From Anatilimnocola floriformis (GTDB lineage Bacteria; Planctomycetota; Planctomycetia; Pirellulales; Pirellulaceae): a stretch of DNA of 64,000 nucleotides. Under the pieces are notes generated by a model that was given only the letters and a program-made list of their open reading frames with translations, did not search any database and was not told where the DNA came from. Location of the stretch: the NCBI RefSeq assembly GCF_024256385.1, contig NZ_JAMLFW010000001.1:4712001-4776000 (forward strand), written 5' to 3'. The position numbers and the translations under genes were made by a program. Below are positions 1 to 64,000 of this stretch, piece after piece (the first letter of the stretch is position 1; each line of letters begins with the position of its first letter).

Positions 1-196
1 CGCGATTTCAAACGTCGAAGAGTAGGTGTCTAAATGCTGCGTCAAGTCAGGGTGCTTTGTTCGCGCAGGTTGTGGCCGCGCGCCTTGGAGTGTGTTGAGA
101 CAAGGCAAGTTTCATCGTCAATCTTCCAACGGGAATTGGGTGACTTTAGGTAGAGTTCGATTGCGAATGCTGCATTGACGCGAAGCGGCGACGGCG

Positions 197-304
197 CTAC
201 ACGCCGGGCATGTTTTTGACCAGCAGTTCCGCAGTAGCAAGGAACTGATCGGCCAAATGGAAAACGTGCTGGTCTGGCACTTCTGCTGGCTGGTCGTTTG
301 TCAT
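197..304 (-). CDS. 35-aa small ORF translationally coupled to the DUF5677-like gene
   Basis: A short open frame begins with an ATG at 304-302 that shares four bases (ATGA) with the stop codon of the upstream DUF5677-like reading frame, and ends with TAG at 199-197. The predicted peptide starts MTNDQPAEVPDQHVF and ends NMPGV. The ATGA overlap is the classic arrangement for translational coupling, which is the only real support; no family is recognised. It could be a chance frame. Confidence 0.35.
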   Translation of the reverse strand: MTNDQPAEVPDQHVFHLADQFLATAELLVKNMPGV

Positions 305-1208
305 TTTACGGCCGGAAAGCCTTTCAAGTATTCTGTCGCGATCTCGTCAACCGTCTTCTCACCTGCCTCCCCAAAACCGATCTGATTCTGAAGCACGCTC
401 ATGCAGCATAGAAAAACTTGGCAGGCCGCTGAAAGCGCCCCGCCGATTTCTTCCGGTGTCGAAAGCCACTGCGCGCCCACCTGCCCGCCTACGCTCCGGG
501 AATAGCGAATCCCGTCCGACGAATGCGCCGACCGTGAAAGGTAGTGATACATGGTTTCGTAGTACGTTTCGAGATTGTTTCCAAGGGCGTGCGCGAGGGC
601 CGCCAACTTCAGCCCGGAATACGTCCTTGGCTGATTTCTAAGGATATAGGACCACTCCGCGCCAAGCTCTCTTTCAGCGGCTGCGATATTCGCAGGGTCT
701 GGCTTAATCTCTTGCGCAGCTGCGCGTGGTCCTCGTGATGTTCCCATCTAGCGAAGCGGTTCTCATCATTGAAAACGTTGATCGCAAGATACATCGCGGC
801 CCGCTTCCGACTGGCTAGATTCGCGTCGATAGACTTCGTGGAAACTTTCCAGGCATCCGTTTTTCCCAGCACTGGTTCAAACCCCAAGTTCACACTTGGC
901 GCGAGTATCCACTGAAGCGCCACGGCAGTTTCGTAGATGCTGCGTGCCACAATTAGCGCGTTACCTGCTTCACAGGCTTCGCACAGCAAAATCACACTTC
1001 GCATCTGCCGGCAGGCTTGAACATTCAATGTCATTGCTACGCTGCCTGCCATCGGGTCGAGTTTCGACGCAAAAACGAATGGCTCTTTCGGCAAGTGCAT
1101 CCAAGCATCCCACATGCGATGCGCAAAATCGAAATCGCGGCCGACAGTCGCCTTTACGGTAGCCAAGTGTTCTTCAAAATCTGGAATTTCGCGCATAGTG
1201 TCCCTCAA
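301..1208 (-). pseudogene. DUF5677-like protein, broken by a frameshift near position 715
   Basis: Two overlapping minus-strand frames together look like one protein of about 300 residues. The first part (from 1208, starting MRDTMREIPDFEEHLAT) contains a helical stretch NALIVARSIYETAVALQWI typical of DUF5677-like proteins. The second part (to 301) carries the matching C-terminal half, with YSGLKLAALAHALGNN and YYETMYHYLSRSAHSS. The sensible protein passes from RWEHHEDHAQLRK in one frame to EIKPDPANIAAAE in the other within the overlap around 705-725, so a one-base indel is likely. It may be decay, a sequencing error or, less likely, programmed frameshifting. Function is unknown; such proteins often sit among defence or mobile genes. 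Confidence 0.6.
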
Positions 1209-1256
1209 CTAAAACGACACGGGGTTACCCCATAGGTTCACCGACGTCGCTAGAAA

Positions 1257-1874
1257 CTAACTGCGTTTCAGAAGCTCATCGGCTATGGCGAAGCCAGCCG
1301 AAGTCAGATTGCGAACTTGGCCCGAACGCGAAACCAGGTTGCGGTCTTCAAGCTCTTCAAGCGCTGCCTTGTACCGCTGTGCGGCGCGAGCATCGTCCGG
1401 GGCGTACAGTTTTTCCCGATGGCCGGGCGAGATGCTGAGCACTTCGTTTAGTACGTTATCAACAACGGAGATGACACCGGCGTGAACTCCCGGCACATTG
1501 GCTGCTTTGGTCAAGAGTTCTTCCGCCTCTTGCGAAAGAGGGGCCGGCGGCGCGGGCGCGTTCCAAGTCAGAACTACGGACTGCTGCCCGCCTGTCTTCC
1601 CTTCGGCAACCAACTTGAACCATTGGTCTCGCAGCTGCCGTAGTTCCTTCGCTCGATACTTGCGCCCTTTCGGGTGATTGTCATTGTATGAATTGACATC
1701 CGCGTGGCAGTCGAAGCAAACGGGCAACCCGTTGTCGGCAGTGTTCTCGCCGCCGTCCGCTTCCTGGTCGATATGGTGAATTTCCATTTTCTGCCCCTTG
1801 TGCTGGCGGCAGAGACAGCAGAAGCGGGCACACTTAACCAGCAATTCATCGACGACTCTGGCAGGGAATGGCAT
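1257..1874 (-). CDS. HNH endonuclease-domain protein
   Basis: This 205-residue protein has an HNH nuclease domain in its first 70 residues. A CxxC pair (CCLC, about residues 19-22) precedes the HH of MEIHHIDQ, an acidic/asparagine stretch (GGENTADNG) and a second CxxC (CFDC). The paired CxxC motifs bind structural zinc and the central histidines and asparagine bind the catalytic metal in this family, so a metal-dependent DNA nuclease is expected. The C-terminal 120 residues are helical with no recognised domain. It is island cargo between the broken DUF5677-like gene and the recombination module. The exact target is unknown. The start ATG is the first in frame. Confidence 0.75.
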   Translation of the reverse strand: MPFPARVVDELLVKCARFCCLCRQHKGQKMEIHHIDQEADGGENTADNGLPVCFDCHADVNSYNDNHPKGRKYRAKELRQLRDQWFKLVAEGKTGGQQSVVLTWNAPAPPAPLSQEAEELLTKAANVPGVHAGVISVVDNVLNEVLSISPGHREKLYAPDDARAAQRYKAALEELEDRNLVSRSGQVRNLTSAGFAIADELLKRS

Positions 1875-2153
1875 GACTTTGTTCTCCGGCCAGTGATTAT
1901 AGCGAATGGTGGGCGGCGTCTTATTCTGCCGTTGGAGGCCGCGCGGGCAGATAGAGATTTAGGGTGCGAAGCCGCTCAATCTTCGGTGACAACTGATTGC
2001 GGATTCACTGCTAGATGGAATTGGCGTGAGTGCGTGGTCAAGCGAACCCCCTGCTTGAGCAATTCGTTGCGATGCCTAAATGAGCGGGCAGGAATTTCGC
2101 GGCGGAAACTGGCGCCGCGATTACAGAATCTTCAGACTCTTCAAAAACTCCCT

Positions 2154-2402
2154 ATGAAAAAGAAAAAACATTCGTTGCGCGCCTCTCCGGCCCGTCTGGC
2201 GGAGGTTGCGTCAAACGCAAATTCCCATTCAATTGATGGGACTGACCTGCAGAAATCCCAACGGGAGCAAGCAGTCACGGCGCTCTTCGACTTAATTTGC
2301 AGATTGATTGCCGAAGCGATCCATCGAGACACTTCAGCGAATACCCCAACACAAAACCATGGTCAGAGCACGCATGGGCAAAAAACAAACAAAGCCACCT
2401 GA
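2154..2402 (+). CDS. Small conserved island protein (82 aa)
   Basis: A lysine-rich N-terminus (MKKKKHSLRAS) is followed by a short amphipathic helix, EQAVTALFDLICRLIAEAI. The same helix pattern occurs in the 86-aa protein at 18780-19040 of island B (EQQAIDGFLDLLARLIAKAH), so the two are probably homologues. In both islands the gene lies a few hundred bases to 1.3 kb upstream of an HTH protein and an integrase. This argues that it belongs to the mobility or maintenance module rather than the cargo. The longer in-frame extension upstream of 2154 shows no coding character. Its end overlaps the next gene. No function is recognised. Confidence 0.55.
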   Translation: MKKKKHSLRASPARLAEVASNANSHSIDGTDLQKSQREQAVTALFDLICRLIAEAIHRDTSANTPTQNHGQSTHGQKTNKAT

Positions 2403-3081
2403 GGAGCGGGCTGATCGGCCGCTTCCGCAGAACAAGCAGATTTTGGAGAGGCTTCTGGACACCGTCCAGCAATATTTGAAGGAACAGGACGCTTACATTG
2501 CCCGCCAACGGATTCGGCTGCATCAAATGCGGGATTGCCTGACGTCACCGGAATCGGCGCTCCGCAACCAAAGGAACATTCCCGAACTCCGTGACGTCGC
2601 GATTAGACAGGCGTCCAACGGCCTCGCGGATATCACCATTATTGAGCCTTACTTCCTCAACGGCCGAATCCGTGAACTTCAAGCGAACTTGGCGCGAACG
2701 TATGTCGAATGGGCAGATCGCCGTCTGGATGGGACGATCGCCTCAAATAGTCGATTCGAGCAGTTGCTAGCATTGACGGAAGAGTTTTTGGCGGAATATC
2801 GGGCGTTCCGTGATCGGCTCGTTGCGAAGCTCCAGAATAAGCGCGCGGACAACAATTCGGACATGCACAAGAAAATCGCTCGGATAATACCTGACGATCA
2901 AGTATTCATGGCATTCTATCGCGAGCTTGAGCAACGTCAGGGCGAGTCGTCGCAAAGGCGGATCGCACTTGACTTTACGGGTGGCAATGAGACCAGAGCG
3001 GACTCGATGCTGCGACAGTACCGACGGTTTAAAGTGAAACTAGCTGAGCAAGTCCGCGCGGACATTCAAAAGACCTCCTGA
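2359..3081 (+). CDS. Hypothetical helical protein (240 aa)
   Basis: This is a charged, mostly alpha-helical protein with likely coiled-coil segments (ILERLLDTVQQYLKEQ, FLAEYRAFRDRLVAKL). No catalytic motif, signal peptide or membrane segment is seen. Possible starts are ATG at 2308, 2359 or 2374. I chose 2359 because the coding pattern begins there and the overlap with the preceding small gene is then 44 bases, but no good ribosome binding site decides between them. It sits between the small conserved protein and the excisionase-like gene of island A, in the position where island B has different small genes. Function unknown. Confidence 0.6.
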   Translation: MVRARMGKKQTKPPEERADRPLPQNKQILERLLDTVQQYLKEQDAYIARQRIRLHQMRDCLTSPESALRNQRNIPELRDVAIRQASNGLADITIIEPYFLNGRIRELQANLARTYVEWADRRLDGTIASNSRFEQLLALTEEFLAEYRAFRDRLVAKLQNKRADNNSDMHKKIARIIPDDQVFMAFYRELEQRQGESSQRRIALDFTGGNETRADSMLRQYRRFKVKLAEQVRADIQKTS

Positions 3082-3130
3082 CAATCGCTTTGCTGAAATG
3101 CGTCCCCAGCGGCGAACCGCTGGAGGAAGC

Positions 3131-3457
3131 ATGTCAGACGAATTCGTCACGCCCGAAGAATTTGCCACGGTCACTAATCAAGGAATCGCGACCGTCTATC
3201 GCCGATTGCGAGCGGGTCAACTGCCTGCTCACCAATCTGGTGGACGGTGCAAGCGTTGGCTGATTGATCTCGTTGCGTTTCGCGCTCGATTCACTGGCGA
3301 AAGCAGTTCCTCGACCAACGATGGCGCCGCGCTCCCGCCGTCTGGCGGAAGTGTCAACTCGGGCACCGCTTCGCAATCCGCGGCGACTTCTTCGTCGCCG
3401 CCGCGTCCAGCATTGAACGGCCCACGGCCGCGCTGGACTACTCAAATCCGAAAGTAA
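3131..3457 (+). CDS. HTH (MerR/excisionase-type) DNA-binding protein of island A
   Basis: The start at 3131 is supported by a GGAGGA Shine-Dalgarno sequence a few bases upstream. The first 60 residues (MSDEFVTPEEFATVTNQGIATVYRR...) form a winged helix-turn-helix of the type found in excisionases and in helix_turn_helix_17 proteins: a threonine-rich helix turn, YRRLRAGQLPAHQSGG, then an arginine-rich wing. The C-terminal half is a serine/alanine-rich low-complexity tail. It lies 12 bases upstream of the integrase. The likely role is to bend DNA at att sites and bias the integrase toward excision, or to control integrase expression. This is inferred from domain and context. Confidence 0.7.
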   Translation: MSDEFVTPEEFATVTNQGIATVYRRLRAGQLPAHQSGGRCKRWLIDLVAFRARFTGESSSSTNDGAALPPSGGSVNSGTASQSAATSSSPPRPALNGPRPRWTTQIRK

Positions 3458-3469
3458 GGAATCAGTTGC

Positions 3470-4678
3470 TTGAGCAAGAAACGAAAAACAAAGGAAAAGT
3501 TGCGCCTGCCGTTCTTTGTCTGGACGGTGCGCGATCGGGATGGTGTTTGGCAGGCTGACGGTCGTGGAAATACGGTTAACCCGGGGCGGCATTCGCTCGG
3601 TACTAAGGACTACGAGGAAGGGCTAGAGAAACTTCAACTACTCGACAAAGTGCAAGCCGTTGCACTCGGACTGGCAGACCCGTCGATACTCTCCCCCGGA
3701 ACAACCAAGTCGATCGCGCTGGACGCAGGGAAAGACATGTACCTAAAGCACGTTGCTCGCCCCTTCGTAGCTGGCGGCGGTGTTGACAAAACGCAGCAAC
3801 GTTATGAAGCAGTTCTGAACAAGTTTGTCCCCTGGGTCAAACTTGAGGGACTGGAATATTGGGAACACATCAAGCGTCGCCACCTCACGTCATATGCCGA
3901 CTGGCTGCTGGAAGGGGAATACGAATACGCAACTGTGTTTCTTGAATTGACGACGATCAAGCAGGTTTTCAATTATTTCATAAGGGAAGAGCTGTTGCCC
4001 GTTGAGTGCAAGATTCACATGCCGCTTCGGAAGCCATCGGGGACTAACACCTTCTGCTACACCAAAGAACAACTGACTGCGATGGCCGACCGCTGCTCTT
4101 CCCGGTCAGGTCTAGCTTGGCTCCGCGCCATCATTTGCGGACTATCGTTCACCGGTATGCGGATCTCGGAGCTAACCGGGCTAAGGCCGTCGGACGTTGA
4201 CTTGGACAAGAATATGATCACGCTGACCGACGAACGGTTCAATCGCACTGCGGCGCCCGGCACTGCCCGGCGTATGAAGAACAGCCGGAATCGGTCGTTC
4301 CCTATTCACTCTCAGTTACTCCCGATTATCGCCCCGTTGGTTAAGCGCGGCGCCAGCCGGGTATTCACTGGACCGGATGGCCAGAAAATCAGCGGTGATG
4401 CAGTTCGACTTGCATTCGTGAGCGAAGTAATTGATCCGCTGAGCGAGAAGTATCCGAGCGGCGAGGATGAAATCGGGTTCAAAGATGGCCGATTGCACAG
4501 CTTTCGTCACTATTTTTGTTCGCTGGTCGCGAACGCCGGTGTGAGCGAATTGGCTGTCATGCGGTGGCTGGGCCACGGCAGCAGTCTGATGGTCAAACAC
4601 TATTACCATCTGAACGACCCAGAGTCGCAACGCCAGATGGAAAAGGTCGATTTCAAATTCGGGAGTGAGGCAGAGTAG
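3470..4678 (+). CDS. Tyrosine recombinase (integrase) of island A
   Basis: This is a 402-residue phage-type integrase. The C-terminal catalytic domain shows the expected residues: the box I arginine in FTGMRISELTGL (about residue 228), HxxR in LHSFRHYF (about 342), LGH (about 367), and the nucleophilic tyrosine in KHYYHLND (about 377). The N-terminal part is a SAM-like core-binding domain (about 90-190). The start codon appears to be TTG at 3470, giving MSKKRKTKEK. The gene ends 172 bases before the att copy at 4851, the usual place for an island integrase, and follows an excisionase-like gene. It probably recombined the tRNA-Ser 3' end. It looks intact. Confidence 0.9.
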   Translation: MSKKRKTKEKLRLPFFVWTVRDRDGVWQADGRGNTVNPGRHSLGTKDYEEGLEKLQLLDKVQAVALGLADPSILSPGTTKSIALDAGKDMYLKHVARPFVAGGGVDKTQQRYEAVLNKFVPWVKLEGLEYWEHIKRRHLTSYADWLLEGEYEYATVFLELTTIKQVFNYFIREELLPVECKIHMPLRKPSGTNTFCYTKEQLTAMADRCSSRSGLAWLRAIICGLSFTGMRISELTGLRPSDVDLDKNMITLTDERFNRTAAPGTARRMKNSRNRSFPIHSQLLPIIAPLVKRGASRVFTGPDGQKISGDAVRLAFVSEVIDPLSEKYPSGEDEIGFKDGRLHSFRHYFCSLVANAGVSELAVMRWLGHGSSLMVKHYYHLNDPESQRQMEKVDFKFGSEAE

Positions 4679-4757
4679 CCCCGCTCCATTTTTAACCCGG
4701 AGGTTTGGCAGGCCGAAGCGAAAGAGAGAGATGAACCAGCAAGAACTCTCCGATTTT

Positions 4758-4842
4758 GTCACAGTCTCGTCACAGTTTACTGTGACGAAAAAACCGGCTG
4801 TTCCGAAACCATTGCAAAGCAATGAGTTAGAAACAGCCGGTT
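4758..4842. repeat. Palindrome cluster between integrase A and the att core
   Basis: GTCACAG occurs at 4758-4764, then CGTCACAG-TTTA-CTGTGACG forms a perfect palindrome (4768-4787). An 11-bp inverted repeat, AACCGGCTGTT (4792-4802) with AACAGCCGGTT (4832-4842), encloses a second hairpin CATTGC-AAA-GCAATG (4810-4824). These may be integrase or accessory-factor binding sites at the island end, and the outer stem could also end transcription of the integrase. Confidence 0.6.
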
Positions 4843-4850
4843 CCGTGAAA

Positions 4851-4875
4851 CGGAGAGGACAGGATTCTATCCTGC
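4851..4875 (+). repeat. att site: displaced copy of the tRNA-Ser 3' end
   Basis: CGGAGAGGACAGGATTC (4851-4867) is identical, in the same orientation, to the 3' end of tRNA-Ser(GCU) at 21691-21707. Five more matching bases (CCTGC) follow after three mismatches. No tRNA body follows, so this is a duplicated target and marks the junction between islands A and B. Confidence 0.85.
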
Positions 4876-4995
4876 CATTTTTCGCAACCTCGGCTCACAG
4901 CAAGGTTTGGCACTTAACCTCAGCGACAGTCGCAATTTAGCGTCTGCCGCTCACTCCCGTTCATTCCCAGTTATTCCCACTCATGCAGGACAGCA

Positions 4996-5016
4996 ACCGG
5001 GACAAAACCGGGACAA
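4996..5016 (+). repeat. Left-end candidate integrase arm site (two ACCGGGACAA copies)
   Basis: Two ACCGGGACAA units are spaced by one A, and the 21-base block is repeated exactly at 21595-21615. It lies 128 bases inside the left att core. In the circular form it would sit on the opposite side of the core from the other block. Confidence 0.55.
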
Positions 5017-5056
5017 ATTTCCGATCGCAACTTACGCAATACTATTTTCACTCGCG

Positions 5057-7573
5057 ATGCTCGCCAGTGCTTTGGCAGGCGGACCGCCTGCTGGTGATTC
5101 CGATGAGGCGGAAGCGGATCGGCGGCCACGTCGCCGCAAGCAAAAGGATCGTGCGTCTCGCGGACTTCCAGATCGTGCTGCGGCAATGGCCCTTGCTGAG
5201 GCATATATGGAAATTCAAGGCCGGCTATTCCCTAAGTTGGTGCAGTTGGGTGTGATTCCTCGCAAATCTAAAGCTGAAGTCGAGCGTTTAGCAACGGCCT
5301 TTGAGCAGCGGTTTTTAAAAGCGGATGTTCAGCCCGAAGCTCTCTTGCTCCACAGCCGACATTGGGAGCAATTGGCAGCTTGCTACTTGCGGTATTCGTG
5401 CGACAAATCGAATCCGAGGTCACTGGTTCAACAGCTGAAGTTGACTCTCGAACGTGCCGCTGCGAATAAGCACTTCATCCCTTGGCAATTCGTCTTCGCC
5501 GATGCTGCCGTAACCGGAACAACCGCAGACAGGCACGGGTACGAACTGGCAAATTTGCAGATGGCTTCCACCGCAGCAGATTCACCAGTTGTGCTATACA
5601 TCGACGAGATTGGCCGTGCTAGTCGTGATATGGTCGAGGCCCTGCGCCTTGGCCGAATGATCGACGCGATGGGCAAACGCCTAGTTGGGGTCAGCGATGG
5701 ATTCGACAGCGATCACCAAATGTGGAAGTTCGTTTTGTCAATCTTTGCTGCTCTGCAAGAGTGGTTCATCGACCAGCTGAAACCCAAAGTAAAGCGGGGC
5801 ATGCGTGATGCTCACCGGCAGGGAACAAATTTGCGGCCAGCTGCCGTTGGCTACAAGTTAGTCCCTGCAGTCGACGCCACTGGAAGCCCCATATTCGGCA
5901 AGGACGGCGTGCGATCGAAGATGCTTGCCGTCGACGAGAAAACTATGCCGTACATCCAGTTGGCATTCAATCTCTACGTCACCCAGAACTGGAGCCTGGG
6001 GCGTATTGCTCGACACTTGAATGACCTCGCGGTCATCGGATGCACTTGGGACAGCAGCCGCGTGCGGCAACTTCTGGGGCGCTACAAATACGCGGGAATT
6101 GATGTCGAAGACATGACCTACCGCGCCGAACAACTTGACGAAAAAGGACGTAAGAAATATGTGATCAAGAGAAACCCACGGGAGAAATGGAAGGTCCGGC
6201 GCGCCCGCAACCTGCAAATCATCCCATGGTCGGTATGGAAGGCCGCACAGCGGCGGCTGGAGCTCGCGAAGAACGCATACTCCAAGTCATCCAGTCGTAC
6301 GACGCGACGGGATGAAGTTAATGCGACCACACTCGTCCGGCCACTATGTGGTGGTTGTAAGAAACCCCTGTGGCTCGGCCGGGCCGGCAAACACGCGAGC
6401 TTTACCTGCACTGATGCACGGGATGGCAAAAACGGTTGCACGTTTCGGGGCTACAAGACGGTGAGGCACGTCGAGAACGCCGTTGTGAACTACGTGCTCA
6501 ACAAAGTGCTCACTCCAACGCGGGTGAATGAGCTCGTCGAACGTGCAAACCAATATCTGATCGAGCAATCGGAGGCACCTCGAGTCGATACAACGGCTTG
6601 GGAGACCGAAATTGCAAAATTGTCGGCAGGGTGCAAGCGACTTGCCAAGGTACTGGCCAATGAAGACGACGATCAGAAAATGGGCGCAGTTGTTGCTAAG
6701 CTACGGCAGGATGAACGCCGCCTCGCGGAACTTCGGGCTATGGCGCGGGACGCTAAACGATCTAGCGACATACCTGCCCGGCTGTGCACAACGCAGGTGC
6801 TGGAACTCATCAAGGATGTCTCCACACTCCTCCAAAGTGAAGTGCAAATTGCAGCACCGCTTCTGCGCCAGCTGACGGGGCCCATAACCCTTCTGCAGGA
6901 GAAGCAAGAGGGCAAGTCTAAGCCTGCCTGGTTTGCCTGCTTCACCTACAATCTGCTGCCTGTGCTGCTGCAAATCTCGCGGAATGGCAATTGTCCAACT
7001 ACGAGCACTCTGGAGTACCTGACTACTCATGGTTGGACAAACGCAGAATCCGCGAAATTCCCGCTCGACGTAGAGCGAAAGGCAGACGTTATCGCTGCCA
7101 AAGTCGCGGAGCTGGTGGCCGAAGGCCACAGCACTGATACGATCGCAGCGGTGCTCGGCGTCAGCTCGCAGGTCGTCCAGGAAGCCCGCACGGGCCGGAA
7201 ACGTGCTCGAGGCCCCCGTGGCAAAACGGCTGGTGAGACTGCGAAAGCGCCGCGCACAACCTTTCACGATCTCGTTGCGCCGCTCAAAGCACTTCTCGTT
7301 AAAGAGCCGGGCACGTCGATTTCGGAGGCGGCGCGGCGCCTCGGGTATTGCGAGGCAACCGTGCGTTGCGCGTATGACGCCGCCTTTCCCGAAGTGATCG
7401 AGAAGGCCCGCGTGGACGGCGCTCCACCGCAACGAAGCAATCGCTCGCGGCTCAGCAAGCAGGAGATCGAGCGCGTCAAGGAGTTATTGAGAAAAGGCGT
7501 GCCGATCTACGAGATCGAAGCGGAAATTGGTTGCAGCCGGCAAACCGTCTATCGGATCAAGTCGAAGATGTAA
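5057..7573 (+). CDS. Large serine recombinase
   Basis: The resolvase-type catalytic domain begins about residue 108 with the nucleophile motif YLRYSCDK (Ser about 114), followed by VFADAAVTGTTADRHGYE and DEIGRASRDM. A recombinase domain follows, then a zinc ribbon (CGGC near residue 430, with later cysteines), and a coiled-coil region. The C-terminus has up to three HTH-like units, for example EGHSTDTIAAVLGVSSQVV and KGVPIYEIEAEIGCSRQTV. The 110-residue segment before the catalytic domain is unusual, since the nucleophile normally lies near residue 10. The open frame extends up to 4907, but that part covers the end repeat at 4996, so I place the start at 5057 or later. It may mobilise a separate element or provide a second mobility route. 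Confidence 0.8.
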   Translation: MLASALAGGPPAGDSDEAEADRRPRRRKQKDRASRGLPDRAAAMALAEAYMEIQGRLFPKLVQLGVIPRKSKAEVERLATAFEQRFLKADVQPEALLLHSRHWEQLAACYLRYSCDKSNPRSLVQQLKLTLERAAANKHFIPWQFVFADAAVTGTTADRHGYELANLQMASTAADSPVVLYIDEIGRASRDMVEALRLGRMIDAMGKRLVGVSDGFDSDHQMWKFVLSIFAALQEWFIDQLKPKVKRGMRDAHRQGTNLRPAAVGYKLVPAVDATGSPIFGKDGVRSKMLAVDEKTMPYIQLAFNLYVTQNWSLGRIARHLNDLAVIGCTWDSSRVRQLLGRYKYAGIDVEDMTYRAEQLDEKGRKKYVIKRNPREKWKVRRARNLQIIPWSVWKAAQRRLELAKNAYSKSSSRTTRRDEVNATTLVRPLCGGCKKPLWLGRAGKHASFTCTDARDGKNGCTFRGYKTVRHVENAVVNYVLNKVLTPTRVNELVERANQYLIEQSEAPRVDTTAWETEIAKLSAGCKRLAKVLANEDDDQKMGAVVAKLRQDERRLAELRAMARDAKRSSDIPARLCTTQVLELIKDVSTLLQSEVQIAAPLLRQLTGPITLLQEKQEGKSKPAWFACFTYNLLPVLLQISRNGNCPTTSTLEYLTTHGWTNAESAKFPLDVERKADVIAAKVAELVAEGHSTDTIAAVLGVSSQVVQEARTGRKRARGPRGKTAGETAKAPRTTFHDLVAPLKALLVKEPGTSISEAARRLGYCEATVRCAYDAAFPEVIEKARVDGAPPQRSNRSRLSKQEIERVKELLRKGVPIYEIEAEIGCSRQTVYRIKSKM

Positions 7574-7631
7574 ATCTCGGGCACGAGCCGGGCACCGTTG
7601 GCCAACCAAGGGTGCCTGGCCGATTCCCCGG

Positions 7632-7952
7632 TCATTCCGGCGAGGCAGCGTCGCCGACGTTTTCAACGACTTCGTCTTTCCCGGGCCTGCGAATGCGACC
7701 TTCGACCACGGCGATCCGTTGCTGCTTGGTGTAAACGCATAGATTAACCGCGGTGCGCTTGCCATCGGAAGTCGAACGGTTGTAGCCGTTCAAGTGACCC
7801 AATAGTTGCCCCAAGCTCAGGTGAAGCTTGAGTGCCTCTTCAAAGCTGAGGATCACGTTTATTGCCTTTGGCGTCGCCTCTGGCAGCGCCGGGCTGAAGT
7901 GGTCAACGTACGAAGTGCCAAAAGTAGTCTTTCGCTTTACGTTTGATGCCAT
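7632..7952 (-). CDS. Conserved small protein (106 aa), unknown
   Basis: A perfect AGGAGG lies seven bases before the ATG at 7952, which gives strong support for translation. The protein (MASNVKRKTTFGTSYVD...) has a predicted helix, ILSFEEALKLHLSLGQLLGHLN, then a beta-rich stretch with VNLCVYTKQQRIAVVEG. No enzyme motif is visible. It is the last gene of the minus-strand restriction-modification run, 36 bases after the metallopeptidase. A role linked to that locus is possible, but proteins like this could also be general island genes. Confidence 0.65.
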   Translation of the reverse strand: MASNVKRKTTFGTSYVDHFSPALPEATPKAINVILSFEEALKLHLSLGQLLGHLNGYNRSTSDGKRTAVNLCVYTKQQRIAVVEGRIRRPGKDEVVENVGDAASPE

Positions 7953-7988
7953 TTGTCGTCCTCCTAAGGGATGCTTTGGTGCCTTGAC

Positions 7989-8717
7989 TCAGTAACGCCA
8001 ATCCTCATGTGCTAGCGGAGCACGATTCAGTTCGTCGCGGTGAACTCGCCAATGAGGCAATTGTTCATCCATAATCGCGCGAAACCGGTCGTTGTGGTGG
8101 CGTTCCAGGAGATGAACCATTTCGTGGACAAGAATGAACTCGAGGCACGCCTGCGGCTTCTTCACGAGCTCGAGGTTCACCCATATTCGCCGCGCCTCGA
8201 TATTGCATGTCCCCCAGCGCGTTTTCATTTTCTTGATGCGGACCTCGTCAATCGTCACGCCGAGCCGGGGCTGCCACTTGGCAACGAGGTCTGGCAGCTG
8301 CTCCCGCAAACGCTGGCGGTACCAACGCTGTAAAACCGCATCTCTTGTCGACTGGTCGGAACCTGCGCGTGTCCGCAGCACCAAGGTCGTGTTGTTCAGG
8401 ACCTCGACCGACGAAGGACCCTCATGTTCGACCACGTCGAGAAGGTAGCGGCTGCCCTGGAAAAAATGGCTTTCGCCGGTCACGACTTCACGTTGCGACT
8501 GCCGATCCTGATGCTGAAAGCTCTGCTGCTGGCGCCGAATCCAACCCAAACGCGACACGACGGCAAGCCGAATTGCATCGTCATCGAGATGCAGCGGCGC
8601 CGCCACCCGCACGCGGCCCGCAGGCGGATATACACCGACGTGCAGGTTCTTAATGTCCTTGCGGAGAACCTCAACCGGAATGTCGCGCACTTCGATGACT
8701 TGTCGTTCAGTAGTCAC
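7989..8717 (-). CDS. YgjP/M48-like metallopeptidase (DUF45) linked to the type I RM operon
   Basis: The zinc-binding HExxH motif is clear in VHEMVHLLERHHNDRF, followed by a downstream glutamate region, as in the YgjP-like/DUF45 family. The upstream beta-rich part includes VRIKKMKTRWGTCN, the conserved RWGTC signature of this family. The GTG at 8717 overlaps the hsdR stop by 11 bases; an upstream in-frame ATG at 8747 is an alternative. Coupling to hsdR suggests co-expression. Family members are often encoded next to type I restriction genes, but their job there is not settled. Regulated proteolysis of a restriction subunit is an inference only. Confidence 0.8.
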   Translation of the reverse strand: MTTERQVIEVRDIPVEVLRKDIKNLHVGVYPPAGRVRVAAPLHLDDDAIRLAVVSRLGWIRRQQQSFQHQDRQSQREVVTGESHFFQGSRYLLDVVEHEGPSSVEVLNNTTLVLRTRAGSDQSTRDAVLQRWYRQRLREQLPDLVAKWQPRLGVTIDEVRIKKMKTRWGTCNIEARRIWVNLELVKKPQACLEFILVHEMVHLLERHHNDRFRAIMDEQLPHWRVHRDELNRAPLAHEDWRY

Positions 8718-11700
8718 GCTGGCTCTCAGCAATCTTGTAGATAGCATCCACGACTCCGTCGTCGTCGCCGAGGACGGCCTTAATCGCGTTTCGCACTTCG
8801 ATCCGTTTAGCCCTCATGCCACGCCAGTCGTCCTTCTTCACACTGCGAATAGCCGTGTCGACTTGAATGGCCAACTGCTCGTTGCGGCCGAGGTTGTCAA
8901 AAAGTGCTTGCCTCGCGGCGGAATTAATAGTCCCTGGATAAGTTGACCGGACGGGGCGTTTCACCTGCTTAGTGAGATCAACTACTTTTGCCAGGTAAAC
9001 CTTGTAGTCCAACGCCTCTTTCTTGCGTTGCAGAATGAGGGCGTCGAGTAACTCGGACATCTTCTCGTAGTACTTCGGATTTACGGCCATCTCATCGATG
9101 ATGAGCCGGCGGACATTGTTCTCAATCGTTTCGGCCATTGCTTCGGGGTTCTTTCGTATCCCCTCCGGCAAGGCGTCGAGCGCTGCCTCACCGCGTTCGA
9201 CGATCAATTCCACGAGCGACATGTCGTCGAACGCCGAAACCTTTTCGCTCTCCTCGGCACGTATATACGTGTCGAGCAAGTGTCGCATGGCCGGCTCGTA
9301 CATTTTCATGTCGATGTAGTCGCCGCTTGCGAGCTTCACTTCTTCGCGGACTTTTTCGTAATGCCCGACTTCGTCCTTAATTTCTCGAGCCTGCGCTTCT
9401 GAGTAGCCTGCCTCAGCCATTTCGTTGGCCAGGTTGGCATACGCCCGCACAAGGGCCGCGACCAGCTTGTAGAGTGCGACACGTTTCGGCTCGTTGTCCT
9501 TCAGTTGTTCAGCGTCACCACTGGCCATGGCGCAGAAGAATCGGACATAGGCTGCCGTATCGCGAGGCGGCTCCACCGGCTCACACAATGCCCTGATCGA
9601 CTCCAGCAGTTCCGCCAAACGCTCCTTGCCCTTTTCGAGTCTATCCTTCAAGAGTCCAGCAACGTCATCTGCGTCGTAGTTTTCAAATGCTTCGCCGGTG
9701 TAGTCCTTGATCGACTTCTCAAGCGACTTGAACAGATCCTTATAGTCGACAACGTAGCCGTATTCCTTGTCTTCGCCATCGAGGCGGTTGACCCGACAGA
9801 TGGCTTGAAAAAGGCCGTGATCGTGCATTTTTTTGTCGATGTACAAGTACGTCGCGGGCGGAGCGTCGAAACCAGTGAGCAACTTGTCCACCACGATCAG
9901 CAACTTCATCTGGCCAGGTTCGTCGATGAACCGCTTCTTCACTTCCTGCTCGAACGTCTCGACCTTGTGCATCGCCGCATCTTCCGGCTCGTTAAAATGA
10001 GCGGCAAGCATCTTCCGGTAGATGTCGTATTGCCTGAGCCTCTCTGTAAGTCCTTCGCCCGTCTCTTCGCCTTTAATGTCAGCCGGCGAAGGCTTGTAGG
10101 ACGTGACAATTGCGCACTTTCCGCCGAGGCCCTTGTTTTGAAACATCTCGAAAAATCGGCAGGCGGAATAGATGCTTCCTGAAACCAAGAGTGCGTTTCC
10201 GTATCCGCTCTTGAGCCGGTCGCGCGTCTCCATGTCGAGCAAGATGTCCGCGACAATTTTTTCCAGACGGTCCTGCGAGCTGAGCACTTTCTGCATCGTG
10301 CCCCAGCGCTGTTTGAGCTGCGCCTTGGCCAAGTCGGAGAGCCCCCTGGTCTTGATCTCAAACCACTGATCGATCTTTGCCTGCGAGGTGATGTTCTGAT
10401 CGATGTCGCGAGCTTCATACCTTAGATCGAGCACCACGCCGTCGCGAACCGCTTCGTGGTATTTGTAAGTATGGATATACGGGCCAAAGACCTCGATGCT
10501 CTTTTGCTTGTCCTTCTTCAAGAGTGGCGTGCCCGTGAAGCCGATCAGCATCGCCCCCGGCAACAGTGTCTTCATCGCCTCATGAAGTTTGCCAGATTGC
10601 GTGCGATGGCATTCGTCCACGAAGACGAAGACATCTCCCTTGGCGTGAAACCCTTTGGGCAGACTTTTCTTGATGTCTTCGACATAGGCCTCAATGTCCT
10701 TGTCACTGAGTTCCTCGCCGGCGCCGAACTTGTGGATAAGCGAGCAGATCAGCCATTCCTCGCTGGCGTTCAGTACACGTACTAGATCGCTTCCGCTTTT
10801 GGTCCGGTAGATGCTCTCACTGACACCCTTAAAGACCTTCTCGATCTGCTCGTCGAGTTCTGTCCGATCGGTAATCAGCAAGACTCGTGCATCCGCGACG
10901 TGTTCACGAATCCACTTCGCGAGCCAGACCATCGTCAGGCTTTTGCCGCTACCTTGCGTATGCCAGATAATTCCGCCTTCGCGCCGCCTAACATGATCCT
11001 GAGCTTCGCGGATGCCAAAGTATTGATTGTGCCGGCAGGTCTTTTTCGTCCCGGCGTCGAAAACAATGAAGTCGTGGACGATCTCCAGCAGGCGGTCCTT
11101 GCTGCAAACTTGTCCTAGCTCGCGTAATAGAGGATTGTCGCCGGCGCCCGGGTGGGCCACGTCCTCTCGCCAACGAAGATAATATTTTTCCGGCGTCTCA
11201 GTGACCCCATAACGAAGACCCTCGGTTTCGTTGCCGGCCAACACGAGCTGCACAGTCGCATAAAACGGCCGGATGAACTCTCTTTTCTGACTATCAAGGT
11301 TCTGCCGGATGCCTTCCGTGACTGACACGATGGAACGCTTCAGCTCCAGCACGCCCAGCGCAATGCCATTGACGTACAGCACGACGTCGGGCCGCTTGCT
11401 ATGTTCGCCGGCGATGGTGACCTCTTCCGCCACGCCGAAGTCGTTGTTGCGGGTTGTCTTCCAGTCGACCAGCCAAACGGTGACGTTCTGCTCGCCGACA
11501 TCCGGTTTCACCTTCACGCCGTAACGTAGCAGGCTGTGCATTTCGCGGTTGGCGTCGTAAAGCGTTTTGCTGCCCGCGAGCGTTTTTGCCTTGCTGATTT
11601 CATGCAGCACCTTGGCGATGACCTTTTCCGTGTGGCCCTGACGCTTCAGCCAATCGGAAAGTCGGCCTTCCTCTACATTGCAATTGCCATCGCGGTCCTT

Positions 11701-11793
11701 CCAGTAGCCCAAGTAGTCATATTTCAAGGCTTCGAGGAAGAAGTTAACCACTCGCTTGTGGGTCTTGGCTTCGCGCTCGCCGACGGTGCTCAT
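8707..11793 (-). CDS. hsdR: Type I restriction enzyme, motor/nuclease subunit HsdR
   Basis: This 1028-residue subunit cuts and translocates DNA in the type I complex. The N-terminal PD-(D/E)xK nuclease shows PDVVLYVNGIALGVLELKRS (about residues 130-150). The SF2 helicase motor carries Walker A HTQGSGKS (about 283), DECH in FVFVDECHRTQ (about 393), the motif TGTPLL, and the later motif Q..CRVNR. The C-terminal helical region should dock on HsdM/HsdS. The gene starts 15 bases after hsdS and overlaps the metallopeptidase gene. No inactivating change is visible. Length and layout match a normal full-length HsdR. Confidence 0.95.
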   Translation of the reverse strand: MSTVGEREAKTHKRVVNFFLEALKYDYLGYWKDRDGNCNVEEGRLSDWLKRQGHTEKVIAKVLHEISKAKTLAGSKTLYDANREMHSLLRYGVKVKPDVGEQNVTVWLVDWKTTRNNDFGVAEEVTIAGEHSKRPDVVLYVNGIALGVLELKRSIVSVTEGIRQNLDSQKREFIRPFYATVQLVLAGNETEGLRYGVTETPEKYYLRWREDVAHPGAGDNPLLRELGQVCSKDRLLEIVHDFIVFDAGTKKTCRHNQYFGIREAQDHVRRREGGIIWHTQGSGKSLTMVWLAKWIREHVADARVLLITDRTELDEQIEKVFKGVSESIYRTKSGSDLVRVLNASEEWLICSLIHKFGAGEELSDKDIEAYVEDIKKSLPKGFHAKGDVFVFVDECHRTQSGKLHEAMKTLLPGAMLIGFTGTPLLKKDKQKSIEVFGPYIHTYKYHEAVRDGVVLDLRYEARDIDQNITSQAKIDQWFEIKTRGLSDLAKAQLKQRWGTMQKVLSSQDRLEKIVADILLDMETRDRLKSGYGNALLVSGSIYSACRFFEMFQNKGLGGKCAIVTSYKPSPADIKGEETGEGLTERLRQYDIYRKMLAAHFNEPEDAAMHKVETFEQEVKKRFIDEPGQMKLLIVVDKLLTGFDAPPATYLYIDKKMHDHGLFQAICRVNRLDGEDKEYGYVVDYKDLFKSLEKSIKDYTGEAFENYDADDVAGLLKDRLEKGKERLAELLESIRALCEPVEPPRDTAAYVRFFCAMASGDAEQLKDNEPKRVALYKLVAALVRAYANLANEMAEAGYSEAQAREIKDEVGHYEKVREEVKLASGDYIDMKMYEPAMRHLLDTYIRAEESEKVSAFDDMSLVELIVERGEAALDALPEGIRKNPEAMAETIENNVRRLIIDEMAVNPKYYEKMSELLDALILQRKKEALDYKVYLAKVVDLTKQVKRPVRSTYPGTINSAARQALFDNLGRNEQLAIQVDTAIRSVKKDDWRGMRAKRIEVRNAIKAVLGDDDGVVDAIYKIAESQRDY

Positions 11794-11808
11794 AGTGCTC
11801 GCTCCGCA

Positions 11809-13587
11809 TTAGCCGAACAGCTTCCGGCAGGTTTCGATCGCCGTGGCAATATTGGAATCTGCAAAGACGGTCCGGTCTAGCTTCGCCCGCCACTCGGCAT
11901 TGCCCTGGATCACCTGTTTGACTCCGCTGACATCAATGGGCTTGCCGGCGACGCGCAGTTCTTCCGCGGCCATGTCCACTGTGGCCAGCAATTCCAGGTC
12001 ATCGTTCTTCTTGTAGCGAAAGTTAGTCAACAACCACTGGAGCGCCGCCGAGCCGTACCACTTTTCAAAATACGCTTCTGCCTGGGTAATGTTCTCGCCA
12101 GCGACGAAACCGCCATGGACGCCTGATTGGTGCTCTCGCACGTAGCTGTTTTTCAGAGCAATCTTTTCCGCACCGCCGTATTTGGTCTGTGGGTTGTACG
12201 GACCGGCAGCCATTTTCAGATACCCCTCTACCTGCTGCTCGGAGTGGCGATGCAGCAAGTACGAGAGCTTCGTGTATCGCTTCCGCCCGAGCGGAAACTG
12301 CTCGCTGCCGAAGTGCTTAGCCAATACGGAGATGACGACGGCCTCGTTGATCTGCTTGTTGTGCCCCTTCGCGGTCTTGGCGTTGGTTGCCTGCTCTTTC
12401 CGCTTCATCAGGCGAATGCGGCCGGTTAGTAGCTGCTGCATCATGCCCTGCCTAATTCGCTTCGCCTTGTCGCTACGGCGCTCCAATGATTCGATCTCGG
12501 CTTCCATGTCGGATAGGACCACCGCGATGGCATCCTGCTCGTTAGTCGGAGGAAGTAGGACTTCTACTTGCGCTAAGTTTCGGGCACTGATATGCACCAC
12601 TGCGTCGCCCTGCGCGAGTCGCGCCTTCTGTCGCGCAACCGACGGGTGATTCATCAGGTGGCCGAGATACAGTGAGTTGTGCCCCTGGGGCGATAGCACC
12701 ACAATGTCGCCGCCGGCATAGGCCGTCTGTTCTCCGAGATAAGCTGCACAGCGTCCGATCTCTTCTGCCGTCTCGCCGGAGCCCGCAAACAGCAGATCTC
12801 CGGTTTTGATGGGCAGAGATTGTTGTGCGACTTGATTCGGGATTCTGGACGACGGCACAATCACATAGTCGCGGTAACGGGTGTAGAGTTCGCCATAGCG
12901 AACGCATGGAACGCCTTCATCGGTCACATCGTCTCGCTTAATTCCGCGCCCCTTCGAGAACTCACCTATCTCTCCAAGCTGCATCACTTCCCACTTGCCG
13001 ATGAAGCCCGGCAGGCGGATTTTGCCGGTGAGGAGTTGCTGCATCGCGGCCAGCTTCATGTCGCGCTTCTTCCGAGTTAGCGCCTCCAACGCCCCGATCA
13101 ACCGGTCGACATCCGCCAAAGCCTCCGCGATGGCGGGTTGCTCGTCGCTGCATGTCGGAATTGGCAGTTGCTGATTGAGAACGTCTGAGCGAGACAATCC
13201 AGGAATCAGCCCTGTCGCGGCGGCCTTGAACTGCGTAGCATTCTGCAATAACGAGTAGAACAAGAACACTGCATTCCAAGTCAACGGCCGAATGGCCATT
13301 AGCTGCCTGCTGATGCAATACTCCCTATCAGCGACAATAAGTGTACCTGCCCCCGAACCCTTTACCGTTACCAATATGTCGCCCGCCCGACATATCGTCG
13401 TTGGCTTCGTCGTGAACTTCGTCTGCTGAATCCGCCCGTCCGGAAAATCTGCCGGCCCCGTCAAATACGGAGTACCTACTCCATGCGTATTGCAATGGCG
13501 CGCCAAGACATGATGGCCCGAAAATAGCTCGATGTCGTCCCCGACTGGCCTAGACTCCCATTTGTCGAGACTTGTATTCGGTTTCAT
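11809..13587 (-). CDS. hsdS: Type I RM specificity subunit HsdS with a C-terminal extra domain
   Basis: The start at 13587 is fixed by an ATGA overlap with the hsdM stop; a longer open frame upstream lies inside hsdM. The 592-residue protein has two target-recognition domains separated by the conserved helical spacers, with RKKRDMKLAAMQQLLTGKI after the first and RIRQGMMQQLLTGRI after the second. Residues from about 394 onward (MKRKEQATNAK...) form a further domain of about 199 residues not needed in classical HsdS. It includes RYTKLSYLLHRHSE and GYLKMAAGPYNP, which resemble Panacea/SocA-like antitoxin folds. An internal ATG at 12408 lacks a ribosome binding site, so a fusion is favoured. Confidence 0.9.
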   Translation of the reverse strand: MKPNTSLDKWESRPVGDDIELFSGHHVLARHCNTHGVGTPYLTGPADFPDGRIQQTKFTTKPTTICRAGDILVTVKGSGAGTLIVADREYCISRQLMAIRPLTWNAVFLFYSLLQNATQFKAAATGLIPGLSRSDVLNQQLPIPTCSDEQPAIAEALADVDRLIGALEALTRKKRDMKLAAMQQLLTGKIRLPGFIGKWEVMQLGEIGEFSKGRGIKRDDVTDEGVPCVRYGELYTRYRDYVIVPSSRIPNQVAQQSLPIKTGDLLFAGSGETAEEIGRCAAYLGEQTAYAGGDIVVLSPQGHNSLYLGHLMNHPSVARQKARLAQGDAVVHISARNLAQVEVLLPPTNEQDAIAVVLSDMEAEIESLERRSDKAKRIRQGMMQQLLTGRIRLMKRKEQATNAKTAKGHNKQINEAVVISVLAKHFGSEQFPLGRKRYTKLSYLLHRHSEQQVEGYLKMAAGPYNPQTKYGGAEKIALKNSYVREHQSGVHGGFVAGENITQAEAYFEKWYGSAALQWLLTNFRYKKNDDLELLATVDMAAEELRVAGKPIDVSGVKQVIQGNAEWRAKLDRTVFADSNIATAIETCRKLFG

Positions 13588-16052
13588 ACCCACACCAATC
13601 CCATATTCGTTAGGTGGGTCTGAACTTTCCGACCGAAGTCTTTGGCCTCCATTTCTAAATCGGGCAGCCGTTTGGTATAGCGCGATTCCAGGTCCCGAAC
13701 CCGACCAGTAAGCCTCTGCGTTAGCCGTTGAACCTCGTCGTTGATGGCCGCTTCGATGCTGACGAGCCATTTATCTTCGACGACCAACGCCTTGATCTCG
13801 GCTTCCGAGAGCTTTGCGTATTTCGCCAGCACCTGCTTGTCGAGTTTGTCCTGTGCTTCCTTGACCGCCTTTTTGATGAGCGACTCCGTATCGAGCAGCT
13901 TGCCGCACATTTCCAACGCCTTGTGTTCCTCAGCGAACTCCGGATCGTCGCCGATCGCCTTGAGCCGAGCGTTCACGTTCGTCTTGGTCGCCTTGCCCTT
14001 GTCGTTAACGGCGTCTTCAAGCAGGCCTTCCTCACCGGTGTGCTCTTCGACGAACTCTTCCAACATGCGGGTGGCTTCTTCGAGCTTCGATTGAGCGTCG
14101 TCGATCGCCGCCTGCTCCGCCGCAAAGTAGCGGGCGACGATGACCGCGGGCGGAATTAGATCCATCTTGTACTTCTTGCGTTTCTTCTGCGGACCGATGA
14201 CCAAGTCAGGCGTCTCCGTGATCTTCCGTTCTTTGTCGTCAATGGCTGCCCGCGGCTGCGCGGCTTCCACCCAGCCGTCCGCGGCAATGAGGTAAACGTC
14301 GTCCTGCATCACTTCGGCCCAGTAATCCGTGAGCCGCTGATAGACGTCGTACCGACTCAGCAGCGGCACATCGGCGAAGCGTGCGAGCAAATCTTCCGAC
14401 AGCGTATGAATCACCTGCTTGGGAAGATCGTCGATCTTGATGCTCTTGAGCAACGGCTGATGGGCTTTCCGCCACTTGCGAACAATCTCGGTGATCGTGC
14501 CGGAATACTCTTGGAACTCTTCGTGAGCGAGTATTGCCGCCTTCACTTGCTGCGTTTCGACGCGAGGCTCGCTGTAGCCTTTGCGACCGTTGGTCTTAAA
14601 CAACGCCTTGCGGAGCGAGGGGAAGTTTTTCCAGTAGGCCTCCAGGCCGTCGATATCGCGGTTGGGGATTCCGCCATTGAGGTGGGCATCGAGGTCGTGC
14701 AGGTCTTCCTGTTCGGTCGAGTCGATGTAGCGGGGAATGTTGAGGTTGTACTCGTTGGCAGGATTGGCGATCTCGCTCACCGGCACCATGCGAGCGTAGT
14801 TCGGCAGTTCGCGCTGGTGGTTGAACACGTCCACGATCTTATGGATGTCCTGGGCGCGGAGGCGGTTCTTGTTGCCCTCTTTGATGTAGCCCTTGGACGC
14901 ATCGATCATGAAAATGCCGGTGCGGGCGTTAGCGTGCTCCTTGTCGATTACGATGATGCAGGCCGGGATGCCGGTGCCGTAAAACAGGTTCGGCGGCATG
15001 CCGATGACGCCCTTGATCAAACCGCGCTGGATGAGGTTGCGGCGAATGTCGGCTTCCTTGTTGCCGCGGAACAGCACGCCGTGCGGCAGAATGATCGCAC
15101 CTTTGCCCTTGCTCTTGAGCGACTTGATCAGGTGCAGCAGAAAGGCGTAGTCGCCGTTCTTGATTGGCGGCATGCCGTACTCGAAGCGTTCGAACTCATC
15201 GTTTGCCGGGTTGAGTCCGTTGGACCAAGCCTTGGATGAGAAAGGTGGATTGCTTACGGCAAAATCGAATGACTTCAGACTGCCGTCTTTGTTCTTGAAG
15301 TGTGGATCAGCAAGTGTGTTGCCGCGCCACAAATCGGCCGTAGGATGGCCATGCAAGTGCATGTTCATCCTGGCGAGCGACCATGTGGCGTTATCCATTT
15401 CCTGGCCATAGATCGCCAAGTTGCTCGCGCCCGACTCGTCTGCGGCTTTGATAAGCAGGGACCCCGATCCGCAGGTCGGGTCGTATGCTGTTGGGTCCCT
15501 AAGCTTCGAAGCATGTTCGATGCCGATGACCTTCGCCATAATTCGAGAGACTTCGGCAGGGGTATAGAACTGCCCCTTGCTTTTGCCCGATTCGGTAGCG
15601 AAGTGACGCATCAGGTATTCATAGGCATCGCCGAGTAGATCATCGCCCTCGGCACGGTTGGCGCGAAAGTCGAGCCCGTCGAAAATTGCGACCAGCTTCG
15701 ACAGCTTATCTTGCATGTCCTTGCCGCGGCCGAGCTTATCTTCGTCGTTGAAGTCGGGGGCCCGGCCGGGCATCAGGAAGTCCAGATCGTTCGCCTTGGC
15801 AAGGGCGCCAATGACCTTGTTGATCTTGTCGCCAATCTCTTTATCGCCCTTGAGCTTCACCATGTCGGCGAAGCTGCCGCCGCGTGGCACCTCGATCACG
15901 GCGTCCTTCTTGCCGGCGTATTTGTCCGACACGTATTTCATGAACAGCAGCGTGAGGACGTAGTCTTTGTACTGCGAGGCATCCATGCCACCGCGGAGTT
16001 CATCGCAGCTTTGCCAGAGCGAGCTATAGAGTTGCGTCTTCTTTAGAGCCAT
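13584..16052 (-). CDS. hsdM: Type I RM N6-adenine methyltransferase HsdM
   Basis: The conserved N-terminus MALKKTQLYSSLWQSCDELR marks the likely start at 16052; an upstream ATG at 16121 adds 23 atypical residues. The SAM-binding motif I is DPTCGSGSLLIKA (about residue 191) and the catalytic NPPF is in AVSNPPFSSKAW (about 267), as in N6-adenine methyltransferases. At 822 residues it is much longer than the usual 500-residue HsdM. The extra C-terminal part is lysine/glutamate-rich coiled coil (EEATRMLEEFVEEHTGEEG and onward) that may contact HsdS. It is the first gene of the hsdM-hsdS-hsdR operon and overlaps hsdS by four bases. Confidence 0.93.
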   Translation of the reverse strand: MALKKTQLYSSLWQSCDELRGGMDASQYKDYVLTLLFMKYVSDKYAGKKDAVIEVPRGGSFADMVKLKGDKEIGDKINKVIGALAKANDLDFLMPGRAPDFNDEDKLGRGKDMQDKLSKLVAIFDGLDFRANRAEGDDLLGDAYEYLMRHFATESGKSKGQFYTPAEVSRIMAKVIGIEHASKLRDPTAYDPTCGSGSLLIKAADESGASNLAIYGQEMDNATWSLARMNMHLHGHPTADLWRGNTLADPHFKNKDGSLKSFDFAVSNPPFSSKAWSNGLNPANDEFERFEYGMPPIKNGDYAFLLHLIKSLKSKGKGAIILPHGVLFRGNKEADIRRNLIQRGLIKGVIGMPPNLFYGTGIPACIIVIDKEHANARTGIFMIDASKGYIKEGNKNRLRAQDIHKIVDVFNHQRELPNYARMVPVSEIANPANEYNLNIPRYIDSTEQEDLHDLDAHLNGGIPNRDIDGLEAYWKNFPSLRKALFKTNGRKGYSEPRVETQQVKAAILAHEEFQEYSGTITEIVRKWRKAHQPLLKSIKIDDLPKQVIHTLSEDLLARFADVPLLSRYDVYQRLTDYWAEVMQDDVYLIAADGWVEAAQPRAAIDDKERKITETPDLVIGPQKKRKKYKMDLIPPAVIVARYFAAEQAAIDDAQSKLEEATRMLEEFVEEHTGEEGLLEDAVNDKGKATKTNVNARLKAIGDDPEFAEEHKALEMCGKLLDTESLIKKAVKEAQDKLDKQVLAKYAKLSEAEIKALVVEDKWLVSIEAAINDEVQRLTQRLTGRVRDLESRYTKRLPDLEMEAKDFGRKVQTHLTNMGLVWV

Positions 16053-16197
16053 TGAACCGCTTACCTGCTCGACCTGGGTTTTACCGCCCGCCGATGCCGC
16101 CGTCGGATGCGCTGCAAACAAAAGTTCGGCATTCTAGCGAATGTCAGCCGGTTAAAACAGCTTGCCGATCATGACCGGCGGTTGCGGATCAGATTAA

Positions 16198-16770
16198 TCA
16201 GACTTCGCGCCGCATCGAGCGTCTCGCCGATCTCGCCACAGACACGATCCCGCTCAGATGGCCAACAAGGCGATTAACGCCGACGTTGAACAGCTCCCTG
16301 GGAGCGGCACCAGCTGGAGGTTCCATGTACGTTTTCCGATGCCATTGAAGAGAGCGTGCCCAGCCTTTGATGGGCTCTTCATCGAAGGACGCAATCAGAT
16401 CATGGGCGAATCGGTTTCTGATCTTGCCCACCAGCCGCAAATCGTCGCGCACCATTTTGCCGATGAGGCCAAGGCAGTAAAGCGTTCGGATCCGATTCCC
16501 ATACGACCCCAGGGGTTGGTCGTACTGGAGCAGCGCGTCAACCTCTTTCTCATCGTCAACCAGGAAGTTACGGACGATGTGCTCGAGCTGCGTATCCAAA
16601 AACGAGGCACCGACGATGACCATCGCGCGATCATTCGATTCTTGTGCGAACAGTCTCGAAAATTCGACCAGTGCCATTTCGAGGTTGAAGTGACGATCAA
16701 GATCTTTCCCGACGATTAGCGGAAAAATTGAATTGTCCTGGTCTCGATCGAACTCGCTTGGAAGTGACAT
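16198..16770 (-). CDS. MtlR-like helical protein
   Basis: The pattern AMVIVGASFLDTQLEHIVRNFL ... LLQYDQPLGSYGNRIRTLYCLGLIG ... IRNRFAHDL matches the MtlR (mannitol repressor)-like superfamily, which is all-helical and has the terminal RN.FAH signature. Most members outside enterobacteria have no tie to mannitol and no proven DNA binding. Here it lies 77 bases upstream of the longer hsdM frame and reads in the same direction, so it could be the first gene of the restriction operon. Its function in this island is unknown. Confidence 0.7.
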   Translation of the reverse strand: MSLPSEFDRDQDNSIFPLIVGKDLDRHFNLEMALVEFSRLFAQESNDRAMVIVGASFLDTQLEHIVRNFLVDDEKEVDALLQYDQPLGSYGNRIRTLYCLGLIGKMVRDDLRLVGKIRNRFAHDLIASFDEEPIKGWARSLQWHRKTYMEPPAGAAPRELFNVGVNRLVGHLSGIVSVARSARRSMRREV

Positions 16771-16932
16771 CGCGGATTTCTGACTGGGTTAGTTGGGCGT
16801 ACGAATAACGATCGACCAGCGAGCCGCCAATGACTTCTCAAGATCGTCAAAGTAGCTGGTCAGCCTCGCGGCCAGAATGATTGGTCGAGGAGTGCTTTGG
16901 TAGACCGACAAGTTTTACCTGATGAAGATCGT

Positions 16933-17388
16933 GAGCGGCGGGCACTTGCCGCTCAGGTTGGAACAACGATTCGGCCACGGTTTAGACCGCTGACTTCCAA
17001 AGAGGAGAGGATTTTAACCTCGCACAGCGCGCTAACAAGCGCATTGCCGCCGACAATTTCGTCATCGGCATGTTTACTCATCTGTGACGAAAGGTGTCAC
17101 TTCGCACCGCAGTCGCCGTGCGTTTGCGAGCAAGGCAAGGCCGGACTAGAATCCGGACCTAGGCAGCGCAACTGCCTGTAACTAACAGTTTGCCAGGAGA
17201 TCGAAACAAACCACGCCGAACAATCGGCGAAATGACTACATCGAACGATGCGTGAGCATCGAGATCTGCTTCCCACAAATACCGCCAACTGAGCCTTCGG
17301 GCTCAGCATTAGACGAAGCAGCGCTTGTGCCACGCCCCGCGAGGGGCGCTGGCCTAGTGCTGTTCGTCTGGCCCCTTGGCGGGGGTCG
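16933..17388 (+). ncRNA. Candidate structured RNA: run of hairpins with stable tetraloops
   Basis: No convincing gene lies between the divergent genes starting at 16770 and 17478. The stretch holds at least eight hairpins: GAGCGGC/GCCGCTC (16933-16954), GTGAC/GTCAC (17084-17100), CCGGA/TCCGG (17141-17156), AGGCAG/CTGCCT (17161-17177), CGATGC-GTGA-GCATCG (17246-17261), CTGAGCC-TTCG-GGCTCAG (17289-17306), and a 59-base imperfect hairpin (17311-17369) capped by CGCCCC-GCGA-GGGGCG, then CCCC/GGGG (17372-17384). Read on the plus strand, the three tight loops are GNRA, cUUCGg and GNRA, which is hard to explain as DNA palindromes alone. No known RNA family is recognised. It could also be the leader of the lipoprotein gene. 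Confidence 0.45.
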
Positions 17389-17477
17389 TGGGAGCAGGCT
17401 GGGTTCAGCGTCCTTTTTCGTTGACTGGACGCGAACTCTACCTCCGCTTTCCCATTCCGCCCAAGGAGGCACTTCGC

Positions 17478-18209
17478 ATGAAGAAATCGTATTATCGCCT
17501 GTTTGCAACCCTGTTCTTTTGCATTTCCGCTATGCACTCAGGGTGCAGTTGCACGTCAACCAATTCCCCATCCCCAAGCCAACCTTCCGCGTTGAGCAAG
17601 GAGGAATTAAAGAACCAAGCTCTCGTTGTGGGCACTCTGGAGCAATTCCGATCGCGGACCGCCGGCGTTCTCTTGACTGCTGTCGACGCCGTTCTAACAT
17701 CACCGCCCAAGACTGATTGGAAGGAGCTCGTCGGTTCGATCGATGGTGCCAAGAAGCTCACCGAGTTGCCCAAACACGACATGGTAACTGTGACTTTCGT
17801 GTTACTCGCCGAAATCCGAGACATCAGAGCTGAGAGCAACGACCGTTACTCTAGCTCACAACTTGAAAAGCTATTTGATGATCTCTTGGTGCTGCGAACA
17901 TTCCAAATCGGTAACGATGTTGCTGCGGATGAAAAGGATGCCAAACGCGAGGTTGAGCGGTTGCTTTACCGGGAGTTTCGCGACGTAGACTTCGAGATTC
18001 GGGAAGAATACGCTTGGTCATCATCAGTCCGAAAGATCGAGTTGAAACTTAGAATGATCTGTTACTTGGCCGAGGTCTCCGGCGCGAGCAAGGAGTTGCT
18101 CAAGACCCTAGTTACGGATGGCTACCGTGACTGCCAGAGCAAAGGGCTTTCCCCTGAGTTCGGGCTCGACGCAACAATCAGTGCCTTGATCTTCCGCGCG
18201 ACAAAATGA
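17478..18209 (+). CDS. Putative lipoprotein, unknown
   Basis: The start at 17478 has an AGGAGG eight bases upstream. The N-terminus MKKSYYRLFATLFFCISAMH is a signal peptide followed by SGCSC, so lipid attachment at the first cysteine (about residue 25) is plausible, although the lipobox is imperfect (His at -3). The mature part is helical and charged, with no recognised domain, and has ELVGSIDGAKKLTELPKHD and a C-terminal helical region. It is transcribed away from the restriction operon. It is predicted to be an envelope protein carried by island B. Function unknown. Confidence 0.65.
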   Translation: MKKSYYRLFATLFFCISAMHSGCSCTSTNSPSPSQPSALSKEELKNQALVVGTLEQFRSRTAGVLLTAVDAVLTSPPKTDWKELVGSIDGAKKLTELPKHDMVTVTFVLLAEIRDIRAESNDRYSSSQLEKLFDDLLVLRTFQIGNDVAADEKDAKREVERLLYREFRDVDFEIREEYAWSSSVRKIELKLRMICYLAEVSGASKELLKTLVTDGYRDCQSKGLSPEFGLDATISALIFRATK

Positions 18210-18342
18210 GATCACCCGTGCTGGTAATGTCGCTTTTCCTGACGCTGGAACAGATTAACCTGCTTCCGCGTCCCCGCCTTACCCTTCGAGAGCAATCTCA
18301 CTATTCATTACTTACAGGAGGATTCTTCACAAGGAACATGAA

Positions 18343-18783
18343 ATGTCAGACAGTTTGTTGACGCTGCCCGAGCAGCTGCGGTTCATCCACGAGCAGATCA
18401 CGGCGGGGAGGCTCGCAGCTGATTCACTCATCCCGGCGATCAACTCCGAGTTGAGCCGGATGCACGAGGCCGGCATCGTGGCGCCGGCAATTTTTGTCGG
18501 CAACGTTGTTCTCCGCCGCAGCTATTATCCGAACCAGGGACCGGACGATTCCGGCCAACTCGTCGTCGCCGTTCTCAATATCCCCGGTGGCCTGGGTGCC
18601 TGCTATTTCGACTGCGACGAGTTTCTGCACGTCGAATCGGACATTCGTGAGCTCTCGAATGTCGCCAGCGCCAAGGTGATTTCCTACGCTGATCTGGATT
18701 CCCATGCGAAGGCATGCCTGCTGAACCAAGTCGGTCCGCTAATTTCAGCGTTCATCGCCACCATCGACATTGCCCTGAGATGA
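18343..18783 (+). CDS. Hypothetical protein (146 aa)
   Basis: A ribosome binding site (AAGGAA) precedes the ATG. The protein (MSDSLLTLPEQLRFIHEQIT...) has an N-terminal helical part and a beta-rich middle (IFVGNVVLRRSYYPNQG, VAVLNIPGGLGACYFDCDEF). No family is recognised. Its stop overlaps the next start as ATGA, so it is translationally coupled to the small conserved protein that both islands share. It therefore probably belongs to the island B mobility/maintenance operon (18343-19230). Confidence 0.65.
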   Translation: MSDSLLTLPEQLRFIHEQITAGRLAADSLIPAINSELSRMHEAGIVAPAIFVGNVVLRRSYYPNQGPDDSGQLVVAVLNIPGGLGACYFDCDEFLHVESDIRELSNVASAKVISYADLDSHAKACLLNQVGPLISAFIATIDIALR

Positions 18784-19040
18784 GCAAACTCAAGTCGAAG
18801 GGCAAAATTAAGGCAGAGTCGGTTGCGTCTGACGTGGCCGGCTCCGCTCCTTCCCATCCAGATTCCGCAAATGTTACTCCTGTAGAGCAGCAAGCAATTG
18901 ACGGTTTTCTGGATCTTCTTGCGCGGCTGATCGCCAAAGCGCACTTCACTCGCGAGCTAAATCTAGCGAACAGCCCGGAAGTGGGCACTACTGGTAAGGA
19001 AATTAAGGAGATAAAGGGAAATGAAGGAATTGCGCAGTGA
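18780..19040 (+). CDS. Small conserved island protein (86 aa), homologue of the one in island A
   Basis: The start at 18780 overlaps the preceding stop as ATGA. A lysine-rich N-terminus (MSKLKSKGKIKAES) is followed by EQQAIDGFLDLLARLIAKAH, the same amphipathic helix as in the 82-aa protein of island A (2154-2402). The tail is charged. It overlaps the next small gene by 20 bases. Conservation between two different islands and placement upstream of the HTH and integrase genes suggest a role in excision, replication or maintenance. This is not shown by any known domain. Confidence 0.65.
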   Translation: MSKLKSKGKIKAESVASDVAGSAPSHPDSANVTPVEQQAIDGFLDLLARLIAKAHFTRELNLANSPEVGTTGKEIKEIKGNEGIAQ

Positions 19041-19230
19041 CGCCGCCATCGAACGGCTTGATAGCTTGGTGCGGCGGCTCCGGGGCCATGTTTGCGAGTC
19101 ATTCGTGATCCTCGAAGAACTCGAGCACTTTCGTGAAACGCAGGCAGCATTGCCATCGGAACACCAGCAGGTTCACGGGCGTACCTTCCCAGGGGAGGCG
19201 TCGAATGGGTGGATTGCCGCTGGCTTCTGA
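19021..19230 (+). CDS. Small hypothetical protein (69 aa)
   Basis: An AAGGAGATAAAGGG ribosome binding region lies just before the ATG, inside the end of the preceding gene. The first 45 residues are helical (AAIERLDSLVRRLRGHVCESFVILEELEHF in two parts), and the C-terminus is polar. No domain is recognised. The good binding site and the overlap with a conserved gene support it as real. Confidence 0.5.
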   Translation: MKELRSDAAIERLDSLVRRLRGHVCESFVILEELEHFRETQAALPSEHQQVHGRTFPGEASNGWIAAGF

Positions 19231-19232
19231 GT

Positions 19233-19322
19233 GACGCCGTGCTCGGCGTCCACAACTAGCGGGCAGGATGCGAACCCTGCCCGGTTCGTCGCACGCCCGG
19301 TTTCCCGTGCGTGTGACGATGT
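19233..19322. other. Three consecutive hairpins downstream of the small-gene operon
   Basis: GACGCCG-TGCT-CGGCGTC (19233-19250), GGGCAGG/CCTGCCC (19261-19282) and an interrupted stem CGTCGCACG/CGTGCG...GACG (19288-19319) follow one another. On the minus strand the middle hairpin has the loop GTTCGCAT, which resembles a tRNA T-loop, but no full cloverleaf forms. They may act as a terminator, an untranslated leader of the 19359 gene, or a small RNA. Confidence 0.4.
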
Positions 19323-19358
19323 ACATTACCATTCTCCACACAAGCAAGAGATCTGAAA

Positions 19359-19844
19359 ATGGCCACGGATTACTACAACCTGCTGATCATCAACGAGCGC
19401 ACGCAGGCAGATTTGCGAAAACTACGCTATTGCATTGAGCACCGTCTGGTTCCGGAGACAATCGAGTCGCGTGTAGTCGATGATGCACGGGGTCAGCCCC
19501 GTGAGTTCGACCTGCTGACGTCCACGCTTCTGGTCGCCGTCGTGCGATTGATCGAGGCGGGAGTCAAACGGGATCATGTTGCTTGGATCATGAACCACAT
19601 TCGGTCGAACCCCGGCCCGCGGAAAAGTAAGTTGCATACCTCGCTTGCAGCGGACGCAACGATTCACGGCAAGGGCGGTAAGGTACTGACGGGCGACGGC
19701 AGCCACATGAGGTGGATTATCGGCGATTACGACTCAGGATGGATGAAGTTCAAAAGCAAAGCCGTCCCTGCATCCGAGTTTCAGCCGCTGATCGAGATTT
19801 CGATCGATCTCGGTCGTATCTGCAAGCAGATATTGGGGCAGTAA
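19359..19844 (+). CDS. Hypothetical protein (161 aa)
   Basis: The protein (MATDYYNLLIINERTQADLR...) has an N-terminal helix-rich half and a C-terminal half with IGDYDSGWMKFKSKAVPASEF. No signal peptide, membrane segment or catalytic motif is seen. There is no strong ribosome binding site (weak AGAG at -12). It lies between the small-gene operon and the operator-controlled HTH gene of island B. Its middle (LLVAVVRLIEAGVKRDHVAWIMNH) could be a helix-turn-helix, but this is not convincing. Function unknown. Confidence 0.6.
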   Translation: MATDYYNLLIINERTQADLRKLRYCIEHRLVPETIESRVVDDARGQPREFDLLTSTLLVAVVRLIEAGVKRDHVAWIMNHIRSNPGPRKSKLHTSLAADATIHGKGGKVLTGDGSHMRWIIGDYDSGWMKFKSKAVPASEFQPLIEISIDLGRICKQILGQ

Positions 19845-19870
19845 CCCCGGGTAGCATCGCAAGGTTTGTT

Positions 19871-19920
19871 CCTACTTGTAGGAAAAAACCACTGGATCCG
19901 TTACTACTTGTAGGTATAAT
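19871..19920 (+). promoter_or_regulatory. Promoter with two palindromic operators upstream of the excisionase-like gene
   Basis: CCTACTTGTAGG (19871-19882) and CTACTTGTAG (19904-19913) are copies of one palindrome with centres 32 bases apart, about three helical turns. The second touches a perfect -10 box TATAAT (19915-19920). No good -35 box is visible, so activation or repression at these sites is likely. The excisionase-like protein itself is a natural candidate to bind them. Confidence 0.6.
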
Positions 19921-19962
19921 GCTCGTGTGAGAGCTGTTATTCCGGAAGCAGTGGAGATCGAA

Positions 19963-20223
19963 ATGAAGCGAAAGCGGAACCGCAAGCCGATGCCGAAGTT
20001 GACTCAGGACGAAATCAATTCGACATTTGGTTCAGCTCGTGGAATACTCCAGACGCATGAACTGGCCGAATTGCTCGGCCTGAAAGTGCGTACCATCTAC
20101 GAGTGGGTAGCGCGTGATTATCTCGAAGGCACCTACCAAACTCGCGGCAAGTACCATTTTTTCTGGCGCGATCGCGTCATCAAGAAGCTCTTCAACGGTA
20201 CGGAATGGCAGACGCCATCCTAG
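19963..20223 (+). CDS. HTH (MerR/excisionase-type) DNA-binding protein of island B
   Basis: The TATAAT box ends at 19920, so translation should start well downstream of the first in-frame GTG (19927). ATG at 19963 has GGAG at the proper spacing and gives 86 residues. The core ILQTHELAELLGLKVRTIYEWVARDYLEGTYQTRG is a winged HTH of the excisionase/MerR type. It lies 67 bases upstream of the integrase, matching the layout of island A, although the two HTH proteins are only distantly similar. It probably controls excision direction and possibly its own promoter. Confidence 0.75.
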   Translation: MKRKRNRKPMPKLTQDEINSTFGSARGILQTHELAELLGLKVRTIYEWVARDYLEGTYQTRGKYHFFWRDRVIKKLFNGTEWQTPS

Positions 20224-20290
20224 AGCTTGTTTACTCGCAGCTGCGCAGCGGCTCCCTTAATTACTGCAAAGGTGAGAACGATGAACGCAA

Positions 20291-21439
20291 ATGTCCAACA
20301 AAGGAGACCGGCTGCTAGTCGGTGAACGGGTCAAGATCTACAAGCGGGGCCGCAAGCAAACATGGACGGCCTGCTTCTACTGGGGCGGAAAACACCACCG
20401 GGTGTCGCTCAGGACAAGGAACGAGAAAGCTGCTCGCAGACAAGCAGTCGCCCTCGAAGCCGAACTCATCGAAGGTGAATACAGGCCTTCTCGCCAGGTT
20501 ACGAAAGAGGCTTTGCCGCTCGTAACGGTTGCGCAAGCCAAGGATGAATATCTTGCATTCAAGCGGAGCGGGAAGTTCCGGAAGAAGTCACAGGACAAGT
20601 ACACCTCCGCCATCCGCGAGTTTCAGATGTTCTGCGACGGAATCGGGACGAAGCACATCGCGGATGTCACCCTTCGGATCTTTGATCGCTATCGGGCTAA
20701 ACGATCGGCGGAGCGAGCTGAAAAGACGGTTCATACCGAGCTCGTAATCCTCAAGGGCTTTTTCAAATGGTGCGCCGAGCGCAAGTTGGTCACCGAGGAT
20801 CCGCTTGCCAACGAAACATTTGTAAAGCCGAGGTCTAAGCCAAAGGGCTCGCCTGACTTGATGCAAGTGAATCAAGTCCTTAGCCAGTTCACCGGTCCGC
20901 GACTCGTCGCGTTGAGCATCTTGGCATTCACAGGAATGCGGGCCGGCGAGTGCCAGCGTCTCCGATATGACCTCGGCGACGTTGATCTCGATGGCAACTG
21001 GATACACATTGTTTCTCGCGAGGGCGAGGACAAGACGAAGTCCGGCGATTCGTGGAAAGTGCCGATCCATCCGCGACTCAAAAAGTTGCTTGAAATAATT
21101 CCGAAGAGCAAACGGACTTGGTTTCTAAACGCGCCGCCGAGTCGGCAGTACCCAAATGGCGATCACCGCCACAACATGAAGCACCTGACCGAAGCGTTTG
21201 AGGAAGCACTCGGGAAACTCGATATCCCGGCGGGCCGCAAGAACAACGGGTTTGTGCTGCACAGTCTTCGTGCGTTTTTCAAGACGCACTGTGTGAACGA
21301 AGGAATCCCAAGAGAAGTCGTTGACGCGTGGCAGAACCACAAGGACGGACGCCGGGAAACGGCGAGCGACCGCTACTACCGCTTAAGCGATGAAGAATCT
21401 CAGAAGCAAATGAAGAAAGTCCCCTTCGGGGACGGCTAA
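20291..21439 (+). CDS. Tyrosine recombinase (integrase) of island B
   Basis: The 382-residue integrase has an N-terminal AP2-like arm-binding region with TWTACFYWGGKHHRVSLRTR, a SAM-like core-binding domain (about 75-170), and a catalytic domain. Active-site residues are the arginine in FTGMRAGECQRL (about 216), HxxR in LHSLRAFF (about 322), the histidine in WQNHKDGR (about 350), and the tyrosine in DRYYRLSD (about 361). It lies 250 bases from the tRNA-Ser 3' end and points toward it. It is intact and is the likely driver of island B integration and excision. Confidence 0.92.
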   Translation: MSNKGDRLLVGERVKIYKRGRKQTWTACFYWGGKHHRVSLRTRNEKAARRQAVALEAELIEGEYRPSRQVTKEALPLVTVAQAKDEYLAFKRSGKFRKKSQDKYTSAIREFQMFCDGIGTKHIADVTLRIFDRYRAKRSAERAEKTVHTELVILKGFFKWCAERKLVTEDPLANETFVKPRSKPKGSPDLMQVNQVLSQFTGPRLVALSILAFTGMRAGECQRLRYDLGDVDLDGNWIHIVSREGEDKTKSGDSWKVPIHPRLKKLLEIIPKSKRTWFLNAPPSRQYPNGDHRHNMKHLTEAFEEALGKLDIPAGRKNNGFVLHSLRAFFKTHCVNEGIPREVVDAWQNHKDGRRETASDRYYRLSDEESQKQMKKVPFGDG

Positions 21440-21594
21440 GCCGGCGGCCAAAGTGCCGGCATTTTTCGTTTGGAGAAGTTAGATGGTAATTCGTTTCTGG
21501 GCGAGCGGCCTAATTGCCGCCGCCCTTGTTGTCGGCATAGTATCGCCGACTCGCAGCGCAAGTAACCGTGGCGCTAATCATCCCGAGGTCAGCG

Positions 21595-21615
21595 ACCGGG
21601 ACAAAACCGGGACAA
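21595..21615 (+). repeat. Right-end candidate integrase arm site (two ACCGGGACAA copies)
   Basis: This is an exact copy of the 21-base block at 4996-5016, in the same orientation. It lies 75 bases inside the att core at the tRNA. Confidence 0.55.
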
Positions 21616-21690
21616 GTCAGTGGTCCCAAAACAGCCGAAGCTCGCAAGGCGTTGCTTCACAACACGTTGCGAGCTTCAACAAGTCGCTAG

Positions 21691-21715
21691 CGGAGAGGAC
21701 AGGATTCGAACCTGC
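21691..21715 (+). repeat. att site within the tRNA-Ser 3' end
   Basis: CGGAGAGGACAGGATTC (21691-21707) plus CCTGC (21711-21715) match 4851-4867 and 4871-4875, 22 of 25 positions in all. It covers the acceptor stem and T-arm of the intact tRNA gene. Confidence 0.85.
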
Positions 21716-21779
21716 GGTACGGTTTGACCCGTACACCGGTTTAGCAAACCGGCGCTTTCGACCACTCAGCCACCTCTCC
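21691..21779 (-). tRNA. tRNA-Ser(GCU)
   Basis: The acceptor stem GGAGAGG/CCTCTCC with discriminator G, D-arm GGCTGAGTGGTCGAAAGC, anticodon stem CCGGTTTGCTAAACCGG with anticodon GCT, long variable arm GTACGGGTCAAACCGTAC, and T-arm GCAGGTTCGAATCCTGT are all present. The long variable arm is typical of serine tRNA. CCA is not encoded. The 3' end faces the islands and was rebuilt by the integrated DNA, so the gene stays functional. Confidence 0.97.
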
Positions 21780-22101
21780 AGGTGGGTATCTGTCTATAAC
21801 GCCCGACAAACGAACTCAGACGGTTAGACTCTACTCTATCGGCATCGCAACTCGGCTTCCCAAATCGTTTTGGGAATTGAACCCACTCTAATCAGTGCTG
21901 CACCCGGTTGCGTTTGCCTGCTGGGTAATTTTTACTGAACTTGCCGTCGACTGCAAGCCGTGCGGGTTACTCCAGCGGTGCGGAATTTGTCATTCTCTGC
22001 TCACGGCGGTTCCGAAAATTCGACGAGCAACGGTTGTTCCGCACCACATTCCGCTTGTTGGCCCGGCTCAACCTCCGTTCCCCCACGGCAAAGGCCCCGC
22101 G
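21780..22101. other. Intergenic, upstream of tRNA-Ser and the M28 peptidase
   Basis: This stretch should contain the divergent promoters of tRNA-Ser and the peptidase gene. No promoter, repeat or small gene could be named with confidence. Confidence 0.4.
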
Positions 22102-23688
22102 ATGAAGTTCCTCACTAGCTCGAAGACACTCCGTGGCTGGCAAAGGTTCGCCGTGGGCGCTCTCGCATGCAGCGCGCTCGGATTTGTGCCGTCGCTCGCC
22201 TCCAAAGCCGAAGAAGTCACCGCCAAGGCCGCGGCTCTGGCAGCGGCCGACACCATCACCAAGGATGAGCTCAAGGGCTTTGTCGATGTCCTCGCCGACG
22301 ACACCTTTGAAGGCCGCGAAGCCGGCAGCCGTGGCGGCCAGGCAGCGGGAAATTATCTCGCCAAAGAATTGAGCGAGTTGAAACTGTCGCCGGCCGGCGA
22401 TCGGGGGAGCTTCTTTCAAGGCTTTCAAGGAAGCTCACGCAACATTCTGGGAATGATGGAAGGGAGCGACGAAAAGCTGAAGAATGAAGTCATCATCTTC
22501 GGCGCTCACTACGACCATGTCGGTTACGGCCGGCCCGGCAATAGCTACGGTCCGTTTGGATACATCCACAACGGCGCCGATGACAACGCCAGCGGCGTGT
22601 CGGGGTTGCTCGAAGTCGCCGAAGGAGTGAATCATCTGCCTGTGCGGCCGCGGCGCAGCATTCTGTTTGCGCTGTGGGACGGCGAAGAAGCTGGGCTGAT
22701 TGGATCGCGGTTTTGGCTCTCCACGCCGACCATCGATCTGCAGCGCGTAAAGCTCAAGATCAATGCCGACATGATCGGCCGGCTGCGAAACAACACGGTC
22801 GAGATCTACGGCTCGCGCACTTCGCCTGGCTTGCGGCGGATCATCAGCGAGCAGAATCAGCACGTCGGGCTGAACGTCGATTTCACCTGGAAAATGAAGG
22901 AAGACAGCGACCACTGGCCCTTCTTTGCCCGCAGCATTCCGGCCCTCATGTTCCACACCGGTTTGCACGACAACTATCACCGCCCCAGCGACGACGCCCA
23001 TCTGATCAACGTCGAAGGGATCCGCGAAGTCAGCCGGCTGATGACCCTCACGCTCATCGAGCTCGCCAATGCCGATACCATCGCGCCGTTTCGTGAAGCT
23101 TCGAAGCGTGAATCGCCCGAAGTGCAAACGCAGCGAGAACGCCCCGTGCAGCCAAGCCCGCCGCGGTTCGGCGTGAGCTGGCGAATCGTCGAAGGAAGCG
23201 CGCCGGTCGTGACCTCGATCACCGCCGGTTCGCAAGCCGATCGGGCTGGTCTGAAAATGGGCGACAAGCTTCATTCGTTCCAAGGCCAGCCGATTCCCGA
23301 AGAAAAGCTCTTCCGTCAGCAAATGCTGGCTGCCGAAGGGGAATGCACGTTCGAAATCACTCGCGCCGGAACAGCCGAGCCGCTGACGATCAAAGTCACG
23401 CCCATCGGCAACCCGATTCGCGTCGGCATGACCTGGCGTGAAGACGACGGCGAACCCGGCGTGATGCTGGTGACGCAAATCATCCCCGGCTCGGCCGCGG
23501 ATGTCGGCGGCTTGAAACTCCGCGACCGCGTCTACTCACTGAACGATCACACGTTCGAAACCGGCAAGGATTTTTCCGGACTGCTGTCGACCGCCGAAGC
23601 GCCGCTGACGTTCCTCATCGAACGCGCCGGCAAGTTGCAAACGCTCAAGGTGCAGCCCCTCGCCAGCAATCCTCCACCGGCACAGTAG
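22102..23688 (+). CDS. M28-family zinc aminopeptidase with two PDZ domains, exported
   Basis: The start at 22102 gives a signal peptide (MKFLTSSKTLRGWQRFAVGALACSALGF in two parts); the frame upstream has no coding character. The M28 domain has all expected zinc ligands: His in FGAHYDHVG (about 136), Asp in GADDNASGV (about 160), the Glu pair in DGEEAGLIGS (about 194), Asp in NADMIG (about 222), and a late His in LHDNYHRPSDD. Two PDZ domains follow (about 355-440 and 450-525), each with GLKMGDK or GLKLRDR loops. A peptide-degrading enzyme of the periplasm or cell surface is expected. It is the first chromosomal gene beside the tRNA. Confidence 0.9.
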   Translation: MKFLTSSKTLRGWQRFAVGALACSALGFVPSLASKAEEVTAKAAALAAADTITKDELKGFVDVLADDTFEGREAGSRGGQAAGNYLAKELSELKLSPAGDRGSFFQGFQGSSRNILGMMEGSDEKLKNEVIIFGAHYDHVGYGRPGNSYGPFGYIHNGADDNASGVSGLLEVAEGVNHLPVRPRRSILFALWDGEEAGLIGSRFWLSTPTIDLQRVKLKINADMIGRLRNNTVEIYGSRTSPGLRRIISEQNQHVGLNVDFTWKMKEDSDHWPFFARSIPALMFHTGLHDNYHRPSDDAHLINVEGIREVSRLMTLTLIELANADTIAPFREASKRESPEVQTQRERPVQPSPPRFGVSWRIVEGSAPVVTSITAGSQADRAGLKMGDKLHSFQGQPIPEEKLFRQQMLAAEGECTFEITRAGTAEPLTIKVTPIGNPIRVGMTWREDDGEPGVMLVTQIIPGSAADVGGLKLRDRVYSLNDHTFETGKDFSGLLSTAEAPLTFLIERAGKLQTLKVQPLASNPPPAQ

Positions 23689-24198
23689 GCTTTCACAACA
23701 GTTGTTGCGCCGCCGAAAACAACCGCAACCTGTTTCGGCGAAACGCCTTGCGCCAAACACGTCCAAAAAGCTCACAACAGTCGTCTGTGCTTCGGGTGAT
23801 CCGGATTTCGTGGCAAAGCCTTGCCAGCCAACAACTTCCGCGCAACATCCGGGAAATTGCACAACAACAACTAACAATAGACTTACAACAACACCCATAA
23901 ATCATCCACAACTAATCGGTAACTAGTCTCTAAAATCCGAAAATTTCTGGATTATCTCGGAAGCATTCTCACGCCGGGCAAGCGCTAACTGACTTCCGCC
24001 TCAAACGGCAGGACCGCCTGAATTTTAGGAACAATCCGGACAACTCCGGTCATCGCCTCAAACTAGCTGCTGACCGGAAATCGTTGCCGCCCAATCCTTT
24101 CCATTGACCTGCGCCGATGGGCCGCTGATAATGGGGCCATTGTTGCGGGCTCCGCCAGATCACCGCGGTCTTCGTTCGCGCACTAGGAGATGGTTCTC
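23689..24198. other. Intergenic, no gene seen
   Basis: The stretch is rich in AAC/ACA triplets around 23860-23900 and otherwise featureless. It probably contains the terminator of the peptidase gene and the promoter of the next gene. Confidence 0.4.
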
Positions 24199-25299
24199 AT
24201 GGGATTGTCGCGTGTTTCTCGCCGACAGGTGCTGGCTGGTGCATCGGGGTTGGCGGGTCTGTCGTTGCTGAGTGGTCATCGGTTGTTGAGCCAGGAACAG
24301 GCCAAGCCGGAAGAGAAGCCGGCCGAAGAGGTCAAGTCGTTCAACGAGTTCACTCCGCAGAGCGAAAAAGCCGTTCGCCGCGGTGAAGAGTTTCTGATGA
24401 AGACCATGCACCGCGATGGCGGTTGCGGTGTCGATGTTGGCCAACCGCAAGACATCGGCTGCTCGGCGATGGTCGGCCTGGCACTCATGGCCCAAGGCAA
24501 CACGCCAGTCGAAGGCCCGCGCAGTCGCGAAGTGCAACGGCTGGTCTCGTACATTCTCCGCGCCGCCGAGGTGATGCCGAACGACGACATCACTTCGCAA
24601 AACGGCACGCAGTTGCAAAATAAAATCGGCCGTCACGCGCACAGCTTTTTCGCCGCTCTCTTCCTGGCCGAAGTCATCGGTGAAGGTTGGGACACCGAAC
24701 CCGTGCGCGATGGCTTGAAGAAGATCATCACGGCCATCATCGGCACGCAAACTCCGGAAGGTCACTGGGGCAATCAATCGTGGGCGCCAACGCTCGGCAC
24801 GGTGATGGGCTGGGTCGCGCTGCGGGCCTCGCACTACGCGGGCATGAAGGTCGGCAGTTCGCCCGAGCTCACGGCCAAGCACTTGGTTCAACAGATGAGC
24901 ACCTCGCTCAATCAGAACCAAGGCAGCTGGATGCACACGCTCTATAAAAATGCGACCGGCATTCGCGTGTTGTACGCCCTCGGCATGGAAAACGAAGACG
25001 TTGCCAAGAAAGCGTTCAAGGACGTTGAACAGCTAGTGAACAAAGACAACACGGCGTTCTCGCAAGCCGGCGGCGAAGAGTACCTCGCCTTTCATCTCAT
25101 CACCGAGACGATGCTGCAAAAGGGCGGCAAAGACTGGGCGACCTGGTTCCCCACCATTCGCGAAAAGATCCTGGCCGTGCAAAACGCCGACGGAAGCTGG
25201 ACGGGCCATCACTGCATCACCAGTCGCACCTTCTGCACGGCAGCGGCGATCTTGGTGCTGACGTCGCCCAATCGATACCTGCCAATCTCGCAGGCCTAA
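24199..25299 (+). CDS. Exported prenyltransferase/terpene-cyclase-fold protein
   Basis: ATG at 24199 is nine bases after AGGAG and is preferred to ATG 24190. The N-terminus MGLSRVSRRQVLAGASGLAG is a Tat signal. The rest is a repeated alpha-helical barrel as in squalene cyclases and protein prenyltransferases, with repeats such as GEEFLMKTMHRDGGCGVDVG and TQTPEGHWGNQSW. The catalytic DxDD of true squalene-hopene cyclases was not seen, so the fold is clear but enzymatic activity is not. In planctomycetes such proteins are common and uncharacterised. It precedes a second, cytoplasmic-looking protein of the same fold. Confidence 0.75.
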   Translation: MGLSRVSRRQVLAGASGLAGLSLLSGHRLLSQEQAKPEEKPAEEVKSFNEFTPQSEKAVRRGEEFLMKTMHRDGGCGVDVGQPQDIGCSAMVGLALMAQGNTPVEGPRSREVQRLVSYILRAAEVMPNDDITSQNGTQLQNKIGRHAHSFFAALFLAEVIGEGWDTEPVRDGLKKIITAIIGTQTPEGHWGNQSWAPTLGTVMGWVALRASHYAGMKVGSSPELTAKHLVQQMSTSLNQNQGSWMHTLYKNATGIRVLYALGMENEDVAKKAFKDVEQLVNKDNTAFSQAGGEEYLAFHLITETMLQKGGKDWATWFPTIREKILAVQNADGSWTGHHCITSRTFCTAAAILVLTSPNRYLPISQA

Positions 25300-25417
25300 T
25301 TAGCCGATAGATGTAGGCCGGAACAAGTGTACTCACGCAGTTCCGGCAGAACTGCAGACCAATGTCGCGCGGCAAATCATGCCGGAATAGCGCGGAGTAC
25401 CGCCTGTTACGGCCTAC

Positions 25418-26497
25418 TTGAAGCTACCAAAGAAAACGCTCTTGAACCAAATTTCCGCCGATCGAACTGCCGCCATCGACCGCGGTCTGGCCTGGCTGCT
25501 CAAGCAACAAGCAGCCGATGGCGGCTGGCACTCGCAAGCCTACGGCCAGCTCAAAGGTGGCGCTGCGGTTACGTCACTCGTGCTCGAGTTGCTTAGTCAG
25601 TTTCCCGTTGCCACGGCCAAGATGCACGAGCCGGTCATCGAGCGCGCGTTCCGCTTCTTGGGAACCGGCCTAGAGAAAAAGAAGACCATCGCCGCACCCG
25701 ATGGCTCACTCGATTTTCCGACCTACGGCTGCGCGCTAATCCTAACTGCCTCGGCGCAATTGGCCGAGAAGATCGGCTTCAAGTTCAAATCGCCGCAACT
25801 TCTGCGCGACTATCTATTCGGCGCGCAGCTGCTCGAGCCCCGCGGTTTCACGCCCGATCAAGCCAGCTACGGCGGCTGGGATTTTCTCGGCGCGGGCGAT
25901 GCGATGGGCATCACTACCGGCACGAACGTATCCGTGGTCGCGCACATTCTGGAAGCGCTGAGCCTCGACAGATCGGCCGCCGCCGACAAGGCTCGCGCCG
26001 CGGCCAAAGGTTGGGTTGCTCGTTGCCAACAACCCGACGGCGGCTTTGCTTTCACGCCCGAGCCGATGTCGCTCAACAACAAAGCCGAGTTCGCCGACGA
26101 AGCCCGCGCGCGGCCGCGCTCCTACGGCAGTGCGACCGTCGACGGAGTGCGCTGCTTACTGGCATTGGGACAAACTGCCGAAAACGACGACGTCAAACAG
26201 GCCGTCGCCTGGCTCAGCAAACGGCCCGTTCTCGATGTGGTCCCCGGCTTTGAAGACCTGCCTGCCGAAACCGATTGGCGTCGCGGTCTGCGGTTTTACT
26301 ACTACTCCGGCCTGTCTGCGATTTTGCCGCAACTGCCCCAAGCCGATCGTCCCGGCCGGCAGCAAGGGATCGAAAAAATACTCCTGAAAGAACAGCAAGC
26401 CGACGGCCGCTGGCAAAACGAATCCGACCGGATGCGCGAAAACGATCCGCTGATCGCCACGGCATTTGCTTTGAGCGCTTTGCTCCGCAACGTCTAG
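25418..26497 (+). CDS. Prenyltransferase/terpene-cyclase-fold protein
   Basis: This 359-residue protein has QW-like repeats, including GLAWLLKQQAADGGWHSQAY, WVARCQQPDGGFAFTP and LLKEQQADGRWQNESD, which mark an alpha-alpha barrel of the terpenoid cyclase/prenyltransferase superfamily. The best start is a TTG at 25418; no good ribosome binding site was seen and another TTG at 25442 is possible. No signal peptide is visible. Paired with the exported homologue upstream, it may share a pathway or arise from duplication. A DxDD motif is not evident. Confidence 0.7.
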   Translation: MKLPKKTLLNQISADRTAAIDRGLAWLLKQQAADGGWHSQAYGQLKGGAAVTSLVLELLSQFPVATAKMHEPVIERAFRFLGTGLEKKKTIAAPDGSLDFPTYGCALILTASAQLAEKIGFKFKSPQLLRDYLFGAQLLEPRGFTPDQASYGGWDFLGAGDAMGITTGTNVSVVAHILEALSLDRSAAADKARAAAKGWVARCQQPDGGFAFTPEPMSLNNKAEFADEARARPRSYGSATVDGVRCLLALGQTAENDDVKQAVAWLSKRPVLDVVPGFEDLPAETDWRRGLRFYYYSGLSAILPQLPQADRPGRQQGIEKILLKEQQADGRWQNESDRMRENDPLIATAFALSALLRNV

Positions 26498-26509
26498 CAC
26501 TCGATTAAT

Positions 26510-26628
26510 CCCTCTCCTCGGTACGCCAGGGAAAGGGCCGGGGGGCTAACTTGCAACCTCGCCCAATTCTGCGTCAATCCCGCTTCACCCCTCACCCTAA
26601 CCCTCTCCCCGGAGTACCGAGGAGAGGG
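26510..26628. repeat. Inverted-repeat intergenic element (MITE/REP-like)
   Basis: CCCTCTCCTCGGTAC (26510-26524) and its exact reverse complement GTACCGAGGAGAGGG (26614-26628) bound a 119-base element. The interior has CCCTCACCCTAACCCTCTCC, a sequence seen as a dispersed repeat in many bacterial genomes. It codes for nothing. Confidence 0.7.
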
Positions 26629-26685
26629 AACAGGCATCATTTGGCGGGACGGCCTTACGAAAGGGGGGCTGCAACGTCATATTAA

Positions 26686-27450
26686 ATGCGTACTTCCCTC
26701 TCGATCGCTAACTCAAAGATTTGCCGCGTGACTGACGAGCCCATTCCAGATACCAGCGCCCCTGCCGAACCCGCGCCGAAGACGCCGCCGTTCGATCCCT
26801 ATCCCAACGACACGCTGCCGGCTGCGCTCGCTCGTCACAAAATCGAGCTCCCCGCCGATCGGGTCGAAGTGCTCGATCGCTACTGCAAGTTGCTCTGGGA
26901 TTGGAATGAGAAGATCAATCTGACGCGGCACACGACGTACGAAAAGTTCGTCACGCGCGACCTGGTCGACACGCTGCAGCTCGCCAGCCTCGTTCATCCC
27001 CAGGAAGAAATTCTCGACGTCGGCAGCGGTGGCGGTGTGCCGGGCCTGACGCTCGCAATCATTCGCCCCGACCTGGAAGTGACGCTGAGCGATACTGTCG
27101 GCAAGAAGGCGCGCGTACTCGAAGACCTGGTGAAGAAACTGAAGCTTCACGTGCCGGTTTTCAATGCTCGCACCGAAACACTGCTCGACGATACGCGTTG
27201 GGACGCGCTCACGATTCGCGCCGTCGGCCCGCTCGCCGAGCTGCTCACTTGGTTCCGGCCGCACTGGGCTTCGATCAATCGGCTGCTGGTGATCAAAGGG
27301 CCGAAGTGGAAAGAAGAACAAGCCGAAGCCAGCCGTCGCGCGCTCTTGCGCGAATTGGAATTGAAAGTCGGCGCCGAGTATCCGCTGGCCGGCACGGAAT
27401 CGAACAGCGTGATTCTGAAGATCTGGCATCAAGGCAATCGCGAACGCTAG
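26686..27450 (+). CDS. rsmG: 16S rRNA m7G527 methyltransferase RsmG
   Basis: The protein uses SAM to methylate G527 of 16S rRNA. The RsmG hallmarks are NEKINLTRHTTYEKFVTRDLVDTL with the conserved INLT motif, the SAM loop LDVGSGGGVPGLTLAI, and the NART-like stretch NARTETL before the conserved arginine of TIRAVGPLAELL. The N-terminal 35 residues are proline/threonine-rich and not part of the family, so a GTG near 26728 may be the real start. Its usual parA/parB or mnmG neighbours are absent. The gene stands alone after the repeat element. Confidence 0.92.
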   Translation: MRTSLSIANSKICRVTDEPIPDTSAPAEPAPKTPPFDPYPNDTLPAALARHKIELPADRVEVLDRYCKLLWDWNEKINLTRHTTYEKFVTRDLVDTLQLASLVHPQEEILDVGSGGGVPGLTLAIIRPDLEVTLSDTVGKKARVLEDLVKKLKLHVPVFNARTETLLDDTRWDALTIRAVGPLAELLTWFRPHWASINRLLVIKGPKWKEEQAEASRRALLRELELKVGAEYPLAGTESNSVILKIWHQGNRER

Positions 27451-27452
27451 TC

Positions 27453-27480
27453 GTAGGCGAGTCACTCCGTGACTCGCAAC
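27453..27480. repeat. Palindromic dispersed repeat, copy 1
   Basis: GCGAGTCAC-TCC-GTGACTCGC (27457-27477) is a perfect hairpin directly after rsmG. The flanks GTAG and AAC...GTTTGGC recur around 54233-54275. It may also act as the rsmG terminator. Confidence 0.65.
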
Positions 27481-27653
27481 ACACGTTTGGCAAGTGCAGG
27501 CAGCACTGCGCAATCACCTTCGCAAAATTAATGTTCCGAGTCACAGCGAGGCGTGCCTCCTCAGATTGTTGCGCGCTGCTGCAAGTCCTAGACTGAACTA
27601 ATCGCGCACGGATTAGCGCCTCTCCATCCCGGGCAGCAACGGAGCTACCTCTC

Positions 27654-29174
27654 ATGGCCGGTTCATTCTCGCGTCGTAACTTCTTGCAATCGGCCTCCGC
27701 CGCTGGCTCCTTCGGTTTGCTCGGCAGCAGTTGGCTCGCTCAACTTCCGGCGGTTTCCGCAGAAGAAACCAAGCCCAATCCCCATTCGGTGCAGTTCACT
27801 TCCGACATCGAACCGATCGTGCAGCTGCTCGAGAACACTTCGCAGGACAAGGTTCTGGAAGAAGTTGCCAGCCGCATCAAAAAGGGTACGGTCAACTATC
27901 AACAGGTGGTGACCGCGCTGCAGCTCGCCGGCATTCGCAATGTGCAGCCACGACCCGCGGTTGGTTTCAAGTTTCATGCAGTGCTCGTCGTCAACAGCGC
28001 GCACCTGGCCAGCCTGGCATCGCCCGATGAGCATCGCTGGCTGCCGATTTTCTGGGCCATCGATTCCTTCAAGTCGTCGCAAGCCAAGGACGTGACCGAA
28101 GGGAACTGGACCATGCCGCCAGTGAAGGACGGCAAGCTTCCGGCGCCGCACGAAGCTCGCGAACAGCTGGTGCAGTCGCTCGACAAATGGGACGAAGAAC
28201 CCGCCGATATCGCCGCCGCCGTCTTTGCCCGCACGGCGAGTGCTGGTGAGATTTTTGAAGTGCTGAGCCGATATGCTTCGCGCGATTTTCGGGCGATCGG
28301 CCACAAGATTATTTATGTCGCGAACGCCTTTCGCGCGCTCGAAGTAATGGGCTGGCAACACGCCGAGCCGGTGGTTCGCTCGCTGGTCTACGCGATGCTG
28401 AATTTCGAAGGAGATAAGAATCCTGCCGAGAACGACTACGATGCCGATCGGCCTTATCGCGAGAATCAAAAACGGATCGGAGCGATTCGGATGGATTGGC
28501 AGGATGGCAAAGTCGACGAAGGCGCAACCAAGGAACTGCTCGCGACGTTCCGCAAAGCGAAGCCGGGCGAATGTTGCGAAGTGGTCGTACAGATGCTCAA
28601 TCAAGGCGTCAGCCCACAATCGATTTGGGACGGCATGTTTGTGTGCGGCGGCGAACTGCTGATGCGGCAGCCCGGCATCGTCGGATTGCACACACTCACG
28701 ACCAGCAACGCCATGCATTACGCCTACCAGCGGGCTCAGCTCGACGAAACGCGTCGGCTGCTCCTGCTGCAGAACGCCGCTTTTCTGCCGATGTTTCGCG
28801 ATGCGATGGTTCGCCGCGGCAAGCTTTCGGATGCCGAGCTTCTCAAGCTCGAGCCAGCCGAAAAAAGCTCGGCCAATCTGGATGACATTTTCGCCAAGGT
28901 CAGCAGCGATCGCGACGCCGCGGCGCGAGCGACACTCGCCTACGCACAAGACTCCAGCAACGCTGACGAGTTCATTCGCCGGGCTCGGCTGCTCGTTTTC
29001 CTCAAGGGGCGCGACGCGCACGATTACAAATTCAGCTCGGCCGTCATCGAAGACTATCGTCACATCTCACCTGCCTGGCGGGATCACTTCCTGGCCGCGA
29101 GCGTCTACAATCTGCGCGGCAGCAGCGATCGCGACAGTGGCGTGCTGAAGCGAACACAACAAGCGCTGTCGTGA
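27654..29174 (+). CDS. Tat-exported protein of unknown function
   Basis: The N-terminus [19 protein letters not shown] is a twin-arginine signal. The mature protein (about 470 residues) is mostly helical, with stretches such as [14 protein letters not shown] and [16 protein letters not shown] that look like a conserved planctomycete family. A HEAT-like helical repeat is possible. No catalytic motif or metal site is certain. A short gap with an inverted repeat separates it from the dienelactone hydrolase gene, which also has a twin-arginine signal, so both may act in the periplasm. Function unknown. Confidence 0.7.
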
Positions 29175-29187
29175 TGTTTCGATCGTA

Positions 29188-29265
29188 GTAGGGTGGGTCG
29201 AACGGTACTCCGTAAGGCCCACCACATTCACGGTGGGCCTCGCGAGTACGCTCGACCCATCCTAC
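29188..29265. repeat. Inverted-repeat element (MITE/REP-like)
   Basis: GTAGGGTGGGTCG (29188-29200) pairs with CGACCCATCCTAC (29253-29265) with one G-T mismatch, and an inner stem GGCCCACC/GGTGGGCC is present. The 78-base unit forms one long hairpin between two genes. Confidence 0.7.
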
Positions 29266-29283
29266 CTTTCACAGGAATTTTCC

Positions 29284-30156
29284 ATGCATCCCGAAATCAT
29301 CAACTTCCTCCCCAAGCTCGACTTCACCCGCCGCGGCTTTGTGGTGACATCGCTCGCAACCGGTTTCGCACTCGCCGTGCAACCGGTTTCGGCAGAAACC
29401 ATCACCACGAACACCGATGGCCTCGAAGCGGGCGAAGTGAAAATCACAACCGCCGATGGCGAAATGCCCGCCTATCGCGCGATGCCAGCGAAGGGTGAAA
29501 ACTTTCCGGTCGTCCTCGTCGTGCAAGAAATCTTCGGCGTGCATGAGCACATCAAGGACATTTGCCGCCGCTTCGCCAAGCTCGGCTATCTGGCCATCGC
29601 GCCGGAACTTTACGCGCGGCAAGGCGATGTTTCGAAGCTGACCGATTTTCAGGAGATCTTGAAGATCGTTCGCACCGTGCCCGATTCGCAAGTGATGAGC
29701 GATCTCGATGCGACCGTTGCCTGGGCAAAAAAGTCGGGCAAGGGAAACACCGACAAGCTCGCCGTCACCGGCTTTTGCTGGGGCGGCCGCATCGTGTGGC
29801 TGTATTCGGCGCACAACAAAAACCTGAAGGCCGGCGTGGCCTGGTACGGTCGCATCGTCGGCGACAAGAGCGACCTGCAGCCGAAGTACCCGCTCGACAT
29901 CGTGGCCGATCTGAACGCGCCGGTCCTCGGCCTGTACGGCGGCGATGACATGGGCATTCCGAACGACACCGTCGAAAAGATGCAAGCCGCGCTGAAGGAA
30001 GCCAAGAAGCCGTCGGAAATTCATCTCTATCCGAAGACGCCGCACGGCTTCCACGCTGACTATCGCCCCAGCTATCGCAAGGAAGAAGCCGAAGACGGCT
30101 GGAAGCGGCTGCAGGCTTGGTTCAAGCAGCACGGGGTAGCCCCCGCAACAAACTAG
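29284..30156 (+). CDS. Dienelactone hydrolase family protein, Tat-exported
   Basis: ATG at 29284 follows an AGGA site. The N-terminus has [18 protein letters not shown], a Tat-like signal. The alpha/beta-hydrolase fold has the dienelactone hydrolase triad: Cys in TGFCWGGRI (about 163), Asp in YGGDDMGIP, and His in TPHGFHADY near the C-terminus. [11 protein letters not shown] is the conserved oxyanion region. Substrates of exported family members are not known; ester or lactone hydrolysis is expected. The flavin monooxygenase gene starts 16 bases downstream, so they are likely co-transcribed. Confidence 0.88.
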
Positions 30157-30172
30157 TCGCTCCGTAGCACTC

Positions 30173-31465
30173 ATGTCGGATACGTTTGCCATCATTGGCG
30201 CCGGGCCTGCGGGCCTGGCGACCGCGAAACAGTTTCGCGCTGCCGGCTTCGGCGTGGAAATCTTCGAGCGCGAAGACGACGTCGGCGGCAACTGGTACTT
30301 CGGCAGACCGTCGAGCAGCGTCTGCCATTCGACGCACATGATTTCGTCGAAGCGAATGAGTCAGTTCGCGGACTTTCCCATGCCGAAGGAATATCCGCCG
30401 TACCCGCGTCACGACCAGGTGCTGACTTACCTGCGAAATTATGCGCGACACTTTGGTTTGTACGACGTCACGCGGTTCGGCACGACCGTTGAACGTGTGG
30501 AACTCGCAGCAGGCGAAACCGAGCAATGGAAAATACGTTTTGCCGGTGGTGACGAAAAACTCTTCGCCGGTGTGGTGATCGCCAGCGGCCATCATCACGA
30601 TCCGCTCTGGCCGGAGTTCAGCGGCGAATTCAGTGGCGAGATCATTCATGCCAAGGACTACAAAACACCCGAGCAGATTCGTGGCAAGCGCGTGCTCGTC
30701 ATCGGCGGCGGCAACAGCGGCTGCGACTTGGCCGTCGAAGCAGCCGCGCACGGCAGCGCGGCGTTTCTGAGTTTGCGTCGCGGCTACCATTTCCTGCCGA
30801 AGTTTCTCTTCGGCGGGCCGCTCGATGCCGGTGGTGAGTTGTTTCAGAAATGGCGAATCCCGGTTTGGCTGCAGCAGCGAATCACCGCGTGGCTTGTCAG
30901 CATCGCCGTCGGTCGGCCGGAGCGCTACGGCCTGCCGAAGCCGATGCACCGGTTGTTCGAAACACATCCAATCGTCAATTCACAGCTGCTCTACGCAGTC
31001 GGCCACGGCCATGTGCAAGTTCGTCCGGCGGTGAAGTCGCTAGCGGGTGACAAAGTTGTCTTCGCCGATGGTCGCGAGGAAAAGATAGACATCATCGTTT
31101 CTGCGACGGGTTACAAGACGACGCTCCCCTTTGCCGATCCTGCGCTGCTAAGCAACGACAACGGCTCGTCGCGGCTGTTCCTCAACGCGTTCCATCCGCA
31201 GCATCATCGTCTATTCGTCGCCGGCTGGATTCAACCGAACGGCGCCATTTGGCCGCTCGTCGATTGTCAGGCGAAGTTGATGACGGCGTTTCTGAACGCG
31301 GAGAAAACTGACTCGGCCAAGGCAAAATGGTTCCGCCAACTGAAGTCGCGCGGCCACGACGATCTTGGCGGCGGGTTGCACTACGACCGCTCGCCGCGGC
31401 ATCGGCTGGAGGTGGAGTTTTTTGCTTATCGCGAGCGATTAAAAAAACTCATCGCGCGTTTTTGA
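30173..31465 (+). CDS. Flavin-containing monooxygenase (FMO/Baeyer-Villiger type)
   Basis: The FAD-binding motif GAGPAGLATAKQF (residues about 8-20), the FMO signature region FSGEIIHAKDYK, the NADPH-binding GGGNSGCDLAVEA (about 178) and the ATGYKTTLPF motif define the flavin monooxygenase superfamily. Such enzymes oxygenate a nucleophilic or ketone substrate using NADPH and O2; the substrate is unknown. The gene follows the dienelactone hydrolase gene closely, so the two may act on lactone-like compounds. Its end overlaps the convergent ATPase gene by 17 bases. Confidence 0.88.
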   Translation: MSDTFAIIGAGPAGLATAKQFRAAGFGVEIFEREDDVGGNWYFGRPSSSVCHSTHMISSKRMSQFADFPMPKEYPPYPRHDQVLTYLRNYARHFGLYDVTRFGTTVERVELAAGETEQWKIRFAGGDEKLFAGVVIASGHHHDPLWPEFSGEFSGEIIHAKDYKTPEQIRGKRVLVIGGGNSGCDLAVEAAAHGSAAFLSLRRGYHFLPKFLFGGPLDAGGELFQKWRIPVWLQQRITAWLVSIAVGRPERYGLPKPMHRLFETHPIVNSQLLYAVGHGHVQVRPAVKSLAGDKVVFADGREEKIDIIVSATGYKTTLPFADPALLSNDNGSSRLFLNAFHPQHHRLFVAGWIQPNGAIWPLVDCQAKLMTAFLNAEKTDSAKAKWFRQLKSRGHDDLGGGLHYDRSPRHRLEVEFFAYRERLKKLIARF

Positions 31466-34400
31466 CGAACTCAATCCATTCCTTGGTCGGCAAACCATAC
31501 GGCCGGAATTTTTCGGCAAAGCCTTGCTCTTCGCTGTGATAGAGCGCGAGATGCGGACCAAGCTTGCTCGCGGCGGGGCTGTCCATGAGCTGACTCGAGT
31601 CACTCGCCGACATTTGAAACAGCACGCGGTATTCCAGATCGCGAAGCGTTTGGCGATCGAGCCATCGGGTGACGTTGGTGCAGTTGTCGCTCCAAATGAT
31701 CGTGTGAATGCCGACGGCGGGACCTTCGCGGAGAAGCGTGACGAATTGCTTGTCGATGCTGCCGCCGCCATCGTCATCCGAGAAGCTGTAGTCGTCCGAT
31801 TTTTTCAAACGGCGGAAGCGGGCGAGGTCATAGACGAAAATAAACTTCGGCGGCGCCGATTGCTCGCCGGCATTCATGCGACGATCGACTTCGGCGGCTA
31901 GATCCTGCACGACTTTGTCGCTCTCGCGAATGCCGGCAACGACGCCGGGAACTTTTAACTCTGCGACGAGCTTCGGCCAAAAGCCCGCTTCGGGAGCATC
32001 GCCTCGCATGCCGTCGAGCACGTAGAAACTCGGGCCATCGTCAGACTTCGGCACGGCGGCGGCGAGCGCGATGAAGCTGTTCGCGACCACACCGAGCGAA
32101 AGTTCTTCCTGCTGACCGACGATCAGCATGTTCGCGCCGGCCTGACGGCGGAAAACGACTTCGGTCGGATCTTTGATAGCTACTGCAGCACCCAGCCAGG
32201 CGCGCGGCGCGGTCGGCATCGCAGTCGGTGGCGTTTGTACGAGCTGGACTAGTTGCCGGTTTTCGCGTGGATCAGCCGCTTCGTTCCCTTCGAAGACCGT
32301 GAGCGTTCCTGCCGATTTTCCCTGCTCTTCGGCAAGTTGGTGCAGCTGTTTTAGATAGCCTTCGCGCTCGTGGTCCGAGAGCCAGACGACTTGGAACGGA
32401 TGATTTCCTTCGAGTAAACCATTCGCATCGTTGTAAATGGCTTCGCCGGGCCGATTGAGCAAGCGGGCCGCGGAGTTGTCTTCGCTGAGGATGAGATGCG
32501 CGTCGGATTCACTGCACTGCAGCGCGATGCGGACGGCCATCTGACCAATCGTGCTGCGGGCGAGCGAGTAAGCACCGGCGAGGGTTTGCGAACCGAGCAA
32601 CACGTGAATGCCGAACGCGCGGCCTTGGCGAACAAGACGATCGAGCAACAATCCTGCGTTGTGCGAGATCTTGTCGTCGGTGGTAAAGAACTCCTGAAAT
32701 TCGTCGATCACCAGCAAGATCCGCGGCATGACCGCCGTCGGGTTCGCATTGCGATAGCCCTTCAAATCCTGCACCGTGTGTTTGCGGAACAAGTCGCCGC
32801 GCTCGCGCAGCTCCTGATCGAGTCGCTCCAGCACACTCATGCCAAACTCGCGTTCGCTTTCGATGGCGATGACGCGAGCATGCGGCAGCCGCTGCGCCGC
32901 GTAGGCTTTGAATTCGACACCTTTCTTGAAGTCGATCAGATAGAACTGCAACTCGTGCGGCGAGTAATGAATCGCCAGGTTGGTGATCAGAGCGTTGAGG
33001 AGCGTTGATTTACCCGAGCCCGTTTTGCCGGCGATCAGCACGTGCTGCGAGGTTCCCTTGCCGAGGCGCATCATCTGCATCTTCTTCGCGCCGGCCCTGC
33101 CCAGCGGCACTTCGATTTCGGCGCGGCTGTCAGCCGTCCACCAGCGATCGAGCGATGGCAGCGCGCTGCCGAACGGCACTTCGACACGGGCATTGGCTTT
33201 CGCCGTCGAACCGATCGTGCGGATCATGTCGGTCAGGTGATCGTCGTCCGGCGGTTGCTCCATCACCAGCGGCAACGGAGAAAGATCCGTTTGCTGCCAG
33301 CGAAATGCTTTCGCCGTTTCATCCCACTGCAACGTGGCGGCGGGCCCTTCGAGATCGGCCAAATTAAAATTTGGCGGCAACTTCATTTTGCGATCGGTGC
33401 TAATCAGCGTATACACGCCGCAGCGAGCGCCGCTGCTGGCGATGCTCACCAGTCGGCGGGCGGCTTCTTCGGAAAAGTTCGAGGGGAAGTTCGCAATCAC
33501 CAGCACTTGATACGGCTCGGCCACTTCGCCGGCCTGCGCGTTGTATTCCTGAATCGAGGCAAACTCGTTCCGCAGATACTTCTGAATCACCTTTTCCATG
33601 TGCTCGGTCAGATCGACCAGCCGCTGCGTGATGTGCTGCGATTCGGTCCAAATGCGATTGGCCACGAGTCGTTCGTCATAGTCGGCCAGGTGCATGAAGG
33701 CCGAGAAGTTCTGACCGAGTCCTACCGGATCGATGACCGTGAATCGCACTTTGCCGGGCGGCAGCGACGTGAGCATCCGCAGCATCACGTTGCGGAGAAC
33801 ACTCGCCGCGGCGTCGCGACCTTCGCCGTCGGCTTCGAGCAGAAGCGAGGGAACCGCGGGATAGGAGAGGACGGCCGGAAATTCGCAAACGGTTTGCGGC
33901 AGTTTGAATTCCTCGCTCGGCGCTTGCCCTGCGAGCGCAGCGGGGTCGAAGTGATAATGGCCGAAGCGCAACGCAGCGAGATCGGGCGAGAGCTTGCTCA
34001 TCTCTTGCGCCGAACGCTTCGTTACCGAATCCCACGAGGGGAAGTGTTGATTGCAATACTCGTTCATCGCGCCGAGAACGGCTTCAAACTCGGCCAAGCC
34101 GTTTTGCCAACGGGCTTTCAACTCTTGCCATTGCTGCTGAAAGTTTTGCAGCTCTGCCGAACGTTCGGCGCGAAACGACGAACTGGCCTGCAGCAGTTGC
34201 CGTTGAAAATCTTCCTCCAGCCGTTCGATTTCGGGCGGCGATTGCTGTTCGATGGTGAGCAAGGCCCCTTCGTGCGATTCTTCGATGGTCGAGCGCTGGC
34301 GCAGATACTCGGCCGTGGCTTGCTGGGTCACCTGATTGTGTCGAGTCTTCTCGGTTTCGTCGGTTCGTTCCCATTCGGCATAGGCCGCTTCCATATTGTC

Positions 34401-35348
34401 ATCGCGACGCTCGGCAAGTTGCCGTTGCTGACGATCGGCTTCGGCTTGAGCCGAACGCAAGGCAGCGGCTGCAAGTGCTCGCGCCTCGGCAATCGCTTGC
34501 TGAAACTCGCCGACGATCCGCAGCGCATGTCGCTGCGCCAGCGGCCGCAAAATCTGCCGCGTGCCGAGGGCGAATACGATCGGCAACACGATTGACGCGC
34601 TCAACGCATACAGCCAGGTGATGCCCGGCAAATAGGACCACATAAACGCCGCGAGCGTCAGCACGAGAAACGCGAACAGCGAGAAAATGAAAATCAAAAA
34701 CGGCCAACCGTCCTCAAGGAACCGGGCGACCTTTTCCTGCCGCAGTTCGTACAGCTTGGTGCCGGCGTACGACAGACTCCCGGCGATCCGTTCGAAGTAA
34801 CTGTTCTTCGGCAGACTTTCCGGCACACCGGGCGGCGGCTGACTATTCTCAGGCCACGGCGCACGCGGCCGCATCACCGCTTGAGCGTCAACATCGACGG
34901 CAGCGATCTGCGTTTCGCATTGCACAATCTGCTGCTTGAACTTGGCCAACTCGACGCGCGGAATGACTTCCGCCTCTTTGTAGTTGGCTTGGATCTGCTC
35001 GCGGCGATGAGCGAGAAGATTGCGTGCATCCTCGATCGATTCGGTGTGCTGTTCTTTTTCGCGAGTATCGAAACGAACTTCTTCGACAAGGACTTTTTGC
35101 CCCGCCGTTTCGTACTTCACGAGAACTGCATCGCGAGAAACGCGAAAATCGTTGATCCGCGTGCCGTGGCGATTTTCGAACTGCGCGAGGATTTGATTGC
35201 GCAACAGCTCATACCGGCTTTGAATGCCAGCGAGACGCTGAGCGTGCTTTTCGCGAATCTGAACTTCCTCGCCAGCGCGGTCGGTGACCAGCTTCGCCAG
35301 GCGGGCGATCAGCTGCTGCTGTTCTTCGGTTGTAATCGCCGTGGTCAC
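31449..35348 (-). CDS. EssC-like FtsK/SpoIIIE-domain membrane ATPase
   Basis: The 1299-residue protein begins with about 200 residues of charged coiled coil, then two membrane segments (WPFLIFIFSLFAFLVLTLAA and a second around residue 245). Another coiled-coil region follows, then three ATPase-like modules. The first is degenerate. The second has a full Walker A, GKTGSGKS (about 773), and Walker B, ILLVIDEFQ (about 878). The third has lost Walker A (VGQQEELSLG). This layout, with one active and flanking degenerate FtsK domains, is that of EssC/EccC motors of type VII secretion. With WXG100-like genes upstream, a secretion role is likelier than DNA translocation. It starts 71 bases after the upstream gene. 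Confidence 0.8.
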   Translation of the reverse strand: MTTAITTEEQQQLIARLAKLVTDRAGEEVQIREKHAQRLAGIQSRYELLRNQILAQFENRHGTRINDFRVSRDAVLVKYETAGQKVLVEEVRFDTREKEQHTESIEDARNLLAHRREQIQANYKEAEVIPRVELAKFKQQIVQCETQIAAVDVDAQAVMRPRAPWPENSQPPPGVPESLPKNSYFERIAGSLSYAGTKLYELRQEKVARFLEDGWPFLIFIFSLFAFLVLTLAAFMWSYLPGITWLYALSASIVLPIVFALGTRQILRPLAQRHALRIVGEFQQAIAEARALAAAALRSAQAEADRQQRQLAERRDDNMEAAYAEWERTDETEKTRHNQVTQQATAEYLRQRSTIEESHEGALLTIEQQSPPEIERLEEDFQRQLLQASSSFRAERSAELQNFQQQWQELKARWQNGLAEFEAVLGAMNEYCNQHFPSWDSVTKRSAQEMSKLSPDLAALRFGHYHFDPAALAGQAPSEEFKLPQTVCEFPAVLSYPAVPSLLLEADGEGRDAAASVLRNVMLRMLTSLPPGKVRFTVIDPVGLGQNFSAFMHLADYDERLVANRIWTESQHITQRLVDLTEHMEKVIQKYLRNEFASIQEYNAQAGEVAEPYQVLVIANFPSNFSEEAARRLVSIASSGARCGVYTLISTDRKMKLPPNFNLADLEGPAATLQWDETAKAFRWQQTDLSPLPLVMEQPPDDDHLTDMIRTIGSTAKANARVEVPFGSALPSLDRWWTADSRAEIEVPLGRAGAKKMQMMRLGKGTSQHVLIAGKTGSGKSTLLNALITNLAIHYSPHELQFYLIDFKKGVEFKAYAAQRLPHARVIAIESEREFGMSVLERLDQELRERGDLFRKHTVQDLKGYRNANPTAVMPRILLVIDEFQEFFTTDDKISHNAGLLLDRLVRQGRAFGIHVLLGSQTLAGAYSLARSTIGQMAVRIALQCSESDAHLILSEDNSAARLLNRPGEAIYNDANGLLEGNHPFQVVWLSDHEREGYLKQLHQLAEEQGKSAGTLTVFEGNEAADPRENRQLVQLVQTPPTAMPTAPRAWLGAAVAIKDPTEVVFRRQAGANMLIVGQQEELSLGVVANSFIALAAAVPKSDDGPSFYVLDGMRGDAPEAGFWPKLVAELKVPGVVAGIRESDKVVQDLAAEVDRRMNAGEQSAPPKFIFVYDLARFRRLKKSDDYSFSDDDGGGSIDKQFVTLLREGPAVGIHTIIWSDNCTNVTRWLDRQTLRDLEYRVLFQMSASDSSQLMDSPAASKLGPHLALYHSEEQGFAEKFRPYGLPTKEWIEFVKNAR

Positions 35349-35419
35349 CGCTGGTCGTTCCTGGTGCTGAATTCGAGGAGTCGTTTCAAAGTGCTCATTC
35401 TAATGCAGGACGAATCGGT

Positions 35420-35659
35420 TTAGCTTTCGTCACGCGGCTCGCCACATTCGCGCTCAGCCCGATCGACCACTTCGATCAGGGCATTCACGGCCGCCGTGAG
35501 TCGTTGCAGCCGCGCGGGGATTTCATTCAGCCGATCGCGATCAAATTGCTCGAAGGCGGCGTCCTTCCAAACCTCGCGAGTTTCCACGAGTCGCTCGCGG
35601 AGCTTTCCATAGGCCTGACTCAATTGCCCCATACCTGAGTTGAGATCGCAAACTCTCAT
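35420..35659 (-). CDS. WXG100-like small helical protein (79 aa)
   Basis: This is a two-helix protein with a central turn containing W-K-D (REVWKDAAFEQF), the position of WxG in WXG100 proteins. The C-terminal helix ends ERECGEPRDES. The length and helix-turn-helix hairpin shape match ESX-type substrates, although the glycine is replaced by aspartate. The ATG shares four bases (ATGA) with the stop of the upstream gene. It could be a secreted substrate or partner of the EssC-like ATPase encoded next. Confidence 0.6.
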   Translation of the reverse strand: MRVCDLNSGMGQLSQAYGKLRERLVETREVWKDAAFEQFDRDRLNEIPARLQRLTAAVNALIEVVDRAERECGEPRDES

Positions 35660-36204
35660 GGGTTGGTCTCCGGCGGCGTGATTGACGTTGTCGGTGGAAT
35701 GGCAGAAGACGTAGAGCGTTCGCCGAAGCTTTGCGTATACGCTTCCAGGGCTTGAATCATCCGCAGCAATTCAGCGCCGGCGATGGGAATGTCGTTTTCC
35801 AGGTAGCGCTGCACGCGGGCCAGCTGCACCTGGAAATCCTCGACCGCCTTTTTCATTTCGATCTTCCAGCGGCGGACGGTGCGAATCCGCTCTTCCGTCA
35901 GTTCCAGCCGCGCCTTGGCTTTTTGCAGCAGTTTCTTTTCTTGGATGCAAGCCCGGCGGTCTTCACCGCTGATTGTCATTTCGCAACGTTGCAATTCCAG
36001 GCGGGCTTCGGCGACGCGGTCCGAGGCCTTCCGCATTTCTCGCGGCCAATAGAGCGTGCGGTCGTGGTCGATCCACTCGATGGGCCGTTGGCCTTCGATC
36101 TGTAGTGCGGTCAGGGCGTGCTGAGCCTCTTCTGCAAATTGCAGGAGTGAAGCCCGCAGCGCGGTGACTGCTTCTGTCGAGGTTAGGTTCGCCGATTTCG
36201 CCAT
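35656..36204 (-). CDS. Coiled-coil protein of the EssC-like locus
   Basis: The 182-residue protein is almost entirely helical with long charged heptads (RKASDRVAEARLELQRCEM, KARLELTEERIRTVRRWKIE), ending in a proline/threonine-rich tail. It has no signal peptide or membrane span. It overlaps the 79-aa gene by ATGA and lies 129 bases downstream of the 89-aa WXG100-like gene, so it is part of the same operon. It may be a larger WXG/LXG-type partner or a structural component. No family is certain. Confidence 0.6.
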   Translation of the reverse strand: MAKSANLTSTEAVTALRASLLQFAEEAQHALTALQIEGQRPIEWIDHDRTLYWPREMRKASDRVAEARLELQRCEMTISGEDRRACIQEKKLLQKAKARLELTEERIRTVRRWKIEMKKAVEDFQVQLARVQRYLENDIPIAGAELLRMIQALEAYTQSFGERSTSSAIPPTTSITPPETNP

Positions 36205-36216
36205 CGTGTGTTGGAG

Positions 36217-36296
36217 GACGGACCATTGGTCCGTCTGTGCGCGGGTTTAACTGTAGATCGAAATTTGCTCGCTGATAGGGACGGACCATTGGTCCG
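36217..36296. repeat. Two copies of a GGACCATTGGTCC palindrome
   Basis: GACGGACCATTGGTCCGTC (36217-36235) and GACGGACCATTGGTCCG (36280-36296) are near-identical palindromes 63 bases apart, filling the gap between two genes of the EssC-like operon. They may be operators or the ends of a small nonautonomous repeat. Confidence 0.65.
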
Positions 36297-36333
36297 GTCT
36301 ACGAAGCACCACACGGAGCGTGATGACTACACG

Positions 36334-36603
36334 TCACGAGCGGAGGTAGTCTTCGATGTGCTCTGCCTTGCGGAGCAGATAGGGCACGTACTGATCGGCT
36401 GATTCGGTAAACCGCAGCAGCACTTTCATATTCTGCTCAAACTCTTCGGAGAACTTCTTGTGCTCCTGATCCCGCCAGGTGGCGCTGAGCGTGGCGAGTT
36501 GATTGCCGAGGGCGCTCGCACGATCGCGCAGCTGGGCGTTGAATTTTTTCAAACTCTGGGCGAACTGCCGGAGTTCTTCCGGATCGACAACGGCTTGAGG
36601 CAT
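36334..36603 (-). CDS. WXG100-family protein (89 aa)
   Basis: The sequence fits a WXG100 four-helix-dimer subunit: helix 1 PEELRQFAQSLKKFNAQLRD, a turn with TWRDQEHKKF (W-R-D replacing W-x-G), and helix 2 with EEFEQNMKVLLRFTESADQY. The length is normal for the family. It is the first gene of the minus-strand operon that ends with the EssC-like ATPase. It is the best candidate for a secreted substrate of that system. Confidence 0.72.
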   Translation of the reverse strand: MPQAVVDPEELRQFAQSLKKFNAQLRDRASALGNQLATLSATWRDQEHKKFSEEFEQNMKVLLRFTESADQYVPYLLRKAEHIEDYLRS

Positions 36604-36986
36604 GGCGACGACCTTCGCTGCAGGAACCTGCGAATAGAGGAGACCCTGTTATTGTACCCGGCAGCGAGCAAAAGAGCTCGAAATGTTCGCTGAAAATCGC
36701 ACAGGTGAGGCGATCAGGCTGGCGATTCCGATAGTTGTTCCAGGCGGGCGATTGGCAAGGTTTGCCGACTGGACGGAGTTCGCCGTTCCGGTCGCAACGG
36801 ATTTAAGATGGCTCGCGGCGGGATTGCAATGTGCCGCCGCGCGCACCCGATGATAGCTGTCAGGATTCACCCAAAAGCGCCGATCCAACAGCCTGACCAA
36901 GCGTCGTCAGGCTGTGGCATCGGCGACAAGTCAATAGGTTTCGGCAGAAACCATTTCGCCACGTGGTCGTCAGGAAGGATGCTGCA
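36604..36986. other. Divergent intergenic region, no gene seen
   Basis: This 383-base stretch separates the WXG100-like operon (minus) from the gene at 36987 (plus). It must hold both promoters. No clear -10/-35 pair or operator could be named. Confidence 0.4.
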
Positions 36987-37601
36987 ATGCGCCATTGGAT
37001 ACTGCGCCGAACCTTGTTGGCCAGCTCGCTCGGTTTAGCTTTCGCGGCCGGCAGCGCGCTGTTTCCCGCGACCGCCGCGGCTCAACAACCGCAACAGCAA
37101 GGTCAACAGCTGACCTTCTGGCAAAGCGTACATCGCGACTTTCATCGCAATAATGCTTGGCCCGAGCCGTTCCAGTCGGCCGATCGCGCGGTGACCCGCG
37201 AGTACTTCTGCATCCAGGTCAACAACGGCTGGAAGATGCAGAACACCGTCGGCACGTTCCTCTTCAACCCCGAAACGCAAGAGCTGAACCGCGCTGGCGA
37301 ACTGCAAGTGAAGTGGATCGTCACTCAAGCCCCCATCCATCGCCGGGCCGTGTTTGTGCTCGTCGGCGACACGCCGGAAGACACGCAGCGCCGCGTCCTC
37401 TCGGTGCAGAATTACATCTCGCGCATCGTGCCGGGGGGCCAACTGCCGCCGGTCATGATCACTTACACGCAACCGGAAGGCGCTTCGGGCGCGTACTTCG
37501 ATGCCATCAACAACGCGATGATGCAATCGATTCCGGCTCCGCGCTTGCCCGGTGGCGCCGGCAGCGGCGGAGCGAGTGGCGGCAGCGGCACGGGCAACTA
37601 A
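36987..37601 (+). CDS. Exported hypothetical protein (204 aa)
   Basis: ATG at 36987 has an AGGAAGGA site upstream. The N-terminus MRHWILRRTLLASSLGLAFA is a signal peptide, followed by a glutamine-rich linker (QQPQQQGQQL). The mature domain (FWQSVHRDFHRNNAWPEPFQ...) has a compact alpha/beta look with AVFVLVGDTPEDTQRRVLSV. The C-terminus is a glycine/serine-rich tail. A conserved family in planctomycetes seems likely, but no function is recognised. Its stop overlaps the convergent hemH stop by four bases. Confidence 0.7.
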   Translation: MRHWILRRTLLASSLGLAFAAGSALFPATAAAQQPQQQGQQLTFWQSVHRDFHRNNAWPEPFQSADRAVTREYFCIQVNNGWKMQNTVGTFLFNPETQELNRAGELQVKWIVTQAPIHRRAVFVLVGDTPEDTQRRVLSVQNYISRIVPGGQLPPVMITYTQPEGASGAYFDAINNAMMQSIPAPRLPGGAGSGGASGGSGTGN

Positions 37602-38605
37602 GTCGGCCGTCGCGGTTCGTACTTGCAACAATCGACCGGGCACACATCGTGGCTCGGTCCGAAGGTACCGAGCGCGGGCTTCTCTGCTCCGCTCATTCGC
37701 TCGGTGACCAATTCACGAATCATCCGCACAAACCGCGGATGCACACCGACAGTGCCAGCGCGCACAAAATTCACCCCCAGTTCGCCGGCCAGGTCGTGAG
37801 CTTCGTGATCAAGGTCGTACAGCACTTCCATGTGGTCGGAAATAAAACCGACTGGCACGAGGACGATATCTTTCGTCCCCGCCGCGGCTAATTCTTTCAC
37901 CACGTCACCCACATCCGGTTCCAGCCACGGCTGCGTCGGCGGGCCGCTGCGGCTTTGAAATACCAGCCGATGTTCGGGATGGCCGATCCCTTCGGCAATC
38001 AGCCGGGCTGCTTCGCGCAGCTGAGCTTCGTACCGGCAGTTCCCCGCCATCGACATGGGAATGCTATGCGCTGAAAAGAGCAACGGCGTGCTCGTCTGTC
38101 GCTCAGCAGGAATCTGTGCAAACGCCGCCTGTGTGCGCTCGATCATCGGCTCGATGAAACCCGGATGGTTGTAGAACATCCGCAGCTTGTCGACCTCCGG
38201 CGCACCTTCGCCGACCACTTGCTGAGCGGCTGCAATATTCTCGCGATACTGCCGGCAGCCGCTGTACGAACTGAACGCCGAAGTAAAAAATCCCAGCGCT
38301 CGCTGCACGCCATCGCGTTTCATCTGCGCGAGCGTGTCGGGCAACAGCGGATGCCAATTGCGATTTCCCCAATACACGGGAAGCGAAATTCCGTTTGCAC
38401 GAAACTCATTCTCGATCGCGGCCAGCAGCTCTCGATTCTGCTGATTGATCGGGCTCACGCCGCCGAAGTTCTGATAATGCTCGGCCACGGCCAGCATTCG
38501 CTCCCGCGGCACATTCTTGCCCCGCAGCACGTTCTCGAGAAACGGAAGGACATCGTCGGGGCCTTCGGGACCGCCAAAGGAAACGAGGAGAAACGCGTCG
38601 TACAT
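37598..38605 (-). CDS. hemH: Ferrochelatase HemH
   Basis: The enzyme inserts ferrous iron into protoporphyrin or coproporphyrin in haem synthesis. Family motifs are LLVSFGGPEGPDDVLPFL at the N-terminus, the catalytic histidine in LLFSAHSIPMSM (about residue 180), and the conserved PVGFISDHMEVLYDLDHEA (about 255), whose His/Glu bind metal. The C-terminus has a cysteine group CPVDCC followed by KYEPRR, which could ligate an iron-sulphur cluster as in some actinobacterial ferrochelatases; this is only suggestive. The 335-residue length is normal. The gene is monocistronic. Confidence 0.92.
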   Translation of the reverse strand: MYDAFLLVSFGGPEGPDDVLPFLENVLRGKNVPRERMLAVAEHYQNFGGVSPINQQNRELLAAIENEFRANGISLPVYWGNRNWHPLLPDTLAQMKRDGVQRALGFFTSAFSSYSGCRQYRENIAAAQQVVGEGAPEVDKLRMFYNHPGFIEPMIERTQAAFAQIPAERQTSTPLLFSAHSIPMSMAGNCRYEAQLREAARLIAEGIGHPEHRLVFQSRSGPPTQPWLEPDVGDVVKELAAAGTKDIVLVPVGFISDHMEVLYDLDHEAHDLAGELGVNFVRAGTVGVHPRFVRMIRELVTERMSGAEKPALGTFGPSHDVCPVDCCKYEPRRPT

Positions 38606-38714
38606 GAATGAGCTGAGCTGCCGAAATTAAGGGAGCGAGAAGTGGTTGATTATACTCGATCCCGCCGAGTTCACGGACTCATCAGGCCTAGTCGCTGATT
38701 GAAGTAGTGGACGG

Positions 38715-39713
38715 CTAATCCGCTGACGAAGGCTGGTCGGCAGAAAAGAAAGGATCTGTCGCCAAGAAGACCTGCATATCGGGGCGTCGAGTTTGCATCG
38801 CGGCAATCGCTTCTTTGTTGATGGTGACATTCCAGAGCACTAAGTGGTTGAGCCCAGGCATCGACTCGAAGACTGGTGTTACGTCGCTGGTAATGGCGGG
38901 GCCCATCGATAGCATCTCGAGCCGACCAATAGCTGGCAGGTGCTTTGCTCCTGCATCAGTGAGGTTGCGGCAGTGTCGAAGGTGCAGCCCTTTTAAGCCT
39001 TTTAATTTTTTGAGTGCCGCGATTCCAGCATCGGTCACGTCGAGGCCATTCAACCAGAGATATTCGAGGCTGGCTATTTGAGCGACGTGCTGCAATCCTT
39101 CATCAGTCACCCCTGTGCTGGATAAATCTAAGGATACGAGATTTGGGAAGGCGGTGAGCGGTTTCAAGAAATCGTCCTGCAGAGGAGTTCCTTTGAAAGA
39201 AACAATCCTCAAACGCTGGCAAGTTGCCAGATTCTTCAGGACGGCACTGTCGATTTCGCCGTACCTGATAGTGAGAGATTCCAAGCGCGGTGAACGACTT
39301 AGGTTGCGCAAGCGCTCAGCAGTGGCGGGCCCGGTAAGTTCGAACTCCTTCAAGTTCGCAAGAGTTGGCACTATCAAGTGGGGCCTTGGGGCTTGCCAAA
39401 TTAAATGAAGCGACTCGAGCTGCGGCGACTCGGCTAGTGCGTCGAACTGCGCTTCGACGTCACCCTCGTGGATGTGAACGTCAACTACTTCACCAGGCAT
39501 CTCGTCGCCGAGCCAACGATAAAACCCTTCGAAATTACAGATCGCGGTTCTGACGCTTCCTCGATTGCTCGCAATCACCTGAATGACATGCGACTTGGTC
39601 CGGATTTTGGCGAGTTCATAACTCAGCCAAGTGCAAAGAACGGCAGCAGTCGTCATCAACAGCAATAAGGTTCGCAAACTCAAACGCAACCGAAATGCCG
39701 TTGTTTTCACCAT
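38715..39713 (-). CDS. Membrane-anchored leucine-rich-repeat protein
   Basis: A single N-terminal membrane segment (LRTLLLLMTTAAVLCTWL) is followed by repeats such as LVSLDLSSTGVTDEGLQHV, LEYLWLNGLDVTDAGIAAL and LKGLHLRHCRNLTDAGAKHL. These are cysteine-type/RNI-like leucine-rich repeats that form a curved binding surface. The LRTLLLL anchor is very common in planctomycete membrane proteins. A protein-protein contact role on the membrane is likely, but no partner is indicated by the neighbours. The gene is separate from hemH by 109 bases. Confidence 0.75.
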   Translation of the reverse strand: MVKTTAFRLRLSLRTLLLLMTTAAVLCTWLSYELAKIRTKSHVIQVIASNRGSVRTAICNFEGFYRWLGDEMPGEVVDVHIHEGDVEAQFDALAESPQLESLHLIWQAPRPHLIVPTLANLKEFELTGPATAERLRNLSRSPRLESLTIRYGEIDSAVLKNLATCQRLRIVSFKGTPLQDDFLKPLTAFPNLVSLDLSSTGVTDEGLQHVAQIASLEYLWLNGLDVTDAGIAALKKLKGLKGLHLRHCRNLTDAGAKHLPAIGRLEMLSMGPAITSDVTPVFESMPGLNHLVLWNVTINKEAIAAMQTRRPDMQVFLATDPFFSADQPSSAD

Positions 39714-39762
39714 GGTTTTTCTTTGTGGCCAACGGAATTCTATTTCCGCTGGCGGTCATGAA

Positions 39763-40887
39763 TTACTTCGCTTTCGGTCGGGCGCTGCGAATCTGCTCCA
39801 CGCCGCCGACAAAAGGAAAGCGAATTCGCCGGGGCAGCACGTCTTCGTCGTCCGACGCGGGATAACCAACGTAGTGAATGCGAAAACCTCTCTCTGCTCG
39901 ATTCAAAACTTTCGCGGCATACCAGGCGCCGTTCCACTCGACCTCGATCGGCGGATAATCGCCGGGGAAGTCAACTCGCTCTAGCGGCACCATTTCATCG
40001 GCGAAGTGAAAGCCACCTTTGCGATTGGCGTAGTCGTAGCCCAGGTAGCGAACCTTCACCTTGCCATCGTGCCGCTCAAGGATCGTCGCGCCGTACCATT
40101 TGTTTTCGTAGACCACGGCAACGTGCGAATCGTTGGTCTTGGTCAGGACGCGATCGAGCACCGCTCGCTCGCCATGGCCGACGACTGGTTGCAGATCGGC
40201 TGACTCGGTGTCGCGAGTGATTCGGGTGTAACGCGCTGGTACGTAATCGAGCGCTTCCTGGAGCGTCACCTGTCCATCGTCGTTGGCATCGCCAAAGCCG
40301 GCGAGGGCTTCGAGAAGCGACACATCGAGTTCATTGTTCGTGGTCTGCTTTCGCCGACAAGCACAGAGCGCGACGACGTTCGCCGGCAGATCGACGCCCT
40401 GCCCTGGATGACGAATGAAACCTCCGGACCCGCAAGTGCTGATCGCCACCAACGCAGGACAGGGAAGCAATCGCAACGCATCTTTGATCTCCGAGCCGAG
40501 TATCTGGCCGTCGCCGGGAAGATTCGCCGACCAGCCTTGCTTGTCGCTGCCGCCGTGAGTGCCCCAGTAAACGAAGACGAGATCTTCCTTGCGCGCGATT
40601 TGCTTTAGACCACGCAACTTGGCCGCGACGGATATGCGCGTCGCCGCGCCCCCTTTCAACGTGTCGAACTTCAATTCCTGAAACTGGCCCTTGGCTTGAG
40701 CCTGCAACAGCCGCGTGAAGTTATCCGGCGCGTAATTGAAGTGATCGGCCGTCTGCCCTTTCGGCGGCCCTTCGTCGTAAGCGACGCCGAGAAACAGCAA
40801 CCGCCCTTGAGGCTCAGCGGCAGTTACCGTCGCAGCGCGCAAAACCGCAAACGTGACAATGATCGCGAACCAAGGCAGGGTTTTCAT
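39763..40887 (-). CDS. Caspase-like (C14) protease with EF-hand and two Tudor-like domains
   Basis: A signal peptide (MKTLPWFAIIVTFAVLRAAT) precedes a caspase-fold domain with the catalytic histidine in FVYWGTHGGSDK (about residue 114) and cysteine in ALVAISTCGSGGF (about 150). An EF-hand-like loop DANDDGQVTLQEAL (about 200-213) follows. The C-terminal third has two similar modules, VVYENKWYGATILERHDG and VEWNGAWYAAKVLNRAERG, each ending in a Y(L/V)GY motif, which look like Agenet/Tudor barrels. The histidine-cysteine dyad is intact, so it should be active, probably on the periplasmic side and possibly calcium-dependent. The substrate is unknown. Confidence 0.8.
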   Translation of the reverse strand: MKTLPWFAIIVTFAVLRAATVTAAEPQGRLLFLGVAYDEGPPKGQTADHFNYAPDNFTRLLQAQAKGQFQELKFDTLKGGAATRISVAAKLRGLKQIARKEDLVFVYWGTHGGSDKQGWSANLPGDGQILGSEIKDALRLLPCPALVAISTCGSGGFIRHPGQGVDLPANVVALCACRRKQTTNNELDVSLLEALAGFGDANDDGQVTLQEALDYVPARYTRITRDTESADLQPVVGHGERAVLDRVLTKTNDSHVAVVYENKWYGATILERHDGKVKVRYLGYDYANRKGGFHFADEMVPLERVDFPGDYPPIEVEWNGAWYAAKVLNRAERGFRIHYVGYPASDDEDVLPRRIRFPFVGGVEQIRSARPKAK

Positions 40888-41012
40888 GGTCGTTATTTGA
40901 CTGGCCGCAGCGAAGAATAGCTACCTCTGGTTGCCCGGATGACGCTGGCGGGTGGTGCGACATTTCGCCGCAGTCGTTGGCGATGCGCTAAAGCGCAATC
41001 TCTTTTGCCTTT

Positions 41013-41030
41013 TTATCGATTATCGATAAT
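41013..41030 (+). promoter_or_regulatory. Palindromic operator upstream of the GntR regulator
   Basis: TTATCGAT-T-ATCGATAA (41013-41029) is a perfect odd palindrome. GATAAT at its right half resembles a -10 box, 30 bases from the regulator's ATG. Autorepression by the GntR protein encoded next is the simplest reading. Confidence 0.65.
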
Positions 41031-41059
41031 ATAGAACCGGGCAAGGTGAGGAAGGACTG

Positions 41060-41761
41060 ATGACTGCAGATCTGCGACTTTCGATGAGCGACCGGATTCG
41101 AGCGGTGCTGGAACAACGCATCGTCGACGGAACGCTGCAGCCTGGCGATCGCCTGGTGGAATTGAATCTGGCCAAGGAGTTCGGCGCCAGCCAGACTCCA
41201 GTTCGCGAAGCTCTCAAGGCTTTGGAAAACCAGCGGCTGATCGAAACAGGCCCCTATCGTGGCACGTACGTGCGCGGGATTAGCGATCGCGAGATGGAAG
41301 AGGCCTACCATGTTCGCGGCGCGCTCGAGCAGTTGGCTGCCGAACTGGCTGCTCCCAAGTTGAAAAATAACGTCGCGCCGCTGCGAGCGATTCTCGCCGA
41401 TTTGTACAAGGCTGCGCGGCAAGGCGATCCCGCCGCCTACTCCAAACACAACCTGGCTTTCCATTTGGAAATCGTACGAGCTTCGGGCAATCAGTTGCTC
41501 GTCGAATCGTGGGAAGCACTCAATTTCGAAACACGTGTTCGCATCCTGTTGTCGCGCAGTCCCAAGCCTGATTTTGTCGAACGGGCGCGCGAGCACGATC
41601 CGATTGTCGATGCCCTGGAAAAAGGTGACGGCAAGGCTGCGGGCAAGCTGCTAAAGGAACACGGCTTGGCTTGTCTCGAACGTTGGTGCAGCCGTGACAA
41701 AGACAAGCCCGCCGAAAAGGCTGGCAAGAAGATCGACGCCGCGGCCAATTGCCTCTCCTGA
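41060..41761 (+). CDS. GntR-family regulator (FCD subfamily)
   Basis: The N-terminal winged HTH (MSDRIRAVLEQRIVDGTLQPG, then TPVREALKALENQRLIE) is typical of GntR proteins. The C-terminal FCD domain (about 85-220) has EMEEAYHVRGALEQLAAELA and the histidines of HNLAFHLEIV, which bind a metal and a small carboxylate ligand in this family. It lies upstream of the RND pump and adaptor genes on the same strand (51 bases to the pump) and downstream of a matching palindromic operator. It probably controls the pump and itself. The inducer cannot be told from the sequence. Confidence 0.9.
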   Translation: MTADLRLSMSDRIRAVLEQRIVDGTLQPGDRLVELNLAKEFGASQTPVREALKALENQRLIETGPYRGTYVRGISDREMEEAYHVRGALEQLAAELAAPKLKNNVAPLRAILADLYKAARQGDPAAYSKHNLAFHLEIVRASGNQLLVESWEALNFETRVRILLSRSPKPDFVERAREHDPIVDALEKGDGKAAGKLLKEHGLACLERWCSRDKDKPAEKAGKKIDAAANCLS

Positions 41762-41812
41762 GATTGCAGCATGCCCACCCAATTTGAGCTCACCGTAAGA
41801 AAGTAGCCTGCC

Positions 41813-44800
41813 ATGTGGATCGTGAAACTGGCGTTGCGCCGGCCCTACACGTTTGTCGTGATGGCGATGCTGATCGCCATCGCAGGCGTGACGGCGATCT
41901 TCCGCATGCCGACCGATATCTTTCCGGAAATCGAAATCCCGGTCGTCGCGGTCATCTGGACGTACTCAGGAATCTCGCCGGATGAAATGGAGACTCGCGT
42001 CGTCGGCAATTTCGAGCGCGTGTTGGTCTCGACGGTCAACAACATCGAACACATCGAGAGTCAATCGCTGAACGGTATCAGCGTCGTCAAAATCTTCATG
42101 CAGGAAGGGACCAATCTCGACGGCGCCATCTCGCAGGTCGTCGCGACTTCGCAGCAAGTCACCCGTTCGATGCCGCCAGGCATCTTTCCGCCGCTGGTAA
42201 TGCGTTACAACGCGGCCAACGTGCCAATCTTGCAGGTTTCGCTCGACAGCGACGAACTCAACGAACAGCAACTCTTCGACAACGCCACCACCGGCATTCG
42301 TCCCGGCATGGCCACCGTCCCTGGCGCACAGCTGCCGTATCCCTACGGCGGCAAGGTGCGGCAAATCATGGTCGATATCGATCCGGAACGGCTGCATGCT
42401 TGGAATCTGTCGCCGGTCGATATCTCAAACGCGGTGAACGCGCAGAATCTAATCGCTCCGTCGGGATCAGCCAAAGTTGGTGCGCAGGAATACAACGTCC
42501 GCCTGAATAGCAGTCCTGATGTAGTCGCTGCCCTGGCCGAGATCCCGGTGAAGTCGGTCGGCTCGCGGACGATCTATTTGAAAGACATCGCCACGGTCCG
42601 TGATGGTTTTGCGCCACAGACGAATATCGTGCGCGTCGACGGCAAGCGGGGCGTGATGCAGCCGATTTTGAAATCGGGTGCGTCAACGCTGGCAATTGTC
42701 GATGGCATTAAGGAAAAGTTGCCAGCCGTGATGGCGACGCTGCCTGAGTCGTTGCGCGTGACGCTGCTCTCGGACCAATCGATCTTTGTTCGTCACTCGA
42801 TTCACGGCGTGGTATTTGAAGCCGCGATCGCCGCCGGCCTGACGGGGTTGATGATTCTGCTCTTCCTGGGCTCGTGGCGCAGCACGCTGATCGTGGTGAT
42901 CTCGATTCCGCTGTCGATCCTCGTAGCGATCATCATTCTCGCTTGCCTTGGGCAAACCCTGAACGTCATGACGCTCGGCGGGTTGGCGCTCGCGGTGGGA
43001 ATTCTGGTCGACGATGCAACAGTGGAGATCGAAAATATCCACCGCAACCTGCATCTCGGCAAACCGCTGGTTCCGGCGATTCTCGATGGTGCACAGCAAA
43101 TCGCCATGCCGGCCTTTGTGGCAACGCTCTGTATCTGCATCGTGTTCGTGCCGGTGGCGTTCATCACGGGTGCTGCTCGTTCGCTGTTCGTGCCGCTGGG
43201 CATGAGCGTGGTGTTTGCAATGATGACGAGCTACTTCCTCAGCCGCACCCTGGTACCCACGATGGTGCATTACCTGCTGGCCGCCGAAGTCGATTTGTAT
43301 CGCGGCCACGGCGACGAAGCGGCCGGCAAATACAACTTGATCTGGCGCGTTCACCAAGCCTTCAATCGCCAATTCGATCGGCTGCGCAACGCTTATGGCT
43401 TGGCCTTGGCATGGGTGCTCGCTCATCGTGGCGTGGTGCTGACCGGGTTTGCCGGCCTGACGGTGCTGTCGCTGGCGATTTATCCGCTGATCGGCCGCGA
43501 CTTTTTTCCCAGCGTCGACTCGGGACAAATTCGGTTGCACGTCCGAGCGCCGGCTGGCACGCGGATCGAAGAGACCGAGCGTTATTTTGCCGAGATCAAC
43601 TCGGTTGTTCGCGACGTGATCCCTGAGCACGACATCGAAAAGGTGATCGATAACATCGGCATCCCAAACAGCGGTATCAATCTGGCCCTCAGCGATGGCT
43701 CGATGATGTCGTCGGCCGACGGCGAACTGTTCGTGACACTTGCGCACGATCATCAGCCGGCGGAGGAATACATCGCCAAGTTGCGCACCGCGCTCAACGA
43801 TCGCTTTCCCGATCTGGTGTTTTATTTCCAACCGCCGGACATCGTCACGCAGGTGCTCAACTTCGGCCTGGCAGCGCCCATTGATGTGCAAATCGTCGGT
43901 CCGCGGCGAAACTACGAACAGAATTACGCGCTGGCCAAGCAGTTGTCGCAGCAGATCGCCGAAATCCCGGGGATTGTCGATGCCCACGTACAACAAGTGC
44001 CGCGGACTCCCGAACTACAACTCACCGCCGACCGCACAATCATGAGTCAGCTGGGTTTGTCGCAACGCGACGTGTCGAGCGACTTGCTCGTGTCGCTCGC
44101 CAGCAGTTCGCAGACGGCGCCAAACTATTGGCTTGATCCGAAATCGGGCGTGCAGTATCCGCTGGTGGTGCAAGCGCCGCAGTACAAGATCGATTCCATC
44201 GAAGCCATCAAGGCGTTGCCGGTCTCGCAGCGCATCACTTCGGCAGATCCGCAATTGCTGGGGAACTTGATCGACGTGCAACATCGCGTCGGCCCGACGA
44301 ATGTGACGCATTACAACATTGCCCAAAGCTTCGACGTGCTCGCGAGCGTGCAAGGGAGCGACCTCGGTTCGGTCTCGGCCAATATCGATAAGATTGTCGC
44401 CAAGATGCGGCCTGACCTGCCGCGCGGTACGACGATCGCCGTGCGTGGTCAGGTGCAAAGCATGAACACTTCGTTCCGCGGTTTGAGCTTCGGTTTGATC
44501 TTCGCGGTTGTCCTCGTGTACCTGCTGATGGTGGTTAATTTTCAATCGTGGCTCGACCCGTTCATCATTCTCACGGCTCTTCCCGGCGCTCTTTGTGGCA
44601 TCTTGTGGATGCTGTTTGTGACGCAGACCACGGTGAGCGTGCCGTCGCTAATGGGCGCGATCATGTGCATCGGCGTGGCCACGGCAAACTCGATTTTGCT
44701 CGTGACCTTTGCCAACGATCAGCGCAAACAAGGCCGCAGTGCTCACGATGCCGCGTGGGCAGCCGGTGTGACTCGCTTGCGGCCGGTCATCATGACGGCG

Positions 44801-44995
44801 CTGGCGATGATTCTTGGCATGTTGCCGATGTCGATCGGGCTCGGCGAAGGTGGTGAGCAAAATGCCCCGCTGGGCCGAGCAGTGATTGGTGGCTTGGCCG
44901 TCGCTACTTTCGCAACGTTGTTCATTGTTCCTGTGATCTACAGCTTGATGCGATCGCGCACCCCCAGTGTCGCCGTCGATCCTGATTTGGCTTGA
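41813..44995 (+). CDS. RND-family efflux transporter, inner-membrane pump
   Basis: The 1060-residue protein has the RND layout: an N-terminal membrane helix (RRPYTFVVMAMLIAIAGVTA), a large periplasmic loop, helices 2-6, a second loop and helices 8-12. The proton-relay aspartates are in TM4 (LALAVGILVDDATVEIENI). IFPEIEIPVVAVIW near the start is the usual motif region of this superfamily. It exports a substrate using the proton gradient, together with the adaptor encoded 16 bases downstream. No outer-membrane channel gene is nearby. The substrate is unknown; drug or lipophilic compound export fits the family. Confidence 0.93.
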   Translation: MWIVKLALRRPYTFVVMAMLIAIAGVTAIFRMPTDIFPEIEIPVVAVIWTYSGISPDEMETRVVGNFERVLVSTVNNIEHIESQSLNGISVVKIFMQEGTNLDGAISQVVATSQQVTRSMPPGIFPPLVMRYNAANVPILQVSLDSDELNEQQLFDNATTGIRPGMATVPGAQLPYPYGGKVRQIMVDIDPERLHAWNLSPVDISNAVNAQNLIAPSGSAKVGAQEYNVRLNSSPDVVAALAEIPVKSVGSRTIYLKDIATVRDGFAPQTNIVRVDGKRGVMQPILKSGASTLAIVDGIKEKLPAVMATLPESLRVTLLSDQSIFVRHSIHGVVFEAAIAAGLTGLMILLFLGSWRSTLIVVISIPLSILVAIIILACLGQTLNVMTLGGLALAVGILVDDATVEIENIHRNLHLGKPLVPAILDGAQQIAMPAFVATLCICIVFVPVAFITGAARSLFVPLGMSVVFAMMTSYFLSRTLVPTMVHYLLAAEVDLYRGHGDEAAGKYNLIWRVHQAFNRQFDRLRNAYGLALAWVLAHRGVVLTGFAGLTVLSLAIYPLIGRDFFPSVDSGQIRLHVRAPAGTRIEETERYFAEINSVVRDVIPEHDIEKVIDNIGIPNSGINLALSDGSMMSSADGELFVTLAHDHQPAEEYIAKLRTALNDRFPDLVFYFQPPDIVTQVLNFGLAAPIDVQIVGPRRNYEQNYALAKQLSQQIAEIPGIVDAHVQQVPRTPELQLTADRTIMSQLGLSQRDVSSDLLVSLASSSQTAPNYWLDPKSGVQYPLVVQAPQYKIDSIEAIKALPVSQRITSADPQLLGNLIDVQHRVGPTNVTHYNIAQSFDVLASVQGSDLGSVSANIDKIVAKMRPDLPRGTTIAVRGQVQSMNTSFRGLSFGLIFAVVLVYLLMVVNFQSWLDPFIILTALPGALCGILWMLFVTQTTVSVPSLMGAIMCIGVATANSILLVTFANDQRKQGRSAHDAAWAAGVTRLRPVIMTALAMILGMLPMSIGLGEGGEQNAPLGRAVIGGLAVATFATLFIVPVIYSLMRSRTPSVAVDPDLA

Positions 44996-45011
44996 GTGAA
45001 AGAACTCGTAT

Positions 45012-46292
45012 ATGTCAACAACTGAAATCGAAACCCCGGTGGCTTCGCACGATCCTGACGAAGTCGGCGAAGTGCCTGCCGCGCCGCGCACGCAGTTTAG
45101 CGTCGTGGCGCTCGTGTCATTTTTCGGCGTGGCGATCCTGGCTGGACTGTTCTTGCTGGGTTGGTTGCCGCGCGTGCGGCAGTCGGCTGCGCTCGCGCAC
45201 GAAGTGCAGCGCGTGCACACCGCGTTGCCGCGCGTGACGGTCGAACGGCCTCGCTTGTCCGATCGGTTCAGCGAGACGCTGTTGCCTGGCGACATCGAAG
45301 CCATGCAAGAAACTGCCGTCTACGCGCGAACGACTGGCTACATTCGCACACTGAAAGTCGATATCGGCCAGTCGGTGAAGGCTGGCGAAACGCTCGCCCT
45401 GCTCGACACACCCGAAATCGACGCTCAGGTTCAGCAGATGCAGGCATCGCTCGTCGAATCGCAAGCCGCGCTCGAAAGTGCTAAGGCAACTGCTCGCTTA
45501 AGTGAAACCAAGCTCGTGCGGGCAGCGGCGCTCGTGGCCAAGGCTGCCGCGTCGCAACAAGAACTGGATGATGCCGAAGCAGCCGAAGCCGTCGCCAAGG
45601 CCCGCGTGAAGCTGGCCGAAGCCACAATCGATGTGAATCGTGCGAACTTGGAACGCACGACTCAGCTGCAATCCTTCAGCACCATCACGGCGCCTTTCGC
45701 CGGCACCATCACAACTCGCACCGCCGAGGTTGGCCAACTCGTTACGGCTGGCAACGGCGACACCCAATCGCTGTTTCGCCTGGCGAGCACCAACCCTGTG
45801 CGCGTCTTCGTGAATGTGCCGCAGATTTATGCCTCCGGCGTGGCCATCGGCTTGAAAGCCGAGATCCTCGTACGCGAACAGCCCGGCCGCAAATTCACTG
45901 GCGAAGTCGTCCGCACGGCCCGAGCGATTGATCCGCGAACTCGCACGCTGCTCACCGAAATTCACATTCCCAACGAAGATCAGGCCTTACTGACGGGATC
46001 GTACGTCCAGGTGCTCATGACCCTCGAGCGCGCCAATCCGCCGCTGATGGTGGCTGCCTCGGCGCTGATCGTGAACGCCAAGGGAACTCATGTCGCCGTT
46101 GTGGGTCCGGATCAACTCATACAACTACGGGCCGTGAAAATTGAAGGGGACACCGGCTCGGAAGTTGGCATTGCGACTGGATTGGGGCCGCAGGATCTCG
46201 TGGTAATCAACCCCGGCGATCGCCTGAGCCAAGGGACGAAGGTCGATGTCGAAGTGCTCCCAGCGGCCAAGACCGCGGCAGTCTCGAAGTAA
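45012..46292 (+). CDS. RND efflux periplasmic adaptor (membrane-fusion protein)
   Basis: A single N-terminal membrane segment (FSVVALVSFFGVAILAGLFL) anchors the protein. The rest follows the adaptor order: barrel-sandwich/lipoyl half (YIRTLKVDIGQSVKAGETLA), long coiled-coil hairpin with many alanines and glutamates (about 130-220), second lipoyl half (ITAPFAGTITTRTAEVG), beta-barrel domain, and membrane-proximal domain. It bridges the RND pump to an outer-membrane channel encoded elsewhere. It is the third gene of the GntR-pump-adaptor operon. Confidence 0.92.
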   Translation: MSTTEIETPVASHDPDEVGEVPAAPRTQFSVVALVSFFGVAILAGLFLLGWLPRVRQSAALAHEVQRVHTALPRVTVERPRLSDRFSETLLPGDIEAMQETAVYARTTGYIRTLKVDIGQSVKAGETLALLDTPEIDAQVQQMQASLVESQAALESAKATARLSETKLVRAAALVAKAAASQQELDDAEAAEAVAKARVKLAEATIDVNRANLERTTQLQSFSTITAPFAGTITTRTAEVGQLVTAGNGDTQSLFRLASTNPVRVFVNVPQIYASGVAIGLKAEILVREQPGRKFTGEVVRTARAIDPRTRTLLTEIHIPNEDQALLTGSYVQVLMTLERANPPLMVAASALIVNAKGTHVAVVGPDQLIQLRAVKIEGDTGSEVGIATGLGPQDLVVINPGDRLSQGTKVDVEVLPAAKTAAVSK

Positions 46293-46610
46293 ATGTATCG
46301 CACCGTTTGTGAGGCTGACGTAGACTTTCACGTCAGCCGATGTGACACACGAGTGCGCGGACAATGCTCGTCTGAATTCCGCGCGATTGGCGCCCGCAAA
46401 ACCAGCCTGACTGATTCATTTTATTTGCTAGCCCGCGCGTAGCGCCGGCGTATCTTGCCAAGCGCGTCTGCGCAATTTCTTGCTCGTGCTTTTCTCGCAC
46501 GCTATCGCCATTCGATGCCGATGTTGATCGATGTATTCGTCGGTTGAATTTTGAACACACCGAATTGCTGGCCTAGATCCAGCCTTCGAACTATCCCAGG
46601 TGGCATTGTC
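46293..46610. other. Intergenic before the giant surface protein
   Basis: This 318-base gap should contain the adaptor operon terminator and the promoter of the next gene. Nothing specific was recognised. Confidence 0.4.
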
Positions 46611-49600
46611 ATGCATCAATCCGTTCAGCGCTGGCTCCAGTCCGTGAAGGAAACGCTCCTGGGGAAATCGCTGAAGCGATCGAATCGCGCGTCACGTTGT
46701 ACGACGAAGAGCAAGCTCGCAGTAGAGTCGCTCGAAGGTCGCTCGATGATGGCCATTACAGCCGTCATTACCGGCAATGTCATTGATCTGGATACCGACG
46801 CCAACGACGATCTGCAAGTAACCGCTTCGGGCGGGAACGTCACGTTCTCGTCTCTCACCGGCCTGGTGAACGGCAATGCCGCGGTGGGTGGCATTTCGAG
46901 CGAAACCTTCTCACTGGGTGACTTCGATACGATTCAGATCAACGGCAGCAGCCCTCAAACGATCTTCTCCGCCGTGGAGATTCAGGGAAGCGCCGACTTT
47001 GCCAGCGAGAGCATGAGCGTCACGGGCGACACCGTCGACATCACGACTGGTCCGCTCAGCGTGAATGGGCTAACCATACACACGCAAACGATCAGTTCGC
47101 CTTTGACGATCAATCAGGAAATCGATTCGACAGGTGACGTCACGCTCGAGACGCTCGCCGCCGACATTAGCGTGAATGCGCCGATCAACGCCTCGGGCCA
47201 AGTCGTCGTGCTGAATGCGGCAACGTACGGCGGCCAGAACCGGTCGATTTCACAGAGCGCTACGGGCGTGATCACGGCGGACTCGGTGGAGGCTCAGGCG
47301 AATCTGGGCATCGATCTTTCGACAGCTGACAACGCAGTTTCCACCATTGCCGGTGCGTCGTTAGTCAGCGGCGACTTTAAGTTTCGCTCGACGCAGGATC
47401 TGACGATTGGCACGGTCGCCACGGCCAGCGGAATCTCGACGGCAGCGGGCGATGTTTCTCTCGCCGTGGGAACTGGCCAAGTCCTGACGTTTAACCAAGC
47501 CGTCACGGCCGGCGGAGCAGGAAAAACACTGACTCTGTCAGCCGATGCTTTTGACCTCGATCCCACGATGGGGCTGACGGCGGATAACGTCGTTTTGCAA
47601 ACCGTGGGTAACAGCGCCAACCTGACCTTCGGTGGCGCTGGGCTAACCAATAGCGAACTCGACGCGGTCAATGCCACGAACCTGACCGTGCGAGCAGGCG
47701 GCACGCTCACCGTTTCGGGCGCGATTGCGCTGGGCGATAACGTCGCTCAGTTGATTACCGTTCAAGCTGCGGGCGTGAATATCGCCAACAGCTTGAGTGC
47801 GAACTCCTCGACCGGCACACTCCGCTTCGAGACCGATTCGCTGGCCCTCAACGGGGCGATATCGCAATCGGTTTCGGCGCAGGCCGTCGAAATCGTTACC
47901 AATTCGGATATCGTCTTTAGTAGCAACTTCAGTTTCGGCGGCATGGACTTCACGTCGACCGAACTGGCCGCGTTCGACGAGACGACGGTAACCGCTTTAC
48001 GATTTATCACGACCGACAGCATCACCTTTGCGGATGTGGCAACCGATTTTGGCAATGGATCCATCTTGCAAGCCGGCGCTGCGGTGGCCCTGCAGGCAGG
48101 GACCACTGTCTCGCAATTCAACAACGGCTCGGTCGCGGCAGAAAACCTGGCGATCGTCGCGGAATCTGTGGCTCTCGCCGCCAACAGTAACAGCGTGCAG
48201 GTCCTCGCGGGCTCGGCTTCGACGGGTGACTTCGAGTTCCTGAACAGCGGCGCGCTGACGATCAATACGGTCGATGTCGGTGGCCGAGGCGTAGGAGCCG
48301 CGGGCATCAATGTTGTCACGGCGACGAAGGCAATTGAAGTGACCACTAGCGGCACGCTGACAATCAACAGAGCAGTAAGGGCTCCCGGTAATGTGACGCT
48401 GACGACGACCGGAGCCACCTCGGATCTGATTGCGCAGCACAATGTATCCGGCGGCATTGCTTCGTTCACTGGCACCACGACGCTCGACTCGGGACGCCAC
48501 ATCAATCTGGGAACCGTCACTGGCTACGGTGATGTTCAGGGCCAAGGGCTCGTACTGAATGCCGCTGGCAATTTGGTGATCAATGCCGCCACCTACGCAC
48601 AGTCTAATGGCGCGGCAGGATTGACGGTGACGGTTGGGGGCGATGTGCAAATTCTACAATCGTTCGGCAGCGGATCGATTCTCAACAGCAACGGTGGTGC
48701 CGCAGCGGTTTCGATCACAACTGGCGTGGGTGGAGCGTTCCTGCTCGATCAGGGATCTACAGGTGGCGTTGCCTCCAACGGCGGCAGCATCACAATCAAC
48801 GCCGACGTTACCACTTTGACCAGCGGGGCCGTTTCGACAACTGGCACGGTCACGATCAAGCCAGTAACGGCCAGTCGCACCATCACTCTCGGAACGGAAG
48901 TCGCCGGCAGCACCAGCCTGACCGATGCGGAACTCGATCTGGTGAGCGCTGGAACGCTCGTCATCGGCTCAGCAACTGCGGGTACGATCACCGCCACGGC
49001 TGACATCACACGGGCAACCAGCACGACGGTTCAACTGGTTTCCAGCGGCGACATTGTGCAGAACAGCGCAGGTGGCTCGATCAGTACCGGTGGCGGCACG
49101 CTGCTGCTCACTCCGGGAAGCACGGCCAAGGTTCAGCCGAATCGCATCACGAACGACGTCACTGCGAGCTCCGCGAGCTTCGCCAACGGCAGCGACCTGG
49201 CCATCGCGATCGATGGCACGACGGTCGATACGCAATACACGCAATTAACCGTCGCAGGGACGGTTGATCTCACTGGCGTCGACCTCGTGCTGAGCGGGAG
49301 CTACACGCCGCTCTTCGGCAACGTCTTCACAATTGTCTCGGCGACAAGTCGGACTGGCACCTTCAACGGTCTGGCGAATAACAGCGAAATTACCTTCAAC
49401 GGTGAAAAGCTACGGCTGAACTACAGCGCCACGGAAGTGACGCTGACCGCGCTCGGGAAGGCTCCGACGGTGGACACCGTGGGGCCGTTCTCGATTATCG
49501 AACGGAGCGCGAATGGGACTACCGTGGGGACGGTCACGGCAACCGATCCCGATGCCAATCCGACTTTTGCCTGGTCGATCACGGCGGGTAACACGGGTGG

Positions 49601-51893
49601 GGCTTTTGCGATTGCGAATACCGGTGTCATCACGGTGGCGGATAGTAGCGCGATCGTCTACACGACCACGCCCACGTTCACGCTGACGGTGCAAGTAAGC
49701 GACGGCATTTACAGCGACACCGAGACGATCACGATCAATCTGACGAACGTTGCCGAATACGACTTCGGCGATGCGCCACTAACGTACGGCATTGCTCAGC
49801 ACTTCGAAGGGTCTGCTTCTGGTCCGCTGCTGGGAACTCGCGATTTTGAATCCGCGAGCCAGCCGAATGTGACGGCGACGGGTGACGATCTCGCGGGAAG
49901 CGATGACGATGACGGTGTGACGTTCAGCAGCACGACGCTGAAGCGGCGAACGACGACCATCGTCACGATGAATGCAACGGCGCCCGGCATCGTCGACGCT
50001 TGGATCGACTTCGACCGCAGTGGAACCTTTGACCCCACGGAAAAAATCGCGTCTGGAGTGAGTGTCGTCGCCGGGAACAATACGCTGTTGGTCGACATTC
50101 CCACGGGACTGACGTCGGGGATCACGTATGCCCGTTTCCGCATCAGCACGGCTGGTTCGACGTTGCCCACGGGGCTCGCCAACGACGGCGAAGTGGAAGA
50201 TTATCAGCTGACGATTCAAGCGCTCGGCGGCGGATCGGCTCAGCTGATGGACGATCCCGATAACCCGGGACCGAGCAACCCCGATGTGCTGGTGATCAAC
50301 GGCAAGGACAACGTGAACGACTCGATTTCCGTGAAGAGCACCGCGCCTGGCGTGGTAACTGTCTACACGGCTTTGGGCGTTTCGGCGGGCTCGTTTCCGC
50401 TGGCGTCCTTCAGCAAGATTCTGATCTACGGCGGTTCCGGCAACGATTCGATCGTCATCGACGCGGCCATCACCAAGCCCAGCACGATCTATGGTGACGC
50501 TGGCAACGACACGATCTCGGGTGGCAGCGGCAACGACTGGATCGATGGCGGTTCTGGCGCTGACGTGCTGACAGGCAACTCTGGTGACGACATCTTGATC
50601 GGCGGCGCAGGGAACGACACCCTCAACGGCGGCGCGGGCTTCGACAGGGTCATCGAACTCCCCGGTGCGGCCAACATCACTGGCAGTGTGATTAAGGTTG
50701 GTTCCTCGAGCGACACCTTGAGCAAGGTGGAGCAGATTGAAATTACCGGCACGACCGGCGTCGACAATTTCGTCTTCAACAATCTGACGACCAATGTGCT
50801 GATTGATGGCAAAGGTGGCGCCGACACGGTCACCTATACCGGCGACGGCAACTTCCTGCTCACCGATTCACTCCTCACGCGCACCTCCGGCACACTGGCG
50901 GCGACGGTGAGCATGACCGGCATCACGAGTGCGACGCTGATTGGCGGTAAACAGAGCAACAAGTTTACGGTCAGCGATTGGACTCGGACACTGACGATCA
51001 AAGGTGGCGATGGCACCGATACGATTGAGGATGTGGGCAGCAACAACTACGTGCTGAACGCGACGCAACTGCAACGGACCGGCAAACCGACAATCACGCT
51101 CAATTCCATCGAAAATGCGGTTCTCACGTCGGCTGTCGGTATGGTCGACAGCAAGTTTACGATCGACAATTGGGTCGGCACGGCTACGCTGACCGGTGGC
51201 GCGGGCGTCGACACGTTGGCCGTTACCGACAATGCAAGTTGGATGACGCTCAACGACACGACCCTGTCGCGTGCCTCGCGTGGCGCGATCAAATTCACCG
51301 GCGTGGAAGCCGCGGAACTAACGGGCGGCTCCGGCGCTAATACGATCAACGCCTCGGCGTACAGCGGCAAGTTGCAGATTGATGGCAAGGGAGGCAACGA
51401 CACGCTAACCTCAGGCTCGGGTACGGCGATCGTATTCGGCGGCGATGGCAATGACACACTCACAGCAGGGAGCGGGCCTGCGGTGCTGGTGGGCGGCAAT
51501 GGCAGCGACACGCTCAAGGTATCTGGAACACCCGTTGGAGGTGCGAACGCCGGGCATGCAATCCTGATTGGCGGCGCTGGCGCGGATAAGTTGACGGGCG
51601 GCACGGGTCAGGATCTGTTGATCGACAGTTCCACCGACTTCGACCTGCTGGCCGCTGACCTGGCCAATTTGCTGCTGCACTGGACCGGCGCGGGGACTTA
51701 CGCTGCAAGGGCCGCCCTGGTGGCGACGGATCTGGCCGGCGCGCTGAACCCCGACGGTGTTGCAGACACGCTTTCCGGCGGCACGGCGGCGCTCGACCTG
51801 TTCTTTGCCAACCTCACTGGTTCAGCTGCAGCCAAGGACAAGCTGCTCGACCTCAACCAGCCGGCGGGTGAAACTGCCACGAACAACAACTAG
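46611..51893 (+). CDS. Giant surface protein: LEGR motif, cadherin-like, GEVED and RTX repeats
   Basis: ATG at 46611 is preceded by AGGTGG. The N-terminus has the planctomycete sorting-like motif VESLEGRSMMA at residue 38 instead of a classical signal peptide. About 900 residues of threonine/serine-rich beta repeats follow. Then come a cadherin-like segment (DPDANPTFAWSITAGNTGGA, nucleotides 49440-49750), a GEVED domain ending in NDGEVEDYQLTI (49755-50215), and RTX calcium-binding nonapeptides such as GGAGNDTLNGGAG (50480-50640 and again 51380-51640). A 1760-residue adhesin or matrix protein of the cell surface is likely. Its stop overlaps the convergent gene by four bases. Confidence 0.8.
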   Translation: MHQSVQRWLQSVKETLLGKSLKRSNRASRCTTKSKLAVESLEGRSMMAITAVITGNVIDLDTDANDDLQVTASGGNVTFSSLTGLVNGNAAVGGISSETFSLGDFDTIQINGSSPQTIFSAVEIQGSADFASESMSVTGDTVDITTGPLSVNGLTIHTQTISSPLTINQEIDSTGDVTLETLAADISVNAPINASGQVVVLNAATYGGQNRSISQSATGVITADSVEAQANLGIDLSTADNAVSTIAGASLVSGDFKFRSTQDLTIGTVATASGISTAAGDVSLAVGTGQVLTFNQAVTAGGAGKTLTLSADAFDLDPTMGLTADNVVLQTVGNSANLTFGGAGLTNSELDAVNATNLTVRAGGTLTVSGAIALGDNVAQLITVQAAGVNIANSLSANSSTGTLRFETDSLALNGAISQSVSAQAVEIVTNSDIVFSSNFSFGGMDFTSTELAAFDETTVTALRFITTDSITFADVATDFGNGSILQAGAAVALQAGTTVSQFNNGSVAAENLAIVAESVALAANSNSVQVLAGSASTGDFEFLNSGALTINTVDVGGRGVGAAGINVVTATKAIEVTTSGTLTINRAVRAPGNVTLTTTGATSDLIAQHNVSGGIASFTGTTTLDSGRHINLGTVTGYGDVQGQGLVLNAAGNLVINAATYAQSNGAAGLTVTVGGDVQILQSFGSGSILNSNGGAAAVSITTGVGGAFLLDQGSTGGVASNGGSITINADVTTLTSGAVSTTGTVTIKPVTASRTITLGTEVAGSTSLTDAELDLVSAGTLVIGSATAGTITATADITRATSTTVQLVSSGDIVQNSAGGSISTGGGTLLLTPGSTAKVQPNRITNDVTASSASFANGSDLAIAIDGTTVDTQYTQLTVAGTVDLTGVDLVLSGSYTPLFGNVFTIVSATSRTGTFNGLANNSEITFNGEKLRLNYSATEVTLTALGKAPTVDTVGPFSIIERSANGTTVGTVTATDPDANPTFAWSITAGNTGGAFAIANTGVITVADSSAIVYTTTPTFTLTVQVSDGIYSDTETITINLTNVAEYDFGDAPLTYGIAQHFEGSASGPLLGTRDFESASQPNVTATGDDLAGSDDDDGVTFSSTTLKRRTTTIVTMNATAPGIVDAWIDFDRSGTFDPTEKIASGVSVVAGNNTLLVDIPTGLTSGITYARFRISTAGSTLPTGLANDGEVEDYQLTIQALGGGSAQLMDDPDNPGPSNPDVLVINGKDNVNDSISVKSTAPGVVTVYTALGVSAGSFPLASFSKILIYGGSGNDSIVIDAAITKPSTIYGDAGNDTISGGSGNDWIDGGSGADVLTGNSGDDILIGGAGNDTLNGGAGFDRVIELPGAANITGSVIKVGSSSDTLSKVEQIEITGTTGVDNFVFNNLTTNVLIDGKGGADTVTYTGDGNFLLTDSLLTRTSGTLAATVSMTGITSATLIGGKQSNKFTVSDWTRTLTIKGGDGTDTIEDVGSNNYVLNATQLQRTGKPTITLNSIENAVLTSAVGMVDSKFTIDNWVGTATLTGGAGVDTLAVTDNASWMTLNDTTLSRASRGAIKFTGVEAAELTGGSGANTINASAYSGKLQIDGKGGNDTLTSGSGTAIVFGGDGNDTLTAGSGPAVLVGGNGSDTLKVSGTPVGGANAGHAILIGGAGADKLTGGTGQDLLIDSSTDFDLLAADLANLLLHWTGAGTYAARAALVATDLAGALNPDGVADTLSGGTAALDLFFANLTGSAAAKDKLLDLNQPAGETATNNN

Positions 51894-52900
51894 TTTTGTG
51901 GCAGCGACGCGAGCAGGGCTTTCGCTTCGGCGCCGGCTTCCGTCTCGGCAAATTTTTCGGCGAACTCTTTGAGCTTCGCCACCAGCCCGCGTTGGGCAGT
52001 CGGCGAGGCAGTTCGCGCCCGCTTCTTTAGCGAGTCGAGTTCGCGCTGCGCGTTCAGCTGATTGCGCACCGCTTCGTCGGCAGCGAGCGCCGTCTTGGCT
52101 TTGTTCACGGAATCGGGCAAATCGAGCCCGGCATATTGAACCGCCAGGGCGTTGAGCATCTTGAACGACTTCCATTTTTCGCCGGCAGCGTAGGCTGCTT
52201 TCGCGGCGTCCACGTCCGCAGTGATCTTGGCTTGCACCAAACCATTCAGATGTTCGGCGCTGGCTTTCACTGCCGCGTCCTTGGAAGTGAGTCCCGCTTT
52301 GAGCGGCCCCGGCACCGCGCTCATGATGTTGAATTCCAAGCCCCGATGCACGTACTGCAATTGCGGGGGAATGCCCGCCGGATCGATTTTCCACTTCGCG
52401 CCAATCAATGCCTTTTCGGCCGAAGCGGCGATGTCTTGCCAATCGCCGGGCCGCATCCTGCCGTCGGCGGTCACTAAGCGAACCTGGAAGATATTCTGCA
52501 AGCTGATTTCGTTGCTCAGCCCCGATGCCTTTTCGAACTGTCGCGACGAATCGACGATGATGGGCCAATTCAGTTTGACTTCTCTGGCATAGGCCGCGAC
52601 GTCATCGCGACCGTTGCCCGAGTTCACTGCGATGAACACAATCGGTTTATCCTCGAACTGCTTGGCTGTTTCGAGCAAGCTGGGCCACCGCGCTCGGCAC
52701 TTGGGACAAGTTTCTTCAAAGTAGTAGAGCAAAGCAGCTTTGCCCTGCAACATCTCGGCAGTGATCGGACAACTATTGAGCCAGGCGCCCGGATCCGCCG
52801 GCAGATTCAGCCCCGCGCCAGTTTCCTGGGCGATTGATAAACCGCCGCACGCCGACACAAGGAACATCATCAAAGCAATCCGCAAACTTCGAGCAGCCAT
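51890..52900 (-). CDS. Exported thioredoxin-fold protein (TlpA-like)
   Basis: ATG at 52900 gives a signal peptide (MAARSLRIALMMFLVSACGG); an upstream ATG at 52972 adds 24 unlikely residues. The thioredoxin-like domain carries a CPKC active site in YYFEETCPKCRARWPSLLE (about residue 63), then FIAVNSGNGRDDVAAYARE as in TlpA/AhpC-type proteins. The C-terminal 150 residues are helical and alanine-rich. A CXXC reductant or thiol-disulphide role in the periplasm fits. The cysteine at position 18 lies in the signal region and could be a lipidation site (SACGG). Confidence 0.8.
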   Translation of the reverse strand: MAARSLRIALMMFLVSACGGLSIAQETGAGLNLPADPGAWLNSCPITAEMLQGKAALLYYFEETCPKCRARWPSLLETAKQFEDKPIVFIAVNSGNGRDDVAAYAREVKLNWPIIVDSSRQFEKASGLSNEISLQNIFQVRLVTADGRMRPGDWQDIAASAEKALIGAKWKIDPAGIPPQLQYVHRGLEFNIMSAVPGPLKAGLTSKDAAVKASAEHLNGLVQAKITADVDAAKAAYAAGEKWKSFKMLNALAVQYAGLDLPDSVNKAKTALAADEAVRNQLNAQRELDSLKKRARTASPTAQRGLVAKLKEFAEKFAETEAGAEAKALLASLPQN

Positions 52901-53137
52901 GCGCTCACCGATCAAAAGGTTGAATGAGAAAGACGCAAGGCTATCGTACACTACTAGCTCGCGAGCCGCCAAGAAATCCCTACTACTTTAGGATGGCAAG
53001 ATCGATCCATGAAAGCGGAATTGCTGCCTAAACCTGGCGATAATTCAAGCGAGCACGCGTAGTGCGGCAAGCAATTCCGCTGGCGAATGACAGACTCCAG
53101 CTAGCGAAGCTTTTTGAGCCCCGCGTAGAATGATGGC

Positions 53138-53395
53138 ATGCGTTTCAGCCTGCGAACACTGCTCATCCTGTTAATCCTCGCGCCACCGTTGGCCGCAGCG
53201 ATTTGGCGAGAAATCGACAAGCGGCGAATTGTCACCACGATCGAGGAAGATTCGTGGATGGATGTGGGCGGTCCGGAATTTATCAACGGGTTTTCTACGA
53301 ATTGCGGACTCGGCGATGATCCCGCCGAAGAAATCGCAGAGACAACGGCGCCTCCCGCGTTCTTGGAAACAGTCGATCACACGGAAGCACCATGA
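53138..53395 (+). CDS. Small membrane-anchored protein (85 aa)
   Basis: The N-terminus MRFSLRTLLILLILAPPLAA is a membrane segment of the LRTLL type widely used by planctomycetes. The remaining 60 residues are acidic with no recognised domain (PAEEIAETTAPPAFLETVDH). Its stop overlaps the next start (ATGA at 53392-53395), so it is translationally coupled to the phytanoyl-CoA dioxygenase-like gene. Function unknown. Confidence 0.6.
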   Translation: MRFSLRTLLILLILAPPLAAAIWREIDKRRIVTTIEEDSWMDVGGPEFINGFSTNCGLGDDPAEEIAETTAPPAFLETVDHTEAP

Positions 53396-54168
53396 CCGCG
53401 ACGCTCACAACTACCTTTAGCGTTCAACAACTGGCCGCCTATCAGCAGGACGGCTTCTATATCGCCCGCGGTTTGTTCGACGATGTCGAAATCAACAAGT
53501 TGCTGCAATTCGCCCAAGCCGATCCCAACTTTGCCTCGAGCCTGTACGGCCGTAAGGATTCGACAGGCAAAGAAACGAAGCTCGCGCTTTGGAATCAGGC
53601 CGGCGATGATCTCTACAGCATGTATGCCCGCTCGCCGCAAATCGCCGATCGGATGGAGCAATGCCTCGGCGGCGAAGTTTATCTCTATCACATGAAGATG
53701 ATGCTCAAGGAACCGCACGTCGGCGGCGCTTGGGAATGGCATCAAGATTACGGCTATTGGTACAACAACGGTTGTTTGTTTCCGCTCCTCGCCAGCTGCC
53801 TGATCGCCGTGAACCAAGCCAACAAGGCCAACGGTTGCCTGCAAGTTCTGCGCGGTTCGCACCACCTCGGCAGGATCGATCACGGCAAGACCGGCGATCA
53901 AACGGGCGCCGATCTGGAGCGAGTTAATGCTGCACTGGAGCAGATGGAACTCGTCTACTGCGAGTGCGCTCCCGGCGATGCGATCTTCTTCGACAGCAAC
54001 TTGCTCCACCGCAGCGACGCCAACAACAGCGACGATCCTCGCTGGTCACTCATCTGCTGCTACAACGCAGCGCGGAACAATCCGTACAAGGAATCAAAGC
54101 ACCCTCGCTACACGCCGCTAGATAAAGTGGCCGTGAGTGCGATTCGAGAATGGCAAGCAAGTTCGTAG
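53392..54168 (+). CDS. Phytanoyl-CoA dioxygenase (PhyH)-like oxygenase
   Basis: The 258-residue protein has the Fe(II)/2-oxoglutarate PhyH fold: the HxD iron motif in WEWHQDYGYWYNN (about residue 118), a distal histidine in SNLLHRSDANNS (about 205), and a nearby arginine for 2-oxoglutarate. QVLRGSHHLGRIDHG is the typical strand after the iron site. It should hydroxylate an unidentified substrate, possibly a lipid or secondary metabolite. It overlaps the small membrane-protein gene upstream. Confidence 0.87.
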   Translation: MTATLTTTFSVQQLAAYQQDGFYIARGLFDDVEINKLLQFAQADPNFASSLYGRKDSTGKETKLALWNQAGDDLYSMYARSPQIADRMEQCLGGEVYLYHMKMMLKEPHVGGAWEWHQDYGYWYNNGCLFPLLASCLIAVNQANKANGCLQVLRGSHHLGRIDHGKTGDQTGADLERVNAALEQMELVYCECAPGDAIFFDSNLLHRSDANNSDDPRWSLICCYNAARNNPYKESKHPRYTPLDKVAVSAIREWQASS

Positions 54169-54194
54169 TGGTGACGTCGCGAGTGATTGCGTGT

Positions 54195-54275
54195 GCCACT
54201 GGCCTCCTTTGCCAGTGTCGAGCGGTGCGCCCCGTAGGCGAAGTCACTCCGTGACTCGCAACCGCTGTTTGGCGA
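54195..54275. repeat. Intergenic hairpins including palindromic dispersed repeat, copy 2
   Basis: CACTGGC-CTCCTTT-GCCAGTG (54197-54217) forms a hairpin. GCGAAGTCAC-TCC-GTGACTCGC (54239-54259) matches the repeat at 27457-27477 with one extra base, and its flanks GTAGGCGA and GTTTGGC also match. Nothing is encoded. Confidence 0.6.
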
Positions 54276-54459
54276 GTAAAAAACGCCTTCGCTCATTGCC
54301 AAAAGCTGGTTCGTGCGCCATCGCTTGCTTCCTCTCAGCCTTTGCATTTTCGCGCAACTCAACCTCACTTTAAAGCAATTTTGTAATGCATTGACGATTG
54401 ACCATCGCATCCTTAAAACGGGTGTCGCATCCCATGAATTGCCCCTAAGGAATTGGTCA

Positions 54460-55422
54460 ATGTCCGAAGAAACGTTGGGCGTCACAACTTGTTCGCATTG
54501 TCAAAAGCGATATCGAATTCTGAAGAAGCAGGCAAAGTTTGTAGGCAAGGAAATCTCCTGCCCCAAGTGCCATCGCACCTTCGTTGTCGCGATTGAGACT
54601 CCCTCGCCGCTCGAGAATGCTGCTGTTCAACAAGCGGCCGATCAACAGCAGGCGTCTCCGAGTGCCGAAAGCAATCCTGCGACGTCAACGGAGGTCACGA
54701 AGACTCGCCGCAAGAAGCGAAAGAAAGCCGAGATTCGCCAAGAGTATTACGACCAAATTCGAGAAAACCTGCCCGTGTACATGTCTCGGCTGAAGGCAAT
54801 GCAGGAGCAGGAATCGAGTTCCGAAGAACAAGTTCGGGTTTGGTGCATCGACGTTCTGCGGGCGGCACTTGGGCATGATGACGCCGACATCGATACAGAA
54901 ATGTCCGCACTAGGACAGCGAATCGATATAGCGATCAAGCATGATGGCAAAGTCCTGATAGTGATCGAGTGCAAAAACATTCGCAACAAGTTGCCGAACT
55001 CAACCCGCGATCAAGCAGTCGCCTATGCGACGAGTAAATCTGCCGACTGGGCTGTGGTCACCAATGGCGTAATTTGGAAGCTCTTTCGCATCATTCCCAT
55101 CAAAGGCCATGATCCCAAAGTCGTGCAGGTATTTGATGTTGCCTTGTTTGATGAGGACGGGCTGAGCGACTTCGATGTGCAGTGTCTCTACTTACTCACG
55201 CAGCGCGCCTTACTGAGCGGAGAGGCGGACAAGGAGTTTCATCTGCAAGAGTCGCTGAGTGATCGCCGCATGCTGGGAGCAATCAACGAAGAGAAATCGG
55301 TGCGGCTGTTAGCCAAGCTTCTATCACTAAGCTATCGCAAAGCCTTCGGTGTGACGGTGAAACTGGATGCGGAAGACGTGAAAGAACGGCTGGGACAATT
55401 GTTTCGACCAGCGGACTTGTAG
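54460..55422 (+). CDS. Zinc-ribbon protein with HsdR_N-type PD-(D/E)xK nuclease domain
   Basis: ATG at 54460 follows AAGGA; the upstream frame is not coding. A zinc ribbon (CSHC ... CPKC, residues 11-40) is joined by a glutamine/lysine-rich linker to a domain of about 200 residues that resembles the N-terminal nuclease domain of type I HsdR proteins. That domain has EQVRVWCIDVLRAALGHDD, then RIDIAIKHDGKVLIVIECKN with the D...ExK core. No helicase motor follows, so this is a stand-alone nuclease-like protein. Whether it cleaves DNA is untested. It is not near the hsd operon. Confidence 0.75.
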   Translation: MSEETLGVTTCSHCQKRYRILKKQAKFVGKEISCPKCHRTFVVAIETPSPLENAAVQQAADQQQASPSAESNPATSTEVTKTRRKKRKKAEIRQEYYDQIRENLPVYMSRLKAMQEQESSSEEQVRVWCIDVLRAALGHDDADIDTEMSALGQRIDIAIKHDGKVLIVIECKNIRNKLPNSTRDQAVAYATSKSADWAVVTNGVIWKLFRIIPIKGHDPKVVQVFDVALFDEDGLSDFDVQCLYLLTQRALLSGEADKEFHLQESLSDRRMLGAINEEKSVRLLAKLLSLSYRKAFGVTVKLDAEDVKERLGQLFRPADL

Positions 55423-55560
55423 TCGCAGTTGCTTGCCGTGCGCATCAAATCGCGAATTTTGAATTGACCTCGCTCACACTGTGCTGTCGCACGTTGCCAA
55501 TGGTAAATTCGCGCGCGGTTCTCCCTTGCTCACGCGGCGGGCCTCCTAGCAAGGCAACAC

Positions 55561-56424
55561 TTACCGAAACGTCCCACTGGCCAGCTTGGTGACTTTCCGC
55601 AGATCCACACGGCGTACTGCCGTCCAAGGAATGACTGAGAGCGAATACTCTTCGTCGTTATCCTTGTGAGCGAACACGCCGTATTCACCCGTGGAGAGGA
55701 TTTCGGCGTAGTGGTCAGGCGAGATGATTTCGCCTTCTTGCAGGAAGATTTCGAGCTCGGTCGTGTCGTTTTTGTGATCCCACAGTCGGCCGACGATGTA
55801 GCCGAGGGCGTGTACGCCGGGCGGAATCGGCTCGGGGTCGGGCTCGATTTCTTCGACCGTGGCTTCAACGACTTCTTCCTCGGCAGTCTCAGGCCCGAGG
55901 GACATTTCGTCTTCGACCGGATCTCCCGAGGGAACGTCATCGTCCTCGACTTCACCGGTCGGAATGTCTTCTTCCGGCACGTCGTCTTCGGGGATCATGA
56001 ACCGCGCGCCGCAGTGTGGGCATTGGCCGGCTTTGCCTTTGAGCGACGGTGGGCCGTTCAGCTTGTGCCCGTTCGGGCAGAGGAACACAAAGACGCCCGG
56101 CTTGACGGAACTCTTGGTGCTTTCGGTGCCGATCCGCGAACCGCCGACGACGCCCGACTTCCCAACATCCGACTGGCCGCCGTTGCCCGCATCGCTGGTT
56201 GGACCGGGCATGGGATCGAGCGGCGGCAATTTGCCGGGGGGCATGCGATCGGCTTCGTTCGGCTGCGATGCGTCGCCAGATTCAGGAGCCGGAGCACCTT
56301 CGTTCAGTTCCTCTAGCGTGGGAATCACGAACGCCGTTGCACACTTCGGGCATTTGCCACCCTTGCCGGCCATGTGATCCGGAGCGCTGAGCTGATGGCC
56401 GTTCGGACACAAAAACTTGATCAT
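55561..56424 (-). CDS. Double zinc-ribbon protein
   Basis: The start at 56424 (MIKFLCPNGHQL) is preferred over 56436. Two zinc-ribbon modules, FLCPNGHQLSAPDHMAGKGG with a later CPKC, and FLCPNGHKLNGPPSLKGKAG with a later CPHC, are separated by a proline/glycine-rich linker. An acidic segment (about 150-195) leads to a C-terminal beta-rich domain (VHALGYIVGRLWDHKN...). A DNA-, RNA- or protein-binding role is likely from the ribbons. The zinc-ribbon nuclease-like gene is 138 bases away and convergent. Confidence 0.65.
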   Translation of the reverse strand: MIKFLCPNGHQLSAPDHMAGKGGKCPKCATAFVIPTLEELNEGAPAPESGDASQPNEADRMPPGKLPPLDPMPGPTSDAGNGGQSDVGKSGVVGGSRIGTESTKSSVKPGVFVFLCPNGHKLNGPPSLKGKAGQCPHCGARFMIPEDDVPEEDIPTGEVEDDDVPSGDPVEDEMSLGPETAEEEVVEATVEEIEPDPEPIPPGVHALGYIVGRLWDHKNDTTELEIFLQEGEIISPDHYAEILSTGEYGVFAHKDNDEEYSLSVIPWTAVRRVDLRKVTKLASGTFR

Positions 56425-56542
56425 GCCTGGGAGCAATTCAAAAGGTGTGGGCGCAGGTCAGCAAAAACGGCAGGGCCGAAATGCGAAAACACTCGCGCCC
56501 GAAATCTAGCCTAATCGGGCGCACATGCCGGTTCAAATCGAG

Positions 56543-56629
56543 TAGCTGGAGCGGGGATCGAACCCGCACGGTGGATTACCCACCACAGGATTTTAAGTCC
56601 TGTGCGTCTGCCGATTTCGCCATCCAGCC
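56543..56629 (-). tRNA. tRNA-Leu(UAA)
   Basis: The acceptor stem GGCTGGA/TCCAGCT (G-T first pair) with discriminator A, D-arm GGCGAAATCGGCAGACGC, anticodon stem CAGGACTTAAAATCCTG with anticodon TAA, long variable arm TGGTGGGTAATCCACC and T-arm GCGGGTTCGATCCCCGC are present. CCA is not encoded. Confidence 0.95.
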
Positions 56630-56731
56630 GGGCAGGCAGGGAATTGTATCGTGGTTCGGCGACGATTGGCAGGCGCGAAGGCCAGCGGAAAAAAGAAGAG
56701 CCCGAATGCTGGAATCCGGACGACGAAACGC

Positions 56732-56764
56732 AAAAGGCGAGTTGGTTGGCCCAACTCGCCTTTT
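56732..56764 (-). terminator. Rho-independent terminator after rimI
   Basis: AAAAGGCGAGTTGG (56732-56745) pairs with CCAACTCGCCTTTT (56751-56764), a 14-bp stem with a 5-base loop. It ends in a T run on either strand. It lies 32 bases after the rimI stop. Confidence 0.8.
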
Positions 56765-56796
56765 GGTAAATCTGATTTGCGGTTGCAGTCGATTCG

Positions 56797-57315
56797 TTAG
56801 CCGGCCATGCGGCGGATTTGATCGGCTTCGGCCATTTCGGCGGCGGCTGCCGTGTAACGGAACTGCATGAGGTAGGCGTCTTCGGTGGTGTCTTCGTAGA
56901 AGTCACGCAGCAGCGAGACAGCGCGGAAATTGAGATCGCGGAAGAAGAGTTGAGCGTCGAGATTGGTTTCGCGAACCTCGAGCATGATGCGACTGCGGCG
57001 CTGCGGCGACAACTTGGTCACCAGCTTGCGAACCATTTGCGTGCCGACGTTGCGGCGTCGGAAATCGGGATGCACGGCAAAGTTGAGCACGTGCAGCCGA
57101 TTGCGGTGCAATTCGTAAATCATGAAACCGACGACGCGCTCGCTGTGTTCGGCAATCATGCCGATGCAGTTGCGCTGCCGCAGGCAACGGATGAAGTCTT
57201 CCTCGGACCAGGAAAACTCGAAGCTCAGATCTTCGATCCGCAAAACTTCGGCCATGTCGCGGCGAATCATCCAGCGAATGTGGACCGGCGCTTGAGTCTT
57301 GGCAGAAGTGGTCAT
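56797..57315 (-). CDS. rimI: GNAT N-acetyltransferase, RimI-like
   Basis: The start at 57315 has a GGAAGGA site. The GNAT fold shows VVGFMIYELHRNRLHVLNFAVHP for strands 3-4 and the acetyl-CoA loop RRRNVGTQMVRKLV (the R-x-x-G-x-G/A pattern), then LEVRETNLDAQLFFRDLNF, which matches the RimI family motif with an asparagine and a distal tyrosine region. RimI acetylates the N-terminal alanine of ribosomal protein S18. In planctomycetes, relatives may act on other proteins. A strong terminator follows the gene. Confidence 0.82.
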   Translation of the reverse strand: MTTSAKTQAPVHIRWMIRRDMAEVLRIEDLSFEFSWSEEDFIRCLRQRNCIGMIAEHSERVVGFMIYELHRNRLHVLNFAVHPDFRRRNVGTQMVRKLVTKLSPQRRSRIMLEVRETNLDAQLFFRDLNFRAVSLLRDFYEDTTEDAYLMQFRYTAAAAEMAEADQIRRMAG

Positions 57316-57577
57316 CGGTGGGTTCCTTCCCAGATCGGCGAGTGCGTGGTTTTGGGGAGCTAATTGGCGGCCGCGGCAATTCATTTGTCGCGGGCAGGCT
57401 GTGTACTCGCAGCAGTGCTGGAAGTAGCAGGGTGTGCCGGATCAGCTAACGGGTAATTTAATTTGCCTCGCGAAAAACGGGAACACCAACTGTGAAGAAT
57501 CGAACTTCATCTGCTAGCAACGCAAAAGCGAGCGATTTTGCTATGCTCGTTAGATCCCAGTTAAGGAAGGCTACTCC

Positions 57578-58330
57578 GTGGATTTCATTTCTTTCGTCGC
57601 ATCGTCTGCGATTCCTCCCGCTCAGATCACGGCCCAGGCCGCACGGATTCATGCCGCGACTCTGCAGCAATCGAAGTGGCTCGACGGCGCAAATTTCACG
57701 CGGATTCATCCAGACGACCTGGCGTTTTTGTTCGCAGAGTACGACGCGGCGTACTTTGGCGGCCGGATCAAAAAAGCCCTCGGCAAGACGCCGCTGCAGT
57801 TCAGCCTGTCGAGCCGCATGACGAGCGCCGGCGGCAAGACCTATACGACCACCAATCGCAAGACGCGCGAACGGCGGTACGAGATCGGTATTTCGACGGC
57901 GATTCTGTATGGCTGTTTTCAGGATGACCATCGGCCGATGACCGCTTGCGGCTTGGCGTGCCGCGATCGGCTCGACGCGCTGCAGCGGATCATGGAACAC
58001 GAGATCGTGCATCTCATCGAACAAATCGCCTGGGCCGAGTCGAGTTGTTCGCAGCCGCGGTTTCAATCGATCACCGGCCGATTCTTCGGTCACACGCAGC
58101 ACAAGCACGACCTGATCACGCCGCGCGAACGGGCCCGTGTCAAATTCGGCATTCAAGCCGGCAGCAAAGTTCGCTTTCGCTTCGACGGCGTCGAACGCGT
58201 GGGCATCGTCAACCGCGTGAGCAAGCGGGTCACGGTGCTCGTCGAAGATCCGAACGGCCAACGTTACACCAACGGCAAGTTTTATTCGAAGTACTACATT
58301 CCCGTGCAGATGCTGCAAGCGGCGGAATAG
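57578..58330 (+). CDS. SprT-like zinc metalloprotease-domain protein
   Basis: The GTG start at 57578 follows AAGGAAGG. The zinc motif HExxH is in RIMEHEIVHLIEQIAW (about residue 146), with the third ligand in FFGHTQHKHD, as in SprT/Spartan-like domains. The N-terminal part has LFAEYDAAYFGGRIKKAL, the region that precedes the motif in this family. The C-terminal 60 residues form a small barrel (GSKVRFRFDGVERVGIVNRV), perhaps a substrate-binding module. Spartan-type enzymes cut proteins crosslinked to DNA. The TrpF-like gene starts 26 bases downstream. Confidence 0.82.
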   Translation: MDFISFVASSAIPPAQITAQAARIHAATLQQSKWLDGANFTRIHPDDLAFLFAEYDAAYFGGRIKKALGKTPLQFSLSSRMTSAGGKTYTTTNRKTRERRYEIGISTAILYGCFQDDHRPMTACGLACRDRLDALQRIMEHEIVHLIEQIAWAESSCSQPRFQSITGRFFGHTQHKHDLITPRERARVKFGIQAGSKVRFRFDGVERVGIVNRVSKRVTVLVEDPNGQRYTNGKFYSKYYIPVQMLQAAE

Positions 58331-58356
58331 TGCTGAGCCTTGAGAGAGAATCGATT

Positions 58357-59031
58357 GTGAAACCGCGAGTAAAAATCTGTTGCATCAGCAGTGTGGAAGA
58401 AGCCCGATTGGCCGTTCGCTACGGCGCGTCGGCGCTGGGCCTCGTGGCAAAAATGCCGAGCGGCCCCGGTGTGATTCCGGAACCGATCATCACCGAGATT
58501 GCAGCGACCATACCGCTGGCGATCGGATCATTTCTGCTGACGAGCGAACTCAACGTCACGGCGATCATCGCGCAGCAGCGCCGTTGCCGTGTGAACACGC
58601 TGCAACTCGTCGATCGTTTGGAAGAAGGTCAATACAGCGACCTGCGCGCAGCGCTGCCTGGCATTTCACTGGTGCAAGTCATTCACGTCACGGGCGAAGA
58701 GTCGCTTGAGGAAGCTTGCCGAGTCGCCGAGCAAGGCGTCGACGCGCTGCTGCTCGACTCGGGCGATCAACGCCTCGCCATCAAGCAACTCGGCGGCACG
58801 GGCCGCACGCACGATTGGTCGATCAGTCGCCGCATTGTCGAGGGAGTGAAAGTACCGGTGTTCCTCGCCGGCGGTCTGCGGCCCGACAACGTCGCCGAAG
58901 CCATCGCCGCGGTTCAGCCGTTCGGCCTCGATGTTTGCTCGAGTTTGCGTACCGATGGCAAACTCGACGAGAAAAAACTGGCAGCGTTTATGGCAGCCGT
59001 ACACAATGCTGCCGGGAGTCAGGCGAACTGA
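58357..59031 (+). CDS. Phosphoribosylanthranilate isomerase (TrpF)-like protein
   Basis: The (beta/alpha)8-barrel signature is clear: VKICCISSVEEARLAVRYGA at the start (TrpF has KICG at this place), VDALLLDSGD with the catalytic-type aspartate, GGTGRTHDWSI, and VFLAGGLRPDNVAEAI for phosphate binding. The catalytic cysteine and aspartate are kept. However, the usual F-x-x-x-SPR loop after the first strand is replaced by KMPSGPGVI, so the substrate may differ from tryptophan synthesis. GTG at 58357 follows GAGAGA. No trp genes are nearby. A paralogue of unknown role is favoured. Confidence 0.75.
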   Translation: MKPRVKICCISSVEEARLAVRYGASALGLVAKMPSGPGVIPEPIITEIAATIPLAIGSFLLTSELNVTAIIAQQRRCRVNTLQLVDRLEEGQYSDLRAALPGISLVQVIHVTGEESLEEACRVAEQGVDALLLDSGDQRLAIKQLGGTGRTHDWSISRRIVEGVKVPVFLAGGLRPDNVAEAIAAVQPFGLDVCSSLRTDGKLDEKKLAAFMAAVHNAAGSQAN

Positions 59032-59064
59032 CATTAACATCGAACATTGTGCGAGCAGCCAGCT

Positions 59065-60126
59065 ATGAGCGAGTCGGACGAAAACGAACTGGACGACAAG
59101 CCGAACACCAGCGGTTGGGACGCAATCGACCAAGCGCTGCAGCCACTCTACGGCGAGCAGGAACCTTTGCACTACGGAGCCGTTTTGCCGGCTTCGCTGG
59201 GCGGCGATGACCCGCTGCAAGGTATCAGCGTCTACTGCGTGAATGAGCCGGTTCCGCATTTTCACTACGTGACTTACGGCTTCACAGAACTCTACGACAA
59301 GGACTCGCCCGATCCACAGTTCAGCGGCTACGGCTTTGAGATGACATTTCGCCTGGCCCGCGGCGTCGAAGAGACGGACCCGCCGACATGGCCGCTGAAC
59401 ATGCTGCAGAATCTGGCCCGCTATGTCTTCCGCACCGGCAACTTCTTTGACGAGCGACATCATCTGCCAGCCAACGGTCCCATCGCGATCGGTGAACCGA
59501 CCGACATGACCGCGCTGCTCTTCATTCGCGACCCGCAGCTGCCCGAAGTGAACTCGCCGAACGGGTACTTCAAATTCATCCAACTCGTCGGACTGTGCAC
59601 CGCGGAGTACGCCCTCCTCAAGGAAGGCTATTTCGATGAAGTGCTCGAACGGATTCTCACGATTGCCCCGCTCGGCGTGACGAATATCTATCGCGATTCG
59701 ATTCTGAGCGATCCCGCGGTCGAAGCGGCCATTCGCAGTGCCCCGCCGACGGTCAAACAGTCCGAGCTCTTTGGCACGATTGTCGAATGGCGGATCGACG
59801 CAGACACGCTCCAGGTTCGCCTGGGAGCCAACTTGATTGCCGACGTCAGCAAGTTGCTGGTCGCTCGCCTGGGAGAGGGCGAGCGACTGTCTCTGTACGG
59901 CAAGGGGACCGCGGTTGTCTTCGAGCCGGGCGAAGAAACAGGCTGGCAAACAGAAGAAGGAGCCGTGGTGATTCAGCTCACTCCAGCCACCGTGGCGGAA
60001 ATCGGCAGCACCCTCGAGGAACGCCGCGGCGAGTATCGCCTAGCAGCGTTTCCAGAATTGCACATCGAAGTCGTCCCCGTCGAAATCAAAGACGGCAACG
60101 GCGATGTCATTCGCACGATTGGATAA
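59065..60126 (+). CDS. Suppressor-of-fused (SUFU)-domain protein
   Basis: The domain runs from GWDAIDQALQPLYGEQEPLHYG through ISVYCVNEPVPHFHYVTYGFTELY, SGYGFEMTFRLAR and TWPLNMLQNLARYVFRTGN to about residue 210, all hallmarks of bacterial SUFU-family proteins. The C-terminal 140 residues add a second alpha/beta part. In bacteria these proteins are linked to immunity or toxin systems in some genomes, or are of unknown role; nothing near this gene identifies a partner. The ATG at 59065 gives 353 residues. It is convergent with nuoD and ends five bases before it. Confidence 0.8.
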   Translation: MSESDENELDDKPNTSGWDAIDQALQPLYGEQEPLHYGAVLPASLGGDDPLQGISVYCVNEPVPHFHYVTYGFTELYDKDSPDPQFSGYGFEMTFRLARGVEETDPPTWPLNMLQNLARYVFRTGNFFDERHHLPANGPIAIGEPTDMTALLFIRDPQLPEVNSPNGYFKFIQLVGLCTAEYALLKEGYFDEVLERILTIAPLGVTNIYRDSILSDPAVEAAIRSAPPTVKQSELFGTIVEWRIDADTLQVRLGANLIADVSKLLVARLGEGERLSLYGKGTAVVFEPGEETGWQTEEGAVVIQLTPATVAEIGSTLEERRGEYRLAAFPELHIEVVPVEIKDGNGDVIRTIG

Positions 60127-60131
60127 TCTGC

Positions 60132-61337
60132 TTACCGGTCAATCTCGCCCATCACGATGTCGAGCGAACCGACGATGGCTGGCACGTCGGCGATGAGGCA
60201 GCCTTTGCAGAGCTCGTGGGTGACGCTCAGGTTGCAGAAGCAACTGCTGCGAGCGCGGACGCGCCACGGAATCGCACTGCCGTCGCTGACGATGTAGAAG
60301 CCCATCTGGCCGCGAGGGGCTTCGGTTTCGAGATAAGCATCGCCCTTCGGCAACTTGGTGCTGAGCTTGATCGGGGTGCCCCAGTCTCCGGTCGAGTTGT
60401 TGTACTTGTCGAAGGCCTGGCGAACGATGTCGATCGATTGCACCACTTCCAGCATGCGGACGTAGAACCGGTGCCAGCAGTCACCGAGGACCGCTTCCTT
60501 GGGCACGGCGGGATAGTCGTGATCCTTCGGATAATGGCCGTTCTTTTGCACGATCACTTCAAAGGCGTAACCGTCGTACATTTCGGTGTAACGCTCTTCG
60601 CCGTCGCGGCGGAGATCGTAATCGATGCCGCTGCCGCGAAGCACTGGGCCGGTGCAGCCGTAATCGAGGGCCATCTGCGGCGGCAGGATGCCGATGTTGG
60701 CCGTTCGCTTCACGAAGATCGAGTTGGTCGTGAGGAGGGCGTGATATTCCTGAATGATCGGTTCAAACTGCGTGAGAAAATCTTCGCACTTCTGAATCCA
60801 ACCACGGGGCAGATCAGCCGTCACGCCGCCGGGCGTGATGTAACTGTAAGTAAGCCGCGCGCCGCAGGCTTCTTCGAACAGATCGAGAATTCGTTCGCGC
60901 TCGCGGAAGGCGTACAAAAACGGGCTGAAAGTACCAAGGTCGAGGCCGTAAGCACCCATGCCGACGAGGTGGCTGGCGATGCGGCCCATCTCCGCGATGA
61001 TCACGCGCAGGTGGCGGGCTTTCTCGGGCAGCTGATAGTTCATCAACTTTTCGACGGCCAGCGACCAGCCGAGATTCATGTTCATCGCGGCCAGATAGTC
61101 CATCCGGTCGGTGTACGGAATCCATTGCCGCGGCGTGAGGTTCTCGCCGATCTTTTCCGCGCAGCGATGCAGATAACCGAGGTGCGGCTCGGTCTGCGAC
61201 ACGATTTCGCCGTCGGTGCGTAGCACGAGACGCAACACGCCGTGCGTGCTGGGGTGCTGCGGACCCATGTTGACGAGCATCTCGTCCGTGCGAACGTCGA
61301 ACTCAACAACACGGGGATCGTCTAGGTAGGTGGACAT
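60132..61337 (-). CDS. nuoD: NADH-quinone oxidoreductase subunit D (49 kDa)
   Basis: NuoD forms part of the quinone-reduction site in the peripheral arm of complex I. The family signatures NMGPQHPSTHGVLRLVLRTDGE, LGYLHRCAEKIGENLTPRQW and IIAEMGRIASHLVGMGAYGL are present, as is YLETEAPRGQMGFYIVSDGS near the C-terminus. The 401-residue length is standard. It is the last gene of the minus-strand nuo run, 45 bases after nuoC. Confidence 0.97.
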   Translation of the reverse strand: MSTYLDDPRVVEFDVRTDEMLVNMGPQHPSTHGVLRLVLRTDGEIVSQTEPHLGYLHRCAEKIGENLTPRQWIPYTDRMDYLAAMNMNLGWSLAVEKLMNYQLPEKARHLRVIIAEMGRIASHLVGMGAYGLDLGTFSPFLYAFRERERILDLFEEACGARLTYSYITPGGVTADLPRGWIQKCEDFLTQFEPIIQEYHALLTTNSIFVKRTANIGILPPQMALDYGCTGPVLRGSGIDYDLRRDGEERYTEMYDGYAFEVIVQKNGHYPKDHDYPAVPKEAVLGDCWHRFYVRMLEVVQSIDIVRQAFDKYNNSTGDWGTPIKLSTKLPKGDAYLETEAPRGQMGFYIVSDGSAIPWRVRARSSCFCNLSVTHELCKGCLIADVPAIVGSLDIVMGEIDR

Positions 61338-61382
61338 GGGAAAAGGGGCTGGGGGCTAGGAGCTAGGAACTGGGGAAGGAGA

Positions 61383-61904
61383 CTAGCGTCCCCGCATGCC
61401 GTGGTATTCGAGCGGCATTTCATAATCGCGACGCAGGCCGTAACCGACCCAATCTTCCGGGCAGAGAATGCGACGCAAATCGGGATGGCCGACGAAATTC
61501 ACGCCCGACAGATCAAACACTTCGCGCTCGTGCCAGTTAGCAGCTGGCCAAACGGAGCAAACCGTCGGCACATCGGGCAGATTGCCGGCGACGTCATCCT
61601 TCCAGCGCGGCAGCTTCACCTTGATGACGATCGAATGCTTCTTGCTGATGCTCGAGAGGTGATAAACCAGCTCGGTGTGCGGCTCGAAGGTTACCTTAGC
61701 GGCCTTCTTAGGATCGGGCTCGAACCAATCGATGGCGGTGATGCAATTCAGCATCTCAAACTTGCCATCGGGATCGGCTTTCAGGTGTTCGCACACGGCC
61801 ACGAGGGCCTCGGGAGCGACTTCGATCCAAGGATCGAGAGCCGTCAGGTTGGTGCCGGTGATCTGCGCGCCGAACTTCTTCTTCAAACGATCGATCAGAG
61901 TCAT
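61383..61904 (-). CDS. nuoC: NADH-quinone oxidoreductase subunit C (30 kDa)
   Basis: NuoC is a peripheral-arm subunit that binds NuoD. The 30-kDa subunit signature [20 protein letters not shown] is present, followed by [20 protein letters not shown]. The 173-residue length is normal. It lies 72 bases downstream of nuoA; the nuoB gene usually found between them is absent. Confidence 0.95.
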
Positions 61905-61976
61905 GTCTTGCTTTCCAGTGCGTGTCGCACCGATTGTTCAGCTGCCCGGCCTCAACTGCCTTGCAGGAGAGACGCA

Positions 61977-62642
61977 CTATGCCGAAAGGACCGGAGCATC
62001 GTCGAGCGGGTCGCCCGCCGGCGAGCGAACGGACGTTTGCCGTTCGCGGCTGACCGCGCGGACCCAGTCGAGATCGCCACGCTTCCAAACGTAAGCAAAG
62101 CCGATCATCAGGATCGCGAAGAACGCGATGATGTCGACGATCGTCACCAGGGCCAACTGACCCATGCCGGCATGCACGATTTGCTCAGCACGTTCGATGG
62201 GATCGGTCGCCGTCACCTGGCCAGCCAATGTGGCGGGAACTTCCGTCGGAGCGACAGGATTGCGAACGCCCATTTCGCGATACAGCAGCGTGGCGGGTTC
62301 CGTCAGTTGGATTTTGCCATCGACACGTTCGATCGATGTGAATTCGGGACGCATCGCATTGGTCGACTTGCCGAAGGCCGCAGCCCAGGGAAAGAAGAAC
62401 GCCACTTCCACATCGAAAATGATGAACAGCAGCGCGACCACATAGAACCGCAGATCGAACTGCACGAAGCTGGAGCCGATGGTCGGTTCGCCGCACTCGT
62501 AGATCTCAAGCTTTTCCGGATGCGGATTGTGGGGCCGCAGGAACCAACCGAGCAGCAAGTTCACGAACAAAAAGATAATCCCCGCGCCGGAAAACAGCGC
62601 GAGGTAAAGGACGATGTGAATTGATTCGCCAATGGCGGACAT
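61977..62642 (-). CDS. nuoA: NADH-quinone oxidoreductase subunit A, with an internal insertion
   Basis: NuoA is a membrane subunit with three helices. The motif YECGEPTIGSSFVQFDLRFYV follows helix 1 and leads to VVALLFIIFDVEVAFFFPWA (helix 2 with the conserved acidic residues). The protein has 221 residues against about 120 in most bacteria. About 65 extra residues (KSTNAMRPEFTSIERVDG to about EQIVHAGM) lie between helix 2 and helix 3 (ALVTIVDIIAFFAILMIGFA), plus a longer C-terminal tail. The insert is polar and would lie on one side of the membrane. Similar enlarged NuoA proteins are likely in relatives. Confidence 0.93.
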   Translation of the reverse strand: MSAIGESIHIVLYLALFSGAGIIFLFVNLLLGWFLRPHNPHPEKLEIYECGEPTIGSSFVQFDLRFYVVALLFIIFDVEVAFFFPWAAAFGKSTNAMRPEFTSIERVDGKIQLTEPATLLYREMGVRNPVAPTEVPATLAGQVTATDPIERAEQIVHAGMGQLALVTIVDIIAFFAILMIGFAYVWKRGDLDWVRAVSRERQTSVRSPAGDPLDDAPVLSA

Positions 62643-62659
62643 GGGGCATCCAATATTTG

Positions 62660-63130
62660 TTAGTCGTGCTCAGCTGGCGAATCAAAATCTTGTTCACCGT
62701 CGGCGGCCACTCCGGCCACCAGCGATTGGCGACCGGCAAAACCGGCGTCGAGTTCATGCCAATGGGTCACTTCGGCTTCGCCCAGTTTCCAGCACAGATA
62801 GACCGGTCGGCCATCGACGTTCGACGGAAAATCAACGAGGCCGTCGAGTGCACCCTTCGGCTCCAAACCAAGTCGCCGCAACTCAGCGATATACTCTTGC
62901 AACCGCTCGGTGTCATCAGCAACAGCTTGCTGCATGCTGGCGAGTTCTTCGGCGTAGGGGTCGCCGGCGCTCGTGGCTTTCCGCTTCGCAAACGAAGCGA
63001 GCCGTTGCCGACGTTCGACCACGTCGCGGGCCAGCGTGACCAGATCAGCAGTGATCGCACGCACGAGCGGAAGCATGGCATTGGCCTGCTCGATCGTGAA
63101 CACTCGCACTGATGATTCGTTGTTGGTCAT
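62660..63130 (-). CDS. DUF2203 family protein
   Basis: The start at 63130 (MTNNESSVRVFTIEQANAML) is the family start; the upstream extension is not coding. It matches DUF2203: FTIEQANAMLPLVRAITADL, then a helical pair, and the ending GLVDFPSNVDGRPVYLCWKLGE with W..HELDAGFAGRQ. The function of the family is unknown. It is placed inside the nuo run, 14 bases downstream of nuoI and 17 bases upstream of nuoA, so it is co-transcribed with complex I genes. Confidence 0.88.
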   Translation of the reverse strand: MTNNESSVRVFTIEQANAMLPLVRAITADLVTLARDVVERRQRLASFAKRKATSAGDPYAEELASMQQAVADDTERLQEYIAELRRLGLEPKGALDGLVDFPSNVDGRPVYLCWKLGEAEVTHWHELDAGFAGRQSLVAGVAADGEQDFDSPAEHD

Positions 63131-63144
63131 CTGGCAACAAAACT

Positions 63145-63672
63145 CTACTGGTTCGGCCCACCGTGAACAGGCTCGGCAATTACCTTCGACTCCGAAACCG
63201 CCGTGGGATTCAGAGTTGCGCGGCCCCAGGCAACATCGAGGGGCAACCGCGAGAAGTCGACGATGCATCCGTCACGGCTGTAGCAGCTCAGGTCGTGCGT
63301 GGCACCCATGAAAATGCAATCGACCGGGCAGGGCTCGACGCAAAGCGCACAAAACATGCACTTCGAATAGTCGATCGTGAAGCCGGTGATCTTAAAGCCC
63401 TTGCTCCCTTCGACCCGCTCTTTACCGATGTAAATGCAGTCGACCGGACAGGCCTTGGCGCACTGATCGCACGAAATGCAGGTCGTCAGGTCGTAGCGGT
63501 GAAAACCGCGGTACCGATTGGCGACCGGCACTGGCTTTTCCGGGTATTCGTATTTCTCGGTAAAGGCCCCGCGCTCTGGCTTGTAAGTGATCAGCCAGTT
63601 GCGAAGTGTGACACCCAGACCCTGGGCAACGGTGTAAACCGCCAGGTAGATGTTGCGGAACCAATCGATCAT
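63145..63672 (-). CDS. nuoI: NADH-quinone oxidoreductase subunit I (2x[4Fe-4S])
   Basis: The start at 63672 (MIDWFRNIYLAVYTVAQGLG) is the conserved NuoI N-terminus; a longer frame upstream is not typical. Two [4Fe-4S] ferredoxin motifs, CISCDQCAKACPVDC (about residue 65) and CMFCALCVEPCPVDC (about 105), carry electrons toward the quinone site. The C-terminal part is a short tail. NuoI is the first complex I gene in this run, ahead of DUF2203, nuoA, nuoC and nuoD, which is not the usual order. Confidence 0.95.
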   Translation of the reverse strand: MIDWFRNIYLAVYTVAQGLGVTLRNWLITYKPERGAFTEKYEYPEKPVPVANRYRGFHRYDLTTCISCDQCAKACPVDCIYIGKERVEGSKGFKITGFTIDYSKCMFCALCVEPCPVDCIFMGATHDLSCYSRDGCIVDFSRLPLDVAWGRATLNPTAVSESKVIAEPVHGGPNQ

Positions 63673-64000
63673 GGCCAATGGCTTTCCCGGAAGCAGCGAA
63701 AGGATCGAGTCGGCCACGAAAACGATGGCGGGCCGAGGTACTTGCGCTGATTTTTCTCGAATTATAGAGAGCCGCCGCAGGCCCGCAAGCGTAGGTAGCA
63801 GCGGAATCCTTACCCGATTCAAGTTGTAATGCCAGTTGCACTTGCCGCGCCAGCACCAAAACCGCTGGCGACGTAACCTGACACCTGGTGGCCAGCCCGG
63901 TTCTTTCGCCGGCGGGCCAAAAACCGTCCCAGCCCGAAAAGGGGGCAGGTGGGGAGGGTTTTGCCGGTTTTGAATGGTATTTTCGCGTTAAAAACCGAAA
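63673..64000. other. Region upstream of nuoI, no gene seen
   Basis: This 328-base end of the window should hold the promoter of the nuo run. A GC-rich inverted motif (GCCGGCGGGCC around 63910-63920) and GGGGCAGG stretches are present, but nothing was identified with confidence. Confidence 0.35.

Follow-up and report, generated by a model that had tools for sequence, protein, structure and literature searches.

Stacked integrative elements at a tRNA-Ser(GCU) gene of Anatilimnocola floriformis, framed by tyrosine and serine recombinases

What accounts for the repetition of a tRNA 3′ end, each time next to a full tyrosine integrase gene, on one side of the tRNA-Ser(GCU) gene of Anatilimnocola floriformis? 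The DNA analyzed (the window) is a stretch of 64,000 nt that begins at position 4712001 of contig C1 of the source genome (G000). A sequence-only reading of its first part had proposed two tandem islands, A and B, at this tRNA, and the features on which that proposal turns are the following:

21690..21779, minus strand: tRNA-Ser(GCU), the integration target (ARAGORN)
21691..21707, plus strand: att1, att core at the tRNA-proximal end of island B (17-mer match)
4851..4867, plus strand: att2, att common to island B and the unit of IntA (match of 25 nt, 2 mismatches)
20291..21439, plus strand: IntB, tyrosine integrase of island B, 382 aa (PF00589 2.6e-10; phrog_1 1.3e-42)
19927..20223, plus strand: HTH excisionase-like protein just upstream of IntB (weak HTH_17/excisionase matches, below the curated cut-offs)
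3470..4678, plus strand: IntA, tyrosine integrase of the next unit outward, 402 aa (PF00589 4.1e-20)
3098..3457, plus strand: HTH excisionase-like protein upstream of IntA (phrog_575 4.4e-6)

As had been claimed, the 17-base 3′ end of the tRNA, CGGAGAGGACAGGATTC, is present at 4851-4867 and 21691-21707 on one strand with zero mismatches, and a full tyrosine integrase stands before each copy (Pfam Phage_integrase 4.1e-20 and 2.6e-10, respectively). The repeat lengthens to 25 nt at the cost of 2 mismatches. The window contains no further match to CGGAGAGGACAGGATTC, even at 3 mismatches; in a shuffle control with 3 mismatches allowed, at least two matches were found in 1 of 100 shuffles. When IntA and IntB are aligned with related integrases, both retain the residues of the tyrosine integrase catalytic motif (R, K, HxxR, H, and Y); one truncated row was excluded in scoring this conservation. 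Genome-wide, there are three exact copies of the 17-mer, all on one strand and each immediately 3′ of an integrase (the reversed-sequence control gave 0). The third, sought past the left window edge at the suggestion of the sequence-only reading, lies on the same strand at G000:C1:4639902, 77 kb to the left of 4851 and downstream of an integrase. Judged by these repeats, the source genome has a stack of no fewer than three integrase-att units at tRNA-Ser(GCU). The stacking of islands was thus correctly recognized, but their number was set too low, given three att copies here, three in a genome of the same genus (G053), and four in a genome of another family (G373).

The best defined unit is island B, which contains the following additional features:

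4907..7573, plus strand: large serine recombinase at the tRNA-distal end (PF00239 3.5e-15; PF07508 5.2e-12; phrog_95 5.4e-41)
4987..5016, plus strand: arm-type-like repeat, serine-recombinase side (repeat of 21586-21615; period-11 layout also in G373)
21586..21615, plus strand: arm-type-like repeat, integrase side (93% identity to 4987-5016)
7989..8747, minus strand: YgjP-like metallopeptidase (PF01863 1.2e-57)
8707..11793, minus strand: HsdR, type I restriction subunit
11809..13770, minus strand: HsdS specificity subunit (PF01420 6.5e-22)
13584..16121, minus strand: HsdM, type I methyltransferase (PF02384 1.9e-100)
16198..16770, minus strand: MtlR-like protein (PF05068 4e-6)
17376..19844, plus strand: three ORFs without annotated function (17376-18209, 18343-18783, 19359-19844)

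By its sequence, island B (16,840 bp) is a coherent element with matching ends and open recombinase frames. This agrees with its earlier description as a unit with a predicted circle of 16,840 bp, a length obtained by subtraction of the att positions. The 21-nt core of the arm-type-like repeat is found in the genome solely at the two ends of the island (≤3 mismatches). The serine recombinase frame, 888 aa long, opens beside att2, although the real start is probably further downstream. All three subunits (R, M, and S) of a type I restriction-modification system are present, with the C-terminal stretch of HsdS weakly DarG-like (NF048014 2e-4, below cut-off), and the three plus-strand ORFs had no match in Pfam, PHROGs, or PADLOC. 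No capsid, terminase, or tail gene was detected in island B by Pfam. Among six of its proteins searched against PHROGs, the HTH region of the serine recombinase weakly matched a terminase small subunit (3.4e-5), and the families were otherwise only those of integration, DNA binding, regulation, or unknown role; neither search gave island B the make-up of a prophage. Nor did the island B proteins scanned (some ORFs of the 77-kb interval were scanned as well) include the relaxase or mating-pore genes of an integrative conjugative or mobilizable element. Viral contigs contained no close relative of IntB or of either serine recombinase; phages yielded only remote IntB matches (7 records, with integrases at 20-26% identity), and the plasmid matches of the island B serine recombinase were also remote (41 records; 21-25% identity in ten of them listed).

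Two hairpins lie close to the att cores:

21637..21677, minus strand: terminator-like hairpin with a trailing T-run (reading direction: away from the tRNA 3′ end)
4792..4842, minus strand: terminator-like hairpin and T-run adjoining att2

Neither the terminator-like hairpin at the integrase-side att nor the serine recombinase beside att had been remarked upon previously. A hairpin with a T-run occurs at all nine integrase-side cores of G000, G053, and G373, and the six that were folded had z-scores of −4.0 to −9.6. Comparable hairpins are also seen at integrase-less cores, bringing the count, made without a shuffle control, to 25/31 of all cores tested.

Related genomes allow the site to be viewed with other occupants. 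In the family survey, the exact 17-mer was found in 77 of 241 genomes (65 with a single copy, 9 with two, and 3 with three). G053 has its three att copies at the same tRNA, with different integrases at the two inner cores, whilst in G373 the four copies bound three elements, each with the order att, serine recombinase, cargo, integrase, att; the outermost att of G373 has no integrase to its left. The picture of an att after an integrase is the same in G053, G373, and G020. We found no common chromosomal left neighbor in the relatives, where integrases are the most frequent left neighbors, and the source genome contains almost nothing of a 20-kb segment midway along a 197-kb G053 interval (a single 1.05-kb match plus three of <70 nt). 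The comparison of relatives proposed earlier bore out variable occupancy, in that the occupants differ between G000 and G053, but disclosed no empty site within the genus, where the one other genome examined (G053) is occupied. The att copies with their integrases support the proposal of repeated insertion at one tRNA, with an integrase for each unit, and from the sequence we consider it very likely that tyrosine integrases inserted one integrative element after another at the 3′ end of tRNA-Ser(GCU), which made the locus a tandem array.

The outer units are less straightforward. Two features of the integrase-A unit are needed here:

4758..4786, plus strand: arm-type-like GTCACAG repeats at the IntA end (a direct pair and a third copy in inverted orientation)
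1..3081, no strand assigned: in-window cargo of the integrase-A unit, DUF5677-like, HNH, and unknown

The "island A" of the sequence-only reading does have its own integrase and att, but whether it forms one unit is questionable. At 4639902, its left end is of the type that is paired with integrase D in G053, and the arm-like sites of IntA differ from that type (the 18-nt direct pair at the IntA end is single-copy in the genome at ≤2 mismatches). Because the two ends differ in type, the 77-kb interval to the left of 4851 is probably composite; the simpler idea, that it is just one element, was dropped after comparison of the arms and of recombinase identities. Differing ends are nonetheless no firm sign of a composite, since the left and right arm-like sites of element E2 of G373 and of element F likewise match only approximately. 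Compared with G053, the left recombinase of the interval is 82% identical and the integrase only 40%, which indicates that recombinase pairs are breakable. The interval shares with G053 a stretch of ~10 kb next to att3 and, apart from it, a block of 12 kb, plus weaker single-gene matches. As the 12-kb block lies to the left of att2 in the source genome and to its right in G053, outward stacking alone is not the whole history. For the outermost unit, C, a left att was searched for and not found. The sole 3-mismatch core in 216 kb, at G000:C1:4591953, was rejected as its left end, with no serine recombinase match adjoining, and was not taken as a boundary because, by our own estimate, ~0.5 such sites are expected by chance.

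These outer units raise the possibility of a fossil array, in which the att copies record past insertions and the units, including that of 77 kb, have decayed or merged and are immobile. Such a history would suit the mismatched ends of the 77-kb unit, the lack of a left att in unit C, and the alignment of IntC in G053 only from residue 149 onward, and, as regards the outer units, it overlaps with the explanation that we favor. It is, however, unlikely, given that the reading frames of both island B recombinases are open and its two ends have matching arm repeats, and that the two inner cores are occupied differently in the two species. Serine integrase genes are usually located next to att, and the serine recombinase gene of island B, which starts beside the distal att, has the position expected of a serine-integrase element. 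It might thus be this enzyme that inserts the island at the tRNA, with the tyrosine integrase as a passenger. However, an identity block at a tRNA 3′ end is typical of tyrosine integrases; both the 17 nt of identity and their position fit such enzymes, and the arm-like repeats at the integrase end vary from one integrase to another. We therefore regard insertion by the serine recombinase as improbable on sequence grounds, even with the parallel, in the passages of PMC3146451 that describe them, of Dehalococcoides ssrA islands, whose stacks are marked by a 20-bp repeat and in which a serine recombinase adjoins attL. A chance repeat or assembly artefact can be dismissed, for although 17 nt is short and one 3-mismatch site exists elsewhere in 216 kb, there are exactly three exact copies on one strand with an integrase before each, and the relatives G053, G373, and G020 contradict it with the same picture.

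Within the array of tyrosine-integrase insertions that we favor, the serine recombinase is part of a layout which, from its occurrences in sequence, is recurrent: att, serine recombinase, cargo, tyrosine integrase, att. It is also found in the three-island stack of G373 and at tRNA-Ser(CGA) of the source genome. Family-wide, a serine recombinase frame opens next to the core, on its right-hand side, in 7 of the 16 non-tRNA att copies of the 17-mer survey; the other nine have no adjoining serine recombinase, one of them (G122) with ~370 nt of flank visible. The source genome has 19 serine recombinase family matches, ten of them of at least 500 aa, and eight of these ten, outside the tRNA-Ser(GCU) locus, served as a check on the prediction. 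One of the eight has a partner integrase at a distance of 89 kb, together with a direct repeat of 22 nt, one copy of which covers the 3′ end of tRNA-Ser(CGA). The remaining seven provided no second confirmed pair in the source genome: one has the right order with an unconvincing repeat, one has the wrong order, and for five there was no integrase up to 130 kb away, in a scan that excluded two sub-cut-off Pfam integrase matches. A serine recombinase-integrase pair on C2 was set aside, its repeat being unconvincing (longest 12 nt). The core is missing at 25 of 28 loci examined for the island B serine recombinase and its relatives (some with a short upstream flank; L197 and L203 are left out of the set), so this type of gene occupies other settings too. 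Where both ends are known, which was the basis for picking seven elements from three genomes, two serine recombinase classes match two integrase classes, and the recombinase identities co-vary (Mantel r 0.83, p 0.0065; minus a near-duplicate, 0.55, p 0.042).

How might such an element move? We suppose that IntB, assisted by the HTH protein encoded upstream of it, binds the arm-like repeats and recombines the two 17-nt cores, which would release a circle of 16,840 bp and leave the tRNA body intact. The hairpin and T-run at the integrase side would end the tRNA transcript, so that an incoming element would give the tRNA gene back its 3′ end together with a terminator. Since the serine recombinase sits at the other end of the island, the order in the circle would be HTH protein, tyrosine integrase, hairpin, attP, and serine recombinase, such that both recombinase genes would flank attP. 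Conceivably, the two recombinases are one module that integration splits apart. The serine enzyme might then act on the circle, in multimer resolution, as a second integration route, or in directionality, and binding at the arm site just upstream might control its gene. The cargo between the recombinases, here a type I restriction-modification system, would be swapped freely. We tentatively propose, as a possibility that the sequences suggest, a class of planctomycete elements defined by the two-superfamily pair and not by cargo, in which the serine recombinase works on the circle or the array, and circularization would reconnect the gene of that recombinase and might switch it on. If the pair does cooperate, two unrelated recombination mechanisms would share an attachment region in a form open to testing, and cargo such as restriction-modification systems would be exchanged within a natural frame with two ends. 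The pairing of a tyrosine with a serine recombinase is also a simple signature for finding more planctomycete elements.

Among known systems, the closest in outline are the tandem tDNA islands of Islander (PMC4383910), which, as described there, likewise have a tRNA gene and displaced 3′ fragments in the same orientation and an integrase for each unit. The present locus has the tRNA and fragments in one orientation and three integrases with three cores, the far-side fragment of unit C being missing. In that paper, few tRNA genes bear a stack of at least three complete islands, and its Table 1 gives 125 tandems of at least two islands and only 4 of at least three; the far-end serine recombinase is a feature here and not of the definition given there. 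Tandem accretion of ICEs, IMEs, and CIMEs, as presented in PMC5704250, resembles this locus in that distantly related integrases use one common target, but the island B proteins scanned included no relaxase or conjugation gene, and the paired recombinases here are from two superfamilies. The Dehalococcoides ssrA islands, in the account of them in PMC3146451, share a stack marked by an RNA-gene 3′-end repeat (20 bp there) and a serine recombinase beside attL; their module has two serine recombinases, whereas the units here add a tyrosine integrase at the RNA-gene end. In its hsdR, hsdS, and hsdM genes and YgjP-like gene, island B is like type I restriction-modification defense islands, an ordinary cargo for which only the surrounding frame is unusual. 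Tandem tRNA islands are thus already known, and the paired-recombinase frame looks like an undescribed variant of them.

The stack of islands at tRNA-Ser(GCU) is confirmed and belongs to a known kind. The features on which it is built are as follows.

21690-21779, minus strand, tRNA-Ser(GCU) (ARAGORN)
21691-21707 and 4851-4867, one strand for both, 17-nt core CGGAGAGGACAGGATTC, the 3' end of the tRNA gene
20291-21439, tyrosine integrase IntB, in island B
3470-4678, tyrosine integrase IntA

The core repeat lengthens to 25 nt at two mismatches. When recomputed, the core and integrase coordinates proposed by the sequence-only reading proved correct, as did the 16,840-bp circle predicted for island B, the element between the two cores. 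A search of the whole genome (8.93 Mb in 17 contigs, with the window at C1:4712001-4776000) returned three exact core copies, all on a single strand, at C1:4639902, 4716851 (window 4851) and 4733691 (window 21691); a 15-mer search allowing one mismatch gave one extra site only, elsewhere in the genome and on the opposite strand. The copy at C1:4639902 is thus a third att copy beyond the left window edge, again preceded by an integrase (IntC, 405 aa). The stacking of islands proposed earlier stands, with more units than the two named there. IntA, IntB and IntC are the sole integrase-family matches listed within 4.23-5.39 Mb of the contig, no tRNA genes were found in C1:4630000-4719999, and the left att of unit C, the outermost unit, was looked for and not found.

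In relatives, tRNA-Ser(GCU) stays linked to the peptidase on its right, which we take to be M28-like; a scan of 80 peptidase loci, drawn from two overlapping sources with at least three contigs counted twice, found the tRNA in 50. Integrases are its commonest left neighbours (integrase-like frames at 15/50 loci, a lower bound given many short left flanks), and no common chromosomal left neighbour was found in these loci. In the same-genus genome G053, the core occurs at 1977960, 2175710 and 2272353. Unit C has an orthologue there in the outermost position, whose integrase is 86% identical but aligns only from residue 149 onward; at the inner cores, a pair of D integrases (91% identical) takes the place of IntA and IntB. 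A 12-kb block shared by the two species (C1:4677509-4689881 in A. floriformis, C1:2146653-2160666 in G053) lies left of att2 (the core at 4851 in A. floriformis) in one and right of att2 in the other, and the unit order has therefore changed, by inner-att insertion or rearrangement. At loci L158 (G020:C55), L126 (G048:C63) and L172 (G058:C70), other integrase-like genes lie beside the same core in the opposite orientation, and are perhaps a third integrase type using tRNA-Ser(GCU). At locus L073, an integrase is followed closely by an exact second copy of that genome's tRNA end, 774 nt left of tRNA-Ser; with less than 1 kb from copy to tRNA, it is a very short or collapsed unit.

At the opposite end, several units carry a second type of recombinase. 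Beside core 4851 opens a frame of 888 aa that contains Resolvase and Recombinase domains (phrog_95, 5.4e-41), and a different serine recombinase, of 651 aa, opens right of core 4639902. By pattern search, the exact core occurs in 77 of 241 family genomes (once in 65, twice in nine, three times in three), and the 12 genomes with more than one copy have 27 in all, of which 16 lack a tRNA. At seven of these 16, a serine recombinase frame opens next to the core, on its right side (two each in A. floriformis and G020, one each in G053, G032 and G058). None was found at the other nine, one of which (G122) has only ~370 nt of flank; the test was similarity to the two known recombinases, which distant ones may escape.

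A serine recombinase search matched 30 of 396 genomes of the order at 1e-60, and the core lay beside the recombinase in three of 28 loci examined, those of A. floriformis, G373 and G258, a genome of a third family in whose locus no integrase was recognised. G373, which came from this search and hence stands outside the 7/16 count, belongs to another family of the same order. Its tRNA-Ser(GCU) (C1:1195525-1195614; anticodon not printed by the script used) has the same core at its 3' end. Cores at 1024712, 1048753, 1146837 and 1195526 bound three elements (24.0, 98.1 and 48.7 kb), all of which have a serine recombinase at the left end and a tyrosine integrase at the right; the 65 kb examined to the left of the outermost core showed no integrase. 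Elements 1 and 3 are closely similar at their ends (96% for the serine recombinases, 90% for the integrases), and at 1e-12 their ORFs match only in these two genes and three ORFs near the integrase. The two recombinases are the only genes found in common with island B. An extra integrase-like gene (C1:1027709-1028812, L176) lies on the opposite strand directly after the element 1 serine recombinase.

If this frame (att, serine recombinase, cargo, tyrosine integrase, att) is general, it should recur at other tRNA genes, a prediction that we then tested in A. floriformis. Eight of its 10 serine recombinases with frames of at least 500 aa lie outside the tRNA-Ser(GCU) locus; for two of them, an integrase on the same strand and in the predicted order lies no more than 130 kb away, one has integrases in the wrong order, and five have none within that distance. 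(Eleven recombinase-integrase pairs were listed, including six inside the locus; one pair is on opposite strands.) The genes at C1:3688543 and 3599101, one such pair, each have a copy of a 22-nt direct repeat next to them, where the next longest is 12 nt and control windows gave 11 nt; one of the two copies spans the 3' end of tRNA-Ser(CGA). This 90.4-kb element shares the layout of the frame. The second predicted-order pair, on C2, showed no convincing repeat. The frame is supported as the anatomy of several elements, not all.

The element ends carry further repeats. A 30-nt stretch, AGGWCAGCRACCGGGACAAAACCGGGACAA, is present at 4987-5016 and 21586-21615, on the island side of both island B cores, which is where a tyrosine integrase would be expected to have its arm-type sites; its 21-nt core occurs at these two genome sites only, at up to three mismatches. 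Comparable repeats, two direct and one inverted, lie on the integrase side of other units.

IntA: GTCACAG
IntC: TAGTCNCA
Two D integrases of G053: TTGTCCCAGT

As paired patterns, these occur beside att cores only (336 kb of A. floriformis and 420 kb of G053 examined). At seven 651-type left ends from six genomes, a common TCTCA-containing stretch accompanies a palindrome that resembles TTGTCCCACTGGGACAA and lies upstream of the recombinase gene, ~145 nt away from the core; this site may be at once the distal arm site and a control site of that gene. Integrase-side cores adjoin a stem-loop and then a T-run, in the direction away from the tRNA 3' end (folding z-scores -4.0 to -9.6, six folded). 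By script, both are present at 9/9 such cores of A. floriformis, G053 and G373, and absent at the outermost core of G373; they were found at 25 of 31 cores tested, including tRNA sites without a visible integrase, and missed at six, in a count made without shuffle control. We interpret the hairpin as standing in for the terminator of the tRNA transcript; it restores a normal feature and does not mark islands.

The types of the two recombinases also correspond. The 888-aa type accompanies IntB-type integrases (island B, G373 elements 1 and 3), and the 651-aa type IntA/C/D-type integrases (G053, the 77-kb interval between cores 4639902 and 4851, G373 element 2 and the tRNA-Ser(CGA) element). Identity matrices of the two proteins correlate across seven elements (Mantel r 0.83, p 0.0065; without a near-duplicate element, r 0.55, p 0.042), a small sample from three genomes picked for having both ends known. 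The discordant pair is the 77-kb interval versus the G053 element, with serine recombinases 82% identical and integrases 40%. Together with a mismatch between the arm-like sites at its two ends, the discordance points to replacement of the right part of the interval, so island A is probably composite; the integrase and att copy assigned to it earlier hold, and its description as a single unit is doubtful.

Island B carries HsdR, HsdM, HsdS and a YgjP-like peptidase as cargo. It also encodes an MtlR-like protein, an HTH protein resembling excisionases and three ORFs of unknown function, and none of the proteins scanned was recognised as a phage structural or transfer protein. GC content is 55-57% over the first 24 kb of the window versus mostly 58-60% rightward. 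The HsdS frame (11809-13770, minus strand) runs on for ~200 additional residues at its C-terminus that are similar to the C-terminal part of antitoxin DarG (NF048014, 2e-4, below cut-off), possibly a fusion. Directly upstream of the excisionase-like gene, two similar 20-nt repeats, 32 nt apart (19868-19887, itself palindromic, and 19900-19919), look like operators.

Among the titles and abstract openings listed, none described a tRNA island with a tyrosine integrase at one end and a serine recombinase at the other, a weak indication, from that material, that the frame is novel. Accretion of elements, as a process, is reviewed in PMC5704250, and PMC3146451 covers the island stacks of Dehalococcoides.
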